This document shows, one piece after another, positions 1 through 64,000 of a stretch of DNA of 64,000 bases. This DNA is from Phycisphaera sp. (GTDB taxonomy: Bacteria; Planctomycetota; Phycisphaerae; Phycisphaerales; Phycisphaeraceae), in contig WGMF01000025.1 of assembly GCA_016125215.1 (NCBI GenBank), positions 62,001 to 126,000 on the forward strand, in the 5' to 3' direction. The translations under genes and the position numbers were made by a program. How positions within the stretch are numbered: the stretch's first letter is position 1; every line of letters begins with the position of its first letter. The notes under the pieces are model-generated. The model saw only the letters and a program-made list of their open reading frames with translations. It made no database searches and was not told the DNA's origin.

Positions 1-1037
1 TTGCTTGCCGACTCATACGCCGCGTCGAAGATTTTCTGGATGACCATGGCCTGATCGATCGAGGTACGTGTCGGCCTGCCCTCACGGATCGCGGCTGCAA
101 AATCCCGGACGGGCATCAGGAATTGAACATCCTCAGCGTGTTTTTCAAGGACGACCCGGCTGGTCAACCCGTTTTGCGCATCAGCGGTGTCAAGCGTTAC
201 AGCCGGGGTCTGGCCGCGCGGGAGCATGTTCAGGCGCAGGCTCCCCTTGTCGCCGGTGACCTGCCACGATAACTCACTGGCCATCGCCACCGACTCGCCG
301 CGTTCGTGCAGGATCACCTCGCCCCCCTCGCATCGGACCATGAGCACCGCATGGTTCTCGGCGTCGGAATCGGGTGCGATGCGACCGGCGCGCAGACTTT
401 GTTCGATGGGCCAGGTCTGCGCGAGGACGGTCCTGGGCCTGAGCGTCCATGCGGTGACGTGCATGATGTAATCCAGGTCGTACACGCCCCAGTTCACGAG
501 GTACCCGCCGCCGTTGAGCCGATGACTGACGCGCCACGGCGGCGGGGTCCAGTTTTCTTTGATGGCCGTGGCAGCCGTGATGCCCTTCATCCGTGCCACG
601 CGGACCTTGCCCAACGCGCCTGACTCGAAGACTTCTCTTGCCTTGTCCGCCCCTTCGAGGTACGAGAGCCTGCTTGAGCAGCAACCCACGACCTTGCCTC
701 CGCCGGCGACGCGGATGCTTTCGAGGTCGTGCCGGTTCATCGCGGGGGGCTTTTCGAGCAGCACGTGTTTACCCGCTTTAAGCGCCTCAAGCGCGATGGA
801 TTTTCGCTCACTCGTGACCAGCGCAAGGACCACCGCGTCCACGTCGGGGTTGTTGATGAGTTCTCTTGCGCTGCTGTAGGCATTGGGGACGCTGTGCTCC
901 CTGGCAGAGTTGATCGCCCTGTCGTGCATGATGTCCGCGACGGCCAGAAGTTCGATCCCCGGGTCGTCGCTGGCCGACTGGATGTGTGTCCTGCCGATCA
1001 CCCCGCAGCCGATGATCCCGATTTTCACACGGTTCAT
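1..1037 (-). CDS. Gfo/Idh/MocA family NAD(P)-dependent oxidoreductase, C-terminus outside the window
   Basis: Read on the minus strand from the ATG at 1035-1037, the product begins MNRVKIGIIGCGVIGRTHI. This is a Rossmann fold with the GxGxxG dinucleotide site at residues 9-14. The family signature EKP follows at the end of the nucleotide domain (GKHVLLEKP, about residue 90), and that lysine is usually catalytic. About 345 residues are visible, close to the usual 330-400, so only the tail is missing beyond base 1. Family members oxidise or reduce sugars, inositols and related polyols in the cytoplasm. The substrate cannot be read from sequence. The gene is divergent from the tRNA-Arg. Family assignment is firm and the specific reaction is unknown. 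Confidence 0.88.
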   Translation of the reverse strand, partial: MNRVKIGIIGCGVIGRTHIQSASDDPGIELLAVADIMHDRAINSAREHSVPNAYSSARELINNPDVDAVVLALVTSERKSIALEALKAGKHVLLEKPPAMNRHDLESIRVAGGGKVVGCCSSRLSYLEGADKAREVFESGALGKVRVARMKGITAATAIKENWTPPPWRVSHRLNGGGYLVNWGVYDLDYIMHVTAWTLRPRTVLAQTWPIEQSLRAGRIAPDSDAENHAVLMVRCEGGEVILHERGESVAMASELSWQVTGDKGSLRLNMLPRGQTPAVTLDTADAQNGLTSRVVLEKHAEDVQFLMPVRDFAAAIREGRPTRTSIDQAMVIQKIFDAAYESAS

Positions 1038-1113
1038 AGCCAACTCCAATCAGACCCCAGTTAACAAAAGGCGCCCCTGACACGATTGATACAATACCCG
1101 ACGCACACCCCTT

Positions 1114-1187
1114 GCGCTCGTAGCTCAGCAGGATAGAGCAGCGGTTTCCTAAATCGCAGGTCGGAGGTTCGAATCCTCCCGGGCGCA
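1114..1187 (+). tRNA. tRNA-Arg(CCT)
   Basis: A full 74-nt cloverleaf can be folded. The 7-bp acceptor stem is GCGCTCG with CGGGCGC (one T-G pair), the D stem is GCTC/GAGC, and the anticodon stem is GCGGT/ATCGC around the loop TTCCTAA, giving anticodon CCT. The T stem is GGAGG/CCTCC with loop TTCGAAT. The discriminator base is A. CCA is not encoded, so it must be added after transcription. A TACAAT box lies 18 bases upstream, but no well-spaced -35 partner is visible. Confidence 0.95.
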
Positions 1188-1262
1188 TTCACGTCACATC
1201 ACGTCCGTGGCGCGGTCGGCACGGGGTATCACGCGGCCATTGAATGGGATTTGGGTTCCGGA

Positions 1263-2030
1263 TCATCCTGCCACGAGCGGGAACATCTCGCCCTCGAGTT
1301 TGCTTCCTGGGGTGAGGTTGAGCGGGTCGGTGACGACGTGGCCTTTGCCCGAGTAGGTCGTGGTGGTGGGCATGTAGATGACCACGTGGGCCACGCGGGG
1401 GTCCTGGGTGATGTTGGACGTGGCGCTGTGGGCGCAGCGGCCGTGGTGGAACGTGCAGTCGCCGGCTTTGAGGGGCAGGGTCACGCGCGGGGACCACTCA
1501 AGATCGGGGCAGATCGTGAAGAGGCTGCGGCTGTCGCGGAGGTTCTGTCCCTGCAGGTCTCGCCTGCGGTGAGAGCCGGGGATGAACGACATGCAGCCTC
1601 GCTCGGGCGGCACGTCGCACAGGGCGATCCACGCGGAGATCGGGTCGGGCCCGTCGGCGTGGGGCCAGTAGGGCTGGTCCTGGTGGAACTCGGTGGGGCG
1701 GGAGTCCTTGGGGCGTTTGATGAGGATCTGGTCGTGCCAGAGGCGCAGCGGGATGCCCGCAAGCCGGTGGGCCGCTTTGGCAATGGCGTTGTGCAGCGTC
1801 AGGGCTTTCATCGCTTCGTCGTCGCGCCAGACGTTGACGACCTGTTTAAAGATTTCGCTGTCGGTCCGGGCCTTGCTTTTATCTGCAACTTCCAGGGCCG
1901 CTTGTCGGAAGTGGTCGGCTTCTTCCTTGCTCAGGATGTTGCGTACCGCGATAAAGCCGTGGTCACGGTAGCTCTTGACCGCGTCGTCGTGGATGTCGTG
2001 TGCGTCGGCCTCGTGGATCGTCAGTGTCAT
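1263..2030 (-). CDS. Phytanoyl-CoA dioxygenase (PhyH) family Fe(II)/2-oxoglutarate oxygenase
   Basis: This is a 255-residue cytoplasmic enzyme of the PhyH family, which hydroxylates small molecules using Fe(II), O2 and 2-oxoglutarate. The iron triad is visible: HxD in EFHQDQPYW (His116, Asp118) and a distal His in HHGRCAHSATSN (about 201), followed by Arg at about 212 that would hold 2-oxoglutarate. The start at 2030 was preferred over an upstream in-frame ATG at 2090 because GAGGT lies just upstream of it and similarity to the family begins there. It is divergent from an AraC regulator, an arrangement common for planctomycete PhyH genes and suggesting substrate-induced expression. The substrate is unknown. 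Confidence 0.88.
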   Translation of the reverse strand: MTLTIHEADAHDIHDDAVKSYRDHGFIAVRNILSKEEADHFRQAALEVADKSKARTDSEIFKQVVNVWRDDEAMKALTLHNAIAKAAHRLAGIPLRLWHDQILIKRPKDSRPTEFHQDQPYWPHADGPDPISAWIALCDVPPERGCMSFIPGSHRRRDLQGQNLRDSRSLFTICPDLEWSPRVTLPLKAGDCTFHHGRCAHSATSNITQDPRVAHVVIYMPTTTTYSGKGHVVTDPLNLTPGSKLEGEMFPLVAG

Positions 2031-2171
2031 GATATTGACCTCAATAAAAGTGGCTTCGTTTGTTGAGCGAAAGATCATCGCATGGATCACGAAACTTCGT
2101 TAGCCTTGGCGGCGCATTAGACTAGCACGATATTGACAAGTTACGTCGATCGGGTGAAGCTGGTTGGTCAC

Positions 2172-3065
2172 ATGACCCCCCCAGGCCCCGCACGGTACCG
2201 TCGCGCGACCCACCTACCCAAGGGTGTGCTGGCGCTACTCTGCGAACGGGTTGAGGTGACGAGGGCTGTGATTGCCCACGACCACGATTTCATCGAACTG
2301 GTCCTTGTGGCACGTGGTGGGGCCGAGCACCGCAGCATCCTCGGCAGGCGGACCCTGAAAGAGGGCGACGTGATGCTCCTGCTCCCGGGGGCGTGGCACG
2401 CGTACGACCACCCGCGGAACCTTCTGGTCTACAACTGCCTGTTTGGGTCGGAGGTGATCTATCAGGGTGTGGCGGGTTTGCTGAACCAGCCCGGGCTGGG
2501 TCGCTTGTTCTGGTCGGGTGAAGAGGCGCTCGAGGCCAAAGGTCTGGTGGTCACGTCGCTCCCGAAGCCGGCGCACAGGGCGTTGCGTGCGGAGCTAGAC
2601 AAGATGATCCTCGACCGTTCCCAATCAGACACCGGCACGGGTACGCGCATGGTCGGCCGACTGATGGTGGCGCTGGGCATCCTGTCCGGTGTGTTGTATC
2701 CGCGGGTCGATGAGGAGCGGGTCTCGTTTGATGCCATCCCACTCGCCGCCAAACGCGCCGCGGCGTTGTTGCGTGACCAGCCCGCGCACCCGTGGACGTT
2801 AAGCGAATTGTCCGGTCGGGTTCACGCTGAGCGTTCACACCTCGTGCGTGTGTTCAAGCGTCACACGGGCCAGACCCCGATGGCGTACCTGATCGGCCTG
2901 CGTGCTCGCATGGCTGCCAATCTGTTGTTGCGGACGGACCTGCCGATCAACGAGGTCGCTGCCCGAGTCGGCTGGTCCGACGCCAACTATTTTGCCCGGC
3001 GTTTCCGTGCGTACTGGGGCCAGAGCGCCCAGAGCTACCGCAAGCGATTGTCTGCAACACGATAG
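2172..3065 (+). CDS. AraC family transcriptional regulator with N-terminal cupin sensor
   Basis: The N-terminal part (about residues 15-110) has a cupin-like ligand-binding pattern, with HDHDFIELVLVARG and GDVMLLLPGAWHAY. The C-terminal 100 residues form the two AraC-type helix-turn-helices: WTLSELSGRVHAERSHLVR, then INEVAARVGWSDANYFARRF, the usual family signature. It probably controls the divergent PhyH dioxygenase gene, with which it shares a promoter region of about 140 bp, in response to a small molecule bound by the cupin. ATG 2172 was chosen. In-frame TTG 2133 and GTG 2154 are alternatives, and none has a clear ribosome binding site. Confidence 0.88.
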   Translation: MTPPGPARYRRATHLPKGVLALLCERVEVTRAVIAHDHDFIELVLVARGGAEHRSILGRRTLKEGDVMLLLPGAWHAYDHPRNLLVYNCLFGSEVIYQGVAGLLNQPGLGRLFWSGEEALEAKGLVVTSLPKPAHRALRAELDKMILDRSQSDTGTGTRMVGRLMVALGILSGVLYPRVDEERVSFDAIPLAAKRAAALLRDQPAHPWTLSELSGRVHAERSHLVRVFKRHTGQTPMAYLIGLRARMAANLLLRTDLPINEVAARVGWSDANYFARRFRAYWGQSAQSYRKRLSATR

Positions 3066-3115
3066 GCATCCACGCCCGAGACTCTCCCTTGGATCGACCG
3101 GTCAAATCCTTCAGA

Positions 3116-3150
3116 CTCATTTGCGTTCATTCGCGTTCATCTGCGGCTAA
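3116..3150. repeat. Single-arm GCAGATGAACGC-type intergenic repeat
   Basis: Read on the minus strand this stretch starts TTAGCCGCAGATGAACGCG and continues with further GAACGC-spaced units of about 10 bp. The same words recur in the element upstream of nuoM (28264 onward). Only one arm is present here. The stop codon TAG of the DUF1275-STAS gene lies inside its first bases. The rest of the gap back to the AraC stop codon shows nothing else. Confidence 0.6.
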
Positions 3151-4319
3151 TTTCTTCCCCCCGGCAGCAGCGTCAGCGCCCTGGCAATGGCAAACTCCAC
3201 GTCGGGGCAGAGGTCTTCGGTGGGGATGACTTCGTCGATGTCGCTGCGGTCGAGGGTCTTGAACTGTCCGGGGCTGACACCCGCGAGGATCAGGTGTTGC
3301 GCCCGGTCGCGGAGCATCAACGCGGTGGCCTTGAGGTCGAGGGCGGCGTTGGAATCGATCCGGGTGATCGGGCTGAGCGCGAGGATAACGACACGCTTGT
3401 GTCTGGGCAGCGCCTCGGCCCAGGCCTGGAAATTGGGCGCTTCGTGGGCGTCTTGTTTTCTGTGCGTCCAGAGTCGGTAGATGCCCAGTTCGTTGGGCAG
3501 CAGCGACTGGATCAGCCCCGAGGCCTGAAGTTCCGGGTCACTGAGCAGGTCGATCTCGCGTACGTCGGCGATCGGCGTGCGGTAGTCGACAAAAACGATC
3601 CACAACAGGAAGAGCACCGGCAGCGCCATGGCCCAGTCGGGGGTGTGTTCAAAAAGCCAGGCCCCGACGATGACGCCGAGGATGAACGAGAAAAAGATGC
3701 TTGCCAGCAGGGCGACGCGCTGGGTGGTGGGGTGGCGTTGTGAGATGCGGAGCAGCCGACCGGTCCTGGCCCAGCGCCGGGTTTTCGTGCGGTCGAGCCA
3801 CCAGAGAAAGACCTGGACGCCTTCGAGTCCCAGGTCGGTGATGACGCCGGTGAGGTGTGTTGTGCGGACGACGGCACCGGAGACCTTGGTGATGGTTGCG
3901 TTCTGCAGGCCCATGGCCATCGACGCCAGCCCGGTCATCCAGAAGAGGTTGAGCGTGTCATCCGCGGGGATGGCGTGGTGAACGTGCAGCCCGACGCCCA
4001 GGACGGCCAGCATGAGCGCTTCGAGGGCCAGCGGTGCGATGTATTTTGAGCCGGCGGACCTGCGTCGGCTGCCCTCGGTCAACAGCGCGGAGAGCACCGC
4101 GCCGAGCATGAACGCGCCGAGTACGAAGGCCAGGTAGAGGACGGTGTCCCAGTGACCCTGCGCCAGGCCGGCCCCCAGTTGCGTGGCGTTGCCGGTCATG
4201 TGCGAGACAACGTGGCCGCCGGCGAGCAGCGCGATGACGTTGGTGTATCCCCCGATCCAGGAGAGGCTGATGGCCAGTCTGGACTTCTGCCGGAACGAAT
4301 ACGCCCGGGCTGAGAGCAT
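3147..4319 (-). CDS. DUF1275 (YoaK-like) membrane protein fused to a C-terminal STAS domain
   Basis: This 390-residue protein has two parts. Residues 1 to about 255 contain at least six hydrophobic segments and the DUF1275/YoaK signatures SWIGGYTNVIALLAGG, HMTGNATQLG and GLQNATITKVSGAVVRTTHLTG. From about 285 to the end it is soluble and resembles a STAS domain, with RVVILALSPITRIDSNAALD at the place where STAS domains have their DSSG-like loop. DUF1275 proteins are inner-membrane proteins of unknown transport role. STAS domains are regulatory modules of SulP transporters and anti-sigma antagonists. The fusion suggests regulated transport. The stop codon falls within an intergenic repeat. Confidence 0.82.
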   Translation of the reverse strand: MLSARAYSFRQKSRLAISLSWIGGYTNVIALLAGGHVVSHMTGNATQLGAGLAQGHWDTVLYLAFVLGAFMLGAVLSALLTEGSRRRSAGSKYIAPLALEALMLAVLGVGLHVHHAIPADDTLNLFWMTGLASMAMGLQNATITKVSGAVVRTTHLTGVITDLGLEGVQVFLWWLDRTKTRRWARTGRLLRISQRHPTTQRVALLASIFFSFILGVIVGAWLFEHTPDWAMALPVLFLLWIVFVDYRTPIADVREIDLLSDPELQASGLIQSLLPNELGIYRLWTHRKQDAHEAPNFQAWAEALPRHKRVVILALSPITRIDSNAALDLKATALMLRDRAQHLILAGVSPGQFKTLDRSDIDEVIPTEDLCPDVEFAIARALTLLPGGRN

Positions 4320-4448
4320 GGGGCAAGATGGTAGCGACAGCGCGACAAGAACACCACAGCGCCGCCGTGGGATTGTCGACGTGACTTAAGGGGTCACGAC
4401 CCGGGGGCGGGGGTGTTAGGATGGATGGCCCCTCGAACCGGAGGCGTC

Positions 4449-5951
4449 ATGTCGAAATACATCCTTGCACTGGACCAGGGCACGACGAGCAGCCGCGCCA
4501 TTGTGTTCGACCGTGATGGGAAGATCGTCAGCCTTGCGCAGCAGGAGTTTTCACAGCACTACCCGCAGCCGGGTTGGGTCGAGCACGACGCGAATGAGAT
4601 TTGGCACACGCAATTGAAAGTGGCACGGCAGGTGCTCGAACTTGCGCGGCTGGGTGCGGACGACATCGCCGCGATCGGCATCACCAACCAGCGGGAGACG
4701 ACGGTCGTCTGGGACCGCAGGACGGGCAAGCCCATTGCGAACGCGATCGTCTGGCAGGACCGACGGACGAGCACGATCTGCGATGAGCTTGAGCAACGTG
4801 GCTTACAGGAAACCATCCAGCACAAGACGGGGCTGGTCGTCGACGCTTATTTTTCAGGGACCAAACTGCGTTGGATATTGGATTGCATCCCGGGGGCACG
4901 GGCCGCGGCCGAGCGGGGGGAGCTTGCGTTCGGGACGATCGATTCCTGGCTGGTCTACAACCTCACCGCCGGCGAGTGTCACATCACCGACGCCACCAAC
5001 GCCAGCCGAACGATGCTTTACAACCTGCACACGGGCGAGTGGGACGATGAATTGCTGGAAATCCTCCGGGTGCCGCGCGCAATCCTTCCGGGGGTTTGCG
5101 GGTGCAGCGCATTGTTAGGTCACACGTCACCCGATCTGTTTGGCAAACCGATCCCCATTGCGGGCATGGCGGGGGACCAGCAGGCGGCGCTCTTCGGTCA
5201 GGCCTGCTTTGACAAAGGGCTGGTCAAGAACACCTACGGCACGGGTTGCTTCATGCTCATGAACATCGACGACAAGCCCGTCGCGTCGAAACACAAACTC
5301 CTCACCACCGTCGCGTGGAAGATCGGCGAGCGGACGACCTACGCCCTCGAGGGCAGCGTGTTTATCGGCGGGGCGGTGGTGCAGTGGTTGCGCGACGGTC
5401 TGGGCATCATCAAGTCATCGGGAGACATCGAGAAGCTCGCCGCCATCGTGCCCGACAACGGCGGGGTCTGCTTCGTTCCGGCGTTGGTCGGTTTGGGCGC
5501 ACCCCATTGGGACCCCGACGCACGCGGCACGATTACCGGTCTGACACGCGGCTCAACGGCGGGCCACGTCGCCCGCGCGGCGCTCGAGGGGATTGCCTTC
5601 CAGGTGGCCGACGTGCTCGACGCCATGCGAGAAGATTCGGGGTTACCGATCACCGGGCTGCGCGCCGATGGCGGGGCCAGCGCCAACAACCTGCTGATGC
5701 AGACGCAGGCGGACCTGCTGCGCGTGCCCGTGATGCGGCCGAGTGTCACGGAAACGACAGCCCTGGGCGCAGCCTACCTCGCGGGGCTGGCGGTCGGATA
5801 CTGGGAGAATATGGAAGAGGTCCGTTTGCAATGGGAGGCTGAACGAGTGTTCAAACCCGAACGGGACGAAGAACAAGTCGGCAGAATGCGGAGCCAATGG
5901 AGCAACGCGGTCAAGCGTTCACTCACGCCCCGACGCCTGACTTCTGATTAG
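4449..5951 (+). CDS. glpK: Glycerol kinase
   Basis: This enzyme phosphorylates glycerol with ATP to sn-glycerol 3-phosphate in the cytoplasm, committing it to glycolysis or lipid synthesis. The 500-residue length is that of the family. Signatures include the N-terminal [13 protein letters not shown] phosphate-binding loop, [14 protein letters not shown], the second FGGY-type block with [12 protein letters not shown], and the C-terminal [19 protein letters not shown] 4449 is chosen because GGAGG sits 4 bases upstream; an open frame extends to 4413 but carries no similarity. glpD follows after 9 bases, so the two form an operon. No glpF facilitator is adjacent. Confidence 0.97.
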
Positions 5952-5960
5952 AGACACCCC

Positions 5961-7526
5961 ATGAACCGTGACCGGATGATCGACAGGCTCTTCAACGACC
6001 GCGATGTCTGGGACATCGTGGTGATCGGCGGGGGGGCCACGGGCGTGGGCATCGCGGTGGACGCCGCTTCGCGCGGGCACCGTGTTGCGCTCGTGGAGCA
6101 GTCTGATTTTGGCAAGGGCACGTCCAGCCGATCGACCAAGCTTGTGCACGGCGGGGTGCGATACCTGCAGCAGGGCAACATCTCGCTGGTGATGGAGGCC
6201 CTGCGCGAGAGGGGGATTCTCAGACAGAACGCTCCGCACCTCGTCCATGACCTGGCCTTCGTCGTGCCCAACTACGACTGGTGGGAGACGCCCTTCTACG
6301 GCATCGGCATGAAGGTCTACGACATGCTCGCGGGCAAATACGGTTTCGGGAAGTCGAAACTGCTGAGCAAGAGCGAAGTGCTCGAGCGCATCCCGACACT
6401 CGAAGACGACGGCCTGCGCGGCGGCGTGCTCTACTTCGACGGGCAGTTCGACGACTCAAGGTTATTGATCTCGCTTGCCCGAACCGCGGCTGACCACGGC
6501 GCGACACTGGCCAACTATTGCCCGGTGAACGCGCTGGTCAAAGACAACGAGGGCTTTGTCAACGGTGTGGAGATCACAGACGAAGAGACGGGCCACAGCG
6601 CCCGGTTGCGTGCCCGCTGCGTCATCAACGCCACCGGCGCTTTTGCCGACGGCGTTTGCAGGATGGACGATCCCAAGGCCCGACCGCTCATCGCGCCGTC
6701 TCAGGGTGTGCATATTGTTCTCGACCGTTCGTTCCTCGGTGGGCAGACGGCCATTATGGTCCCCCGCACCAGCGACGGCCGCGTGCTGTTTGCCATCCCC
6801 TGGCACGACCACACGCTCGTCGGCACCACCGACACGCCCATCGATAACGTCTCACTCGAACCCCGACCGATGGAAGAAGAGATCGCCTTCATCCTCGACA
6901 CCGCGGGCCAATACCTCGAAAAGAAACCCACTCGACACGACGTGCTGAGCGTCTTCGTCGGTATTCGGCCACTTGTCAAAGCCGGTGACGGGCAGAGCAC
7001 CGCAGCCCTCTCACGCGACCACACGATCCACATCAGCTCATCGGGCCTGCTCACCATCGTCGGCGGGAAGTGGACGACCTACCGCAGGATGGCCGGCGAC
7101 GCGGTCGACCACGCCCAGACACTCGGCCGACTCGATGAGAAGCCCTGTGTCACCCGCTCGCTGCGTGTGCATGGCTATGACGAGCACGCCGTCCGTGAGA
7201 GCGATCTGTCGGTCTACGGCTCGGAGTCTGCGGAGATCGATCATCTTGCCCGCACACAACCGGGAATGAATGAACGTTTGCATCCCGCGTTGCCGACTGT
7301 CGCGGCGCAGGTGGTGTGGGCGGTGCGTCACGAGATGGCCAGAACGGTCGAGGACGTGTTGGCACGACGGACGAGGGCGTTGTTTCTCAATGCCCGCGCC
7401 GCGATCGAGATGGCACCCCGTGTGGCGGGGATCTTGGCGGATGAACTGGGTCGAGATGAGGACTGGGCTGACCAACAGGAGCGTACCTTTGCCACGCTGG
7501 CCCGGGGGTATGGTCTGGACACCTGA
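5961..7526 (+). CDS. glpD: Aerobic-type glycerol-3-phosphate dehydrogenase (FAD)
   Basis: The enzyme oxidises glycerol 3-phosphate to dihydroxyacetone phosphate at the inner face of the membrane and passes electrons to quinone. The 521-residue protein has the FAD-binding Rossmann motif VVIGGGATGVGIAVDAASRG at about residue 20, then SSRSTKLVHGGVRYLQQG, a hallmark of GlpD. The DAO domain runs to about 390 (GLLTIVGGKWTTYRRMA), and an alpha-helical DAO-C domain fills the last 120 residues. It lies 9 bases after glpK and completes conversion of glycerol to a glycolytic intermediate. Confidence 0.97.
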   Translation: MNRDRMIDRLFNDRDVWDIVVIGGGATGVGIAVDAASRGHRVALVEQSDFGKGTSSRSTKLVHGGVRYLQQGNISLVMEALRERGILRQNAPHLVHDLAFVVPNYDWWETPFYGIGMKVYDMLAGKYGFGKSKLLSKSEVLERIPTLEDDGLRGGVLYFDGQFDDSRLLISLARTAADHGATLANYCPVNALVKDNEGFVNGVEITDEETGHSARLRARCVINATGAFADGVCRMDDPKARPLIAPSQGVHIVLDRSFLGGQTAIMVPRTSDGRVLFAIPWHDHTLVGTTDTPIDNVSLEPRPMEEEIAFILDTAGQYLEKKPTRHDVLSVFVGIRPLVKAGDGQSTAALSRDHTIHISSSGLLTIVGGKWTTYRRMAGDAVDHAQTLGRLDEKPCVTRSLRVHGYDEHAVRESDLSVYGSESAEIDHLARTQPGMNERLHPALPTVAAQVVWAVRHEMARTVEDVLARRTRALFLNARAAIEMAPRVAGILADELGRDEDWADQQERTFATLARGYGLDT

Positions 7527-8120
7527 ACAGGTGCGACATCGGCCCTGAAACGGACGCCCCGGAGGCCCGCCGAATCAGGATTCTTTGTCGACTCGTCGTC
7601 ATGGTCCCCATGATGGGCACGAAGAAAATCTGACTTTTTTCACTCCCGGACAGTGCGAACAAAAACCTACCATCTAAGATCGATTCTTTTGATGGCTATC
7701 GATCACGTAACCCTATGATCCATATTCACTTGGGTCGCACGGGATACGGGGAAATCCTGACTTATCGGTCGTGCAGACGGGTGATTACAAGGTCAGGTAC
7801 AGTTAGGATTACCGGAACCAGCGAGAGCAATATGTCTATAAGATTTTATTAATGATAGGTTTGTAAAAATAAAGCCATTCCAGGGAATCCTTCAAGCTTT
7901 CTACATCGCTTGGGCGATACCATATATCGTGCTGTTGGTGCGACGCCAACTACGAATTGCCCGATTATCGGGACCCGCCGCGCGAGACTGACCCTCGCCC
8001 GACGCCCCAGGGTGTTTCCTTGTACGGCGTCGGTTGCAGGATCAGGATTTGACGAGCCGCACGACCGGATCGCGTAAATGACCCCGCTCGCATTCTGTGC
8101 GTATTGATTGGAGACGTGAC
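7527..8120. other. Long AT-richer intergenic region upstream of the flagellar patch
   Basis: No convincing gene is seen in these 594 bases. About 7640-7960 is clearly richer in A and T than its surroundings, most so around 7825-7875. It ends with a GGAGA ribosome binding site for the FlgM-like gene. The small palindrome CCCGATTATCGGG lies near 7960. The region probably holds the promoter(s) of the flagellar genes, but I could not fit a sigma-28 or sigma-54 box with correct spacing. Confidence 0.4.
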
Positions 8121-8393
8121 ATGACCGACATCAACCCCATCCACCGCCTGGCCCCCACGCCGATCAACGGTTCACGTGTGAACGGCTCGTCCCGTATCAA
8201 CCCCTCTTCGCCCACGCGCGGCAGCGACAGCGTCGAGTTCTCCGGGGTCTCCCGGCTCTTGGCCAAGCTCCACGACCTGCCCGATGTCCGCCAGGGCCTG
8301 GTGGACCGCGTCAAGTCCGAGATCGCCAGCGGCACCTACGAGACCCCCGAGAAGCTCGACGCCGCCATCACCGAACTGGCACAGGACCTCTGA
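8121..8393 (+). CDS. flgM: FlgM-like anti-sigma-28 factor
   Basis: This is a 90-residue soluble protein. The first half is a low-complexity, presumably disordered stretch rich in Ser, Pro and Asn. The second half, from DSVEFSGVSRLLAKL to the end (DRVKSEIASGTYETPEKLD), follows the FlgM pattern of amphipathic helices separated by an SGTY-type turn. FlgM holds the flagellar sigma factor FliA inactive until it is exported through the finished hook-basal body. ATG 8121 is preferred to an upstream in-frame start at 8097 because GGAGA precedes it. Placement before a motility peptide and flagellin supports the call. The identity is good but not certain for so short a protein. Confidence 0.72.
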   Translation: MTDINPIHRLAPTPINGSRVNGSSRINPSSPTRGSDSVEFSGVSRLLAKLHDLPDVRQGLVDRVKSEIASGTYETPEKLDAAITELAQDL

Positions 8394-8503
8394 CCGATTG
8401 TTCGTGTCGCTCTGAAAGCCAGCTCTCAGCGCACCGGGTCCGGATAACCCCACATCCCCAGCCGTTCTGAAACCCTCGGTTGTAATCAGCCGATGGGAGG
8501 CCT

Positions 8504-8719
8504 ATGTCCGTCAGCGGTTGTTCATCCTGCTCATCCTCCGGTGTGGCGTACGAAGCCTCCATCGCGGTGGCGAAGAAGTCGCTTGATGTCAGCAAACAGC
8601 AAGGTGCCGCGGCCCTTGCGCTGCTCCAGGCCGCGGTCGACTTCCAGAAAGAACAGGGCCCTGCCCCCGGTCCCAGCGCCAACCCGAACGTCGGCAAGAC
8701 GCTCGATGTCTCGGCGTGA
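8504..8719 (+). CDS. YjfB-like putative motility protein
   Basis: This 71-residue protein begins with a Ser/Cys-rich segment. It then has the helix EASIAVAKKSLDVSKQQGAA, which matches the pattern of YjfB-type motility peptides (a short helix with a KxxLDxxKQQG-like core). The function of this family is unknown; its members lie beside flagellar genes, as here between flgM and flagellin. GGGAGG lies just upstream of the ATG. The three N-terminal cysteines are unusual and may be modified or bind metal. Confidence 0.68.
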   Translation: MSVSGCSSCSSSGVAYEASIAVAKKSLDVSKQQGAAALALLQAAVDFQKEQGPAPGPSANPNVGKTLDVSA

Positions 8720-9337
8720 GTGACCCCCTAACAACTTGTGATCCCCGCCGATGACCCGTGGCCAGTTGCGCGTGACGCGTCAAAGGGTATCCCTCGTTCG
8801 CAAACGACCGGGCTAAATAAGATTCCACCCGCCACCCGCCACCCGCCACCCGCGACCCGCCACGGCCTACCTTTCATCTTCACACCTCCGCCTATCTGTC
8901 TGTTACGTCTGTATCGATTACACCGCCTGTGCCCGGTCTGCGGTCTGTGTCGCCCGTGACGCGCCGCCTGCCCGGGAATATCGATTTGATTACAACCTTT
9001 GTTCATCCGGATTCAAGAAGGCGTCGATGCACCACGCAGCCACGAAAGATTGTGGGCAAAACCACGGTTTTTCGCGGTGATCCAGGGCGGGTCCGACGGC
9101 CTGATCAATCGTCGCACTTGAGACTGGATCGAAAAAAATTCGGCGGCACGCCCCACCTGCCGGGACATGCTGTCAGGTCCGCACGTGACGGACCAAACGG
9201 AGTCGGAGCAGGGAGACAAGGTTTTCTAGAGGAGATTCGACCGCTGAGCCAGACAACCCCACGCGCCACGGTGGTGCGAACGGGACCAGGGCCAAGCCCG
9301 CACTCAGACCCGGTCGATTCTCGGAGGAACAGTGACC
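8720..9337. other. Flagellin upstream region without a gene
   Basis: These 618 bases carry no supported gene. They include the 7-bp tandem repeat at 8825-8864, a short AT-rich run near 9130, and GGAGGAA before the flagellin start. The length implies a long leader or a distant promoter. No confident sigma-28 box could be placed. Confidence 0.35.
8825..8864. repeat. Tandem heptamer repeat (CCACCCG)
   Basis: Close to six copies of the 7-bp unit CCACCCG lie head to tail, one of them changed to CGACCCG. On the other strand this reads GGGTGGC repeats. No inverted second arm is visible nearby, unlike most other intergenic word repeats in this window. Confidence 0.85.
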
Positions 9338-10870
9338 ATGAGTCGTATCAACAGCAACATCAACTCGCTGATCGCACAACGCATCCTGACCCAGAACAAC
9401 AAACAGCTCACCACCACGCTCGAACGCCTGAGCACCGGCTACCAGATCAACCGTGGTGCCGACGACCCGGCGGGCCTGATCGCCAGCGAGAAACTGCGCG
9501 TCGACAAGGCCGGCATCGCCTCGGGCCTCAACAACGCCCAGCGTGCAGACCAGATCGTCAACATCGCCGAGGGTGGCTTGCAGGAGATCAGCTCCCTGCT
9601 GACCGAGCTGCAGAGCCTCGTCGGCGACACCTCGAACGACGCCGGCCTCTCCACCGAGGAAAAGGCCGCCAACCAGGACCAGGTCGACCAGATCCTGCAG
9701 ACCATCGACCGCATCGCGTCCACCACGAGCTTCCAGGGCACCAAGCTGCTCAACGGGGCTTATGACTTCGACGTCACCTCCGTCAACGCGGGTGTGTCTG
9801 ACTACACCATCAAGGGCGCGACCATCGACAACGCTAACGTCAAGGTCAACGTCATCATCACTGCCTCGGCCCAGCAGGCCGGCTTGTACCTGTCCACCGG
9901 CGGCACGCTGGACCTGACCGCGTCGTCCGACCGCGTGGTCTTCGAACTCGCCGGCAACAAGGGTTCCAAGGAGTTCTCCTTCGCCTCCGGCACAACGCTG
10001 GCCGACGTGGTGACCTCCGTCAACGCCTTCAAGAGCGTGACCGGCGTTTCCGCCGCGACACTCGCCGCAACCGCCGGCACCGGTGTCGTCTTCAAGAGCA
10101 CCGCCTTCGGCTCAGAACAGTACGTCTCGCTCAACATCAAGGACGACGGCAACCTCACCGGCAACGTCGTCACGCTCTCGTCCACCAACGAAAACGTCGT
10201 CAGCACCACCGCCGGCAACCGCACCGCGCTGACCGCCGTCACCGCCGCCATCAAGGACACGGGCCAGGACATCGGCGCCATCGTCAACGGCGTCACCGCA
10301 CGCGGCACCGGCAAGACCCTCTCGGTCTCCAACCAGGCCCTGAACCTCTCGCTGACACTTACCACCGCGGCCGCACGGACCATCGGTTCACTCGGCGGCG
10401 CGAGCGGTGCCCTGACCATCACCGGCGGCGGCGCGAAGTTCAACATCGGACCCACCGTCGACGTCGGCAACCAGGTCCGCCTGGGCATCGGCAACGTCGC
10501 CGCACGTGAACTGGGCGCTGCGACCGTCTCGGGTGCCATCTACAACCTCGACGACCTGGGTTCGGGCGGCCTGCTCAACCTTGTCGACGGCAACCTCGAA
10601 GGCGCCCAGAGCGTCGTCTCCAAAGCCGTGGACAGCGTCTCCAGCCTCCGTGGCTCGCTCGGTGCGTTCCAGAAGTTCACCATCGGTTCCACGATCAACG
10701 CCCTGGGCGTCGCACTGGAAAACACCAGCGCAGCCGAGAGCGCGATCCGCGACACCGACTTTGCACAGGCCACCGCGGACCTCACCCGTTCGCAGATCCT
10801 CGTGCAGGCCGCAAGCTCCGTGCTGAGCATCTCCAACGCCCAGCCCCAGAACGTGCTCAAGCTGCTCTAA
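9338..10870 (+). CDS. fliC: Flagellin (flagellar filament subunit)
   Basis: This 510-residue protein is exported through the flagellar type III system and polymerises into the filament. The conserved N-terminal coiled-coil domain spans residues 1 to about 140 (MSRINSNINSLIAQR, LERLSTGYQINRGADDPAGL, TSFQGTKLLNG). The C-terminal domain fills the last 110 residues and ends ISNAQPQNVLKLL, the usual flagellin end. Between them lies a variable, surface-exposed region of about 260 residues rich in Thr, Ala and Val. ATG 9338 fits the family start; a GTG two codons upstream is also possible. Codon choice is strongly biased, with nearly all codons ending in G or C, as expected for an abundant protein. 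A terminator follows at 10904. Confidence 0.97.
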   Translation: MSRINSNINSLIAQRILTQNNKQLTTTLERLSTGYQINRGADDPAGLIASEKLRVDKAGIASGLNNAQRADQIVNIAEGGLQEISSLLTELQSLVGDTSNDAGLSTEEKAANQDQVDQILQTIDRIASTTSFQGTKLLNGAYDFDVTSVNAGVSDYTIKGATIDNANVKVNVIITASAQQAGLYLSTGGTLDLTASSDRVVFELAGNKGSKEFSFASGTTLADVVTSVNAFKSVTGVSAATLAATAGTGVVFKSTAFGSEQYVSLNIKDDGNLTGNVVTLSSTNENVVSTTAGNRTALTAVTAAIKDTGQDIGAIVNGVTARGTGKTLSVSNQALNLSLTLTTAAARTIGSLGGASGALTITGGGAKFNIGPTVDVGNQVRLGIGNVAARELGAATVSGAIYNLDDLGSGGLLNLVDGNLEGAQSVVSKAVDSVSSLRGSLGAFQKFTIGSTINALGVALENTSAAESAIRDTDFAQATADLTRSQILVQAASSVLSISNAQPQNVLKLL

Positions 10871-10903
10871 GCGGCCTAAGGTCACGTTCCCGATACGACT
10901 CCG

Positions 10904-10935
10904 AAAGGCGATGGTCGAAAGACCGTCGCCTTTTT
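10904..10935 (+). terminator. Intrinsic terminator of flagellin
   Basis: A 13-bp stem (10904-10916 with 10921-10933, containing one T-G pair) is closed by a GAAA tetraloop and runs into TTTTT. It lies 34 bases after the flagellin stop codon. This is the clearest intrinsic terminator in the window. Confidence 0.92.
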
Positions 10936-10938
10936 GCA

Positions 10939-11206
10939 TTTCACGCGGGGGTCGCGGAGAGCGCAGGGAGGAAAGAGAATTTCTCGCCAAGAGCGCCAAG
11001 AGCGCCAAGACGCCAAGAGGGTAAGGCCGCCACTCTTTCTACACTTCGTATGTCACGTCAAGCCGGGCATGAGTCCTCGAAAGCCCGGATATCATTTCGA
11101 TACAGGTATACATCTACCATCATGACCCAGGCCTTATCCCTTGGCGTCCTTGGCGAGCTTGGCGTGAAACATCCCCCCTGCGCTCTCTGCGACCCCCGCG
11201 CGAAAC
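10939..11206. repeat. Palindromic intergenic element with CGCCAAGA-type arms
   Basis: The left arm (10939-11028) reads as a GCGGGGGTCGCGGAGAGCG block followed by several CGCCAAGAG units. The right arm (11131-11206) is the imperfect reverse complement of the whole left arm, in the same block order. About 100 bases of unrelated sequence lie between. Transcription through it would give a long hairpin. It separates the flagellin terminator from the next gene. Confidence 0.85.
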
Positions 11207-11233
11207 CCCCGCTTTCCCGCCTAAACTTGTGAA

Positions 11234-13804
11234 ATGAAACGCACACTCCCACTCATCTTCCTGGCTCTGTGCTGCCCGCTCCTATACGCCGGTGAAACCC
11301 GGTTCGATTGCTCACGCGAAGCATGGCTCTCCTCATACGGCAAGGAAGCCGACTTCAATATGGGGGCTGCCAACAAGATCAAGCTCAAGACCTACCAGGA
11401 GTTTGGCTTGATCGATTTCGATGTCGCGCCACTCAAGGGCAAACTCGTCAAGCACGCCCGCCTCTACCTCAAGCCCGCCGGCGGTGCGAAGTTCGGCCTG
11501 AACAACGGCACCGACCTGCGCTGGCTCACCGTCTCCACCGTCACGCACGACTGGGTCGAGGGCCAAAGTAAAAACTACGCCACCGACGACGCGGGCCACG
11601 GTGCGACGTTCAACGAGTCCTCATACAAGAAACAGAACTGGGGCTTCCACGGTGCAAAGCTCTATGACGTTGTGCTGGGCAACGGCGGTTCGATCCGGTA
11701 TGACGGACAACTCGAACCCGACGGCGACCGTGTGGCCATCGACATCGACCCGCGTCTCGTGCAGGCCATGATCGATGGGAAATCGCACGGCCTGTTCATC
11801 ATGGACGGCTCGGTCGGTATCGCTGCGAATAATTACATCGCCTCGCGCGAGTCGGGCAACGGGCCTTACCTCGTCGTGAAGTATGAGGACGCTCGTACCC
11901 CGGTATTGATTCAACCAACCAAACCTGAAAATCACAGCAACGATGAGGCAGACGGCCTGCCCGCATGGCCCGCGGCGATTTTTATCCCGGGGGCCGGCGA
12001 CGCGCCGATGCTCGGAAAATCCATGAAAATATGGGCTTTTCCCGCTGTGACCAAGGTCAGCCCGACCACCGGGAAGGTGCTCTTTGAAGAGGGTATGGAC
12101 GCCGCCGACCGCGCTAACAGCGTGTGGGACGGCGCGACGCAAACCGTCCGTCTGGCGGCTGCCCTCGGCGAGATCGTCAGCTTTCAACTCGCACTCCAAG
12201 GGCAGGCCAATGAAGTGGGCATCGTCTTCAACGACCTCAAGGGGCCGGGTCTAATCAAGAGCAACACCTTCCGGGGGTGGCGCAACGGGTACATCGGCGA
12301 GCAATCCGAGACGGCGTATCCGTTGGACGGCCCCGTCGCGTGCCCCGACCCGAATCAAAACATCCCCGGCCAAAAGTTGCAGGCACTCACCGTGGACATC
12401 CCCGTCCCCACGGATGCTCAACCGGGTGACTACGAAGGCTCGATCAAACTCGTTTCACACGAGGGGCAGCTTGTTCTGCCGTTGCGTGTGAAGGTCTACG
12501 ACGCCACGATCCCCGACGAGACGTTTTTTGTGATCCACCTGAATTGTTACGACGGCCCCGGCCGCGCGGGCAGTGAAAGGTTCATCGACTCGTTCAGGCT
12601 TGCCCACTACCACCGTGCCACCATTAACCGCGTGCCCTACAACCACATCGGCCGGACGCACGACGACTGGTCCCCGCGCGCGGACAGCCAAGGCAAGATC
12701 ACCGACTGGAGTGAATTCGACCGCAACCTTGGCGGTGCGCTCGACGGGTCTTGGTTTGATGACAACCCACGGAAGAATGTGCCGGTCCCCGTGTTGTATC
12801 TCCCCCTGCACGAGAACTTCCCGCTCAACTATCGGCCATACCTCCACGCCGGCCCCGCGATCCCCAAGTCCACAGCCGACAACGACGCACGACTCAAGTT
12901 CTTCACTCTCGCGCGGTCCATCGAAAAATCATTCGACGCGAAATACAACAATGCCTGGTCCGACGCGGTTCGCGACTTCGCTGAACATCTCACGCAAAAG
13001 GGCTACACCCGCACACGCTTTGAGGTCTTTTTCAACGACAAGCCGCATTACGGTTACTCGCTATGGACTTTCGACGAACCGGCACTCACGGTCGACTGGC
13101 TCGCGCTTAACCACTTCGCGCGACTGTTCCGCGCCGCTAACGCGGATGAAGCGACGTACACGCCCGCTTTCTTCGATGACCTGTTCGCCAAGGGCCTGGG
13201 GACCATGCGCCGCAACCGTGCGACGCTCCTGTTCAGGGCCGACGTGTCACGCCCGTTCTGGCAGGGGTCGATCAGTGACGGGCTGATCAACCAGATGTGC
13301 GTCAACTCCGATGCGCTCGACTGTCAACGGATTATCGACGACATGAAACAGCGCATGCCCGCGCGCTTCACGCTCTACGGCTCACCCAACCCGGTGGACC
13401 AGAGCAACTGGCAGAACGTCGCGTGGTGCCTGCTTGCGTTCTCACGGGGGTACGACGGCGTCGTGCCGTGGCAGTCGCTTGGGAAGGCCGACGCACTGAC
13501 CAAGGCCGACCAGAACGCATTGATTATCGACGGCAAAGAAAAGGGCCAGGCCCTGGCGAGTATGCGGCTTCACGCCCTGCGCGAGGGGGCACAGTTGGCT
13601 GAATTGCTCCGACTGTTGATGCTTAAGCATGGCTGGAACCGCGAGCAGGTCCGTGCGTTGCTGGCCCAGCGTCTGAAGCTAGACAACACGCGCGGCGGGC
13701 TGGCGGGGGACAACGCCAAGGCGCTTTCTTTCACCTGTCTTGACAGCAACACGATGGTGCCCCTCAAGGAAGGCCTGCTGCAAATGCTCACCGAGCAGGA
13801 ATGA
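11234..13804 (+). CDS. Secreted glycoside-hydrolase-like protein (DNRLRE-like N-terminus, DUF4091/GH123-like region)
   Basis: This 856-residue protein has a signal peptide (MKRTLPLIFLALCCPLLYAG). Residues 25-215 resemble the beta-sandwich found in DNRLRE-type secreted proteins, with a YQEFGLIDFDVAPLKG start and an HDWVEG motif. Residues 270-420 form a second beta domain (GEIVSFQLALQG, PGDYEGSIKLV). From about 430 there is a TIM-barrel-like region (ETFFVIHLNCYDG, VLYLPLHENFPLNY, WSLW-like stretches, DGVVPWQS) reminiscent of DUF4091 and GH123-type catalytic folds. It probably acts outside the cytoplasm on a polysaccharide. The DUF4091 link is from general resemblance and substrate is unknown. 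It ends 36 bases before recG. Confidence 0.6.
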   Translation: MKRTLPLIFLALCCPLLYAGETRFDCSREAWLSSYGKEADFNMGAANKIKLKTYQEFGLIDFDVAPLKGKLVKHARLYLKPAGGAKFGLNNGTDLRWLTVSTVTHDWVEGQSKNYATDDAGHGATFNESSYKKQNWGFHGAKLYDVVLGNGGSIRYDGQLEPDGDRVAIDIDPRLVQAMIDGKSHGLFIMDGSVGIAANNYIASRESGNGPYLVVKYEDARTPVLIQPTKPENHSNDEADGLPAWPAAIFIPGAGDAPMLGKSMKIWAFPAVTKVSPTTGKVLFEEGMDAADRANSVWDGATQTVRLAAALGEIVSFQLALQGQANEVGIVFNDLKGPGLIKSNTFRGWRNGYIGEQSETAYPLDGPVACPDPNQNIPGQKLQALTVDIPVPTDAQPGDYEGSIKLVSHEGQLVLPLRVKVYDATIPDETFFVIHLNCYDGPGRAGSERFIDSFRLAHYHRATINRVPYNHIGRTHDDWSPRADSQGKITDWSEFDRNLGGALDGSWFDDNPRKNVPVPVLYLPLHENFPLNYRPYLHAGPAIPKSTADNDARLKFFTLARSIEKSFDAKYNNAWSDAVRDFAEHLTQKGYTRTRFEVFFNDKPHYGYSLWTFDEPALTVDWLALNHFARLFRAANADEATYTPAFFDDLFAKGLGTMRRNRATLLFRADVSRPFWQGSISDGLINQMCVNSDALDCQRIIDDMKQRMPARFTLYGSPNPVDQSNWQNVAWCLLAFSRGYDGVVPWQSLGKADALTKADQNALIIDGKEKGQALASMRLHALREGAQLAELLRLLMLKHGWNREQVRALLAQRLKLDNTRGGLAGDNAKALSFTCLDSNTMVPLKEGLLQMLTEQE

Positions 13805-13840
13805 CCATTCACCTTTCCAAACGCGTTATCATCAGTCGGC

Positions 13841-16039
13841 ATGTGCAGCGCGTCGGAGCCATCCCACGAACAGAAAATCAGCGCCGAGGCGCTGAGGCTC
13901 ACCACACCGCTCAAGGAGATCGAGGGCCTGGGTGTCGGTGCCCGTCGTGCCACACAACTCAAGCGGCTGGGGCTGGTGACGGTCTACGACCTGCTGCGTC
14001 ACCTGCCGATGCGTTACGAACACGAGTTCAGTGAGGGGGCGATCAACGACCTGCCGATGGATGCGATCGGGTCGGCCAGGGGCACGATTGTCAACACGCG
14101 CGTCGCCCACGCCGTCGGTCACAAAGGCCGGGCTCGTTTCGAGGCCACGCTGCAGGACCACTCCACGACGCTGCGCCTCGTCTGGTTCAACGCGACATAC
14201 CTGCACAAGCAGCTCCACCCCGGCATGGTCGTGCGCGTGACCGGCAAGACCACGGTGCACGGCACTTATCCCCAGATGGTCAACCCCAAGTGGGAAGACC
14301 TCACGAAACAGGCCCAGGCCCCCGCGACAAGCGACCGCCTGCGTCCCGTCTACCCGGCTTCGCAAGAGATTTCCAGCGCATTCATCGAACAGATGGCTGC
14401 GCGTATTGTCCCAGCGATCTTGAATCTCGTCCACGATCCCTTGACTGACACCTTCCGCAAGGCGCGAGAGCTGCCCACGCTTGCGGAGGCTTACAGGATG
14501 TTGCATCGGCCCGAACACGCCGACGAGGTCGGCAGCGGTCGCAGACGGCTGGCCTACAACGAGTGTCTGCTGCTTCAACTGGGCATCACGCTCAAGCGCC
14601 ACTACAACGATACCCAACTCGTTGCGCCTGGTCTGCGCTGGTCCGATGCGGTCGACCGTCACATCCGGGCACGTTTTCCGTTTACCCTCACGCCCGCGCA
14701 GGATACCGCCGTCAAAGAGATTGCCGGCGACCTGCGGAAGAGCCGACCGATGAACAGGTTGCTTCAGGGCGACGTGGGCGCGGGCAAGACGGTGGTGGCG
14801 CTCTATGCGTTGCTCATGGCGGTGGCGGACAGGAAGCAGGGGGCGATCATGGCGCCGACGGAATTGCTGGCCGAGCAACACTTCGCGTCGATCTCGTCGA
14901 TGCTCGAAGGCTCGAACGTGAAGATCGCGCTACTCACCGGGGGGGCGTCGGCCTCACGCAGCGCCGAGCGGCAGGCATTACTCGAGCAGATCGCATCGAG
15001 TAGCGTGGAGATCATCGTGGGGACGCAGGCGCTGCTTACCGAGTCGGTTCGTTTTGCGGACCTGGGCGTGGTCGTGGTGGATGAACAGCACCGCTTTGGC
15101 GTCTTGCAGCGTGCAGCCTTCCGGTCACGCATGGGCCGGGGCACGGAGCAGGACGGCCGCAAGCCGTCACCTCACTACCTCGTCATGACCGCGACGCCGA
15201 TCCCGCGCACACTGAGCCTGACGCTCTTTGGCGACCTCGATGTCTCGACCATCAAGGGCCTGCCCCCCGGACGGACACCGATCACGACGCGCGTCGTGCC
15301 CCCGGAAGGGTGTGACAAGGTGTATGGTTATCTTGCGCAACGGGTCGAGAAGGGCGAACAGTTGTATGTCGTCGTGCCCGCGATCGACCCCTCTTCTCCC
15401 GCGCCCGACAGCGACAGCGCCAAGCAGCTCAAGAGCGTCAACGAACACGCGAAGCTGCTCGGCGAGCGGTATTTCAAAGGTGTCCGTATCGCCACCGTCC
15501 ACGGCCGACTCAAGCCCGAGACGCGTGCCCACGTGATGGACCGCTTCCGGCGGGGTGAGGTCAAGGTCCTTGTGGCCACGACGGTGATCGAGGTCGGCGT
15601 CGACGTGCCCAACGCGACGTTGATGGTCGTCGAGCACGCCGAGCGCTTCGGGCTATCGCAGTTGCACCAGCTCCGGGGGCGCATCGGCCGCGGCGATCAC
15701 GGGCGCAAGAGCCTGTGTGTGTTTATCGCTTCGCCCACCACGGATGATGCGCAGCGTCGCATGAAGGCCATTGCCGCCACCACGGACGGGTTTGCGATTG
15801 CGGAAGAGGACCTGGCAATCCGCGGTATGGGGGATTTCTTCGGCACGCGCCAGTCGGGGATGCCGCCGTTGCGTGTGGCACGCATCCCCGATGACATCGA
15901 CCTGTTCACGATGGCCAGACGGGACGCGGGGGAGATGGTCGAAGCCGACCCGCAGTTGCAGAGGCCCGAACACGTTGCGCTTCGCAAGGTACTCATGCAG
16001 CAGTACGGCGACGTGCTGGGGCTGATCGATGTGGGGTGA
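13841..16039 (+). CDS. recG: ATP-dependent DNA helicase RecG
   Basis: RecG remodels stalled replication forks and Holliday junctions. The 732-residue protein has the N-terminal wedge/OB domain (about residues 20-160, with LGVGARRATQLKRLGLVTVYDLL and LHPGMVVRVTGK). The helicase core follows with Walker A GDVGAGKT at about 310, the DEQHRFGV motif II at about 413 that is typical of RecG, TATPIPRTL motif III, and the C-terminal helicase motifs ATTVIEVGVDVPNAT and QLRGRIGRG. Length and motif order are normal. It is followed by a palindromic element and a convergent gene. Confidence 0.97.
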   Translation: MCSASEPSHEQKISAEALRLTTPLKEIEGLGVGARRATQLKRLGLVTVYDLLRHLPMRYEHEFSEGAINDLPMDAIGSARGTIVNTRVAHAVGHKGRARFEATLQDHSTTLRLVWFNATYLHKQLHPGMVVRVTGKTTVHGTYPQMVNPKWEDLTKQAQAPATSDRLRPVYPASQEISSAFIEQMAARIVPAILNLVHDPLTDTFRKARELPTLAEAYRMLHRPEHADEVGSGRRRLAYNECLLLQLGITLKRHYNDTQLVAPGLRWSDAVDRHIRARFPFTLTPAQDTAVKEIAGDLRKSRPMNRLLQGDVGAGKTVVALYALLMAVADRKQGAIMAPTELLAEQHFASISSMLEGSNVKIALLTGGASASRSAERQALLEQIASSSVEIIVGTQALLTESVRFADLGVVVVDEQHRFGVLQRAAFRSRMGRGTEQDGRKPSPHYLVMTATPIPRTLSLTLFGDLDVSTIKGLPPGRTPITTRVVPPEGCDKVYGYLAQRVEKGEQLYVVVPAIDPSSPAPDSDSAKQLKSVNEHAKLLGERYFKGVRIATVHGRLKPETRAHVMDRFRRGEVKVLVATTVIEVGVDVPNATLMVVEHAERFGLSQLHQLRGRIGRGDHGRKSLCVFIASPTTDDAQRRMKAIAATTDGFAIAEEDLAIRGMGDFFGTRQSGMPPLRVARIPDDIDLFTMARRDAGEMVEADPQLQRPEHVALRKVLMQQYGDVLGLIDVG

Positions 16040-16043
16040 GCAT

Positions 16044-16269
16044 CAACCGCCAAGACGCCAAGGACGCCAAGAGGGAACGCCAAGCGTTGCGTAAGTAAGC
16101 AAGGGGAATGATTAACCGCACCGTTTGAAACTTGATGGCTGTGCTTGACTTTATTCCCGCCCAAGAGCATGACGGAGCTGACGGGGCGCTGCGCTTCTGG
16201 CACAAAGCACGGAGCGTGACTGTTCAATTCTCCGCGTCTGTCTTGGCGTTCTTGGTGTCTTGGCGGTTA
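16044..16269. repeat. Palindromic intergenic element with CGCCAAGA-type arms
   Basis: The left arm (16044-16082) reads AACCGCCAAGACGCCAAGG plus further units. The right arm (16229-16269) is its imperfect reverse complement. About 145 bases lie between the arms. It fills the gap between the convergent recG and 16267-17865 genes, and the TAA stop codon of the latter lies inside the outer end of the right arm. It could serve as a two-way terminator. Confidence 0.87.
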
Positions 16270-17865
16270 ATCCGCCTTGCGTTTGATCTCCAGTCGGCCT
16301 TGGACGACCCCGCCGTCGTGGGTCATTTGCAGTGTGACGGCGTCGAGATGTTTCATCATGCCCACGGCGATGGGGGCGTTGTGCATCAGTCGGGCGGCGG
16401 GGGTCATGAGGCCCTCGCCGGCGACGGCCTGGGCAAAGAGTTCGGGGCGGGCCTGTTTCCAGTGGTCGATCCAGGTCTGCATGTGGTCAGCTAAAAGTTG
16501 CGGGCGGAGGATCGCCACGCCGACGGGTCCGGCCGGCGAAGCGTTGAGGCCCATGTGGCGGACCGCGTCGCTCTTGTCCAGGGTCTTGCCGGTGTCATTG
16601 GCGTCGAGGCACTGTGTGAAAAAGTGCGCTTCGGTGGTGACGAGGTACCAGTCGCCGACGCGGCCATAGGCGAGCTTGAGGGGTTCGAGTTCGTTGTGGC
16701 CGGTGCGCTGCGCCAGCACATGCCCAACCGACGCGACGGCAAAGCGGTGGTCTTTGTAGTTTTGCGAGGTGAGTTCGATCGGGTCGGTCTGCCACTTGGC
16801 ACTGGCGACGTTGGCAATCAGGACCATCCCATTGAGCGCGCGGTCGAGGTCGGCTGCGACGCTTTTGTCTTTGAGTTTGATTGCCATACCCATCGCGGGG
16901 ACGGAGAAGCCGGGCTTGTTTTCGAAGCGGTCGGAGGGAGTTTGGCCGAGGAACATCACGACCGGCGCGTCGAGCTTGGGTGCGATGTCCTGTTCAAAGG
17001 TCTGCGGCGCGAGCAGGCGGTTGAGGAAGGCGGTGTTCTTTGGGTGGACGGGCTTGAGGTTGAGCGAGGCGACGGCGATGGTGGTCGGCGGGAGTGGGCC
17101 GAAGTCGAGAGTGCCGGCGTTGCCGAGGTTGGAGAGCATCTCGACGCCCTTGTCCGAGGTGCCCGCGTAATGAAGGGTCAGGTCTTTGTTGTGGCGCTGG
17201 AGGGCCAGGGTGTGGACTTCATTTTTGGCCAGATCACGGGCAAAGAGCACCGCGTCTCGCTCTTTGGGCAAGCGTCCGATCCACACCCGGAAGTCTTTGT
17301 CCTTGGCCAGTGAAGGCCCCGTGCCCGCCTGTCCGAGGACGGTGTTGAAATACTCGGCGTGCTCGTCGCCGGCAAATGCCATCCACTTGTCGTCGAAACC
17401 GAAGCGCCCCTTGCCGTCGGGGGTGATGAAGGTGTTGAATCGTCCGACCTTCCCGACCTCGCGCAGCTCGAAGCGAGTCTGGACGAGTCTGGCGTTCTCG
17501 GGCGAGACGCGCGTGAAGATGACGCCGGGCTTGTGGTCGCCGGTCTCCTTGGCAACAAGCGCGACGGTTTGGCCGAAGTAGGTATCGATGATCTGATCGC
17601 CGGTCATGCCCATGGCGGCCTGGATCATGAGCCAGACCTCGGGCGGTCGGTTCAACGGGGAGTGGGCACGGAGATAGTCGGCCAGTTCGTCGTCCTTGAA
17701 GTCGGCGCGCCACCGGGCAAGGTTGTCGAACTCGATGAAGACGGCGGCGTCGGCGGGTGCGAGCGTGGCGGCCTCCTGAGCGCGGGCTTGGGGCACGGCA
17801 AGCGTGCAGGCGGCAAACAGAAGAAGACCGGTGATGAGGGATGGGATCAGGCGTTGGGCTTTCAT
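16267..17865 (-). CDS. Exported protein of unknown function, third gene of the ECF sigma operon
   Basis: The 532-residue product starts with a signal peptide (MKAQRLIPSLITGLLLFA, probable cleavage after QARA). The mature part is predicted soluble and opens with TLAPADAAVFIEFDNLARWR. Proteins opening this way (a residue run like PADAAVFIEF) resemble planctomycete DUF3352-type exported proteins, but I do not recognise it with certainty. An in-frame GTG lies 12 bases upstream of the chosen ATG. It starts about 40 bases after the anti-sigma-like gene and is presumably in the same operon, so it may be a sensed target or an effector of the envelope response. Confidence 0.7.
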   Translation of the reverse strand: MKAQRLIPSLITGLLLFAACTLAVPQARAQEAATLAPADAAVFIEFDNLARWRADFKDDELADYLRAHSPLNRPPEVWLMIQAAMGMTGDQIIDTYFGQTVALVAKETGDHKPGVIFTRVSPENARLVQTRFELREVGKVGRFNTFITPDGKGRFGFDDKWMAFAGDEHAEYFNTVLGQAGTGPSLAKDKDFRVWIGRLPKERDAVLFARDLAKNEVHTLALQRHNKDLTLHYAGTSDKGVEMLSNLGNAGTLDFGPLPPTTIAVASLNLKPVHPKNTAFLNRLLAPQTFEQDIAPKLDAPVVMFLGQTPSDRFENKPGFSVPAMGMAIKLKDKSVAADLDRALNGMVLIANVASAKWQTDPIELTSQNYKDHRFAVASVGHVLAQRTGHNELEPLKLAYGRVGDWYLVTTEAHFFTQCLDANDTGKTLDKSDAVRHMGLNASPAGPVGVAILRPQLLADHMQTWIDHWKQARPELFAQAVAGEGLMTPAARLMHNAPIAVGMMKHLDAVTLQMTHDGGVVQGRLEIKRKAD

Positions 17866-17908
17866 GGTGTGACTCACAAGGTGTTAGTATGCGTGTGCGA
17901 GGCGTTAT

Positions 17909-18406
17909 TCAGAGCACGGTCATGTCTTTCGGGTTGTCGGGCGTTGCGGGGGTCTGGGGTTGAGGTTGGGTGTTGAAGTAATGATCCGGGTCTGGCAGCG
18001 AGAGACCGAGGGCATCCACGAGGGTTTGGGGGTTCCAATCGGGCACGCCCAGTGGGATACGGTTGACCAGGCGCTGGGGTTGCAGCGCGACACTGGAAAC
18101 CTCGGAAACAAAAAGCCCGCCGGCCCGGGCACGCTCGTCGGGCGTCGCCGTGGTATTGTTGAAGAGGCTGCCCCACAGGCTCACAAGCACCGCGCAGGCG
18201 ATGGCGGCCGCGAGCGTGAGACCGATGGCGACGGGGAACCGCATCCGTCGGGCCTGGGCGTGGTGTTGCGCAACCCGTGCGGCGTCCCACGCACCAAGCA
18301 CGCGGCCGGTGAAGGCCTGGTCATGGGACACGTCGGGCATTTGAAGGTTTGTGTCGTTGAGAAGCGCGTCGATCTGGTCGTCGGTGGGGGGGGTGGAGTC
18401 GTTCAT
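17909..18406 (-). CDS. Putative membrane-anchored anti-sigma factor
   Basis: This 165-residue protein has an acidic cytoplasmic N-terminus of about 55 residues, one membrane helix (FPVAIGLTLAAAIACAVLVS, about 57-77), and a Pro/Asn-rich tail outside. It lacks the zinc-binding HxxxCxxC of ZAS anti-sigma factors, so the call rests on topology and context. Its start overlaps the stop codon of the ECF sigma gene by 4 bases. Such pairs normally hold the sigma factor at the membrane until an envelope signal releases it. Confidence 0.6.
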   Translation of the reverse strand: MNDSTPPTDDQIDALLNDTNLQMPDVSHDQAFTGRVLGAWDAARVAQHHAQARRMRFPVAIGLTLAAAIACAVLVSLWGSLFNNTTATPDERARAGGLFVSEVSSVALQPQRLVNRIPLGVPDWNPQTLVDALGLSLPDPDHYFNTQPQPQTPATPDNPKDMTVL

Positions 18407-19035
18407 GGTGTTGTGTCCTCGATCTGCCCCGTGAGTGAGTTACGCAGCGCGAGCCTTGCGCGGTGCAGGTGGCTCTTGACCGTGCCCTCGGGCATCGACA
18501 TGACCTTGGCGGTCTGGGTGAGTGAGAGGCCCTGCTGATGAAAGAGGGCGACCGCCCAGCGCTGCGCGTCGGTGAGTTGGTTGATCGCGTGTTGCAGAAC
18601 GCTACGCAACCGGGACCGTTCATCGTGTTTTGCCACGAGCTGCGCGGGGTCGTCACCGTCCGCACGGCGGGGTGAATTCAATCCCGAGTGCTCCGGGGCA
18701 TGGCCGCCCATACGCGAGGCTTTTTCGTCGGCCAGCGCAGCACGGTTGAGATAGAGGCGACGCGCGATGGTGAAGAGCCAGGTCCGCATGGGGTAGGCTT
18801 CGTCATACCGGCCGGCGTGCTGGAGCAGGCGGACAAACGTCTCCTGCGCCAGGTCGTCCGCAAGGTCGTGACGGTGCGTGATACGCAGGAGAAAAGAGCG
18901 CACCGCGACCTGGTGGCGATCGACGAGTTGGCCGGCCGCCTCACGGTCGCCCCGTGCAACGCGGCGCGCAAGCTCACCGTCGGTCGGGATGGCCTCCCCG
19001 CCAATGACATCACGGGCTTCGTCGGCTTGCACCAT
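18403..19035 (-). CDS. ECF-type RNA polymerase sigma factor
   Basis: This is a 210-residue sigma-70 family protein with only regions 2 and 4. Region 2 runs from about residue 25 (ARRVARGDREAAGQLVDRH) through DLADDLAQETFVRLLQH to MRTWLFTIARRLYLN. Region 4 is INQLTDAQRWAVALFHQQG with the helix-turn-helix SLTQTAKVMSMPEGTVKSHL. The start at 19035 is where similarity begins; the frame is open far upstream only because of GC-rich sequence. It is followed by a putative anti-sigma factor and an exported protein, and it is divergent from the MMPL transporter, with a tandem repeat in the shared upstream region. The stimulus is unknown. Confidence 0.9.
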   Translation of the reverse strand: MVQADEARDVIGGEAIPTDGELARRVARGDREAAGQLVDRHQVAVRSFLLRITHRHDLADDLAQETFVRLLQHAGRYDEAYPMRTWLFTIARRLYLNRAALADEKASRMGGHAPEHSGLNSPRRADGDDPAQLVAKHDERSRLRSVLQHAINQLTDAQRWAVALFHQQGLSLTQTAKVMSMPEGTVKSHLHRARLALRNSLTGQIEDTTP

Positions 19036-19075
19036 CGTCACAATGCATCCTACCGCCTCACCCCGGTAAAGTTGC

Positions 19076-19136
19076 ACCCACCGGAAGTGTGCCCCCCCGG
19101 AAGTACGCCCCCGGAAGCGCGCCCCCGGAAGCGCGC
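19076..19136. repeat. Tandem CCCCCGGAAG repeats of about 14 bp
   Basis: Four CCGGAAG cores start at 19081, 19097, 19111 and 19125, so the spacing is 16, 14 and 14 bases. The last three are preceded by at least five C. The array lies between the divergent ECF sigma and MMPL genes, 40-100 bases upstream of the sigma start. It could be an operator or leader structure. It could also be a local expansion of a word that is over-represented across the window. Confidence 0.7.
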
Positions 19137-19233
19137 CATCCCCGGGAATCACCGGGTATATCCGACAGGTCCCCCTTCGTGAACTGGGTCTGGGATTGCC
19201 GGTGACAGCCTGGAGCATTACGATCTTCCACCC

Positions 19234-21951
19234 ATGTTTGATCGCATCCGTAACCGCTGTCTCCGGGTTTGGCCACACCTTCTGGCCAAACGCCCCGGGT
19301 GGGTGCTTTTTCTGACCGGTGCCCTCGTCGCAGCATCCATCGCGATCACCGTCGGCAAATGGCACTTCCAATCCGACCGCAACGCCTTGCTCTCCGACAA
19401 GCTCGATTGGAACAAACGGTTCATCCACTGGACGCACAGCTTCGCGGGGACGTATGACCTGACCGTCGTGATCGACGCGGGTGAGCACCCCGACACCAAG
19501 GCTGCGCGTGAACTGGCGGACGAACTGGGCGTGGCCCTGCAATCCCACACGGACACGGTTTCACGGGTGATCTGGCGCTTCCACGTCAGTCGCGCCAGCC
19601 CCCACGCGATGCGACTGCTCAAGATGGAGGACTTCAAGGCACGCCTGTCGGAACTCGAATCCTCCGCGCCAGTGCTGCGCAGCCCGACGCCGGCGGCGCT
19701 GGTGGGCGAGACCGTGCGTCAGATGCTCGCGTCACAAAATCAGGATGTCACACCCGCCCAGGCCGGCGCGGGTATCGACCAGCTCAACGCGCTGCTCAGG
19801 GCCATCGGCCAAACGATCTCCGATCCCTCGCCCGAGGGCCACCACTTCGAGGAACTGAGCCTCGACACATCTTCCGCGGGCGTCCAGCCGTGGGAGTATC
19901 TCACCAGCGACAACAACCGCTTGTATTTCATGCGCGTCACCCCGCAGCGTGACGGCAACACGCTCTCGGCCCTGAGCGACTCGATCAAGACCATCCGCTC
20001 GGTCATCCACAACTCCGCAGCGAAATACCCGACCGTGCAAGCCGGCTTGACCGGGATCGAGGTCATCGAAAACGATGAGACGCAAGCTGTTCAGAGCGAC
20101 AGCACATTGGCCTCGGTCGTCGCGCTGGGGCTCATTGCTGTCTTGCTCATCGCGGCGTTTCACAGCGTCCGCACGCCGCTGCTGGCCATCGGCTCGCTGC
20201 TCTTTGGCGTTGCGTGGAGCTTCGGGTATCTCTTCCTCTTCATCGGCCACCTCCAGGTCCTCAGTGTCTTCTTCACCGTCATGCTCCTGGGGCTGGGCAT
20301 TGCCTACGGCGTACACCTCGCGTCCAACTTCGAGTTGATCCGGCACCGCCACCCGGACGACGAAGAGGGATTCGCCGCCGCGATGAGCGAGACCTTCTCC
20401 ACCGTCGGCCCGGGCATCGTGACCGGTGCCGTCACCACCGCCGCCGCGTTTTTCACCACGGTCTTCACCGAATTCACCGGTGTTGCCGAGATGGGCCACA
20501 TCGCCTCCGTCGGTATCCTGCTCTGTCTGGTCGCCATGTTCACCGTCTTCCCCGCGATGCTGCGCCTATTCAAGCCCGGCCACGCGCACTTCAAGCCGAT
20601 GGAGAACCGGCGGTTCCACTTCTTCGAGGAACAGTGGATCACGCCGTTCATCAAGCGACCGGTCATCACCGTGAGCGTCGCGATCGTGGTCATGTTTGCA
20701 TCCCTCGGCGCAATCAGCCGAATGCACTTTGACTACAACCTCGAGTCGCTCCTGCCCACGGGCATCGACAGCGTTGCGTGGCAAGAGCGCATCAGTGAGG
20801 GCGGCCAATCGATCTACACCGCAGTGAGCATCGTGCCCGACATGAAGACCGCAAAAGAGCGCACCGAGGCTTTTCGCAAGCTGCCGACGGTCGGCTCGGT
20901 GCAGGGCATCGGCCTGCTCTTCCCCGAAGACGATCTGCAGAAGGTGGAGATGATCGAAGCGATCCGTCAGAAATTGTCGGCGGACCTGGCGAAGCTTGAT
21001 CAACCGATCCACGAGCCGCCGGGGCAACTCGTGCAACAGCTCACGCTCATGCAGTCGCTCATCGTTTCCTTTGCGGCACAGACACCCGAAGAACTCCGCC
21101 CAAGCGTCAAGAAAGTCGGCCAGACCATCCGGGACATCCTTACAACACTCAGTGGATTCGATGACGCAACCCGATCTCAGCGCCTCGAAAACCTCCAGCG
21201 TCAATACGACCACTGGCGACGATGGATCGCACAGGCCTTTGATACCACGCCCCTCTCGCCCGACGACCTGCCCGGGGAACTGCTCGAACCCTACCGCAAC
21301 ACCAAGGGCCAGTTCGTCGTCGAAGCCGTGCCCAAGCTGCCCGATGACGGCTCGATCAAGTCGCCGCTGAGCCCCTATTTCCTCCCACGGTTCATCCGCC
21401 AACTCGAAACCATCGACCCCGAAGTGACCGGCGTCATCGTCCAGTACTACCGCTCGGGCTACCTTATCAAGAGTTCCTACCAGAAGGCCGGCCTGTGGGC
21501 CTTGCTCGTCGTCTTCATCCTCGTCTACCTCGACTTCCGCAGGCTCGACGATGCGCTGCTTGCCCTCGCGCCCGTGGCGGTCGGATTCGCCGCGACGTTC
21601 GGCGTCATGTACCTCTGCGGCATGAAGATCAACCCAGCCAACATCATCGTGCTGCCCTTGATGTTCGGCATCGGCGTCGATGCGGGCGTGCACGTGATCC
21701 ACCGATACCGACAGGACCCGACCACGAGACCGCTCGGACTCACCGCGGGCACCGGCAAGGGCATCACCGTGACCTCTTACACCTCGATGATCGGCTTCGG
21801 CGCGATGATGCTCGCTCGGCACCGCGGTATTTTCAGTTTAGGTTTTGTCCTCACCGTCGGCATCGGCCTGACCCTGCTCGCCTGTTACACCATCATGCCC
21901 GCGTGGCTGGAGTTACGCGCCAGACGGCAGCAAAGGCGGGCAAGCCGCTGA
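19234..21951 (+). CDS. MMPL/RND superfamily exporter
   Basis: This 905-residue inner-membrane protein has two-fold RND-like symmetry. A first helix (about 22-42) is followed by a large extracytoplasmic loop, then a helix bundle at 290-450 with LGLGIAYGVHLASNFELIRH. A second helix near 480 and a second loop follow, then a C-terminal bundle at about 750-895 with MFGIGVDAGVHVIHRYR, the MMPL hallmark in which a helix-buried Asp carries protons. The early HFQSDRNALLSDKLDWNKRF resembles the hopanoid-associated HpnN subgroup. The role is probably proton-driven export of lipids or hydrophobic compounds to the outer membrane. No hopanoid gene is nearby, so the substrate is open. Confidence 0.87.
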   Translation: MFDRIRNRCLRVWPHLLAKRPGWVLFLTGALVAASIAITVGKWHFQSDRNALLSDKLDWNKRFIHWTHSFAGTYDLTVVIDAGEHPDTKAARELADELGVALQSHTDTVSRVIWRFHVSRASPHAMRLLKMEDFKARLSELESSAPVLRSPTPAALVGETVRQMLASQNQDVTPAQAGAGIDQLNALLRAIGQTISDPSPEGHHFEELSLDTSSAGVQPWEYLTSDNNRLYFMRVTPQRDGNTLSALSDSIKTIRSVIHNSAAKYPTVQAGLTGIEVIENDETQAVQSDSTLASVVALGLIAVLLIAAFHSVRTPLLAIGSLLFGVAWSFGYLFLFIGHLQVLSVFFTVMLLGLGIAYGVHLASNFELIRHRHPDDEEGFAAAMSETFSTVGPGIVTGAVTTAAAFFTTVFTEFTGVAEMGHIASVGILLCLVAMFTVFPAMLRLFKPGHAHFKPMENRRFHFFEEQWITPFIKRPVITVSVAIVVMFASLGAISRMHFDYNLESLLPTGIDSVAWQERISEGGQSIYTAVSIVPDMKTAKERTEAFRKLPTVGSVQGIGLLFPEDDLQKVEMIEAIRQKLSADLAKLDQPIHEPPGQLVQQLTLMQSLIVSFAAQTPEELRPSVKKVGQTIRDILTTLSGFDDATRSQRLENLQRQYDHWRRWIAQAFDTTPLSPDDLPGELLEPYRNTKGQFVVEAVPKLPDDGSIKSPLSPYFLPRFIRQLETIDPEVTGVIVQYYRSGYLIKSSYQKAGLWALLVVFILVYLDFRRLDDALLALAPVAVGFAATFGVMYLCGMKINPANIIVLPLMFGIGVDAGVHVIHRYRQDPTTRPLGLTAGTGKGITVTSYTSMIGFGAMMLARHRGIFSLGFVLTVGIGLTLLACYTIMPAWLELRARRQQRRASR

Positions 21952-22042
21952 ACCGTTCACATTGAATATCACTCCCCGGTTTCGCAGCACCCCCGGCCCC
22001 CTGTCGGGAGACGGTCCTGTCACAATCTAACAACATGTTATA

Positions 22043-22115
22043 TGGGCCGGGTGGGGTTCGAACCCACGCGCTGACGATTATGAGTCGCCTGCTCTGACCA
22101 CTGAGCTACCGGCCC
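22043..22115 (-). tRNA. tRNA with CAT anticodon, probably tRNA-Ile2 (lysidine type)
   Basis: The minus strand folds as a 73-nt cloverleaf. The acceptor stem is GGGCCGG/CCGGCCC, the D stem GCTC/GAGC, the anticodon stem GGCGA/TCGTC with loop CTCATAA, and the T stem GTGGG/CCCAC, with discriminator A. The anticodon is CAT. The arm GGCGACTCATAATCG strongly resembles bacterial tRNA-Ile2, whose C34 is changed to lysidine to read AUA, more than elongator or initiator tRNA-Met. CCA is not encoded. Confidence 0.88.
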
Positions 22116-22227
22116 GGTGCTTTGAGCATGTCATGCAACGCCGGGTTGTGCAAGGCACGGGTGCGTGAATTCCACAAGGGCTTGATGTCCTGGTAAAACG
22201 GTCGGGGTTGGCGGTCCGCAGGGCGGG

Positions 22228-24210
22228 TCAATTGTCGGCTTTGCTTTTTTCACCCGAACGGATGTAACCCACGCGGGTGGCCAGGCTCTCTTCCGAGAAG
22301 GGGTCGCCCGCCCCGTCCGCGGTGCGGTCCAGGAGCAACTGTTTGAGAACAAACGGCGTGTCTGCCTGAGTGGCCCGCTTCTCGAAATCCTTCCGCGTCA
22401 TCGGGTCGTAGCCATCGATGCGGACCAGGAAGAGCGTCAGCTTTTCAGGCACCAGCACGCTCAGTGTGCGATCGGCCTGCGGCGCGGTGGCCACCGGGCC
22501 TTTGGCGGCAAGGTCCTGGGCTACCTTAAAGACCGCGTCAACGAACCCGGCGTTTCGGCCCACGTCTCGCACCATCGGTGGCTGGAGGCTGCGCTCGGGG
22601 ACGCGGCGGGGGAAGGGGGCCGGCGTGACGACCGTGGCCTGGGCCGCGGTGGCGACTTCATCGATGGCCTGGTCACTCATGCGGGCGGCCCAGCTTGCAC
22701 GCTCGCTCTCTATCAACTTGTAAGCCTCGATCCGGCGTGCGTCGTAACGGACCTGTGTGGCCACTTCGTCCATGCTCTGGGGCACGTGCGAACGCTGCGC
22801 ATCGATGACCCGGAAGAGGTAAAGATTGCCGGGGTAATCGCGCATCGTCTCGCTCGGCAGGCGGGTCTGGAAACGCAGGAAGGCGTAATCGCCCGACTCG
22901 TCCGCGATCTCCCGCACGCTCATGGCGTAGTCGGCAAACCGCACGATCTGATCGGCTTCGGAGATCAGCGTCCCGCCGATGCCCGGCAGCGCTGCTAAGG
23001 CGTCGCTGTCCATCCACACCGAGTCCTCACGCACCACGGACGGCAGCACGCCGTATTTCTGCTGCACTTTCTGGGCAACGTCGGTCAGGGCAATGGGTTT
23101 CCATTCGGCGGGGATGTCGCGGTACCCGCCGTCCATCGGCTGGCCCCGCGCGTCGTCGATCATCAGGCCCCGGGCGTAGCGTGCGATCTCCAACGACAGG
23201 TCGTCGGTCTTCTGGCTCTTGAGGTCTTTGTAGACCGCGTCACGCACCGTCAGGTAAGCCGGCGGGGGCAGCGGTGGGGCGTTTTCATTCTCGGCTCGCG
23301 GCGCATAGCGGGAGGGGTTTTCGTCGTAATACTTGAGCGCCTCGGCCTCGTCGACCTTGACCGTCGCGGCCACCTTGTCGCGGTCGATCGTGAGGTACTC
23401 GACCTTCACACGGTCCGGATAGCGGTACCCAAAGCCGTACGGCTCGCTCTGGCCGATGAGTTTGTCTTTGTACTCCTCGAAGAGTTTTTTCATCGACTCT
23501 TCGGAGGGCTCTTCGACCTTGTCCATATAGGCCTTGGGCGTCACCGGCACCATCGACACCCGGACCGTGGCAAACGTGTCCTGGAGAAAACTCTCCGTGA
23601 TCGGTTCGCTCATCCGGACCGAGCCCGTCGACATGTCGAGCAGGCCCAGCTCCAGGTCGCCCCGACGCATCATCCTCGCCTGCGCCGCGGTCAGGAGCAT
23701 GCCGGCCCAGTCCGCGGCGGATACCTCTCGCAGCCCGCTGCTGGCGGCCATGTAACGCTGGATCGTCGCGCGTTTGCGAAGCGAGTCGATCACATACTTC
23801 TTCGAGGTCCGCAGGCTGTTGGCAATGACGTTCAGGCGCTCTTCATTGACACCCAGCCCGCGAAGGAGGTCGGTCACTTCCGCTTCGCTCGCCGAGAGGC
23901 CCTGGGCCTGTGCGTCCTTGAGCATGAGCACCCACTGCAGCGGCGTGAACTCGCGCACGTCCATGTTGCCCGGCGTGAGGATCGCCCGCACACCCAGCAG
24001 CGGGAAGACCGCAGAGCACACGCGGACCTCCGACTCGGCGGCGCTCAGGTCGCTGGACTTGATCGTCGAACCATTCAGGTGGCCCACCGTCATGTCGCGC
24101 TGCGCCGAATTCAGGCAGGCCGACGGCAGGAGAAACACCACCATCAGGATGCACCCGCCGATCACGAGCGTCCACTGGTTCATCACGTATTGGCGGAAAA
24201 ACCTAAGCAT
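22228..24210 (-). CDS. PpiD/SurA-like membrane-anchored periplasmic folding factor
   Basis: The 660-residue protein begins with a short cytoplasmic tail and one membrane anchor (LVIGGCILMVVFLLPSACL), so the rest lies in the periplasm. Residues 40-200 follow the SurA/PpiD N-terminal pattern (VGHLNGSTIKSSDLSAAE, then a helical bundle with LSASEAEVTDLLRGLGV). The central part has a charged, extended stretch (VKVEYLTIDRDKVAATVKV). No typical parvulin active-site block is evident, so it may be a chaperone without prolyl isomerase activity. It is likely to help fold exported proteins, of which this genome has very large ones. Family confidence is moderate. Confidence 0.65.
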   Translation of the reverse strand: MLRFFRQYVMNQWTLVIGGCILMVVFLLPSACLNSAQRDMTVGHLNGSTIKSSDLSAAESEVRVCSAVFPLLGVRAILTPGNMDVREFTPLQWVLMLKDAQAQGLSASEAEVTDLLRGLGVNEERLNVIANSLRTSKKYVIDSLRKRATIQRYMAASSGLREVSAADWAGMLLTAAQARMMRRGDLELGLLDMSTGSVRMSEPITESFLQDTFATVRVSMVPVTPKAYMDKVEEPSEESMKKLFEEYKDKLIGQSEPYGFGYRYPDRVKVEYLTIDRDKVAATVKVDEAEALKYYDENPSRYAPRAENENAPPLPPPAYLTVRDAVYKDLKSQKTDDLSLEIARYARGLMIDDARGQPMDGGYRDIPAEWKPIALTDVAQKVQQKYGVLPSVVREDSVWMDSDALAALPGIGGTLISEADQIVRFADYAMSVREIADESGDYAFLRFQTRLPSETMRDYPGNLYLFRVIDAQRSHVPQSMDEVATQVRYDARRIEAYKLIESERASWAARMSDQAIDEVATAAQATVVTPAPFPRRVPERSLQPPMVRDVGRNAGFVDAVFKVAQDLAAKGPVATAPQADRTLSVLVPEKLTLFLVRIDGYDPMTRKDFEKRATQADTPFVLKQLLLDRTADGAGDPFSEESLATRVGYIRSGEKSKADN

Positions 24211-24305
24211 CCTGTCGGCTCCGGGCTGGGGTTAATCGAGCCGAACAGTATAACGCTACTTCGACTGGCCGTGGGATTGACCGCCCGCGTGCTATGATCC
24301 CCCGC

Positions 24306-25019
24306 ATGAAACGCGTCCTTTTGCTTTTTGACATCGATGGCACGCTGCTCCTGACCAAAGGGGCCGGGGTGCGGTCCATGCAACTGGCCGCAAAGGACCT
24401 CTTCGGGCCGGATTGGCAGTGGGGCAATGTCCCGACCGCGGGCCACCTCGACCCCCACATCTTTGCCCGCGCCGCCGCTGTCAACGCTCTAGCCGATGCG
24501 CATCAGCACCACGAACGCTTCCGTGACCGCTACATCGAGTTGCTTGCCCACGAGCTGCACACGACGCCCGGTACCGCCTACGCACTGCCGGGGGTCATCG
24601 AGATCGTCGACACCCTCTACGAACGCGCCACACACAAGGGCGACATCGTGCTGGGCATGCTCACCGGCAACTACACCGCCGCCGTCCCCGTCAAGCTCAC
24701 CGCCGTCGGTCTCGACCCCCGGAAGTTTTCCTTGACGGCTCTGGGCGACGAAGGCCCCACGCGCGAGTCGCTCGTCGAACTGGCGATGAAGAAGTATCAC
24801 ATAGCCTTCGGCCAGCCCATCCCGCCCACACACGTCATCGTCATCGGTGACACCCAGCGCGACATCGATTGTGCCAAAGCCCACGGCTGCGTTGCCTTCA
24901 CCGTCGCCACGGGCCCGGTGGGCGTTGACGACCTCCTCGCCGGCGGCGCGGACTACGCCGTCCGGGACCTTGCCGACCCGGCGCCTTTGTTGGGATTGGT
25001 TGAAAAATTGCTGGCGTGA
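24306..25019 (+). CDS. HAD-superfamily phosphatase, phosphoglycolate phosphatase-like
   Basis: This 237-residue cytoplasmic hydrolase has the four HAD motifs: DIDGTLL (nucleophile and acid Asp) at the start, LGMLTGN (motif II), a Lys in the VKLTAVG/RESLVE area (motif III), and GDTQRDID (motif IV, magnesium). A helical cap of about 80 residues follows motif I, as in the Gph/PGP group. Substrate specificity cannot be told. The ATG at 24294 is an alternative start. It ends 3 bases from the convergent nuoN stop. Confidence 0.87.
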   Translation: MKRVLLLFDIDGTLLLTKGAGVRSMQLAAKDLFGPDWQWGNVPTAGHLDPHIFARAAAVNALADAHQHHERFRDRYIELLAHELHTTPGTAYALPGVIEIVDTLYERATHKGDIVLGMLTGNYTAAVPVKLTAVGLDPRKFSLTALGDEGPTRESLVELAMKKYHIAFGQPIPPTHVIVIGDTQRDIDCAKAHGCVAFTVATGPVGVDDLLAGGADYAVRDLADPAPLLGLVEKLLA

Positions 25020-25022
25020 TAT

Positions 25023-26615
25023 TCACCCGCCGTGGATGTCGGTCGGGAGTTCGTCCGACACGACCTTGGCGGGCGTCTGTTGCGAGGGCTGGGCAAGTTG
25101 CGAGGACTCTCGTGCGAGCGTGACGAGGCGGTTGCCCGCCACACCCATGACCACAACCGCGATGCCACAGACCAGCGCCGCGATGCGTCTGGACGGGCAG
25201 TGCTGCGGCTCGGTGCGTCCGCTGGGCTTGCCGAAGTAACACGCGCCGATGATGCGCAGGTAATAGACCGCCGAGACGGCGCTGTTGAGCACGGCGACGA
25301 CCACGAGCCAGACGAAAGCCGGGTTCTCGCCGCGGTGCGCCATGGCCGAGCCGAAGAGATAAATCTTCCCGATAAAACCCAGCAGCGGCGGCAAGCCCAC
25401 GAGCGAGAGCACACACACGAGCATCACCGCGGCGAGGCCGGGGTGTTTCGTGGACAGGCCCGAGATATCGTCGAAGCTGTCTGCTTCGTGGCCGTCGACC
25501 TGCACGCAACCGAGCACGGCAAACGCACCGATGGTCGAGAGGGCGTAGGCGACGAGGTAAAAGAGCACTGCCGCGATACCGTTGCCGATCGCACCACTGC
25601 CCCCGCCCCCGGAAGTGAGCAGCGCCGGACCGGCGAGCAATCCTACGAGCAGGTAGCCCGAGTGCGCGATCGAGCTGTACGCCAGCGTGCGTTTGACGCT
25701 CGTCTGCAATAGGCCCATGACGTTGCCGACGGTCATCGTCAGCGCCGCCATGATCCACAGGAGCCACATGATCGGCCCGTGCGTGGGCCACTGGGGAAGC
25801 ATCGAGAGCAGGATGATGATCGCCACGAAGCCCGCGGTCTTGGGCACGAACGCGAGGAAGGCCGTCACCGGTGTGGCGGCACCTTGATACACATCAGCCG
25901 TGTAAAAATGCATGGGCACCGCGGCGATCTTGAAGGAGATGCCGACGATGGCCAGGACGATTCCGAGGGTTAAGAGCGGTGAGGTTGTGGTGGCCGCGGC
26001 GGATTGCACACGCGAGAGGTCCGTGAAGCCCGTGGCGCCGTAGATGAGCGTAAAGCCGTAGAGGAACACCGCGACCGCCAGGGCACCGAGGAAGAAGTAT
26101 TTGACAGCCGACTCCTGCGCCCGGATGCGGTCCTGCGAGGTGGCCACCATGACATACGTCGGCAGGCTCACCAGTTCCAGCGACAGGAAGAGCCAGACCA
26201 GGTCGTTGGCGGTCGTCGTGAGCATCACGCCCGCCAGTGAGAAGAGGAAGAAGGCAAAGAACTCGCCGCGCATCACGTTGGCCGGGTCGAACGGTTCGAT
26301 TCCCTCCTCGGCTCTGTGCGTGGCGCGCCACGAAGAGGGCAACTGCGCCGCGACAAGCAAGAGCACCACGCCCACCGCGACGACCGCGAGCTTGACGTAG
26401 AGCACCATCTGAGGCGGGAGGATCAGGCCCGAGGTCGGCTGCGGCCCGGCAATGGCCAGCACGCCCGAGAGCAGCAGGAACAGACCCGCGACCCACGAGG
26501 TGAGTTTGCGTGTCGATGAGGCTTTGGCCAATCCCAGCGCCATACAGACGCAAGCCCCGAGGCCCAGCGTGATCTCGGGCCAGACCCCCGCGAGTTTGTC
26601 GGCCATCACACTCAT
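25023..26615 (-). CDS. nuoN: NADH-quinone oxidoreductase subunit N
   Basis: This is one of the three antiporter-like, proton-pumping membrane subunits of complex I, with 530 residues and about 14 helices. Family blocks visible are FFLGALAVAVFLYGF, KIAAVPMHFYTADVYQGA with the conserved Lys and His, and LAYSSIAHSGYLLVGLLAG. It is the last gene of the J-K-L-M-N series and its start overlaps the nuoM stop by 4 bases. Length is within the family range. Confidence 0.96.
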   Translation of the reverse strand: MSVMADKLAGVWPEITLGLGACVCMALGLAKASSTRKLTSWVAGLFLLLSGVLAIAGPQPTSGLILPPQMVLYVKLAVVAVGVVLLLVAAQLPSSWRATHRAEEGIEPFDPANVMRGEFFAFFLFSLAGVMLTTTANDLVWLFLSLELVSLPTYVMVATSQDRIRAQESAVKYFFLGALAVAVFLYGFTLIYGATGFTDLSRVQSAAATTTSPLLTLGIVLAIVGISFKIAAVPMHFYTADVYQGAATPVTAFLAFVPKTAGFVAIIILLSMLPQWPTHGPIMWLLWIMAALTMTVGNVMGLLQTSVKRTLAYSSIAHSGYLLVGLLAGPALLTSGGGGSGAIGNGIAAVLFYLVAYALSTIGAFAVLGCVQVDGHEADSFDDISGLSTKHPGLAAVMLVCVLSLVGLPPLLGFIGKIYLFGSAMAHRGENPAFVWLVVVAVLNSAVSAVYYLRIIGACYFGKPSGRTEPQHCPSRRIAALVCGIAVVVMGVAGNRLVTLARESSQLAQPSQQTPAKVVSDELPTDIHGG

Positions 26616-28261
26616 TGCACGTCTCCGGTCGCAAAGCTCGGGGCAGACGCGACATGTTCGTCCGTCACAAGCGTCAATCGTGGGGTTTCATCGCCATGCC
26701 TTGCCGCCAGCGCGCCTCGCGCCGGGTCGATGAGCAGGCGGATCGGTTCATCCAGCGTCGAGAGGATCGGCTTGGGATAGAGTCCCAACACCAGGCACCC
26801 GATGGCCAGCGGCACGAGCACCGCGATCTCACGGGCGGTCAGGTCTTTGACAGTGTGGTGCCCGTGCTCATCGCCGGCGTCATGATCGAGCGAGGGTATT
26901 TTTGTCGGCCCCATGACCACGCGGCCGACCATGTAGAGGATATAGATCGCCCCGAAGATCATGCCGACGCCGGCGGCCAGTGCGTAGTGCCAGCCGAGCA
27001 GGTCCTGCGAGACAAACGCGCCCAGCAGCGTCAGGAACTCGCCGACAAACCCGTTCAGCCCCGGCAGGCCCACACTTGCCAGGCAGAAGAACACCATGAA
27101 AGTCGCCCAGACCGGCATCGCGCGGCCCAGGCCCGACATCTGTGCCATCTCGCGCGTGTGGAAGCGTTCGTAGATCATGCCGACGCACAGGAACAGCGCC
27201 CCGGTCGACAGTCCGTGGTTAATCATGTACATCACCGACCCGCCGCCGCCGATGAGGTTGAGCGCGAACATCCCCAGCACGCAAAAGCCCAGGTGCGATA
27301 CGGACGAGTAAGCGATGAGTTTCTTGATGTCCTTCTGGACCCAGCAGATCAATGCGGTGTAGAGGATGCCGATGACCGCGAGGACGCCGATCGTCGGGGC
27401 AAAGGAGACGACGGCTTCGGGGCACATGGGGATCGCCAGTCGCAGCAGGCCGTAGGTCCCGAGCTTGAGCAGCACGCCGGCGAGGATGACGGAGCCTGCG
27501 GTGGGGGCCTCGGTGTGGGCCAGGGGCAGCCAGGTGTGAACGGGGAAGAGCGGGACTTTCACCGCGAATCCCGCCAGCAGCGCCGCAAGGATCCAGCCTT
27601 GAGTGGGGGCGTCGAGTGAACGCGCCGCGGTGTAGAGGTCGTCGATGGCAAAGCTCCACACCCCGCCGTGCGACGCCGCGTGGACCTGAGCGACATAGAG
27701 CAGCGCCGCAAAGGTGAGCATCGACCCGGTGAAGGTGTAGAGGAAAAAGACCTTGGCGGCGTAGAGGCGCTGGTAGGAGCCGAACACCCCGATGAGGAAG
27801 TAGAGTGGGACGAGTGTGAACTCGAAGCACAGGTAGAAGAAAAGGATGTCGCGTGCCACGAACGTGCCGACCATCGCCGATTCGAGCAGCAGCAGCCAGA
27901 CGAAAAACTCTTTCGTGCGTCCTTGAAGCTCCGGCGACAGGGCCTTGAACGACCCGAAGATGACGATGGGCGTCAGGAACGTCGAGAGCAGCACGAGCCA
28001 GAGCGAGATCGAGTCGACGCCGTAGGTGAACGAAAGCCCGAACTCGCTGATCCAGGGCATCATGCCTGTGAGCTGGAAGTCAGCGGGTTTGGACCAATCG
28101 AACGAAACCGCGGCGATCACCGAGACCACAAATGTGAGCAGCGACCAGAACGCCGCCGCCGTTCGGACCGCGCCGGGGTTGCCCTTGGGCAGCATGGCCA
28201 CGCCAAACCCGCCAAGCAACGGCGCGAGCAGGAGGACCGGGATGGAGTAGGTTTCGATCAT
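26612..28261 (-). CDS. nuoM: NADH-quinone oxidoreductase subunit M
   Basis: This antiporter-like, proton-pumping subunit of complex I has 549 residues and about 14 helices. Hallmarks are FPVHTWLPLAHTEAPTAGSV, LLKLGTYGLLRLA, KKLIAYSSVSHLGFCVLGM and the Glu in the helix LLLLESAMVGTFVARD. It is translationally coupled to nuoN by a 4-base overlap, while the gap to nuoL upstream is occupied by a repeat element. Confidence 0.97.
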   Translation of the reverse strand: MIETYSIPVLLLAPLLGGFGVAMLPKGNPGAVRTAAAFWSLLTFVVSVIAAVSFDWSKPADFQLTGMMPWISEFGLSFTYGVDSISLWLVLLSTFLTPIVIFGSFKALSPELQGRTKEFFVWLLLLESAMVGTFVARDILFFYLCFEFTLVPLYFLIGVFGSYQRLYAAKVFFLYTFTGSMLTFAALLYVAQVHAASHGGVWSFAIDDLYTAARSLDAPTQGWILAALLAGFAVKVPLFPVHTWLPLAHTEAPTAGSVILAGVLLKLGTYGLLRLAIPMCPEAVVSFAPTIGVLAVIGILYTALICWVQKDIKKLIAYSSVSHLGFCVLGMFALNLIGGGGSVMYMINHGLSTGALFLCVGMIYERFHTREMAQMSGLGRAMPVWATFMVFFCLASVGLPGLNGFVGEFLTLLGAFVSQDLLGWHYALAAGVGMIFGAIYILYMVGRVVMGPTKIPSLDHDAGDEHGHHTVKDLTAREIAVLVPLAIGCLVLGLYPKPILSTLDEPIRLLIDPARGALAARHGDETPRLTLVTDEHVASAPSFATGDVQ

Positions 28262-28263
28262 GT

Positions 28264-28530
28264 TTTAGCCGCAGATTTTAGCCGCAGATGAACGCAGATG
28301 AACGCAGATGAACGCAGATAGTTTTTTGCATGAGCCGGGGCAGTGATCCGCAGATTTCGCAGATTACGCAGATTCCGAACCAGAAACAAAAACAATAAAT
28401 GCATGTGGGTCATAGGTGACGTAAGGGCAAACTCAGCTTCAAGACTCTGTTCTTATCTGCCTTGGAAATCTGCGTCATCTGCGTCATCTGCGGATCAATC
28501 TCCTGTCTTGTCTCTGTGTCCTCTGTGGTG
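28264..28530. repeat. Palindromic intergenic element with GCAGAT(T/G)A-type arms, nuoL-nuoM gap
   Basis: Next to the nuoM start is a tandem run of GCAGATGAAC units (28264-28320). Then come two inverted arms, 28344-28376 and 28464-28497, that both read TGATCCGCAGAT followed by CGCAGAT units when placed in the same sense. They match at nearly all of 33 positions. At the nuoL end sits a third word, related to ACCACAGAGGACACAGAGAC (28510-28533 on the minus strand). The element fills the whole gap. Confidence 0.88.
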
Positions 28531-28537
28531 AATACTC

Positions 28538-30598
28538 CTAATGCATCGCCATGACGACGAGCAGGGCGATGATCGCCGCGCCGGCGGCCATGCCTAAGCC
28601 GTAACCCTGCAGTTTGCCTTGCTGGGTCGGTTGGATGCTCAGGCCCAGTGCGCGGGGGACAAAGCCCACGAACTGCACGAGGCCCATCACGATGAGCTGG
28701 TCGACAGCGAAGAACACCTGCCCCAGTAGGTTGAGCGGTTTCACGATCACCGCGTCGTTGATCTCGTCGATGTAATACTTGTTGGCCAGCAGCGTGACCA
28801 GGCCCTTGAACTGCGAGGCCAGCCGGTCGGCGGCGGGGCGGTTGAGCCAGTGGTAGTAGGCTGCGAGCACGATGCCCAGGACCGCAATCACGCTCGAAAT
28901 AATCATCATCGACGTATGCAAATCGACCCCCGGGAGAAGGGTCAGGTGATGGGTGGTTTCGGTGGCCGCTTCGCCGTGCTCGGCTACCTGCGAGACGACG
29001 GCCGCGCTCGACGAGCCGATCATGTGCGCCATCCAGCGGTGCCCGAGCACGCCCGCCAGCAGCGCCCCGGCCGCAAGCACAACAAGCGGCAGGTTCATCG
29101 GGAACAACGGCATCTCGTGCGGCTCGTGGTGGTGGGCGACTTCGATTCCCCCGGAAGTTGATCCGTGCGCAGCGTCTTGGGTTGTGTGCGAATCTTCGTC
29201 CGAGTGATGTTCCTCACCCATCTCGTACTTCTCCGGCCCCATGAAGACCCGGAACCAGAGCCGGAAGGTGTAGAAGGCGGTGAGGAACGCCGTGAAGAGT
29301 CCGAGCACCGCGAGGGTGATGTAGAGGGCCGAGTGTTCGGTGAGGCCTTTTTCCATCACCGCGGCAAGGATTTCGTCCTTGGAGTAGAAGCCCGCGGTAA
29401 AGGGGAAGCCCGCCAAAGCCAGACAGCCCGCGAACATGAGCCAGCAGGTGACCGGCATCTTGCGGCGCAAGCCCGACATCTTTCTAAGGTCGAGTTGCCC
29501 CGCGAGTGCGTGCATCACCGAACCGGCCGTGAGGAACAGGAGCGCTTTGAAAAAGGCGTGCGTGAAGAGGTGGAACACCGCGCCGCTGGTGCAGAGCACC
29601 CCGACACCCAGGAACATGTAACCCAGTTGCGAGATGGTCGAGTAGGCGTAGATGCGCTTGATGTCGTACTGGCACAACGCGATGGTGCCTGCAAATAGCG
29701 CGGTGACGCAGCCGACGATCGCAACGAGTTCGAGCGCACCGGGCGAGAGCATGAAGAGCGGCGTGAGGCGTGCGATCATGTAGACGCCAGCGGTAACCAT
29801 GGTGGCGGCGTGGATGAGCGCGGAAACGGGCGTCGGACCCTCCATCGCGTCGGGCAGCCAGACGTAGAGGGGGATCTGGGCACTCTTGCCGAACGCCCCG
29901 AGCATGAGCAGGTAGGGGATCAGTTGCACGGTCCAGGGGACCTCGACGCCGTGGGCGTGGTAGAGGGCCGCGGCGTTGAAGATGTCGGTGTAAGTGACCT
30001 GCCCGAAGTGGTGGAAGGTCAGGAAGATGCCCAGGGCAAAACCCAGGTCGCCGATGCGGTTGACGATGAAGGCTTTTTTCGCGGCGGCGACGGCGGAGGG
30101 CTTTTGATAATAGAACCCGATGAGCAGGTAAGAACACAGCCCCACGCCCTCCCACCCCAGGTAGAGCAGCACGAGGTTGTCCGCCAGCACGAGCGTGGTC
30201 ATCGCAAAGATGAAGATGCTCACGTAGGCAAAAAAGCGTGCGTACCCGCGGTCGCCGGCCATGTAGCCCGAGGCGTAGAGCGCAACGAGCGTGCCGATGC
30301 CCGTAACGACAAAGAGCATCACGATGGTCAGCGGGTCGAGGTAATAGGCCATGTCCACGTGGAACGAGCCGGCGTGGACCCACTCAAACAGCGTCACCGT
30401 CTGCCCGACCGCGCCGCCCTCGTGGTGTCCGGTGACGTGGCTCTGGATACCGAGCGTGATGACAAACCCCGCGAGGATACTCAGGACGCACACCGGGGCC
30501 GCGAGCTTACGGAGCGGGCGTTTGATACAGCAAATCCCACAGACCACCGCCGAGAGAGCGGGGAGCCAGGGGATGAGTTTGGCAAGTTGGAGGGACAT
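28538..30598 (-). CDS. nuoL: NADH-quinone oxidoreductase subunit L
   Basis: This is the distal antiporter-like subunit of complex I, bearing the long lateral helix that ties the membrane arm together. It has 686 residues, somewhat longer than the roughly 610 of E. coli. Hallmarks are LLYLGWEGVGLCSYLLIGFYY, PLYVWLPDAMEGPTPVSALI, HAATMVTAGVYMIARL and HAFFKALLFLTAGSVMHAL. A His/Glu-rich hydrophilic insert (GEEHHSDEDSHTTQDAAHGS, about residues 455-480) accounts for part of the extra length and could bind metal. Confidence 0.97.
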   Translation of the reverse strand: MSLQLAKLIPWLPALSAVVCGICCIKRPLRKLAAPVCVLSILAGFVITLGIQSHVTGHHEGGAVGQTVTLFEWVHAGSFHVDMAYYLDPLTIVMLFVVTGIGTLVALYASGYMAGDRGYARFFAYVSIFIFAMTTLVLADNLVLLYLGWEGVGLCSYLLIGFYYQKPSAVAAAKKAFIVNRIGDLGFALGIFLTFHHFGQVTYTDIFNAAALYHAHGVEVPWTVQLIPYLLMLGAFGKSAQIPLYVWLPDAMEGPTPVSALIHAATMVTAGVYMIARLTPLFMLSPGALELVAIVGCVTALFAGTIALCQYDIKRIYAYSTISQLGYMFLGVGVLCTSGAVFHLFTHAFFKALLFLTAGSVMHALAGQLDLRKMSGLRRKMPVTCWLMFAGCLALAGFPFTAGFYSKDEILAAVMEKGLTEHSALYITLAVLGLFTAFLTAFYTFRLWFRVFMGPEKYEMGEEHHSDEDSHTTQDAAHGSTSGGIEVAHHHEPHEMPLFPMNLPLVVLAAGALLAGVLGHRWMAHMIGSSSAAVVSQVAEHGEAATETTHHLTLLPGVDLHTSMMIISSVIAVLGIVLAAYYHWLNRPAADRLASQFKGLVTLLANKYYIDEINDAVIVKPLNLLGQVFFAVDQLIVMGLVQFVGFVPRALGLSIQPTQQGKLQGYGLGMAAGAAIIALLVVMAMH

Positions 30599-30606
30599 GG
30601 TTGAGG

Positions 30607-30727
30607 ATGTCTGATGTCTAATGTCTGATGTCTGATGTAAGGTCGGTCATGAGTGTTTTCCGAGGGCTGTGTGTGATTCTTTGGTTTGATGGTTTGAACA
30701 TCAGACATCAGACATCAGACATCAGCC
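30607..30727. repeat. Palindromic intergenic element with TGATGTC heptamer arms, nuoK-nuoL gap
   Basis: The left array (30607-30638) is about four and a half copies of the 7-bp unit TGATGTC. The right array (30698-30727) has the same unit on the other strand. About 60 unrelated bases lie between. The TGA stop codon of nuoK (30722-30724) is part of a repeat unit. Confidence 0.93.
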
Positions 30728-31030
30728 ATTCAACTCCGCCCACGCGCCGGCGTCGAGGGTGCGTTTGCGTCGGTAGAGGAGGACGACCAGGCCCAGGGCC
30801 AGAGCCGCCTCGGCCGCGGCGATGGTGAGCACGAAGATCACGAACGTCTGCCCGGTGTCGTTGCCGTGCAGCCTTGAGAAGCCCACGAGCGAGACGACGA
30901 CGCCCTGAAACATCATCTCGGTGCAGAGGAACATCAGGATCATGTTCCGCCTCGTGACAAAGCCGACCATCCCCAGCGCAAAGAGCACCGCGCCGGTGAA
31001 CAGGTAATGGGCTAGGGCGATGTCGTTCAT
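30722..31030 (-). CDS. nuoK: NADH-quinone oxidoreductase subunit K
   Basis: This small three-helix membrane subunit of complex I has 102 residues, the normal length. The two buried glutamates of the proton path are seen in FLCTEMMFQ (helix 2) and AAAEAALAL (helix 3). The gene lies between nuoJ and nuoL, and both neighbouring gaps contain palindromic repeats, which is unusual because nuoJ and nuoK normally lie close together. Confidence 0.97.
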   Translation of the reverse strand: MNDIALAHYLFTGAVLFALGMVGFVTRRNMILMFLCTEMMFQGVVVSLVGFSRLHGNDTGQTFVIFVLTIAAAEAALALGLVVLLYRRKRTLDAGAWAELNG

Positions 31031-31068
31031 GGCGATCCGTTTTGTATCACAGGGGCGGGAAGGAAGTT

Positions 31069-31150
31069 TCTCGCGAAGGCGCGAAGGACGCGAAGCGGTG
31101 ATTATTTTTCAGGTTCCTGCTTTCTTCGCGCACTTCGCGGCTTCGCGAGA
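31069..31150. repeat. Palindromic intergenic element with CGCGAAGG-type arms, nuoJ-nuoK gap
   Basis: The left arm (31069-31098) reads TCTCGCGAAGGCGCGAAGG and on. The right arm (31120-31150) is its reverse complement with a few mismatches, across a short spacer of about 20 bases. The repeat unit is about 8-9 bp. It would form a strong hairpin in the nuo mRNA. Confidence 0.9.
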
Positions 31151-31166
31151 GTGTCTTTTAGGTCAC

Positions 31167-31985
31167 TCATGGTTGTGTATCAGGGACAATCGGTTCGTTC
31201 TCCACGCGTTGTCTTGCGATGACCACGGCTCCGACGAGGGAGACCAGGAGGATGACGCCGGCCAGTTCGAGGCCCAGGGGGTGGCTGGTGAACAGGTCCA
31301 GACCGATGCGTTCGATGTTGTCCAGGTGTTGCGTGCGGTCGGTCGCGTCGGCGCCGAGGCGGTCTTCGATCTTTTTGGCGGGTCGGTCGGTGAGTGTGGA
31401 GGCAATGAGTTGGGCGTCCGAGGGGGCTGCCGCGTCGGGGTTGGCCACGAGCGATCCGGGTTGGAAGTAGACGCCCAGCAGCACCGCCAGCAGGAGGAAC
31501 CCCGCCGCGATCGCACCGGCCGGCTCGCGTGCTACCGCGTCGTACTCCGTCACCACCTGTTTGCCCTCGGGGTCGTCGGCCTGGGCCGCAAGCATGATGA
31601 CGAACACATACGTCACCAGGATCGCCCCGCCATAAATAATCACCATCGCCAGGGCCATGAACTGGGCGTCGAGTGTGAGGAACAGCCCCGCCGAGGAGAG
31701 CACGACGAGCACAAACCACAGGGCTGAATAGACCGGACGGTTGTGGGTAATCACGCGCACCGCCGCGATGATGGCAATGGCGGAGAAGATGTAGCTATAC
31801 CCAAAGGCGACACGGGAGATGCCCAGGTCGCCGGGCAGTTCACGGGAGAGGACCAGCCAGGTTCCGCCGAGGGTCGCCGCGCCGAGGATCGCGCCGATCT
31901 TGCGGGGGTTGTAGCCGCGCCGGGGCATCATCATCCACAGCGCAATCGCCCCGATGACTGAGGCGGTATAGAGAGCGTAAACCAT
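31167..31985 (-). CDS. nuoJ: NADH-quinone oxidoreductase subunit J, extended form
   Basis: This membrane subunit of complex I forms part of the E-channel. The typical NuoJ core starts near residue 70 (YIFSAIAIIAAVRVITHN) and includes PVYSALWFVLVVLSSAGL and YGGAILVTYVFVIML. Before it are about 65 residues with two additional helices, and the C-terminal half has an inserted hydrophilic loop before the last helix, giving 272 residues against about 170-185 for E. coli. ATG 31985 was chosen because the open frame further upstream is encoded by a palindromic repeat. It heads the J-K-L-M-N series. nuoA-I are not upstream. Confidence 0.92.
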   Translation of the reverse strand: MVYALYTASVIGAIALWMMMPRRGYNPRKIGAILGAATLGGTWLVLSRELPGDLGISRVAFGYSYIFSAIAIIAAVRVITHNRPVYSALWFVLVVLSSAGLFLTLDAQFMALAMVIIYGGAILVTYVFVIMLAAQADDPEGKQVVTEYDAVAREPAGAIAAGFLLLAVLLGVYFQPGSLVANPDAAAPSDAQLIASTLTDRPAKKIEDRLGADATDRTQHLDNIERIGLDLFTSHPLGLELAGVILLVSLVGAVVIARQRVENEPIVPDTQP

Positions 31986-32061
31986 GGCGAAAAGACCCTG
32001 TTCGACAGAGGGGCACAGCATAGGAGCGTAGGGTCGTGTTTGCAAGAATGCGGTGGGGAAC

Positions 32062-32213
32062 AACCGCCAAGACGCCGAGGTCGCCAAGAACAGAACGAGG
32101 CGGGAATCGGTTTGGATCGATCTTACAAGCCCGGTCGTCCACGTGATGGAGATCGGGATCAATTATAAGCATCACCTCTAGCCGATCTTGGCGACCTCGG
32201 CGTCTTGGCGGTT
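32062..32213. repeat. Palindromic intergenic element with perfect 28-bp arms, upstream of nuoJ
   Basis: Bases 32062-32089 and 32186-32213 are exact reverse complements over 28 bases, each beginning AACCGCCAAGACGCCGAGG in its own sense. The spacer is 96 bases. It lies between the divergent nuoJ and zinc-ribbon genes, so it is in or near both promoters. The perfect arms suggest recent origin or gene conversion. Confidence 0.97.
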
Positions 32214-32240
32214 CAATCCGGTGTGGGTTATCTTCTTGCC

Positions 32241-33302
32241 ATGCGCTGCCAGACCTGCGGGTATTCGCTCTTTAACCTGACGCAGCCGACCTGCCCAGAA
32301 TGTGGGACGGGGTTTCACCTGCACGACTTTCGTTTTGAGCCGGGCACCGTGGCGTTTGCCTGTCCGTTTTGCCAACACCTGCACGGCGGGCAGGGCGAGT
32401 TGTATACGCCGTCGGATTCGCAGACCGCGTTGTGCAACGCGTGCGGTCGGGAGATGGACATCGACCACATGCCTGTCGTCGTGCTGGCATCGGACCCGGA
32501 CAAGGCCGAGGCCGTCCCCGCCGAGGGCGTGCCGTGGGAGAGTCGTCGGCGAAACGGGCGGTTCCGCAGCCTGTGGGCCACGGTGAAGCTGTGCATGAAC
32601 AAGCCCGGTGCCTTCGGTAAACGCCTGGCCATGACCACGCGATTCAACGACGGGTATTGGTTTTCTGTCTGGGTCCAGGTGCCCCAGACGCTCGCGTTCG
32701 CCGCGTTGATCGGTTTGTTGATGCTCATTTTTTTCGTGATCGGCTCCAACGCATCACAGGGTCCCGGCAGCGGTCAGTCACCGCTCGTCGTTGCGGCTGG
32801 GCTGGGCATCTTTGCCTTTTACTTTGTCATGATGTGCGTCGGTCTGATGATTGGACCGCTCATCTACGCTGTCGTCCTGGGTGGGGCGGCGCACCTGTTT
32901 CTCTCGATCACCGGCCCCAAGCGAGGGGGCTTCAATCTCACTGCGGTCAGCGCCCTCTACGGCACAGGCCCGCAGCTCTTCGCGCCTTTGGCGATCATCT
33001 TGATGTTCGTCCCCTGCGTGGGCAACGTGGCCACGATGATCCTGCCGGTCTGGTCGCTCGTCTCGACGATCTGCATCCTCAAGGAAGCCCAGCGCGTCAG
33101 CGGCTTGCGGGCGAGCTTTGCGGTACTGATCCTGCCGATCTCGATGATGGTGCTGGGTTGTTTGACATTTGGCCTGGTGATGTGGGCGGCCAGTTCCCAG
33201 TCCTACGGGCCGCACTACTCTACGCCACCCGCGACGACGCCGTATTTCGTGCCCGCCCAGCCGCCGTCGGCTCCTCCGCACTCGCCGATCCAGTCGCCAT
33301 GA
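32241..33302 (+). CDS. Zinc-ribbon and YIP1-like multi-pass membrane protein
   Basis: The 353-residue product opens with two zinc ribbons: CQTCGYSLFNLTQPTCPECG (residues 3-22), and CPFCQHLHGG paired with CNACG. After a linker there are about five hydrophobic helices (from about 150 to 325) in the manner of YIP1-family proteins, and a Pro/Ser-rich tail. Such proteins are frequent in planctomycetes and have no known function. The start at 32241 excludes upstream codons that lie in the repeat arm. The His-rich gene follows after 33 bases. Confidence 0.78.
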   Translation: MRCQTCGYSLFNLTQPTCPECGTGFHLHDFRFEPGTVAFACPFCQHLHGGQGELYTPSDSQTALCNACGREMDIDHMPVVVLASDPDKAEAVPAEGVPWESRRRNGRFRSLWATVKLCMNKPGAFGKRLAMTTRFNDGYWFSVWVQVPQTLAFAALIGLLMLIFFVIGSNASQGPGSGQSPLVVAAGLGIFAFYFVMMCVGLMIGPLIYAVVLGGAAHLFLSITGPKRGGFNLTAVSALYGTGPQLFAPLAIILMFVPCVGNVATMILPVWSLVSTICILKEAQRVSGLRASFAVLILPISMMVLGCLTFGLVMWAASSQSYGPHYSTPPATTPYFVPAQPPSAPPHSPIQSP

Positions 33303-33335
33303 CGCAAGCGGGCTGGCCCGGTATACTCTGACACC

Positions 33336-33782
33336 ATGAAACGAAGCACAAAATGGCTGTGCGTGATGGGGGCACTGGCGCTGGGCTGGGTGAGCGGGGC
33401 GGCGTGGTCGAACCGTACGACTCTTGCCGACTCGGTGAGCCATGAAGCCGCCGAGACATCCCACGAGACACCGCACGCAACGCCTGCCGATGTCCACGGC
33501 GAAGTTGAAGCCGGTCACGGTGAAAGTACCGATCACGCTGAACACTCTGATCACGCCGAGCACGCCACGGAAGACCTGCTGGCCGCCAAAGCCCTGGTGC
33601 CCACGGATCGGGACGTGCCGTTCTACCCGACGGTGATTGCCTTGATCGCGGGCCTGTTTGTCGCCGCGGTCGTTCTGGGGATCCCGGCCCTGAAAATCCG
33701 TGGCCCGCTCCCGCCCGACCCAGCGGATTCCCATCACGACGACGCGCACAGTCACGATGACCACGCACACGCGGCGCACTGA
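33336..33782 (+). CDS. Histidine-rich two-helix membrane protein
   Basis: This is a 148-residue protein that I do not recognise. A signal-anchor helix (7-25) is followed by a segment (36-76) with nine His among Asp and Glu, then a second helix (96-119), then a tail (131-148) with seven His. The two His clusters therefore lie on the same or opposite faces depending on cleavage of the first helix; if it is not cleaved, the first cluster is periplasmic and the tail cytoplasmic. The His/Asp spacing suggests binding of zinc, nickel or copper. It follows the YIP1-like gene by 33 bases. Confidence 0.7.
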   Translation: MKRSTKWLCVMGALALGWVSGAAWSNRTTLADSVSHEAAETSHETPHATPADVHGEVEAGHGESTDHAEHSDHAEHATEDLLAAKALVPTDRDVPFYPTVIALIAGLFVAAVVLGIPALKIRGPLPPDPADSHHDDAHSHDDHAHAAH

Positions 33783-33809
33783 TGCCGTTCGCCTCCGGGG
33801 ATGTTTGCT

Positions 33810-34262
33810 TTATCCGTTCTGTTGTATCTCCCCACCATGTGGATGGGATGAAGCTATCCGCAAGAGGATGTGTGCCGCCGCGATGACCGCGCTCAGACAC
33901 GCGCAGATAAATACGCCCGCTTCGATCCATACAACCGTGGTACTTTCCAGGCCGTTTGTCGTCTGAACCCAGCCAACCAAACCCATGACCAGGGCACCGA
34001 AAATCAGGGCGGATGCTTGTTGTATCCCACTACGGCCCGGCAGCGCGCCATGGATGATGTACGTCCACACCGCGACCACACCCGTGAGGCCAGCTACTGA
34101 AAGTGTCGCCATGCACGCCGCCTTCCAGAAGCTGGTAAGCAACTGCAAGATTGATGTGCACAACAACCACGCGGCCGGAGGAGCCAACAATGTCGCTGGC
34201 AATCCGCACAGGATGGCAAAGACAATCCGAGCAATCAGACCCGATGGACGTGATGACATCAT
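33810..34262 (-). CDS. Small four-helix membrane protein of unknown function
   Basis: The 150-residue product has four evident hydrophobic segments (about 10-35, 45-70, 80-100, 110-135) with short loops and no recognised motif. It starts 6 bases after the SLC13-like transporter stop codon, so the two are probably cotranscribed. It ends 27 bases from the convergent His-rich gene. Confidence 0.6.
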   Translation of the reverse strand: MMSSRPSGLIARIVFAILCGLPATLLAPPAAWLLCTSILQLLTSFWKAACMATLSVAGLTGVVAVWTYIIHGALPGRSGIQQASALIFGALVMGLVGWVQTTNGLESTTVVWIEAGVFICACLSAVIAAAHILLRIASSHPHGGEIQQNG

Positions 34263-34268
34263 TACATT

Positions 34269-36074
<1,806 letters not shown>

Positions 36075-36350
36075 TTGCCAGCTCCAATCCCTGTCGCTTT
36101 GCGGCGAGTCGTTTACGAGCGGTTACCCGTTTAGGATCGGTCCGCCGGGTCGATTCGATCCAAGTGTACCCGTCCGGTCGGCGCGTCGGCGAGAGATCAC
36201 ACGTCCGGATAACACGGATTCTCACCCATGCGTACCACGGCGATCAAGTGGGGCTTCAATACGAACGATACAAAACTCAGGGACGATACACCCGCGTGTG
36301 TCTTGGTTGCGGGACGCTGACATTGAATAGACCCTCGTGCGGGAGAGACC

Positions 36351-36554
36351 ATGCCCACCTCGACCTCAGTCAGACTGCTCTGCCCGAACCTCAAGTGCCG
36401 GACGATCCTCTCGGTGCCCAGCAACGCGCGCGGCAAGGTCGTGCGGTGTCGCCTGTGCGGGACTCGGATCACCATCCCGATCGAAAAGAACGAACCCAAG
36501 CCCGTAGCCGAGGCCCCCACCCCAGAGCAGGGCGAAGCTAAAACGGAAGTCTGA
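36351..36554 (+). CDS. Small zinc-ribbon protein
   Basis: This 67-residue cytoplasmic protein has a single ribbon, CPNLKC with CRLCG about 20 residues later, resembling the MJ0042/FHA-adjacent style of ribbon (RLLCPNLKCRTILSVP). An acidic Pro-rich tail follows. GGGAGA stands just upstream of the ATG. It is divergent from the SLC13-like transporter and precedes the long envelope operon. Its role is unknown and a partner protein is likely. Confidence 0.72.
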   Translation: MPTSTSVRLLCPNLKCRTILSVPSNARGKVVRCRLCGTRITIPIEKNEPKPVAEAPTPEQGEAKTEV

Positions 36555-36640
36555 TCTCTCGACCACGCCCACTTTCATAGTGAAGAGTCTTCTCGACCGT
36601 CCCGCCGGGTCGGTCCACTCCTGAACTCCACGCGACGTGT

Positions 36641-36669
36641 CCGCCCGATATGCATTTTGCGTCGGGCGG
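36641..36669 (+). terminator. Hairpin, possible terminator before the envelope operon
   Basis: A perfect 8-bp stem, CCGCCCGA (36641-36648) with TCGGGCGG (36662-36669), encloses a 13-base loop and is followed by TTGTTC rather than a proper T run. It may end transcription of the zinc-ribbon gene, separating it from the operon that starts about 115 bases later. Confidence 0.4.
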
Positions 36670-36737
36670 TTGTTCATATTGCGTCGGCTTGCCTTGCTCT
36701 GATAAAAAGCTTTGAGCTTGTTCGACGGGACCACGGC

Positions 36738-36743
36738 TATGAT
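36738..36743 (+). promoter_or_regulatory. Candidate -10 box of the envelope operon
   Basis: TATGAT matches the sigma-70 -10 consensus at five of six positions and lies 42 bases before the first TPR gene. The upstream TTGTTC and TTGAGC are poorly spaced -35 candidates, so this is only a candidate. Confidence 0.25.
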
Positions 36744-36785
36744 AGGTTGCCGGGTGCAATGAATCGTTATTGCGGACGTTGTAGC

Positions 36786-38534
36786 ATGGTCCAAGTGTCC
36801 TTGACGAGCTTGAATATCCCACGATTTACTCCGATCATCCTCTTCCTGGTGCTTGCCGCGCCGTGGCTCTCACTCTCGGTCTTGGCCGACGAGGTGGTCT
36901 ATCCCGGTGAGGCCTACGCCAAGCTCGACACGTTCGAGGCGGTGTCGCTGCGGGACGCGGACAAGCTCTACATCAAGAATGACTACCGCGGTGCCTACGC
37001 CGCTTACAAGGCTTACTCGACCGAGTTCCCGCACGGCAAGGCGCTGCCATACGCGCTCTTGCGCATGGGCCGCTGCCTGCACATGGAGGGCAAACGTAAC
37101 ACCGCGATCAAGGCCTACCAGGACGTGGTGGACTACTTCCCCAACGACGTGCGCTACGCCGCCGCGGCGTTGTTTTACATCGGCCAGTGCCACCTCCAGA
37201 ACGGCAACGAGGACCAGTGCCTGGCCGTCTGGGCCAAGATGGTCAAGGACAAAGACTACGTCCAGCAGGCCAACTCGGGCTCGGCGCTGACCGCGCTGGC
37301 CGAGGCGATGCAGAAGCGCGGCGACTTCGAGGAGGCGGCGTCTTACCAGTGGCGCACCGCCGTCAACTTCCGTCAGAGCAACCCCCGCGCAGCCGAGGAC
37401 GCACGAAACAGCGTGGTCTATCACTATGTCGTGCGTTCACCCAATCAGGAAAAGCTGCTGGCATTCTGCAACGAAGTCGGCGGGTTCGGCTGGCAACAGC
37501 GGATCGACAAGCCCGAGGAAAACCCGGTCTACTGGCGGCACGTTCTGAATGTCGCCCTCGGTGCGAAGGTTGAAGAGAAAAAACGCGAAGATGTCTGCCG
37601 GTACTGGGACGCGCAGATGGGCGACCGCTTCACGGAAAACGACAGCCTGCGCGTGGATTGGTTTAACGTCAGGCTGGTCTATGACAAGGACGTGCAGGCC
37701 TGGGGCAAACGGATGTTTGCGCAGTTCGAGCTCAAGCCCGCCACGCTTGATCGTGTCCGCGACTGGTTGGGGAACTTCATGGCCTACCCCGGCTTGAAGA
37801 CCGAGTTTTATCAGAAATACGGTCAACCCCTCGTGGCCGGCTTGAACAACGAGCAGAAGCTTGCGCTGGTCGATTTCCTGCGTCAGCGTGTCCGGATGCC
37901 CGACGAGGCGCTGGTGGTCCTGCATTCCGTCCGCACGCAGGAGATGGACGACGCGGCCCTGCGCCGCTACGCCTTTGTCGTGGTGGACTTCGAGGGCGAA
38001 GAGGCGTTCCTCCGCGCGGTCGAGAAGATGAAAGACAAAACCGCCGCGGCCGGGACACGCTTTGACTTCTACTACGGCAGGGCGTTTCGCAATTCGGATT
38101 ACCAGAATAAAGCCCTCGCGGAGTTGCCCCTGCTCACCAAGGTCTCGGACAACCCGCAGCAGTTCGTCTGGCCCCACGCCACACTCCTGCAGTGGCAGGG
38201 CCAATACGAAGAGGCGATCAAGCTCTACCGCAAAGACAACCGCCAACCCGAATCGAGTTGGCGCATCATCGATTGCCGCGTCGCCATGAAGGACTACGCC
38301 AGCGCCATCCAACTCGCCGGCGAACTCGAATCGCTCGGCGGGGACATCGCCGCCGCCGCCTGCCTCCGCGCAGCAGACATCTACCGTTCCAGCGGTGACA
38401 AGGCCAAAGAGGTCCAGCAACTCCAACTCGTCCTGCGTCGCTACCCCAAGAGCGGCCAATCCAGCACCGCGCACGAACGCCTGGAAAACTACGGCGTTAA
38501 ACTTATTGGCGGTGAATCCAAAGCGGAAGAGTAA
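36786..38534 (+). CDS. Exported TPR protein, first gene of the envelope operon
   Basis: The 582-residue product has a signal peptide (hydrophobic core FTPIILFLVLAAPWLSLSVL, likely cut before ADEVV). The rest is helical with TPR-like repeats. The first are clear (DADKLYIKNDYRGAYAAYKA, YALLRMGRCLHMEGKRNTA, AAALFYIGQCHLQNGNEDQC), resembling CpoB/YbgF or BamD scaffolds, and the last repeats are near the C-terminus. It has no membrane anchor after cleavage and so is likely periplasmic. TPRs bind partner proteins. It is followed after about 80 bases by the next TPR gene and appears to open a twelve-gene series. In-frame starts further upstream at 36657 and 36759 would place the signal peptide internally. 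Confidence 0.82.
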   Translation: MVQVSLTSLNIPRFTPIILFLVLAAPWLSLSVLADEVVYPGEAYAKLDTFEAVSLRDADKLYIKNDYRGAYAAYKAYSTEFPHGKALPYALLRMGRCLHMEGKRNTAIKAYQDVVDYFPNDVRYAAAALFYIGQCHLQNGNEDQCLAVWAKMVKDKDYVQQANSGSALTALAEAMQKRGDFEEAASYQWRTAVNFRQSNPRAAEDARNSVVYHYVVRSPNQEKLLAFCNEVGGFGWQQRIDKPEENPVYWRHVLNVALGAKVEEKKREDVCRYWDAQMGDRFTENDSLRVDWFNVRLVYDKDVQAWGKRMFAQFELKPATLDRVRDWLGNFMAYPGLKTEFYQKYGQPLVAGLNNEQKLALVDFLRQRVRMPDEALVVLHSVRTQEMDDAALRRYAFVVVDFEGEEAFLRAVEKMKDKTAAAGTRFDFYYGRAFRNSDYQNKALAELPLLTKVSDNPQQFVWPHATLLQWQGQYEEAIKLYRKDNRQPESSWRIIDCRVAMKDYASAIQLAGELESLGGDIAAAACLRAADIYRSSGDKAKEVQQLQLVLRRYPKSGQSSTAHERLENYGVKLIGGESKAEE

Positions 38535-38615
38535 CCCACCCACTCACGCATCCCCCCAACGAAAGCCCCGTCTATGGCCAGCACCTTTCCCACAGGCCCC
38601 TCGGTTCATCGCACA

Positions 38616-40925
38616 ATGATCGGGATGCGTCGCTTCACCCGGGCATCGACGGTGCTTGCCGTGTTGGGATCGCTCTGCCTGATTCCCCTTGCGCACGCCC
38701 AGGACGAAAGCGGCGGTGAAGACGCCCCGCGTGAGCGCGTCGCACTCGAAGTCGACCGGCAGGCCAAGCAGCTCTACGACAAGGCCATCGAGCTGATGCA
38801 ATACAAGCAGTACGAGCGCGGCCTGGCCATGCTCGACACCGTCATCCGCGACAACCAGGGCAACATCCTGGGCTACCGCGCCCACATGGCCGAGGGCCGA
38901 CACTTCCTCGAACAGCACAAGTATGAGGACGCCCTGAGCCACTTCCTCCTGCTCACGCGCCTGCTCACGCCCGCGCCCGGCCAGACGCAGACGCCCGAAG
39001 AGGTCGAGCTTTACCACGAGAGCATCTTCAACGCGGGGCTTTCGTATTACCAGTCGGGCCAGTTCGCCGCGGCGTTCCCGATGTTCCGCAGACTCACCGA
39101 GGTCGCACAGAAGAGCGACTGGGCCAACAAGGCGTACTTCTACATCGGGATGAGCCACTACCAGCTCAAGAACTGGAACAAGGCCATCGACGCGCTTTCG
39201 CTCGTGGGCACCGAGGTGCAGGACACCGGTGAAAAGGTCGGCCGCATCGAGATCGGCCAGCGCTTCTACGCCAAGATCGCCGACGCCGATATCCCCGTGC
39301 TCTGGAAGCTCGGTCAGCAGGTCAAGGCCAAGGTCACCGTCAGCAGCGGCGACACCGAGGTGCTCGTCGGCGTGCCCATCCCGGGCAAAGACAGCGAGGC
39401 CCTGACCTCCGCGCCGACGGAGATCGGTCCGCCCAAGCCCAACGACGGCGTGCTCCAGATGGTCGGCGGTGACACGCTCACCGTGACCTATCTCGACGAC
39501 AGCACACAGGACGGACAAAAGGGCGTCGAACGCTCCGGCACCGTCCGCGCGGTCAGCACCGGCACGATCGGCTTTTTCCTCGGCGATTTCTCGACGCCCG
39601 CCTACCTCGCCTTCCCCGGCCAGCCCCAAGCCATCGTGCTCTGCGATGCCGACCTCGACACCTCCAACGCGGCACAAACATACGACGTGACCATCCGCTC
39701 ACTCTACAAAGTCGCCGCGGCCGAGGCCGCCGAGGAGCAGGGCAAAGACGTGCTCGACATCTTCGACGCCCAATCGGAGAACAAAGAAGTCTGGAAGGAA
39801 CGCGACTCCGTCACCGTCAAGCTCACCGAGCAGGGCGAGGGTGACACGATCCGCACCGGCGTCTTCACCGGCAAGGTCAAGCTCGCCCCCGTTGGCGACC
39901 AGGCCCCGAACACCGGCGATGACCAGCTCCAGTGTGACGAGCTCGATGAGCTGGAAGTGACCTACACCGATCAGACGCACATCTACGGCGACAACCCCCG
40001 GACCGTCAGTTCACGCATCAAGGTCTCCGGCTCGGTCAACGCCGGCGTGACGGCCGATCAATACGTCGTCTTCGAGGCGGTGCTCAAGGCCCGCAAGAAC
40101 GCCGTCGAAGCCGAGGCCCTCAAGGGGCTGGGCGAGATCTACAAAGACATGGGCCTCGAAGACCGCGCCGCTCAACGCGCTGACGAAGCCCTCAAAAAGG
40201 TCGACGACATCATCCTCGACCGCGACAAGATCAACAGCGAACTCTTGCAGAAAGCCTTCCAACTCAAGTGGGAGTGTGAGATTCTCAAAGATGACTTCGA
40301 CGCCGCCACCGCGACATGCGAGGCGTTCAATAGGCTCTACCCGCAGTCGGTTCTTGCCGACCAGGCGCTCATGGCGCTGAGCAGGGCTTTGGCGGAGAAG
40401 GGCCAGTACGCCGAGGCCGTGGCGAGCTACAAGCGTGTGCTGGCGCTGCAGAACCCCGTCTCCGCGGCGGAGGCGCAGTACCGCATCGGTGAAGTGCTCC
40501 AGAAGCAGGTCGAGAAGGAATACGAAGACGAACACAACAGCAAGTGGACAGCCGGTGGGCTTGACACCAAGACCGCCAGGGAACGCGCCATGGGCGGCGC
40601 GATCGCGGCCTACAAGGCAACCTACCAGGCTTACCCCGAGAGCGCCTTTGCCGCCAAAGCCCTGCACGAGGTCGTGAAGTATTACGTCGATACCGAAGAC
40701 TTCTCACAGGCCTCCGACCTGCTCGAGCGGGTCTTTTCCGACTTCCCCGACGCGCCGTTCCTCGATGAGATGCTCCTGTCGTGGGCGCAGGTCGCTTACC
40801 GCATGGGGGACACGCAGGTCGCCCAGGCCAAGCTCCAGCAGTTGATCTTCGACTACCCCTCGAGCCAGTACGCGTCCGAGGCCCAGAAGAAACTTGCGGC
40901 CCTCAAGGCGGGTGAAAGCGAATGA
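38616..40925 (+). CDS. Exported TPR protein with central beta-sandwich block
   Basis: This product of about 769 residues has a signal peptide ending LIPLAHAQD. N-terminal TPRs occupy about 40-200 (AIELMQYKQYERGLAMLDTV, FNAGLSYYQSGQFAAAFPMF). A beta-rich block (about 220-470) contains GDTLTVTYLDDST, a VVLCDADLD-like stretch and TIRTGVFTGKVKL. C-terminal TPRs follow to the end (YAEAVASYKRVLAL, LLERVFSDFPDAPFLDEML). This TPR-beta-TPR plan is a small version of the two giants downstream. Its stop codon overlaps the next start by 4 bases, implying coupled translation. The start could also be 38574 or 38625; 38616 leaves a short signal-peptide n-region. Confidence 0.8.
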   Translation: MIGMRRFTRASTVLAVLGSLCLIPLAHAQDESGGEDAPRERVALEVDRQAKQLYDKAIELMQYKQYERGLAMLDTVIRDNQGNILGYRAHMAEGRHFLEQHKYEDALSHFLLLTRLLTPAPGQTQTPEEVELYHESIFNAGLSYYQSGQFAAAFPMFRRLTEVAQKSDWANKAYFYIGMSHYQLKNWNKAIDALSLVGTEVQDTGEKVGRIEIGQRFYAKIADADIPVLWKLGQQVKAKVTVSSGDTEVLVGVPIPGKDSEALTSAPTEIGPPKPNDGVLQMVGGDTLTVTYLDDSTQDGQKGVERSGTVRAVSTGTIGFFLGDFSTPAYLAFPGQPQAIVLCDADLDTSNAAQTYDVTIRSLYKVAAAEAAEEQGKDVLDIFDAQSENKEVWKERDSVTVKLTEQGEGDTIRTGVFTGKVKLAPVGDQAPNTGDDQLQCDELDELEVTYTDQTHIYGDNPRTVSSRIKVSGSVNAGVTADQYVVFEAVLKARKNAVEAEALKGLGEIYKDMGLEDRAAQRADEALKKVDDIILDRDKINSELLQKAFQLKWECEILKDDFDAATATCEAFNRLYPQSVLADQALMALSRALAEKGQYAEAVASYKRVLALQNPVSAAEAQYRIGEVLQKQVEKEYEDEHNSKWTAGGLDTKTARERAMGGAIAAYKATYQAYPESAFAAKALHEVVKYYVDTEDFSQASDLLERVFSDFPDAPFLDEMLLSWAQVAYRMGDTQVAQAKLQQLIFDYPSSQYASEAQKKLAALKAGESE

Positions 40926-43900
40926 AGCGGACCCACGCCCAAATCCGATTGATCGCACGCATGATTCTGGCGGTGCTCTGCCTGAGCGGTGTGGCCCTCG
41001 CGCAATCCACGTTCGACGAGCAGCAGCAATCTGTCTCCACGTCGCTTGTCACGCAGCCCGAGTCAGCCATCCTCAACCTGCTGACCGCCGGCCTCGATGA
41101 GAATAAACCCACTCAGGCCTTCGCCCTGGCGCAGCAGTGGCTCAAGGAAAACATCCCGCAGAACCCGCTCGTGCTCTACCACGCCGCCAGGTCGGCTGAA
41201 CTCTCCGGCGAGTGGAACGACGCGGTCGCGCTCTACCAGCAATACCTCAAGCGGGCCGACCTCAAGAGCGACACCGCCTCCGACGCGGTCATGGCGGTTT
41301 ATGTGCTGCTGACCCAATACCTCCTCGACGATGAGGGCGCCTACACCTATGCCCGAACAGAGGGGCACCGTCTTGTGGTCATCCCACAGGCCCGGCAGTT
41401 CGACCGCGGGTTCCTCGACCGGGCCGAGTCACGAAACGACGTGGAGGCGGTGGCCGCTCGGTTGTTGGCGCTGGTGCGTGCGGGTTTGTCCAACGACCAG
41501 CTCCAGGCCCTTCACGATTCGGATTTCCATTGGTTGCTCGACGCCGTCGCCGCATGGCGCATCGACGAAAAGCGCTTCAAGCCCGGCTTCGTCGAGACGG
41601 TGAACGAACTGGCCCAAGCCATCGGGTTTGATAAAGAGCTGGGCCTGCTCATGGCGTGGGAGCTGGCCGCCAAGGCTTACAACATGAACGCGATCGACGG
41701 CAAGCCCGGCGAACCCCCGATCGCACAGGCCGCGGCGTTGCTCAAGGCAAGTCCAAGTTACGCGCTGCGTGTGCAGACCGACTGGGCGGGCGGCAGTCGA
41801 GGCAGGTATTACCGGGACGACCCGAAGAAATACTGGCCGCTCGACCTCGACGCCAAGCTCGCACCCGTTAAGTCCGCGGTTCAGTCGCTCGATGAAACCG
41901 ACCGGGCGTGGTTCTACCGTTCGTGGGACGCGGGCTATTACGACGGCGGGCCGATGGCCGTCACCCCCGAACAGGCACGGGCGCTGACACTTGGGAACCC
42001 CGACCTGTTCAATCGCAAGACCGCGCCGAGGTTTGCGTTTGATTGGAATCGCTTGAGCCTTGAAGACGCCGGCAAGCTTGCCCCGCTGCTTGTGAATAAC
42101 CCAAGCCCCGAGGCGTCCCTGATCCGTGCGATGGTCGCGGCAGGCGAGAAGAAGGATTTTGACAAAGCGGTCGACGCGCTGCTCACGACCGAGGCGTGGC
42201 GGTTGTCCGAACAGGACCTCGACGGGAGAAGCGCCGACGCCCTTTGGTATGCGTGTGGCCGACCCGGTAACGTCCAGACGCGCAACGCCGCGATCAAAAA
42301 ATCCAAAGCGATCGCAGATCAGGTCCGGGCCGGCGACGTCAAGAGAGGCGACCCCGCTGACAAGCGCATCGCGGCGTTCAAAAAACTTCTGAGCGACTAC
42401 AACTCGGCCCAGCCCAGGATACCCGGGGTTTACAGCCGGCTTGTGAGGGTGTTACAGGCCACTCCCGAACTGTTGCCCGAACTGCTCCACGACACGAGTG
42501 TCCCGACCCGGATGCTCGTGCGTGACGCGATGGAGTTGGGAATAAGTGGCCAAGGCAAGCCGTGGGACGCCTACGAAAACGCATTGAAGATCGACACCGA
42601 CCGATACAGCCCGTGTTTCAACGAGCAGGTCCGTCGCTACTACGGCGGACTGGGCCGATTGAAGAATGACAAAGACAAGTACGTCCCGCACCCGCTCGAG
42701 CCGGTGCTGCGCGAAGCGCTAGCCGATCAGCTCAAGCGTGGCCAGGTGGAAACCTGGCTGGTCCTGGCGTGGCTCAACACGCAGTTCCCCGAGGGCAACG
42801 CGGATTCGGTCAAGCTCGCCCAAGCCCTGTTGCAATCACCGACTTACAAAACGTTGCCCGTCGAAGCCCGTTACGGATTGCGCGAATGGTTCGGCAAGGT
42901 CTGTCTCTCGCCGACCCAACAGGCGGTCCTTGCCACCACGGACCCGGCGGTCGTGTGCCAACCCCTGACCTCGCTGCCCGAGAATGCCGACGCCGCGGCC
43001 GTGGCCCATGCGATGGAGCAGACGATCAAGGGCCTGCGTGAGTCGCCCACCCGCCTCGAAGTGCTCGGCTTGAACAGACTGGCCAAGATCGACGGCAAGG
43101 TCTTCACCGACCCGAAAGTCCTCGACAAAGTGATCGAACTCGTCGGGTCGCAGCGGACGTTTGACACCGACACCGACTTCGACAACCGACTGCTGACCGT
43201 CATCTCAAACCGTCGTGATGCGCGAGAACTGCACCTGGTCGCGCCGCACCTGTGGCGGTTTACCGAGGTCTACATGCGATCGTTGCCCGCCATGATCGAC
43301 CTGGCCGACGCTCTGGCCAAGGACCAGCCCTCGGCGGCGCACGCCTGGGCGATCTGCGGCCTGCGGACGTTCGGCCGCTACAGGAGCGGGCACCACTACT
43401 TCGATAACCAGACCGACATCCCCCGCCTGACCTCGATCCGAGGTAAGGCCGACATGGCCATGGGGCTGATCGATATCCCCGTCCCGAAGACCCACCCCGC
43501 GTACGGCATCTACAAATCCCAGGCGGAATTCGTCATCGGTAATCACGACAGCGCGATCGAGTTATACCGCGCCAGCGCCGATCAGCTCGCGCCCGTGTTG
43601 CGCAAGCTCACCGTGCCCTACCTGCTCTGGGTCCTTCAATACACAATCGATCAGCACGACCAGGCCCATCAGGAGGAATTGGCCAAAGCGCTGCTCGCGT
43701 GGATGAACGAATCCCAGTCGGCCTTCACCCCCGAGCAGCGCGTGGCCCTGGAAATCGCCTACGGCGACATCGCGGTGCAGCGCGGCCTGTTGCCCGAAGC
43801 CATCAGGCTCTTCACCCGCATCGAGAACAACCCGCAGTACGACTCCGTGTTTACCCGGCACACCGCCACGCTCCGTAAGGCGCTGGTCCAGCGGATGTCG

Positions 43901-46900
43901 GGCGATTACGACGGCGCCTTGCAGACGCTGACCGAACTCGAATCGCTCAATGTCCCCAGCCTGACCACACAGGCCCACTATGCGCGTGCGGAAGTCTTCT
44001 ACGCAATGGAGGACTACGACGCGGCCGGTGAAGAGGTCAAGGCCGTCCTCGAACGCGACCCCAACTTCGCCGACGCCACGATCCTGCTCGGGCGGGTCCA
44101 ACTCAAGCGCCAGAAGCTCATCGACGCCACGGAGCTTGAGGTCGGGTCGGCGACGAGCCAGGAAAACCTCGTGCCCGGCGAGGACCTCAAGGTCACGCTT
44201 AGCGACCCGACGCTGGGCGTCTCGGGTGGGGCAACCGATATCGAGGTCGTTGTCTGGGCCACATCCGGCGACCGCGAACTCGTCCTGCTCAGGCAGTTCG
44301 GCGACCAGAAGACCAAGTACCGCGGCGTGGTGAAGACCGCGCTGGGCAAGCCCGTGCCCGGCGACCAGACGCTCCAGGTCGTCGGGGATGACGAGGTCTT
44401 TTACGCCTACTCCGAGGGCTTCCGTGCCAAGATGAAGAACCTTGGCGAGAACCGCGGCGGGCCGATCAAGATCGCCTCGGACGCCATCATGATGGCGTCG
44501 GCAAGACGCTTGCTTACCGAGAACGAGCAGCGCGTGGCGGACATGCGCGCCGCGACCGAGGCGCTCGAGTCCAAGCACGAGGGCGACATGCGCAACGCCG
44601 ACCCCGAACTCGTTGCGCAGCTCAAGGCCCAGGCCGCCCAGCGCGCCCGCAACGCGGCGCTGCAGGCGCGCATCAAGCCCGGCAACCCGATCCACGTCCG
44701 CGTGATCGACCCGGACAAGGGACGCACGTCCGGCATCGATGAACTGAATGTCAGCGTCAGCGCATCGAGCGGCGACACGATCGGCCAGGTGACCCTCAAG
44801 GAGACGGATGCGTATTCGGGCGTCTTCGAGGGGCAGGTCCCCACCGCGCCGGCCCAGGCGCTGGCCACCGCTTCCTCCACCGAGGCCGGCCGAAACCCCA
44901 ACATGGTCATCAGCCCCAACACCGACTACCCCGCGTGGCGGCCCGTGCCCACCGAAGACGACGGCCACTACCTCACCGTCGACCTCAACGACAACGCTGC
45001 GCTCGGGGATATGCACGTCGAGGCTTCGGACAAGGGGTACACGCTCAAACAATTCCTGATCCGCACCGCGGTGAACCCCGACAACTGGACCACCGTGGCA
45101 AGCTACCCCCATGCGAAGATGTTCATCGAACACCCCTGGCAACCGAGCGTCACGGTCGTCAACGAAGCGGGGCGCAACGCGCACTACGGGGCTCGGTCCG
45201 TCTACGAGTTTTACAACATCCAAAAACAGATGGCTTCCGGTTGGCTTGCCGATCCGGACATGGCCCTGTCCAGGAATGTGGCCGGCCCGTCCGACGCGCT
45301 CCCGGAAGCGGTGCTCAAGGACAACAAGTGGCTTCGCTCCGGACGTTGGACCAATCCCGCGGTGGTCTACCGTTTCAAGGCTTATTTCTATGAACCGACC
45401 TCCGTCAACAGGCGTTTTGCCCTCACGCTCGGGCCTCACCAATACAAACCCGCCGAGAATAATCAAAACACCAAGCCCGAATTCCTCATCGCTGTCGACG
45501 GACGGATCATCACTTCCAAAGATATCAACAAGCTCCAGGGCGAGGTCAACCTCAGGCCCGGCCTCCACCGTTTCGAGGTCTGGGCCACGGGATGGATCGA
45601 GGCCATCGGCTTTGGCAGAAAGGTCCAACTTCAAACCAACCTCGACCAACCCGACACGCTCGTGGACTGCCCCGATTCGTTCTTTGATCCCTCCACGTTC
45701 CCTCCCGGTCTGCTGGAGCACCGCAACGCGCCGGCCCAGGTCTCACCGAGCAAGGACGGCAAGGGTTTTGATGTCCGCTTCGCGCCCGACTCCAGTGCCA
45801 GGCTCATCCGCATCGACGTGATCGACCACGAGGGCCCCGTGCCGTCGATCAACCACGTCACACTCACGCAGCCGGATGGCACCAGGCTCCTGCCCGTCCC
45901 CGAAGACTTTGCCAAGCTCCGCAAGAACGACACGCTTGAGATTGTCACCGGCGACCGCGTGGCCGTCCGTTACGTGGACGACCGTTTCGTCACCAAAGGC
46001 AAGCAGAACCACGAGCGATTCCTCGATGTCTCCTACACCGACGGGGGCGTCGAGTTTGCCGACATCGAGCCGCGCCTTGACTACCGGGACAATGCGAAGA
46101 AGCCCTATCACGAGACGCTGCTGCGTTTCCGATACGACGAGCCGTTGTCGCTGGTCGTCAACGACGCGGACATGGATGTCTCGGCCGAACCGGACACCGT
46201 GACGTGTACGCTCGTCAACAGCACCGGCCAGAAGCGCGAGATTGTTGCCCGGGAGACCGGCCCCTCCACCGGCGTCTTTCGCGCGTGGATCACACCCGTC
46301 GCGGGGCAGACGGACGAACCCGACAAGATCCACGCCGACCCGGGCAGCGCACTGACACTGACCTACCGTGACCACGATAACCTCTCGCCCGGCGTGCCAT
46401 ACGACCGGGTGGCCACCATCACTCACGCCGCGCCCTCCATCCCCCGCATCGAAGTCGGCCACATGACCGTTACGCCACTGGAATCGGCCGACGCACAATT
46501 CGTCGCGCAGGTGTCGGGCTACCAGCCGCTCAACGAAAGGTTCGACCCGATCGGCGATTTCACACGGAACCCGTCTCTCACGCGAACGACCGACCGCATC
46601 GCGCCGAGGTATCTCATCAGCCAATCTTTTTTGACCGAGTCCGACGCACCGGAAGGGGGCCTTGCCCTGGTTGAGGGCCGACACGCATTGATTGAAATTG
46701 TGGCACCGGCGCTTGCGCTGCGTGAGGGTTCGTCCGTGGATGTGTATGTCCAGACCGACGCCGGCCTCGCCGCGTTCGGGGGCAACGCACAGGCGTCTGA
46801 CTTCAACACACAGGTCCCCGGGACACTGGTCTTCACCGCCACACTCGGCAAGCTTGAGCGGTCCATGATCCCCGAGCGGGGGGGCTACGTGGCCACCGTC

Positions 46901-48529
46901 TCGGACCCCAGGGGGAGCGATTACGAGCAGGCCCGCAACAGCCTGAATAACGGGCGTTTTCGGCTTGTTGTGCCGCTGGTCTCCGGTCCCTTGCCGAGGA
47001 TCAGCTACGCCAATCGCGAAGAGATCGCCGAGTCACGCCAGCCTTATCCGGGTGGCCTGGTGGTCAAGGCCGGTGAGAACATCCACATCGGCGTGGCCTA
47101 CACCGACGGGCAGGGCAACAAGCGTTGGACCACCGCGTCAGCCAAGGTCATCACGCGGCCTGTGCTCGACGTGATGGACGAGCAATACCACTCGCCGGTG
47201 ACCTCGGCCTACCTGGGCCAGTCGCTGCACATGCGCGTCGTGGATTTTTCGCAGGACACCACCGATGAGCGAGACGAACTGAGCGTCTACACCGCATCGA
47301 AGACCGGTGCCAAGCACTACGTCAAACTCCGTGAGACCGACCCCCACTCGGGCGTCTTCAAAGGGGCGTTCGCGCTGAGCTACGCCAACCAGACGGACAA
47401 ACCCGACGACGCAGCGGACGGCGGTGAGGCCTACGACGTGGCTGCGCTGGGTTTCCCCGTGCGTTACGGCGACATCCTGGCTGCGCGTTACACCGATCCC
47501 TCGGGGCGACAGACTCCCGTGGTTTACGTAGAGGTTGCCAAGGGTTCGGACGGTTTGGTGACGCCATTCACCAAGCAATACGACGACAACGACACCGCGG
47601 CTAAGACGCAGTTTGCCATGGCCGAGAGCTATCTCGAGGTGGCACGTCGTCACCGTGACATGGGCGACGAAGAACAGGCACAGCGTGAGTTCGCCTCTGC
47701 CAGGCAGATGCTCGCCGCCACCGTGGCGACCTTCAGCGACCCCGAGACGCGGGCCCATGCCGAGTACCTCCTGGGCACATTAACGATGGAAGACGCCCAG
47801 GCCACCGCGGACAAAGACCTTCAGGCCGACCGCTACCGCGCCGCGATGGCGCGCTTCGTGAACATCACCGGCAACACGCCCAACGCGGAATACGCATCCA
47901 AGGCGCAGTTCCAGATCGCGGTGATCTACGAACGCCTCGGTGAGCCGGATATCGCGGCGCAAGAGTACGTGAAGCTGGCCTACAAGTACCCCGACTCGCC
48001 CAACCTCGCCACCGCCATGGCGCGACTGGGCACGCACTTCCAGCGCAAGGCCACCGAGATCGAAGAGCGTGCCAAGCCTCTGCTGGCCCAGACGGACAAC
48101 AAGGACGCACAGTTCGACGGCCAGGCGCTCCAGCAACAGGCCCGTCAGGAATACTTCAAAGCGGCTCAGGTCTTTGAGCGCTTGCAGTCGCGCTTCCCCG
48201 ACAACGACCTGGCCGGGAAAGCCGGCCTGTTTGCCGGGCAGATTTATTTCCGGGTGGAGGATTACCGCTCGGCGGTCCGCGTGATGCAGACCATCATCGA
48301 CAACGAAAACTACGACGGCGTCACGCTCCGTGCCCAGGCGATGTATTGGGCCGGCCGCTGCCACGAAAACCTCAGGGAGGTCCTGCCGGCTTACGCGCTT
48401 TACAAACGCATCACCTACGACTTCCCCGAGAGCAAGTGGGCCGCCTACGCCCGCGCCCAGCTCTCGACCGAAAAACTCCTCACGCTGGACCAGAACATCG
48501 AGATCAACCGACTGGAGGAGGGCCGATGA
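40922..48529 (+). CDS. Giant exported TPR/beta-sandwich protein A (2535 residues)
   Basis: A signal peptide (cut near residue 27, GVALA/QST) is followed by about 1050 mostly helical, TPR-like residues. From about 1080 to 2160 come beta-sandwich blocks that share a motif of the form ET-x2-SGVF or HTGVF, seen at about 1290 (KETDAYSGVFEG), 1775 (RETGPSTGVFRA) and 2140 (RETDPHSGVFKGAFALSY). A C-terminal TPR region follows at 2215-2500 (AMAESYLEVARRHRDMGDEE, QFQIAVIYERLGEPDIAAQEY). No membrane anchor, lipobox or cell-wall sorting signal is seen, so a periplasmic or surface-attached location is inferred. It is a full-length paralogue of the next gene and its ends overlap both neighbours by 4 bases. 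The molecular function is unknown. Confidence 0.85.
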   Translation: MKRTHAQIRLIARMILAVLCLSGVALAQSTFDEQQQSVSTSLVTQPESAILNLLTAGLDENKPTQAFALAQQWLKENIPQNPLVLYHAARSAELSGEWNDAVALYQQYLKRADLKSDTASDAVMAVYVLLTQYLLDDEGAYTYARTEGHRLVVIPQARQFDRGFLDRAESRNDVEAVAARLLALVRAGLSNDQLQALHDSDFHWLLDAVAAWRIDEKRFKPGFVETVNELAQAIGFDKELGLLMAWELAAKAYNMNAIDGKPGEPPIAQAAALLKASPSYALRVQTDWAGGSRGRYYRDDPKKYWPLDLDAKLAPVKSAVQSLDETDRAWFYRSWDAGYYDGGPMAVTPEQARALTLGNPDLFNRKTAPRFAFDWNRLSLEDAGKLAPLLVNNPSPEASLIRAMVAAGEKKDFDKAVDALLTTEAWRLSEQDLDGRSADALWYACGRPGNVQTRNAAIKKSKAIADQVRAGDVKRGDPADKRIAAFKKLLSDYNSAQPRIPGVYSRLVRVLQATPELLPELLHDTSVPTRMLVRDAMELGISGQGKPWDAYENALKIDTDRYSPCFNEQVRRYYGGLGRLKNDKDKYVPHPLEPVLREALADQLKRGQVETWLVLAWLNTQFPEGNADSVKLAQALLQSPTYKTLPVEARYGLREWFGKVCLSPTQQAVLATTDPAVVCQPLTSLPENADAAAVAHAMEQTIKGLRESPTRLEVLGLNRLAKIDGKVFTDPKVLDKVIELVGSQRTFDTDTDFDNRLLTVISNRRDARELHLVAPHLWRFTEVYMRSLPAMIDLADALAKDQPSAAHAWAICGLRTFGRYRSGHHYFDNQTDIPRLTSIRGKADMAMGLIDIPVPKTHPAYGIYKSQAEFVIGNHDSAIELYRASADQLAPVLRKLTVPYLLWVLQYTIDQHDQAHQEELAKALLAWMNESQSAFTPEQRVALEIAYGDIAVQRGLLPEAIRLFTRIENNPQYDSVFTRHTATLRKALVQRMSGDYDGALQTLTELESLNVPSLTTQAHYARAEVFYAMEDYDAAGEEVKAVLERDPNFADATILLGRVQLKRQKLIDATELEVGSATSQENLVPGEDLKVTLSDPTLGVSGGATDIEVVVWATSGDRELVLLRQFGDQKTKYRGVVKTALGKPVPGDQTLQVVGDDEVFYAYSEGFRAKMKNLGENRGGPIKIASDAIMMASARRLLTENEQRVADMRAATEALESKHEGDMRNADPELVAQLKAQAAQRARNAALQARIKPGNPIHVRVIDPDKGRTSGIDELNVSVSASSGDTIGQVTLKETDAYSGVFEGQVPTAPAQALATASSTEAGRNPNMVISPNTDYPAWRPVPTEDDGHYLTVDLNDNAALGDMHVEASDKGYTLKQFLIRTAVNPDNWTTVASYPHAKMFIEHPWQPSVTVVNEAGRNAHYGARSVYEFYNIQKQMASGWLADPDMALSRNVAGPSDALPEAVLKDNKWLRSGRWTNPAVVYRFKAYFYEPTSVNRRFALTLGPHQYKPAENNQNTKPEFLIAVDGRIITSKDINKLQGEVNLRPGLHRFEVWATGWIEAIGFGRKVQLQTNLDQPDTLVDCPDSFFDPSTFPPGLLEHRNAPAQVSPSKDGKGFDVRFAPDSSARLIRIDVIDHEGPVPSINHVTLTQPDGTRLLPVPEDFAKLRKNDTLEIVTGDRVAVRYVDDRFVTKGKQNHERFLDVSYTDGGVEFADIEPRLDYRDNAKKPYHETLLRFRYDEPLSLVVNDADMDVSAEPDTVTCTLVNSTGQKREIVARETGPSTGVFRAWITPVAGQTDEPDKIHADPGSALTLTYRDHDNLSPGVPYDRVATITHAAPSIPRIEVGHMTVTPLESADAQFVAQVSGYQPLNERFDPIGDFTRNPSLTRTTDRIAPRYLISQSFLTESDAPEGGLALVEGRHALIEIVAPALALREGSSVDVYVQTDAGLAAFGGNAQASDFNTQVPGTLVFTATLGKLERSMIPERGGYVATVSDPRGSDYEQARNSLNNGRFRLVVPLVSGPLPRISYANREEIAESRQPYPGGLVVKAGENIHIGVAYTDGQGNKRWTTASAKVITRPVLDVMDEQYHSPVTSAYLGQSLHMRVVDFSQDTTDERDELSVYTASKTGAKHYVKLRETDPHSGVFKGAFALSYANQTDKPDDAADGGEAYDVAALGFPVRYGDILAARYTDPSGRQTPVVYVEVAKGSDGLVTPFTKQYDDNDTAAKTQFAMAESYLEVARRHRDMGDEEQAQREFASARQMLAATVATFSDPETRAHAEYLLGTLTMEDAQATADKDLQADRYRAAMARFVNITGNTPNAEYASKAQFQIAVIYERLGEPDIAAQEYVKLAYKYPDSPNLATAMARLGTHFQRKATEIEERAKPLLAQTDNKDAQFDGQALQQQARQEYFKAAQVFERLQSRFPDNDLAGKAGLFAGQIYFRVEDYRSAVRVMQTIIDNENYDGVTLRAQAMYWAGRCHENLREVLPAYALYKRITYDFPESKWAAYARAQLSTEKLLTLDQNIEINRLEEGR

Positions 48530-51500
48530 AATATCGCTTCGGGTCCATCGTGTGTGTGTTGATGTTGATCGCTGCCGCGGCGCAGGCCTCGGCGTTGGAC
48601 GACCGCGTCAAACTATTCAAGAACGGTTTAAGCACACCCGACGAAACTCAGCTCGTCGCGCTGCTCAAATCGGCTGTGGATGAGCGCCGCAGCGCCGAGG
48701 CTCTGGCTGTGGCTCAGGTTTGGCTGAACACCCAACCGATCACCCGGCCCGATGCGATGTTTTACGCGGGCCTTGCGTGCGAAGACGCCGGCCAATGGCT
48801 CACGGCGATCGGGTATTACCAGCGGCTCTTGCAATTGCCCAAGCCCGACCCGAAGCTGGCCGGCCCAGCGGTGGACGGGGTCTACCGATTGCTCCTCGGG
48901 GCGCTGGGCAATGAGAACGACGCCTACCTCTTTATGCGCAACGAGGGCAACCGTGTCCGTGGGTTCGGTCGGGCGGTGCGCTACGACCGATGGTTTCTCG
49001 ACAAGGCCAGAGAAAAGCGCGACCTCATCGCGGTGAGCGACCGCCTGGCAGCGTTCTCGGCTGATCCTTCAACGCCGTGGGAACCCTACGCGGACGACCT
49101 CGACTGGCTGTGTTTCGAACTCGAAAAATTTCGGCAAGAGGGTTCGGACGTTTACGCATCGGCGATGCAACTGGCCCAGGCCAAGCGCACGCCGACCGTG
49201 GCTGCCGCGCGGCTGCGTTGGGCCGCGACGGTTATGCCCTACAACCAGAAACTCGACGAACTGCGCAACGCCAACTCACCGGTTGACCCCAAGCTGTCCG
49301 ACGCCCCGCTTGCCGCAGCCGAACAACTCATGGCAGCCGATCCCGAGCGCGGCGCGTTCACCGTGGCCGACGGGTGGGGCGTGGAATACGACAACGGGCG
49401 GTCGGGCAACTGCGCCATGCGGTTTAATGTCGAAGGCCCGCGCAAACTCGACCAGCTCCTGGCCGTCGTCCCCAAACTCTCCGTTGACAGACAGGACGAC
49501 TTGTTGGGTTATCGCTTCGCTCAGGGGCGCGTCCGGTTCGATCCCGCGCTCGTCATGGAGTTCCTGTCAAAGAACCCGACGGTGCTCGCTTCGCTTAACG
49601 CGCTCGACGCCGCGGATGTGATCTTCTTTGACAAAGACTTGCCCACTGTGGAGCAGGCGCAATTTCTCGCGCCGCACCTGGCACGCAACCCCAACCCACG
49701 GGCGGCATTGATCCGAGCGATCGCATCGAGCCGGAGCGTCGAGTTCGGCAAGGTTGCTGCGGCGATGGTGGCCTCGGAGTTGTGGCGGTTCGAGAACCCC
49801 AGGGCCGCGATCGAGTTGGCCTGGCGAAACTGCACCGTCAAGGAAGCGAAGCTCGAAGACGTCCTCAAGAGCAACAGCGATGTGCCCGCGCCGTACCCGC
49901 AATTGCTCAAACAGGTTGCCAAGGGCGCGGATAGCAAGCAACGCCTTGCCGCGTTCAAGACGCTCGATGACGACCTCAAATCTCAGGCCCCGAAAACCCC
50001 GGCGGTCTTTGTGTTGTGGGACCAGCTTTTTGCAAACGCATCCAACGCGGACACGGTTGCCATGCTGACAGAGGTCGCGCCCGACACCGCCTCGAGCGAC
50101 GGCGACTACCTCTTCCGCAGGGCGCTGGATCAATCCAGGATCGGCAACAGGGAGCTCCGCTGGCAGGCGGTTCTGGACTGGCCGCATTTCAAGTTCAACC
50201 GTCCGCAGATCATCAATCTGACCGGCGACTGGCTCGCAAGACTGCAGGTCATCCTTGAAAAACAGATGCAATCGGGCGATCTCTCACCCACGCTCTTTGG
50301 CTTCTGGCTCCAGAGCGTCGACCCGGAGAAGGCGGATGCGAAGAAATTCATCCGCACGCTGTCGCAGTTGCCCGTGTATGACAAACTCGACCGCGCCTAC
50401 CGCGTGACCGCAGCCGACGACCAGCACTTTGGTTTACTCACTTCTCCGTACCGCTCCGCGTTGACGCCCCGTACCGTCAGCCGAGAACTGCTCGAACTCA
50501 AGGACGGTGCCGACGCGGCGGCGGTCGAGGCGGCGCTCGACGCGGTGCTCAAGCGTGCGTCAACCGCGCCCCAGCCTGTGACGGTCATCGGCTTGCGTCC
50601 GGTCCTGGCGTTGACCACATGGTCGCCGCAACTGCGTGACAAGCTGCTCACGCTCTTGGGTGACAACGCGCCGCTGGGCGATTACCCCGAACGGCAGGGC
50701 TACGAAGACCTCATCGTGCGTCTTTGCAAAGAGCTTCGCAAGGAGGGCCAATGGGAGAAGCTTCAGGCTTATTCGGAGGGCCTGTGGCGGGCGGCTCAGG
50801 CGACGGACGATGCGCGGTATTACCGGGGTGTGCAGGCCCTGGCGGACTTCGCCGAGGCGGCGCTCGACGCCGATCGTGCCTCGACCGCTCTGTCGGTGGC
50901 GCGCGGCGTGTCGGCAAGCCCACTGGGTCGGGCGCTGGCGTCGAACAACAACGAGCAGGTCACAACCCTGGCCGCGAGGCTCAACCGGGTCGAGGGCAAA
51001 GCCTCGATCGCGCTGGGCATCATCGACATCCCCGTGGACGAACGCGACCCCGCTTACCCGATCTTCAAGGCGCAGGCGGAGTTTGCCACGGGCCGACTCG
51101 ACTCGGCCTGGGACCTTTACAACCGTCAACCCGATCGGCTCACGCCCGTGCTGCGCCGATTGACGGTCCCGTTCTGCCTGTGGCTATTGGACAGGGACCT
51201 CGAGGCCCAGCAGTCCGACCGCGCTGAAGCTTTGATCCGTGAGATGACGGTGTGGTCGCGCGAAGCGGTCGGGGCGTTCACACCCGAGCAGGAGGCCCGC
51301 CTCAAGATCGCCTACGCCGACGCGTCGTTCCAGAAAGGCTCGCTGCAGACCGCGCGGGCGTGGTACCGGCGGGTGGCCGACGCCCAGGAATACCGTGGCA
51401 CGGCCATCGGGTACGAAGCGGAGTTGCGATGCGTGCGGGTCGACCGCGCGTCGAGGGATTTTCCCAGCGCCCTTGAGATTCTCGACAAGCTCATGCTCGT

Positions 51501-54500
51501 GCGTGACGAGGCCCTGCGCCAGCGCGTCCACTTCGCACGGGCCGAGGTGTTTTACGATCAGGCGCGTTACGCCGACGCATTCGCGGAGGTCTCGACCGTG
51601 CTGCGACGCGACCCCGGGCACGCCGACGCGCTGATCCTCATGGGCAAGGCACAGCTCGAGATGCGTAAGCTCGTGGACGCGTCCGAGATCGAACTGGGTG
51701 TCACCCGGGACCAGCGCGTGATCGTGCCGGGCGAGTCGATCAAGATCAACCTCAACGACCCGTCGCTCAACATCACGGGCGTCGCGGCGGAGATCGAGGT
51801 CGAGGTCCGCACGAAATCGGGCGATGTCGAGAACGTGATGCTCCACCAGTTTGGCGACGAGAAGAGCAAGTACCGGGCCGAGGTCCCCACGCAACTCGGT
51901 GCCCGCCAGCCCGGCGACAAGGTCCTGCAGGTGCTCGGGCGCGACGAGATCACTTACGGTTATTCCAAGCGCTTCCGTGCAAAGATGAAGGACCTGCCCC
52001 CGGACCCGACGGGCGTCATCACCGTGGCGTCCGATGCGCAGCTCGACGCCTCAGCCGGCGCGTTCCCGCCCAGAAAGGGCGAGCGCAAACTCGACCTCGA
52101 CGAGCTGGGCGTCTCCACCGCTCAAAAAGCGCTGGGCACGAGGCGTGTGCGTCCGGGCAACCAGATCTACGTGCGCGTCACCGACCCCGATCAGAGCAAG
52201 ACCGATGGCATTGACCGGATTATTGCCTCGGTCGAAACCAGCAGCGGCGACAAGATTCAGAAGATGCTGCTCACCGAAACGGGCACGCACACCGGCGTCT
52301 TCGAGGCGACGGTCCCCACGGGCCGGGCGCAGGCGCTGGCGTTTGCCACCGAATCGGCACCCGGACGCGACCCCAACATGGTCCTCAGCGCCGAGGCCTA
52401 CCCCGGTTGGGCTGGCGAGGTCGGGTCCAAGGTGAGCGAGCACATGTTCACCATCGACCTCAACGACAACGTATCACTGGGCGCGATGACCATCGACTGC
52501 GACGACGCTTCGCAGTCGCTTACTCGCTTTGTCGTGCAGACCTCGATGAACGGCGAAGCCTGGACCACGCGAGCGCGTTTCCCCGACGACCCCGCGCCGT
52601 GGGACGGCCGCCCGCAGGTCACGAGTTTCCCGACCTATGGTAAGGCCATCCCGATCTCCAAACTCGAAGACCGCAAGCTCCCCGAGGACTGGCTCTACAA
52701 GATGGACATCGCCTCGCTGCGGGCCGAGACCCCTTACAGCGCGCTGTATGTCCCGAACATCACGGACATGAACATCGACCTGGCATCGGGCGGCCACCCC
52801 GCTTATGGCGTGCTCATCCGTTACCGTGCGCTGTTCTACCAGAGCGCCGCCGCGGTGCGGACGTTCCAGCTCGAGGGCTTTACGCCAACACAGACCCTGT
52901 TCCTTATCGACGGCCAAAGCGCGGGGGATGAATCGGAGACCGGCCTGACGATCCAGCGTGAACTCAAGCCCGGCCTGCACACGATCGAGGTCTGGCACGA
53001 AGAATCCCGAGTCGACCTGGTCAAGCGTAAGCCGGCGATCCTGTGCGATGTCGCGGGCCAGGAAAATCTCCAGCCCTGCGCCGATGCGATGTTCAACCCC
53101 GCCAGCTTCCCAGCCGGCGTGCGCGATGCCATTGCCGGGGCGACACGGATCACAGCCGACCCGGGCAACCCCAACCGCTTCGCGGTCGCGTTCGGCAACA
53201 ACACGCAGGGCAGGTTGATCCGACTGGCCATCGTGGATCACAAAGGCGCCGCCCCGGCGATACACAAGGTCCTCTTGACCGATCGCTCGGGCATCAAACG
53301 CCTGCCCGTGGCCGACGATTACCAGAAGCTGCGCACCAATGACCGCCTCGAAGTCCTGCCCGGTGACACGGTCACGGTCCATTTCGACGACGACAACACC
53401 GTCAACCCGCGTCGGGCATCCCAGCAGGCCCGGCTGTCGGTCGCTTACAACACCGCCACGATCACCGCCGCGTTTTTGAATTACATCAATACGCCCGAGG
53501 GCCCCGAGCAGGTCCTCGAACCGATCCGTCGCTTCAAGATGGACAATGCCGTGGCGGTCGTCATCAACGACCCCGACATGGACCAGACGCCCGAGGCTGA
53601 CCGTGTTCAATTTATCGTCCGTTCCAGTGATGGGTCCGAGGCGACGCTCGATGCGCTCGAGACCGGCCCGCACACGGGCGAGTTCATCCGCAGCGTTTTC
53701 CCCGTGACCGGTGGGGTCAAAGAAGAGGCCCAGGTCCACGTCCCGCCCGGCGGCACCCTCACCGCGCGCTACCGTGACGAAGAGAACCTCGACCCCGGCA
53801 TCCCCACGGACCGCACCGTCACCGTCGAGCACGCCTATTTCAACACGCCCGTGCTTGCGGTCTATGACACGATCAGCCAGCCGCTTGCCCCGAACCCATC
53901 GACCAAACCCAACACCCAGCCCGAAGGCACGGGCGACCGTGTGCAAGAGGTGGTCCAGCCGCGGAGGGCGCTGAGCTATCGTTACCTTGATCCCGCGCAC
54001 GAGAACACACAGGCCGGGGCGGTGATCGGCTCGGCGCTGCGCGTGGACGTGATCGTGCCGCACCTGGCCTATTCCAACAGCAGCACGCTTGTGGCCTACG
54101 TCCAGACACAGGCCGGCCGCGACGCTTACCGTGCGCAGAACAAGGATGTGTTGACCGAACCCTTTGATGTCCGTGTGCCGGGCACGATGAAACTTGTTGC
54201 CACACCCTCCACGCGCGCGGCGACCCTTGTGCCCGCCGGCTACGTCGTTCGTGAAGACGCCAAACCCCCCACGAACAAGCCCGCGCTCGAGGAGGGCCGT
54301 TTTGCGTTCTCAGTGCCTTTAGAACTGGGCGACGTGCCCTCACGCAGCTTTGCCACGCAGGACGCCGACGACCTGCCTTCATCCCTCAAGCCCGAGGCGC
54401 TGGCGGTTCGACCGGGCGACAAGGTTTATGTCGGCTTTGCCTGCCTCGACCCCGATGGCAAGCCGATCTGGCTCACGCATGAGTTTACGCTGACGGGAGA

Positions 54501-55914
54501 CGTGATCCTCGACGCCATGGACGGTCGATACCATCAAACGCTCGCCAGCGCGTTCGTCGGTGAGAAGGTCTATCTCCGCCTGATCGCCCCCGAACTCGAC
54601 AAAGGCCCCGGCCGCGACATCACCACCGTCCGCCTGCAGGCCCAAAGCGGGGTTGCGGTGGATTACGAACTGCGTGAGACCGACGTCCACACGGGCGTGT
54701 TCAAGGGTTCGTTCACCCTGAGCTACGCAACCACCCCGTCCGAAAGCCCCACGAGTACGCAAGAGCGTCCCGCTCAGCCGCAACCCCAGCCATCCGTGGT
54801 GTTGCACGGCTTGCCGGTGCGCTACGGAGACCTTGTGACCGTCACGTCACCCCGCCTTGGCAACGAAGCGCCCCCGACCGTATCGCTGAGCGTCAACCTC
54901 GGGTCTGACGGATTCATCGAACCGTTCAGCAAACAATACAGCGAAGACGCCAGCGCGATCCAGACGACCTTTACTCTGGCCGAGTGCTATTTCGAGTTGG
55001 CCAAGCACCACCGCACGATGGGTCAGGAAAGCCTGGCACGGCGCGAGATGGGCCACGCCGAGAAGCTCCTGGCCGAGGCGGTCGACGCGCACCAGGATTC
55101 GGAGATGAAGGCCCACGCCGAGTACCTGCTGGGCAACCTCGCGCAGGAATACGCCGACCTTTCGAAGAACGACCAGTCCAAGCGGGAGATGTACCAGACC
55201 GCGTTGGCACGGTTCTCGAGCATCCCGCTGGATTATCCTGATACCGAGTTTGCACCCAAGGCGCAGTTCAAAAAAGCGCTGGTCTATGAGAAGCTCGGTC
55301 AGGTCGACATCGCGGTCGAGGAGTACGTCAAGCTGGCGTACAAGTATCCCAACCACGAGTTGATCCCGTCGGTGATGTCGAGGCTCGGTGCCTACTTCCA
55401 GGACCAGGGCCTGGCCCACAAGACCACAGCCGAGGGCCTCGAAGAAAACAAGAACGACGCCGAGGCACAGGGTGAGGCGATCAAAGAACGCGACCTGGCC
55501 ACCAAGGAATACCTCAAGGCGGCGCAGGTCTTCAAGAAGCTCCTCGAGCGTTTCCCGACCGATCCGCTTGCGGGCCTCGCGGGTTTGAGGTCGGCCCAGA
55601 ATTACATGAGGGCGGGCCACTTCAACGAAGCCATCGCCGGCTTCAAGCGCGTCGTCGACAACGAAGAGTACGACGACAAGGAAATCCGCTCCCAGGCGTT
55701 ATTCTGGTCCGGGATCAGCCACGAGAGACTGGGCGACTTGAAAACCGCGTACCAGGAATACCGCCGGGTAACTTTCGATTTCCCCGACAGTGTCTGGGCC
55801 AAACAATCGCGCGGCCGACTTGCGGACCCGGCGTTTGCGAAGATCATCCAAGACGAAAATACCGTGCGCGAGCGGTTGCTCGAGTCCTTGAAGGAAGAGA
55901 GAAAGAAGCGATGA
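48526..55914 (+). CDS. Giant exported TPR/beta-sandwich protein B (2462 residues), paralogue of A
   Basis: ATG 48526 overlaps the previous stop and gives a good signal peptide (MKYRFGSIVCVLMLIAAAAQ, cut after ASA). The open frame extends 60 codons upstream but without signal or similarity. The plan matches protein A: helical repeats to about 1040, beta blocks with TETGTHTGVFEA (about 1258), LETGPHTGEF (about 1715) and RETDVHTGVFKGSFTLSY (about 2055), and C-terminal TPRs (from 2140, TLAECYFELAKHHRTMGQES). Stretches such as FYAYSEGFRAKMKNL in A and YGYSKRFRAKMKDL here align directly. It lacks any visible membrane anchor. It is probably a duplicated structural or cargo component of the same envelope machine. 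Confidence 0.85.
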   Translation: MKYRFGSIVCVLMLIAAAAQASALDDRVKLFKNGLSTPDETQLVALLKSAVDERRSAEALAVAQVWLNTQPITRPDAMFYAGLACEDAGQWLTAIGYYQRLLQLPKPDPKLAGPAVDGVYRLLLGALGNENDAYLFMRNEGNRVRGFGRAVRYDRWFLDKAREKRDLIAVSDRLAAFSADPSTPWEPYADDLDWLCFELEKFRQEGSDVYASAMQLAQAKRTPTVAAARLRWAATVMPYNQKLDELRNANSPVDPKLSDAPLAAAEQLMAADPERGAFTVADGWGVEYDNGRSGNCAMRFNVEGPRKLDQLLAVVPKLSVDRQDDLLGYRFAQGRVRFDPALVMEFLSKNPTVLASLNALDAADVIFFDKDLPTVEQAQFLAPHLARNPNPRAALIRAIASSRSVEFGKVAAAMVASELWRFENPRAAIELAWRNCTVKEAKLEDVLKSNSDVPAPYPQLLKQVAKGADSKQRLAAFKTLDDDLKSQAPKTPAVFVLWDQLFANASNADTVAMLTEVAPDTASSDGDYLFRRALDQSRIGNRELRWQAVLDWPHFKFNRPQIINLTGDWLARLQVILEKQMQSGDLSPTLFGFWLQSVDPEKADAKKFIRTLSQLPVYDKLDRAYRVTAADDQHFGLLTSPYRSALTPRTVSRELLELKDGADAAAVEAALDAVLKRASTAPQPVTVIGLRPVLALTTWSPQLRDKLLTLLGDNAPLGDYPERQGYEDLIVRLCKELRKEGQWEKLQAYSEGLWRAAQATDDARYYRGVQALADFAEAALDADRASTALSVARGVSASPLGRALASNNNEQVTTLAARLNRVEGKASIALGIIDIPVDERDPAYPIFKAQAEFATGRLDSAWDLYNRQPDRLTPVLRRLTVPFCLWLLDRDLEAQQSDRAEALIREMTVWSREAVGAFTPEQEARLKIAYADASFQKGSLQTARAWYRRVADAQEYRGTAIGYEAELRCVRVDRASRDFPSALEILDKLMLVRDEALRQRVHFARAEVFYDQARYADAFAEVSTVLRRDPGHADALILMGKAQLEMRKLVDASEIELGVTRDQRVIVPGESIKINLNDPSLNITGVAAEIEVEVRTKSGDVENVMLHQFGDEKSKYRAEVPTQLGARQPGDKVLQVLGRDEITYGYSKRFRAKMKDLPPDPTGVITVASDAQLDASAGAFPPRKGERKLDLDELGVSTAQKALGTRRVRPGNQIYVRVTDPDQSKTDGIDRIIASVETSSGDKIQKMLLTETGTHTGVFEATVPTGRAQALAFATESAPGRDPNMVLSAEAYPGWAGEVGSKVSEHMFTIDLNDNVSLGAMTIDCDDASQSLTRFVVQTSMNGEAWTTRARFPDDPAPWDGRPQVTSFPTYGKAIPISKLEDRKLPEDWLYKMDIASLRAETPYSALYVPNITDMNIDLASGGHPAYGVLIRYRALFYQSAAAVRTFQLEGFTPTQTLFLIDGQSAGDESETGLTIQRELKPGLHTIEVWHEESRVDLVKRKPAILCDVAGQENLQPCADAMFNPASFPAGVRDAIAGATRITADPGNPNRFAVAFGNNTQGRLIRLAIVDHKGAAPAIHKVLLTDRSGIKRLPVADDYQKLRTNDRLEVLPGDTVTVHFDDDNTVNPRRASQQARLSVAYNTATITAAFLNYINTPEGPEQVLEPIRRFKMDNAVAVVINDPDMDQTPEADRVQFIVRSSDGSEATLDALETGPHTGEFIRSVFPVTGGVKEEAQVHVPPGGTLTARYRDEENLDPGIPTDRTVTVEHAYFNTPVLAVYDTISQPLAPNPSTKPNTQPEGTGDRVQEVVQPRRALSYRYLDPAHENTQAGAVIGSALRVDVIVPHLAYSNSSTLVAYVQTQAGRDAYRAQNKDVLTEPFDVRVPGTMKLVATPSTRAATLVPAGYVVREDAKPPTNKPALEEGRFAFSVPLELGDVPSRSFATQDADDLPSSLKPEALAVRPGDKVYVGFACLDPDGKPIWLTHEFTLTGDVILDAMDGRYHQTLASAFVGEKVYLRLIAPELDKGPGRDITTVRLQAQSGVAVDYELRETDVHTGVFKGSFTLSYATTPSESPTSTQERPAQPQPQPSVVLHGLPVRYGDLVTVTSPRLGNEAPPTVSLSVNLGSDGFIEPFSKQYSEDASAIQTTFTLAECYFELAKHHRTMGQESLARREMGHAEKLLAEAVDAHQDSEMKAHAEYLLGNLAQEYADLSKNDQSKREMYQTALARFSSIPLDYPDTEFAPKAQFKKALVYEKLGQVDIAVEEYVKLAYKYPNHELIPSVMSRLGAYFQDQGLAHKTTAEGLEENKNDAEAQGEAIKERDLATKEYLKAAQVFKKLLERFPTDPLAGLAGLRSAQNYMRAGHFNEAIAGFKRVVDNEEYDDKEIRSQALFWSGISHERLGDLKTAYQEYRRVTFDFPDSVWAKQSRGRLADPAFAKIIQDENTVRERLLESLKEERKKR

Positions 55915-56324
55915 GCATGGGCACAGACGGCACAGTCCATTCCATGAACACGCTCGAACGTGAACTGCTGCGCGGGCAGGTCGGTGAGGAATCCCCCCGC
56001 CTGATGTTGCGCACGGGGACGCGGGTCGACGCCGGCTCGTGGCTGCGCGGCGCGCCGCTCTGGCTGTGCGTCATGTCAGATGACCTGGTCCTGTTAGCCG
56101 TCTCACGCAGGCGTTATGTTCAGAAAATCCCGCTGGACCACTGCCGCGCCAGCCGATACTGCGCCATGACCGGGGAGTTGATCCTTGAGCCGGTCGATAC
56201 GCTCCGCTATCCCAGGCTCGCGCTGGAGCCCGCCGACGCGCTGCGTGCGTTGCAAATGATCGCTCAACCCCCCGACGAATCCCCACCACACCCAACCGTT
56301 CACATGGAGAACGACCGTGCTTAA
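55911..56324 (+). CDS. Small conserved-looking protein of unknown function, between giant B and ExbB
   Basis: This 137-residue product lacks a signal peptide or membrane helix. The core (GAPLWLCVMSDDLVLLAVSRRRYVQKIPL onward in part, about 45-115) looks like a small beta-sheet domain with a closing helix (ADALRALQMI), somewhat PH-like. It is probably cytoplasmic. Its start overlaps giant B by 4 bases and its end overlaps the ExbB-like start by 8, so it is well embedded in the operon and may bind the cytoplasmic face of the motor. The identity is unknown. Confidence 0.6.
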   Translation: MSMGTDGTVHSMNTLERELLRGQVGEESPRLMLRTGTRVDAGSWLRGAPLWLCVMSDDLVLLAVSRRRYVQKIPLDHCRASRYCAMTGELILEPVDTLRYPRLALEPADALRALQMIAQPPDESPPHPTVHMENDRA

Positions 56325-56961
56325 ACACCTCCTCAGCGGCGGCAACCTGATGGTGCCGCTCATGCTCTGCAGCCTCGTGAGCCTGGCCGTGGTCTACGAC
56401 CGCTGGGCCGCGTTCCGTGCCAACCGGAAGATCGATACGCGGTCGTTGCGCGCCCGTGTGCTGTCGCACCTGCGCAACGACGACATCCGCGCCGCGATCG
56501 GAGAATGTGAATCGACGCGCGGTCCGCTGGCGTCGGTGCTCCTGGCAGGCCTACGCTCATACGAACAGTTGCACACCAAGGGCGAGAGCGCGGAGATGAT
56601 GCGCATGGTCGTCGGGCAGGTGATGGAGGACTACGCCGTGCAGGCCATGAGCGTGGTCAACAAACGCCTGGACATCCTCACGACCGTGGCCACGGCCGCA
56701 CCGCTCTTGGGCATGACGGGCACGGTCACGGGCATGATTACCTCGTTTTCCGGTCTTGCGGCGGCTGGCAGCATCTCGGGCAGTGGCGGTGAGGTCGCGG
56801 CCGGTATTGCCGAGGCGCTGGTCACCACGGCGGTCGGCCTCATCATCGCGCTCTCCGCAGCCATCCCCCAGAGCCTCTTCAACCGCTGGAGCGACGACAT
56901 CGAACTGGAGATCGAAGAGTCTTCGACCGAACTGATCGAGCACATCCTCGTCCACCATTAA
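56317..56961 (+). CDS. MotA/TolQ/ExbB-type proton channel subunit
   Basis: The 214-residue inner-membrane protein has three helices (about 10-28, 118-142, 163-186) with a cytoplasmic loop between the first two. The family hallmarks are LDILTTVATAAPLLGMTGTV at 118-137, with TGMITSF, and GIAEALVTTAVGLIIALSAA at 163-182. Together with ExbD-type partners such proteins form a pentamer around a dimer that converts proton flow into movement of a periplasmic transducer. It starts with GTG overlapping the upstream gene. Homology cannot separate TolQ, ExbB and AglR roles. Confidence 0.95.
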   Translation: MLKHLLSGGNLMVPLMLCSLVSLAVVYDRWAAFRANRKIDTRSLRARVLSHLRNDDIRAAIGECESTRGPLASVLLAGLRSYEQLHTKGESAEMMRMVVGQVMEDYAVQAMSVVNKRLDILTTVATAAPLLGMTGTVTGMITSFSGLAAAGSISGSGGEVAAGIAEALVTTAVGLIIALSAAIPQSLFNRWSDDIELEIEESSTELIEHILVHH

Positions 56962-56985
56962 GCTCGGGGTACACGGGAACAGGCG

Positions 56986-57408
56986 ATGCCCAGACACCGT
57001 CAAAAGCAAGAGAAAAAGCACCGCGAGAGCGAGATCCCCGTCGGGTCGTTCTCCGATATCGCGTTCCTGTTGATCATCTACTTCATGGTGGCCACGACGC
57101 TCGTGAAAGTGAAGAGCATCACCGCCGACCTGCCCACGGGCCAGAAGCAACCCCAGGCCCAGCTCGACAAGACGCCGACCGTGAACCTGCGTGGTTCGGA
57201 AGTCTATTTCAACGACAACAAACTCACACTCGATGAACTCAACAAACGTCTTGACGCGCTGGACCTGTCCGACAAGCCCGGCGACAAGCGTGTCGTCATG
57301 CTCGAGTCCTCCGACGAGACGCCCTACGAGCTTTACTTTAAGACGCTCGCGGCGATCAGCGCCAACGGCGGCGTGGTTGCGCTGGTTGAAGAGGAGGCAA
57401 AGAAATGA
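56986..57408 (+). CDS. ExbD/TolR-type biopolymer transport protein 1
   Basis: The 140-residue protein has one membrane helix (FSDIAFLLIIYFMVATTLV) carrying the proton-accepting Asp24, equivalent to Asp25 of ExbD and Asp23 of TolR. A periplasmic domain (about 50-140) follows with the usual VNLRGSEVYFNDNKLTLDEL pattern and a closing strand GGVVALVEE. It starts 24 bases after the ExbB-like gene and overlaps the second ExbD gene by 4 bases. Confidence 0.94.
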   Translation: MPRHRQKQEKKHRESEIPVGSFSDIAFLLIIYFMVATTLVKVKSITADLPTGQKQPQAQLDKTPTVNLRGSEVYFNDNKLTLDELNKRLDALDLSDKPGDKRVVMLESSDETPYELYFKTLAAISANGGVVALVEEEAKK

Positions 57409-57818
57409 GAAAGCGTGGCCGAAAGAAGAGAAAGCCCGTCCCCATCCCCGTTGCGAGCATGGGCGACATCGCCTTTTTGCTCATCATCTTCTTCATGTTG
57501 CTCAGCGATTTTGCCAAGGACCGCGACCTGCCCATCGAACTGCCGCGCTCCCAGGAGGTCCAGAAAACCAAGGCGACTGTGGCGGCCCGTGTGGCAATCG
57601 ATGAAAACGCAACGGTCTATCTCGACGGTGAACGGGTCGGTGGCGCGAAGGACGTCGAGTGGGGCGTGCGCGCTTTGCTGGCAAGGACCGTCACAGACGA
57701 CCAGCGCCACGTGCAGTTCAAGTGCGACAGCAAACTCTCCCGTGAAAAATTTGAGCCCGTGCTCAAAGCCATCGCCGAGGCCGGCGGCGTCATCGAAGCC
57801 GTCGGCGAACAACCCTGA
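57405..57818 (+). CDS. ExbD/TolR-type biopolymer transport protein 2
   Basis: This second ExbD-like protein has 137 residues, a very basic N-terminus (MRKRGRKKRK) and the helix SMGDIAFLLIIFFMLLSDFA with the conserved Asp21. The periplasmic domain runs from about 55 to 135 (VAIDENATVYLDGERVGG, then AEAGGVIEAVGE). The two ExbD-like proteins differ enough that they probably form a hetero-dimer inside one ExbB ring, as AglQ and AglS are thought to do with AglR in Myxococcus. Confidence 0.94.
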   Translation: MRKRGRKKRKPVPIPVASMGDIAFLLIIFFMLLSDFAKDRDLPIELPRSQEVQKTKATVAARVAIDENATVYLDGERVGGAKDVEWGVRALLARTVTDDQRHVQFKCDSKLSREKFEPVLKAIAEAGGVIEAVGEQP

Positions 57819-57911
57819 CCCCCGGCCCCCGGAAGCCGACCCCCGCAAGTCCATACACCCATCCACCCAGACGCCCAACCCCGTGCAGCTCCAAACCAAG
57901 GTGACGACACC

Positions 57912-58448
57912 ATGAATGACAAGAAAACCCCATCCCCCACGGTTCAAGACGTCGATCAGGTCAGCCCCGATTCGCTGCTCAATGACTTCCACGGCAAGCC
58001 GTTGTTCAGAGTCATCCTGTTCACGGTGGTCGTGCATGTGCTGTTCATCGGCGTGTTCAGCGTCGGCTACATCAAGGAGCAGGTCTTCGGTTCCAGCACC
58101 GCGTCCATGAACAGGGAGCAGAAACTGGATTCGGCGGTGAAAGAGGGGACCGCTGCGCTGCGCGAGATCGCCCAGCGCTACGACCTGAACCCCGAAGACC
58201 TCAGCGGCCAATTCGGGGGACGCACACAGAGCATCAGCACCCCCGACACCTCCAATACGCCTTCCAACCCGCAAGACGCCGCCACACCTCCTGACACTGG
58301 CTCAACCCAGCAGGCTGCTCCCGAACAACCCACCACAGAACAGCCCACCTCTGAAATCGAAAAGACCCTCCAGCACAAAGAGCCAGGCCCGGAAGTGCCC
58401 AAACTCCCCTCCGACGAAGACGACCTCTTCGCACCCAAGGCCCCTTGA
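57912..58448 (+). CDS. TonB/TolA-like single-pass transducer candidate
   Basis: The 178-residue protein has a cytoplasmic N-terminus, one membrane helix at 31-53 (LFRVILFTVVVHVLFIGVFS), a charged stretch (60-100) and a Pro/Thr/Gln-rich periplasmic tail. In the helix, Thr38 and His42 have the same i, i+4 spacing as Ser16 and His20 of TonB, which couple to ExbB/ExbD. The extended Pro-rich tail is also TonB-like. No globular TonB C-terminal domain is present, so it may hand on force to other operon products. The gene lies 93 bases after the ExbD pair; that gap is C-rich and otherwise empty. Confidence 0.6.
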   Translation: MNDKKTPSPTVQDVDQVSPDSLLNDFHGKPLFRVILFTVVVHVLFIGVFSVGYIKEQVFGSSTASMNREQKLDSAVKEGTAALREIAQRYDLNPEDLSGQFGGRTQSISTPDTSNTPSNPQDAATPPDTGSTQQAAPEQPTTEQPTSEIEKTLQHKEPGPEVPKLPSDEDDLFAPKAP

Positions 58449-58463
58449 TTGCGTGACAGTCCG

Positions 58464-60089
58464 ATGACCCAGTCTACCCCGTCACCCCTGAACACCGAGC
58501 CGATCCGTGAGTGGATCGATGAGCTTCCCACGCGCCCGTCGGCGTTCAAGGCGACGGTCGTCAGTGTGGCTACGGTCATGCTCGCTTTGCTGGGGCTGGG
58601 GTTCGGGTACTTCGGCCCGCCGGCGCTCGAGGCCTATCTCGAACACAACGCCGCGGCGACGATCCAACTCCAGGATGCAAACCTCACCACCCCCATCAAC
58701 ATGCTCTTCACCGTCTTCGTGGTGATCGGGGCGTACTGTGGCGTCGCGGGTTTGTTGGGCTTGTATCGAAAATCGTTGACCTATCAGGTGCTCCGCGCGG
58801 TCTTGATGGTGGTGCTCCCGGTGGTCATCGGTTACACGGCGCTGGCCTGGTGGTCGGTCGATGTGCTGGTCGGTTCGGAGGTCGAACTCGACGGGGCGCA
58901 GCTCGACCGGGCGTCGGGGATCCTGCTGTGGTGGAGTTTTGCGTGGCCGGCCCTCGCGGTCGGGGTTTACACGGTCTGGCTGCTTGTGATGCTCAAGAGC
59001 CGATCGGTCTATGCCGCGTTCACCGGACAGGTCGGCCCGGCCATGCCCGGCGACCGTGTGCTCGAAGACCTTCGTACGCACGGCCGCGACCCGCGCGCAC
59101 GAAAAAGCCTCTACCTGAGCGTCATCACGCACATCGTCGTCATCATCCTGATTCCCGCGTTGCTCCGCATGGGCGGGTGCGTCGAGGCTTACCGAGTGCC
59201 CAAGGGCAGCGGCAACCCCGTCGTCGCGCTGGTCAAGCTGGTCAAGCCCAAGAAGAAAAAGAAACAGACGCTCACGCTCCGCCCCAACTCCGCGATCATC
59301 TTCGACATCCCCGACCTCGACGACACGCAGGTTGACAGGATGATGGAACAGATGACGCAGGCGACGTACCAGGTGTCCAACGCCCAGGCCGGCCGAACGG
59401 GCAAGGGCGGCGGTACCAAGGGCGGTTGGCCCGAGGGCATGGAGAACTACAAGATCCGCTTTATCCGTCTCAACCACGGCGGCGTCGGCTGGGACGACGG
59501 CATGAACCAGACCAACGCCGACGTCAACTTCCTCCAGGCCTTTGCCCAGGCCACGGGATTCACCAAGATTGCCAACAAGGGCGAGAGCCACTCGATCGCG
59601 TTGCTGGCCAAATACCCCAGCGACGGTTTCCCGCCCTTTGTCTACATGACCGGCAACGGCGGGATCGGGCGGGTCACCGAGAGCGATAGAAAAATCCTGC
59701 GAGAGTATTGCCTCAAGGGCGGCATGTTGATCGGCGACGCGGGGAGTGAGGATTTTGACCGCTCGTTCCGGTCTCTGATGAGACAGGTCTTCCCCGACAA
59801 GCCGCTGCTCGACATAGCGGACGACGACGTGCTCTACCAACTGCCCTTTAGTTTCCCCAACGGAGCCCCGGCCTTCTGGCACCACGGCGGACGAAGGGCG
59901 ATGGGCATCAAGCACGACGGGCGCTGGATCGTCTTCTACCACCCCGGCGACATGAACGATGCCTGGAAATCGCCCGGATACAGCGACGTGACCCCCGAGA
60001 TGCGCCAGGCCGCGTTGGACCTGGGCATCAACCTGGTCTGCTACGCCTTCAACCAGTGGAACGACGCCGTCGCGCAGAAGCGTAAATAA
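58464..60089 (+). CDS. Multi-pass DUF4159 membrane protein with a TonB-like helix
   Basis: The 541-residue protein has four N-terminal helices (about 29-51, 78-100, 110-132, 152-177) and a fifth at 216-236 reading SLYLSVITHIVVIILIPALL. That fifth helix carries a Ser219-x3-His223 motif like TonB. A basic patch KPKKKKK (261-267) follows, then a C-terminal DUF4159 domain from about 310 (YKIRFIRLNHGG, FVYMTGNGGI, LREYCLKGGMLIGDAGSEDF, PAFWHHGGRRAMGI). DUF4159 resembles glutamine-amidotransferase-type folds and has no known activity. ATG 58464 was preferred over TTG 58449. It lies 15 bases after the TonB-like gene. The role is unknown, but its position next to the proton-channel genes is telling. 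Confidence 0.82.
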   Translation: MTQSTPSPLNTEPIREWIDELPTRPSAFKATVVSVATVMLALLGLGFGYFGPPALEAYLEHNAAATIQLQDANLTTPINMLFTVFVVIGAYCGVAGLLGLYRKSLTYQVLRAVLMVVLPVVIGYTALAWWSVDVLVGSEVELDGAQLDRASGILLWWSFAWPALAVGVYTVWLLVMLKSRSVYAAFTGQVGPAMPGDRVLEDLRTHGRDPRARKSLYLSVITHIVVIILIPALLRMGGCVEAYRVPKGSGNPVVALVKLVKPKKKKKQTLTLRPNSAIIFDIPDLDDTQVDRMMEQMTQATYQVSNAQAGRTGKGGGTKGGWPEGMENYKIRFIRLNHGGVGWDDGMNQTNADVNFLQAFAQATGFTKIANKGESHSIALLAKYPSDGFPPFVYMTGNGGIGRVTESDRKILREYCLKGGMLIGDAGSEDFDRSFRSLMRQVFPDKPLLDIADDDVLYQLPFSFPNGAPAFWHHGGRRAMGIKHDGRWIVFYHPGDMNDAWKSPGYSDVTPEMRQAALDLGINLVCYAFNQWNDAVAQKRK

Positions 60090-60118
60090 GCGGTCTTGTG
60101 CCTTGTGAGTGAACGACG

Positions 60119-61303
60119 ATGAACTGGACGATCTTCAGCCTGACGGGGTACTTGAGTGTGGCGCTGTGGCTGTGCGTGCCTGTGCTGTGGTGGATGCATC
60201 AAATGATTAGGCCCCGCCGGTGGCTGGTCCACGTCGCGGTGGGGGTGGCGCTCGTGGCGCTGGGGCTGGCCAGGGCCAACTCCGACTGGCACGTCAGCCG
60301 ACTGCGTGTCGACCAGAGCAAGCAGGTCGAAGACCAACTGTCGCGTCAGGCGCTGGCGCGACAGGCCGCGGAAGAGGCAAGGTCCGGGGAAGTGGCCCAG
60401 GTCCGTTTTGCCGAGGACGCGGCGGGCGAGCACCTCGACGAAGCCGGGATGGACGATGCCGACCTCGCATACTTCAAGAGCATCGAAGAAGAGCAGACCC
60501 CTCAGTGGAAGCAGGACAAACAGCAGCGAGACGAGGGCGCGTCATCGGACGCGGATGGGCTTGAATCCAAGATCGGTGCAGAAAAAATCAGCGAGGGTGT
60601 CGAGGTCAAGGGCCTGCCCCAGCAAGCCGACCCCGAGCCGATCCTCGTATCGGAGAGGGACAAGACGCTGGCCGACCACCTGGACTCGGCCAATCTCTCG
60701 ATCGCCCGCACGATGGTCTTGCTGGCGATTGGGGTCGTGGTCTTTGATTACATGCGCCGGCTCAATGCCCGTGACGAGGCCTACTTCCCGCTGCCCGTGC
60801 CCAGCGCGTGGGCCGACGCCCTGACACCGCGCCCGAACGTGGTGACGCTGACCCAGAATGACCGCAAGCGGTCGTGGAGGGATGAACTCAATTGGATTGC
60901 GCGACGCGGCGAGGTTTTTCTGTTGCTCACCGACGATAAGGCATCGGCTTCACAGGTCGTGGGAGAGATGCCCCGCTTGCCGGGTGGGTTGTGGCCCGTG
61001 CGTGTCCTGTGTGTGTGTGACCACGAACTGATGGACGATGGATTTGTCTTCGAGGCGTTGTGGTTCGGTCGCGGTTGCTTTGTCGTGGACACACCGGAGC
61101 GGGCCGAACAACTTTTCCATCACACGCTCAATCGGCTTGCCGACCGCAAACGTTCCCGTGCGCGAACCCGACGGACCGTGCATGTCGTTTGGGATATCGC
61201 AACCCGTCCATCGCAAGCCGACCTCGACCGGTTCGCCGCAACCGCCGGCTCGACCGGGTTCACGCTGCTGGTCAACCCCACCCAAGACAGGGACGAAGCA
61301 TGA
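60119..61303 (+). CDS. Three-helix membrane protein of unknown function
   Basis: The 394-residue product has two N-terminal helices (about 5-27 and 35-53), an acidic, coiled-coil-like region (about 60-200, rich in Glu, Gln and Ala), a third helix (about 206-224, ARTMVLLAIGVVVFDYM) and a C-terminal soluble domain of about 165 residues (GEVFLLLTDDKAS, PVRVLCVCDHELMDD, TVHVVWDIATRPSQ). I do not recognise the C-terminal domain; its alternating beta and alpha pattern suggests a small Rossmann-like fold. Its stop codon overlaps the next start by 4 bases. Confidence 0.72.
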   Translation: MNWTIFSLTGYLSVALWLCVPVLWWMHQMIRPRRWLVHVAVGVALVALGLARANSDWHVSRLRVDQSKQVEDQLSRQALARQAAEEARSGEVAQVRFAEDAAGEHLDEAGMDDADLAYFKSIEEEQTPQWKQDKQQRDEGASSDADGLESKIGAEKISEGVEVKGLPQQADPEPILVSERDKTLADHLDSANLSIARTMVLLAIGVVVFDYMRRLNARDEAYFPLPVPSAWADALTPRPNVVTLTQNDRKRSWRDELNWIARRGEVFLLLTDDKASASQVVGEMPRLPGGLWPVRVLCVCDHELMDDGFVFEALWFGRGCFVVDTPERAEQLFHHTLNRLADRKRSRARTRRTVHVVWDIATRPSQADLDRFAATAGSTGFTLLVNPTQDRDEA

Positions 61304-64000
61304 CCAAGACCTACCTTAAACCGTTGTTGTTCTTTGTTGCCGCGGCCTGGTTCATGGCGGTGTCGTTGACCGGTCTTGCGCAGGAACGCACGCTCACCAC
61401 CGAGCAGATGCAGCAACTTGAAAAGCAGGGCGAGCTTGAGGACGAAGACGCCACGCCGCGTCCTGCCAACCTGCCCGACCTGACCAAGGGCCAGACGATA
61501 GAAAACAGGCCAAAGCAGGACTATTGGCTCCTGGGCCCGACGGGGATCGAGTCTTACATGGTCGGGGGTCTCAAGGGCGATCAGATCGAAGTCACGCAGG
61601 TGCAGCCCGGCTCACCGGCGGAGGGGAAACTGCAGTGGGGCGACGTGATCCTCGCTGTGAACGGCCAGAAATTCATCGCCGGCCAGAACATGGGCCAGCT
61701 CGTAGGCAACGCCATCATCGAAGCCGAACGCGAAGAAAACAAAGGCCGACTCACCTTCCGAATCTGGCGCGACAGCAACTTCATCAAACGCAATGGCAAG
61801 AAAGACATCGGGGGTACGGACGTAGACGAACTCTTCAACCAGGCCAACACGGATGAGTCGCTCTACGACTGGAAGCCCGATGAGGAAAAATCCAAGGAAG
61901 TCCGCAGTGCCAACTTCGACCAGTTCCCCATCGACGGGAGTGTGATGGAAGTCACGCTCGAACTCGAGGTGTTGCCCCCGTACAGCGACACATCGCCGTA
62001 TGACTGTCCCAAGGCCCAGCGCATCCGTGAAAACGCGTGGAAAGTGCTGGCTAAACAGTTCGAGCCGGACCAGCGCGGACGCATGGGCAGGGGGGGGACG
62101 TGGGAAGCGGTCGCGCTCGTGGCGTCGGGCAAACCGGAATATATCGAACTCGTCCGCAAGTGGGTCCGCAGCGACGCGGGCAAGGCCTGGCACGCCCCGA
62201 CGGAAGAAGACAACCCGCTCGTGCTGCCGGGCAAGAGCTGGTACATGAGCTTCACCGGCCTCGACTGCGCACTGTATTACGACGCCACGCACGACGATTA
62301 TGTCCTGCCCGCGTTGACACGCTTTGCGGTGCGCACCGCCAAAGGTCAGGCCGGCGGCGGGTCGTGGGGGCACGGGTGGGCACAACCGATCTTCAACGGC
62401 GGGCAGCTTCACGGCATGAACCCCGGCTACGGCGCGCTCAACGCCTCGGGCAACCGCTGCTTCTTCCTCATCGCGCTGGCTCAACACCTGGGCATCAAGG
62501 ACCCCGAGATCGACGCCGCTGTCGAACGCTCACGCAGGTTCTTCGGCTCGTACGTGGACAAGGGCGGTATCCCCTACGGCCACCACGGCGCAGCCTCGAC
62601 AGACGACAGCAACGGGAAAAACTCTGGTGCCGCGTATGCGTTCTGGTTGATGGGGGACAAATACAGCGCCAAGTATTTTGCCAACATGTCCACGCACGCT
62701 TCGTTCACGCGCCGCGGCGGGCACGGCGCCGACTGGTTCTGGCACTGGTCGCCCTACGCCTCCACGCTTTGCGGGCCCAGAGGCGTCATTGCTACACAAC
62801 GCAACATGCGCTGGTGGTACACCCTCTGCCGAAGTTTCGACGGCGGGTTCGTCATCCACTCTCCCACGGGCAACTACAAATTCAACCGCGACGCCACCGC
62901 CACGTACGCGCTGCACTACTCCGTGCCCCTCAAGCAAACACTCATCACCGGGAAAGACGCCGATGAATCGATGTGGTGGTCCGACGAGGAATTTGCCAAG
63001 TTCATGACCATCGCACGCGGTCAGTTTTACGACCCCAAGCTCATGGAACAGGTGGGCAAGCCCTGGCCCGAGCGAAACACCCAAGACCTCTATCCGTTGC
63101 TCAACGTCTTCAAACCCAACACGCGTGAAGCCGTTGCCAAGGAACTGGCCAAGCGCTACGCCAATGGCGAAAAGGACATCCTGACACGTGTCGTGTCGCT
63201 GCTCGACAGCGACGACGCGCGGATGCGTGACGGGGCGTGTTGTGCGCTCGACGCGATGGGGCCGGAGACGTCGATTCAATACCTCTCGAAGTTTGCGCAA
63301 TTGCTCAAGGACCCTCAGGAGTTCGTGCGCATGCGTGCCGCCAACGCGATGGCCAAGGCCTCTGACAGCGCCGAGACAGAGCTTGCGCTGCTCAAGGCGA
63401 CCGTCGATACGGACATGTCCAAGACGATGGGCCCCAATAGCCTGCCATCGCTGACGCAATCGCTCTTGTTCGGCGGTGACTCGAAACTGGCCAAAGAACC
63501 CTTCAAAGCTGGGCTTGATGACGAGATGGTGCTCGATGCGTTGGAGAAGCTGATCACGCTCGACCCGATGGGCAACCGCCCATTCCTTCGCAAGCGAGAC
63601 GGAGACTGGGCCAGCGACACGGTGGTCCGCGTCGCGGGGCCGTTGGTTTTTTCGGCTGAAGAGGAACAGATCGCCGACCAGATGTTCTCCAGCCGACGGG
63701 CGGTGAGCCTGGCCCTGCTCGAACGTCTGGGTTATGTCGAAGTGGTCGAGGCCGGCGTGAGCTACCTCCGCAAGCGAGGAGATATTCCCCGTCGACTCCG
63801 GACACAGGTCAATTTCAAGCGGGGCTACGTCAAACCCGAAATACTCTTGAAGTATCCCGGCGTAGCGCGTTCGTACCTGCCGTGGATGAAGCAATGGATT
63901 TTGGATGAGCCGTTGGCCCTTGCGTCGGATGACAAAGAGGAGGGGCCGCTGCCCCTGTATGAATTAATTGGGAAGATCGAGGCTTCAAAAACAACCCAGA
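61300..64000 (+). CDS. Exported PDZ and HEAT-like protein (DUF6288-like), continues past the window
   Basis: At least 900 residues are visible with no stop before base 64000. A signal peptide (core LLFFVAAAWFMAVSLTGLAQ) is followed at about 75-170 by a PDZ domain (YWLLGPTGIESYMVGG, VQPGSPAEGKLQWGDVILAV). A large domain (about 215-580) has PYSDTSPYDCPKAQRI, GKSWYMSFTGLD, GGSWGHGWAQPIFNG and PYGHHGAASTDDSNGKNSGA, resembling proteins labelled DUF6288. A helical HEAT-like tail follows (LLDSDDARMRDGACCALDAM, FVRMRAANAMAKASDSAETE). PDZ plus HEAT implies binding of other exported proteins. The DUF6288 name is from memory and should be treated as tentative. Confidence 0.75.
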   Translation, partial: MTKTYLKPLLFFVAAAWFMAVSLTGLAQERTLTTEQMQQLEKQGELEDEDATPRPANLPDLTKGQTIENRPKQDYWLLGPTGIESYMVGGLKGDQIEVTQVQPGSPAEGKLQWGDVILAVNGQKFIAGQNMGQLVGNAIIEAEREENKGRLTFRIWRDSNFIKRNGKKDIGGTDVDELFNQANTDESLYDWKPDEEKSKEVRSANFDQFPIDGSVMEVTLELEVLPPYSDTSPYDCPKAQRIRENAWKVLAKQFEPDQRGRMGRGGTWEAVALVASGKPEYIELVRKWVRSDAGKAWHAPTEEDNPLVLPGKSWYMSFTGLDCALYYDATHDDYVLPALTRFAVRTAKGQAGGGSWGHGWAQPIFNGGQLHGMNPGYGALNASGNRCFFLIALAQHLGIKDPEIDAAVERSRRFFGSYVDKGGIPYGHHGAASTDDSNGKNSGAAYAFWLMGDKYSAKYFANMSTHASFTRRGGHGADWFWHWSPYASTLCGPRGVIATQRNMRWWYTLCRSFDGGFVIHSPTGNYKFNRDATATYALHYSVPLKQTLITGKDADESMWWSDEEFAKFMTIARGQFYDPKLMEQVGKPWPERNTQDLYPLLNVFKPNTREAVAKELAKRYANGEKDILTRVVSLLDSDDARMRDGACCALDAMGPETSIQYLSKFAQLLKDPQEFVRMRAANAMAKASDSAETELALLKATVDTDMSKTMGPNSLPSLTQSLLFGGDSKLAKEPFKAGLDDEMVLDALEKLITLDPMGNRPFLRKRDGDWASDTVVRVAGPLVFSAEEEQIADQMFSSRRAVSLALLERLGYVEVVEAGVSYLRKRGDIPRRLRTQVNFKRGYVKPEILLKYPGVARSYLPWMKQWILDEPLALASDDKEEGPLPLYELIGKIEASKTTQ

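Follow-up and report, generated by a model that had tools for sequence, protein, structure and literature searches.

A conserved gene block with an ExbB/ExbD motor, a DUF4159 protein and giant TPR proteins: a probable proton-driven envelope machine that may handle polysaccharides

The uptake of very large polysaccharides by planctomycetes, verrucomicrobia and related bacteria poses a question that bears on ocean carbon and on the use of glycans in the gut. The window analyzed here, a stretch of 64,000 nucleotides of Phycisphaera sp. (contig WGMF01000025.1), contained a block of twelve genes that an earlier note had read as a complete force-generating envelope system of no named kind. Analysis of the open reading frames recovered the twelve same-strand genes in the order given there, with six overlapping junctions, five by 4 bases and one by 8 bases (Table 1). 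The last gene ended 1.3 kb beyond the window. Pfam recognized TPRs in all four of the exported proteins at the head of the block, the two giants being longer than 2400 residues, and matched one ExbB/TolQ, two ExbD/TolR, the DUF4159, the PDZ and the HEAT domains. Also in agreement with the earlier note, Pfam recognized neither a TonB receptor nor TolB, Pal or MotB among the twelve genes. Export and membrane helices of the encoded proteins were predicted from the hydropathy plot only.

Table 1. Genes of the block, with positions in the window and the distance to the next gene (bases; negative values are overlaps)
Gene	Description	Position	Strand	Distance to next	Evidence
T1	exported TPR protein, 582 aa	36786..38534	+	+39	TPR_6 1.3e-15
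T2	exported TPR protein, 783 aa	38574..40925	+	-4	Pfam TPR; NCBIfam tol_pal_ybgF, OM_YfiO/BamD
G1	exported giant of 2535 aa with TPR stretches, G2 paralogue	40922..48529	+	-4	
G2	giant exported protein, 2462 aa	48526..55914	+	-4	Pfam TPR, profile matches, model of middle
S	small protein, 137 aa, no known family	55911..56324	+	-8	no predicted helix or signal
ExbB	motor subunit (ExbB/TolQ), 214 aa, begins with GTG	56317..56961	+	+24	MotA_ExbB 9.7e-24
ExbD1	ExbD, 140 aa	56986..57408	+	-4	Pfam ExbD (two ExbD: 2.7e-18, 6.9e-18)
ExbD2	ExbD, 137 aa	57405..57818	+	+93	Pfam ExbD (two ExbD: 2.7e-18, 6.9e-18)
Ton	one predicted membrane helix	57912..58448	+	+15	hydropathy; helix motif
DUF4159	541-aa protein with a DUF4159 domain and five predicted membrane helices	58464..60089	+	+29	DUF4159 (PF13709) 1.1e-31
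M3	394-aa protein of no family, with three predicted membrane helices	60119..61303	+	-4	hydropathy
PDZ	PDZ/DUF6288/HEAT exported protein, 1330 aa in all	61300..64000, on to G000:C16:127292	+		Pfam

The motor of the block appeared intact. Residues Thr136 and Thr171 of ExbB were present in 66 of 66 alignment rows, the helix residue Asp24 of ExbD1 in 67 of the 68 rows, the remaining one having a gap, and the helix residue Asp21 of ExbD2 in 69 of 69 rows. We take these residues to be the channel residues of the 5:2 ion-driven motors (ExbBD, TolQR and MotAB), and the MotA_ExbB and ExbD domains, the Thr and the helix Asp of such motors were all found in the block. The motor part of a reading in which the block is driven by the proton motive force is well supported. 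An open reading frame with a predicted helix lay between ExbD2 and DUF4159 in 60 of the 67 loci examined, and the helix contained [STA]-x3-H in 58, [ST]-x3-H in 43 and H-x7-S in 59 of these 60. In the window, this protein (Ton) carried T-x3-H-x7-S in the helix, after which came a stretch of low complexity and an acidic C-terminus, DEDDLFAPKAP, which was EEDLF-like in most relatives of the window's cassette type (type I). Ton had no match in Pfam or NCBIfam, and the relative in L130 had none in Pfam; thus no TonB C-terminal domain was found, and the description of Ton as a TonB-like single-pass protein held for its one predicted helix and not for the domain. The last of the five helices of the DUF4159 protein held S219-x3-H223 and was followed by G-C-x3-Y-x2-P-x-G-x-G and the C-terminal DUF4159 domain. 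Among the relatives, [ST]-x3-H occurred in 56 of 74 last helices versus 2 of 294 other helices; 24 of the 84 rows did not have the His in register, with gaps accounting for 22 of them, and it was lost in L145-L147, L081 and L171. The S/T-x3-H helix of the SHLS-type side-binding transducers, compared at the S/T and His positions, was shared by Ton and the DUF4159 protein, and by sequence both look like transducers. The modelled DUF4159 domain matched 4i66, the solved fold of the family, with a Z of 23.3 (1.8 Å over 187), and these fold-match rows (VIA) covered either model in part. The model also matched the N-terminal domain of IFT52 (Z 8.5), which reflects a shared GATase-like fold. The name DUF4159 was not found in the literature searched, with bioRxiv and most subscription journals outside its scope.

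The motor families and the single-helix transducer with an x3-spaced His resemble the Ton system, but the block had neither a receptor nor a TonB C-terminal domain. The Ton equivalogs of NCBIfam were not reached (exbB 57.9 versus a cut-off of 206.2; ExbD_1 36.8 and 20.9 versus 152.95), nor were those of Tol (tolQ 103.9 versus 221; tolR 33.7 and 28.1 versus 127.3). The ring protein was closer to TolQ than to ExbB in these bit scores, and T2 passed the cut-offs of both tol_pal_ybgF (95.1 versus 90.1) and OM_YfiO/BamD (82 versus 81.4). The C-terminal TPRs of the giant family gave PDB profile matches to CpoB and BamD chains. These likenesses point to a Tol-Pal-like maintenance system, in which the giants and TPR proteins would stand in for CpoB, TolB and Pal, with the motor drawing the outer membrane to the wall in growth or division; the lack of any TolB_N match in the window genome separates the block from Tol-Pal itself and fits such a replacement. 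This explanation is nevertheless unlikely. TPR scores lack specificity, T2, at its length and with the BamD cut-off passed as well, made the tol_pal_ybgF match not specific, no OmpA/Pal match was found among the twelve genes, and the block differed from Tol-Pal in its two ExbD genes and its giants. The presence of the block was also patchy and accessory-like: with two candidates scored per genome, at least 6 of the 297 genomes in the class gave strong giant matches, and with up to ten scored, at least 17 of 145 genomes of one family held full-length type I DUF4159.

G1 and G2 were 33% identical over about 2600 aligned columns and are therefore full-length paralogues. In G2, TPRs were recognized near residues 75-104, 980-1055 and 2178-2421, and the middle between the TPR ends was rich in beta structure. 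The model of residues 1056-2160 (pLDDT 83.6) contained a CBM32/discoidin-like domain as well as Ig domains of an S-layer-like kind. In a second comparison, the model matched CBM32-5 with galactose (4a41) with a Z of 15.8 and 2.2 Å over 126 residues; the Foldseek top 50 for the middle had S-layer, complement and macroglobulin chains at their head and contained no CBM32 chains. In the sequence of this G2, F5/8 type C scored below the Pfam cut-off (20.2 versus 28.2), and among 20 giants it was found in 8 and a NedA-like galactose-binding domain in 5. Folds of the CBM32/discoidin-like kind bind non-sugars too. The CBM32-like fold in the model suggests that the machine may handle polysaccharides. 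Among the smaller partners, T2 of G119 also matched the middle stretch of the giant profile, and the PDZ protein matched DUF6288 (2.1e-90) in a domain scan of its first 900 aa only.

The related loci compared were the best 80 of 231 confirmed, and a locus was testable when enough sequence surrounded it. Among these 80, ExbB preceded DUF4159 in 60 of 63 testable loci and both ExbDs preceded it in 62 of 65, while linkage of a giant to the core was seen in 55 of 61. The order of the core genes was thus conserved and the giants were not unlinked, so the loss of order and linkage that the earlier note said would refute its reading was not seen. The ExbB/ExbD genes did not appear to lie beside ordinary TonB receptors either, since the window genome's own receptor, as a single query of limited reach, had no match in the 80 loci. 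The block is more than chance because its core recurs in other genomes. As judged from the sequences, the core is kept together in planctomycetes, verrucomicrobia and relatives; the titles of the 80 loci named Verrucomicrobiota, Kiritimatiellota, Lentisphaerota, Planctomycetota or bacteria of no named group, which ruled out a planctomycete-specific system. L133 was titled Nealsonbacteria, which may be a binning error; among the confirmed loci below the best 80, a spread wider than PVC may exist. Other parts varied. Among the same 80 loci, T1 had phmmer matches in 13, lying after DUF4159 in some cassette types and before T2 in others, and S, M3 and the PDZ protein, found in 43 of 63, 47 of 72 and 18 of 53 testable loci, were limited to some cassette types, the PDZ protein to that of the window. 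The giant was downstream of DUF4159 in L165, no giant was found within the stretch examined in L128, L153 and L155 (motor present), and the second-type cassette of L178 had none within 8.8 kb upstream. Such variation in order and copy number would be expected of co-inherited genes that do not form one machine, with a motor serving another target next to unrelated TPR scaffolds; this is very improbable, because T1, T2, the giant, ExbB, ExbD, Ton and DUF4159 are repeatedly found with one another despite the rearrangements, which is hard to explain without a shared function. Beyond the PDZ gene, no recurring gene was found in 17 loci (two without remaining sequence) except in the close relatives L099, L103 and L104.

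The second-type cassette was present in at least 28 genomes by DUF4159 match (E 1e-133 to 1e-77; up to ten candidates scored per genome), and its neighbourhoods were inspected in four of the 28. The two types went together, with 11 of the 17 type I genomes having both (p 1.2e-5, without correction for kinship). The profile of the giant middle matched 2 of 14 small genomes of the Akkermansia family, selected by size, and missed 12. In the careful tree, the type I rows of planctomycetes (the window and L092-L095) formed a single clade (98/93), and 21 verrucomicrobial type I rows formed one side of a branch (78/87). A quick tree had placed the window clade within verrucomicrobial type I, which suggested a transfer from Verrucomicrobiota; this placement was not recovered in the careful tree, and a transfer, in either direction, is conjectural.

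Taken together, the conserved block, the motor, the transducer-like helices and the linked giants indicate that the block probably encodes a proton-motive-force-driven, force-generating envelope machine of the PVC group, as the earlier note had proposed; its word "complete" was not borne out, since no outer-membrane component was recognized in the block, and its picture of giants that span the envelope is conjectural. In such a machine, ExbB would form the ring and ExbD1/ExbD2 the axle, probably as a heterodimer. Ton and the DUF4159 protein would be two side-binding transducers, touching the ring through the TonB/TolA-type helix with its x3-spaced His, while the conserved acidic peptide of Ton and the glutamine-amidotransferase-like domain of DUF4159 would hold on to TPR regions of the giants in the periplasm and to the smaller TPR proteins. 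Since the giants carry a CBM32-like domain, the proton-flow cycle would pull and release glycan-bound giants, and the most likely outcome would be that a long polysaccharide is drawn into or along the periplasm.

Given a force-generating machine, a polysaccharide role is plausible, with the balance slightly against it, and the whole explanation, in which the machine acts on periplasmic giants in polysaccharide handling, is put forward tentatively. Besides the linkage, the motor residues, the helices and the galactose-binding-like folds of the giants, it is favored by 47 sulfatase match rows in the window genome and by microcompartment genes that start about 4.4 kb downstream of the block and are accompanied by genes for a class II aldolase, an aldehyde dehydrogenase and an acetate kinase. 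A link of the block to microcompartments in Akkermansiaceae was not significant (8 of 17 type I genomes versus 42 of 128 others, p 0.28), which counts against it, as do the lack of any recognized outer-membrane protein or glycan enzyme within the block or of a recurrent gene beyond it, the place of CBM32 outside the Foldseek top 50, the locus with no upstream giant, the lost His of some DUF4159 proteins and the giants missed in the small genomes. Outside support comes from Fibrobacter succinogenes, where the ExbB-ExbD-ExbD-TonB cluster FSU_2397-2403 was more abundant on cellulose (PMC6851124, in part). By gene number, and with FSU_2399 left aside, this cluster resembles the block in two TPR genes followed by motor genes; it differs in an annotated TonB family protein, and the part of that paper used here mentions no DUF4159 or giants.

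Glycan was also reported to accumulate in the periplasm of Verrucomicrobiota, which agrees with the polysaccharide role, but the same work supports a PVC Ton/Sus-type importer, in which the motor would energize an outer-membrane transporter whose gene lies elsewhere, the giants serving as an immobile store or chaperone: MUL1 resembles a Sus system, and glycan accumulation in A. muciniphila depends on the mul genes (PMC13174399). No outer-membrane gene was recognized in the block, as such an importer would have it. The Ton protein without a detectable TonB domain speaks against it, and the ordinary receptor of the window genome, unmatched in the 80 loci, adjoins other ExbB/ExbD genes on another contig. 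The Akkermansia muciniphila MUL1 locus, which we take to span about Amuc_0543-0550 with ExbD-like genes, may be an importer of this kind. Amuc_0546 is listed among transporter genes, by order the biopolymer one (PMC11480725). That MUL1 and the block are one and the same locus is no more than a conjecture. MUL1 synteny is absent in aquatic Akkermansiaceae (PMC13174399), yet records titled Akkermansiaceae among the best 80 of 231 carry the block, and for the block itself the importer is decidedly unlikely.

A surface-motility or adhesion machine similar to Agl-Glt of Myxococcus xanthus, whose motor would shift giant TPR proteins laterally and drag surface adhesins, has a similar parts list. As described in the part of PMC3169522 used here, Agl-Glt has one ExbB-like AglR, two ExbD-like AglQ/AglS, the giant TPR protein GltI (4132 aa) and a TonB-like GltG with FHA, and DUF4159 is not mentioned. 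An FHA domain was fused to DUF4159 in L166 (7.1e-15), and no Glt-like outer-membrane protein was recognized in the block. To our knowledge, many carriers of the block are not known to glide, and such a machine is quite unlikely.

The nearest published clusters, as far as the part of PMC12204202 used here goes, are transducer clusters of the TPR-TolQ-2xTolR-vWA kind, described for PVC and other bacteria, which limit the earlier note's view that no named system has this composition. According to section 8 of that paper, they consist of a TPR gene, a TolQ-like gene, paired TolR-like genes and a non-TonB transducer with an SHLS-type His in its membrane helix, with no function assigned. The adjacent TPR gene, the TolQ-like gene and the paired TolR-like genes are common to the block, but its transducer ends in DUF4159 instead of vWA (no VWA match at E 0.1 in the DUF4159 and Ton proteins), and it further contains the pair of giants, another transducer of small size, and the S, M3 and PDZ/DUF6288 proteins. 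Neither DUF4159 nor the giants are named in section 8 of PMC12204202, and to that extent the composition remains distinct; by sequence the arrangement is similar, with DUF4159 and giants instead. The window genome also has an ExbB, ExbD, TPR and vWA locus on C27 (vWA 3.3e-14).

The broadest reading is a PVC-wide proton-driven polysaccharide hauler in which each motor drives two different transducers, the DUF4159 protein with its TonB-type helix being a new class of them, and acts on giant glycan-binding proteins of the periplasm as the missing engine of SusCD-less "selfish" uptake; as a whole it is rather unlikely. The block provides a concrete, conserved candidate engine for the intake of large polysaccharides, also carried by the named strain Rubritalea profundi SAORIC-165 (L106), where G2 is two open reading frames. 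If the explanation is true, the DUF4159 protein would represent a second non-TonB, non-TolA transducer class beside the one published in 2025, and a role would be suggested for DUF4159.

The window covered positions 62001-126000 of contig C16 (G000:C16) in a genome that comprised 4.04 Mb on 58 contigs with a completeness of 98.25%, and G+C was uniform across the window (0.61-0.64). The earlier note had described twelve same-strand genes with several overlapping junctions; ORF and family checks bore out all of the genes, their order and the overlaps, and the largest intergenic gap was at most 93 bases. The block consisted of two exported TPR proteins (T1 and T2), two giant exported TPR proteins (G1 and G2), a small protein (S), ExbB, ExbD1, ExbD2, a single-helix protein (Ton), a DUF4159 protein, a three-helix protein (M3) and an exported protein (PDZ). 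G1 and G2 were paralogous over their full length (33% identical). PDZ, DUF6288 and HEAT were matched in a scan of the first 900 aa of the PDZ protein, and a 1315-aa relative at another locus (L096) carried all three as well. The microcompartment set, which lay past PDZ and outside the window, was not recurrent at the other loci examined, and no association between BMC presence and cassette presence was found in the Akkermansia family.

Positions and gene content of individual loci and features (G000, window genome; G, other genomes; C, contig; L, stretch taken from a genome; cassette, related gene block elsewhere)
Feature	Position	Content
PDZ gene	G000:C16, end at 127292	product of 1330 aa
Microcompartment set	L009:7659-15055 (G000:C16 ~131658-139057)	begins ~4.4 kb past PDZ, same strand; BMC shell, phosphate propanoyltransferase (PTAC), acetate kinase, aldehyde dehydrogenase, class II aldolase
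ORF with start resembling flagellin (by eye)	window ~9332-10870	512 aa
C27 motor locus (L087)	G000:C27:34000-53900	ExbB, ExbD, 836-aa TPR protein, 589-aa vWA protein
C45 locus (L083)	G000:C45:48000-66000	ExbB, two ExbD matches, TPR proteins, weak vWA match (0.0037)
G187 cassette		giant-giant-T1-T2-ExbB-ExbD1-ExbD2-Ton-DUF4159
G119 cassette		T2-giant-ExbB-ExbD-single-helix protein-DUF4159-T1
ORF adjoining G119 cassette	L075:8971-14139	1723 aa, without Pfam match at 1e-5
G049 cassette		T2-giant-ExbB-ExbD-second ExbD-like ORF-single-helix protein-DUF4159-TPR-like ORF (last items by eye)
G142 cassette		T1-T2-G1-G2, then end of contig
L178, Akkermansia-family type	G433:C1:1262000-1281900	ExbB-ExbD-ExbD-DUF4159-T1
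DUF4159 protein with FHA domain	L166:8768-11077	FHA N-terminal (7.1e-15)
Further DUF4159 copies in G331 (genome of L106, Rubritalea profundi)	C1:1652724-1653746, 847472-848277	in-frame stop or fragmented
M3 relatives with long C-terminal extensions	L131:11446-14559; L127:11464-14268	weak zinc-ribbon matches in L131

The giant profile matched strongly (E < 1e-20) in at least 6 of the 297 genomes of the window's class, the window genome included, a lower bound because two candidates were scored per genome. At E 0.001, 100 of the 297 were matched, mostly by short matches within the TPR part. In the other genomes with a strong match, the neighbouring genes came from the same families, apart from G156, whose sequence was too fragmented for its neighbourhood to be read. 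A scan of named genomes with a DUF4159 alignment confirmed 231 stretches; the analysis covered the 80 best. The locus profiles were built from these same loci, which makes their sensitivity circular but not the gene positions. The comparison of neighbourhoods proposed in the earlier note supported its grouping: among loci of the best 80 with enough flanking sequence, ExbB lay upstream of DUF4159 in 60 of 63, both ExbDs were present in 62 of 65, and a giant was linked in 55 of 61. S was present in 43/63, M3 in 47/72, PDZ/DUF6288 in 18/53, and T1 or T2 in 11/53, with many flanks stopping within the giant. Profile searches found no motor genes in the available stretches of L124, L129 and L170, where DUF4159 ORFs of 283-306 aa with sequences near those of the machine stood alone, and no giant in the stretches of L128, L153 and L155, though the motor was present. 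In L149, the DUF4159 gene of the first cassette was followed downstream by another group made up of T2-like, ExbB and two ExbD genes.

Several arrangements were distinguished. Type I, that of the window (L092-L121), ran G2-S-ExbB-ExbD1-ExbD2-Ton-DUF4159-M3-PDZ to the limit of each contig, its best-matching DUF4159 segments being 53-71% identical to that of the window, and was complete from T2 through PDZ in two more genomes (G433 and G389). The window's closest relative was 72% identical over ExbB plus DUF4159. A more distant set from Lentisphaerae, Kiritimatiellae, Planctomycetota and others extended from the giant to M3 without PDZ, and a third type had the order giant-T1-T2-motor-Ton-DUF4159. 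A further type was found in four stretches of the Akkermansia family, three of which read giant-ExbB-ExbD-ExbD-DUF4159-T1; T2 was also present in L179, the only one of these three that was long enough, and in L178 no giant or T2 was found within 8.8 kb upstream. A Ton-like ORF lay between ExbD and DUF4159 there, at an E value of 0.014 only. By our own reading of the match list, 17 of the 145 Akkermansia-family genomes had a full-length type I DUF4159 and 28 had the other type. The further DUF4159 copies in G331 have probably decayed.

In the motor subunits, ExbB Thr136 and Thr171 were Thr in 66/66 alignment rows, and the aspartate was kept in 67 of 68 ExbD1 rows (a gap in the remaining row) and in 69/69 of ExbD2; we take these to be functional positions. 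All motor proteins of the block scored well below the NCBIfam TolQ, TolR, ExbB and ExbD cut-offs, none of which was reached, and TolB_N had no match in the window genome. Eight MotA_ExbB matches were found in this genome. The motor locus on C33 had a TonB-dependent receptor and a secretin close by, and that on C12 sat among flagellar genes (by eye). The C45 locus is, judged by its sequence, a further motor locus. The vWA protein of the C27 locus had an S-x3-H stretch near its N-terminal start, which brings this locus near the class of vWA transducers already in print (PMC12204202).

Two proteins of the block carried a putative motor-docking helix. The Ser and His of the TonB/TolA motif are spaced x3. 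TonB and TolA bind the ring via a helix motif of Ser, His, Leu and Ser, according to PMC12204202. Ton was located by gene position and not by likeness: an ORF with a predicted helix lay between ExbD2 and DUF4159 in 60 of the 67 loci where both were close. Its helix contained [STA]-x3-H in 58 of these 60 loci, [ST]-x3-H in 43 and H-x7-S in 59. At L123, one motif failure, another Ton match was present, and the wrong ORF was probably picked. Many Ton proteins had an acidic C-terminal peptide characteristic of their type, for example EEDLFK, GISIEDTN or DDLSLD. Selection of the DUF4159 proteins used the entire protein or the domain and was independent of the last-helix motif; among those of at least 480 aa and 150 bits, with helices predicted by hydropathy, [ST]-x3-H occurred in the last helix of 56/74 proteins versus 2/294 other helices. 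Over 84 rows, residue 223 was His in 60, a gap in 22 and another residue in 2, and residue 219 was Ser in 64 and Ala in 10. The motif was absent from the DUF4159 proteins of L145-L147, L081 and L171; since these loci also encode a single-helix protein, one transducer may suffice for the motor.

The DUF4159 model (pLDDT 79.8, pTM 0.51) comprised a helical membrane part, a linker of low confidence (250-317) and a C-terminal domain, which matched Hoch_4089 (4i66; Foldseek 2.1e-9, Z 23.3), with class I glutamine amidotransferases and a ThuA-like protein ranked lower. This domain would be periplasmic, because the last helix is assumed to be oriented as in TonB. Like the L166 protein, Myxococcus GltG has an FHA domain (PMC3169522).

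TPR_6 was present in 20/20 giants, F5/8 type C in 8/20 (best 2.6e-9) and NedA-like in 5/20. By profile, the C-terminal TPRs matched CpoB (6g5s, 1.3e-7) and BamD (5waq, 5.9e-6), and positions 1667-1741 matched a Nitrosopumilus S-layer protein (8c8k, 3.3e-4). For the model of the G2 middle (pLDDT 83.6, pTM 0.67), Foldseek ranked the Nitrosopumilus S-layer protein first, followed by macroglobulin and complement chains, and no CBM32 chain was among the 50 matches listed. A second structure comparison gave 8c8k at Z 16.4 (4.4 A, 224 residues), galactose oxidases at Z 14-15, and the galactose-bound CBM32-5 (4a41) at Z 15.8 (2.2 A, 126 residues, model 213-531). As modelled, the G2 middle holds a CBM32-like fold.

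An ExbB/ExbD motor with TPR partners is of an already known kind: in PVC bacteria, clusters that combine a TPR gene, TolQ, a TolR pair and a vWA transducer were reported in 2025 (PMC12204202, section 8). The transducer there is the vWA protein, whereas this block has a putative DUF4159 transducer and giants. In the open literature, with preprints and most subscription journals outside the scope, no description of the DUF4159 transducer, the giants or this block was found, nor was either name, DUF4159 or DUF6288. Motor, transducers and giants would work as a single machine, because the core families remain linked across several rearrangements and the motor-docking motif is kept in two separate proteins. 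The cargo of this machine may be polysaccharide. This is the weakest step of the mechanism and could be wrong, a Tol-Pal-like or an Agl-Glt-like machine being a possible alternative; polysaccharide is the likelier cargo given that the G2 model holds a CBM32-like fold and that the genome has 47 sulfatase match rows, and given the taxa and a similar Fibrobacter gene run that was more abundant on cellulose (PMC6851124).
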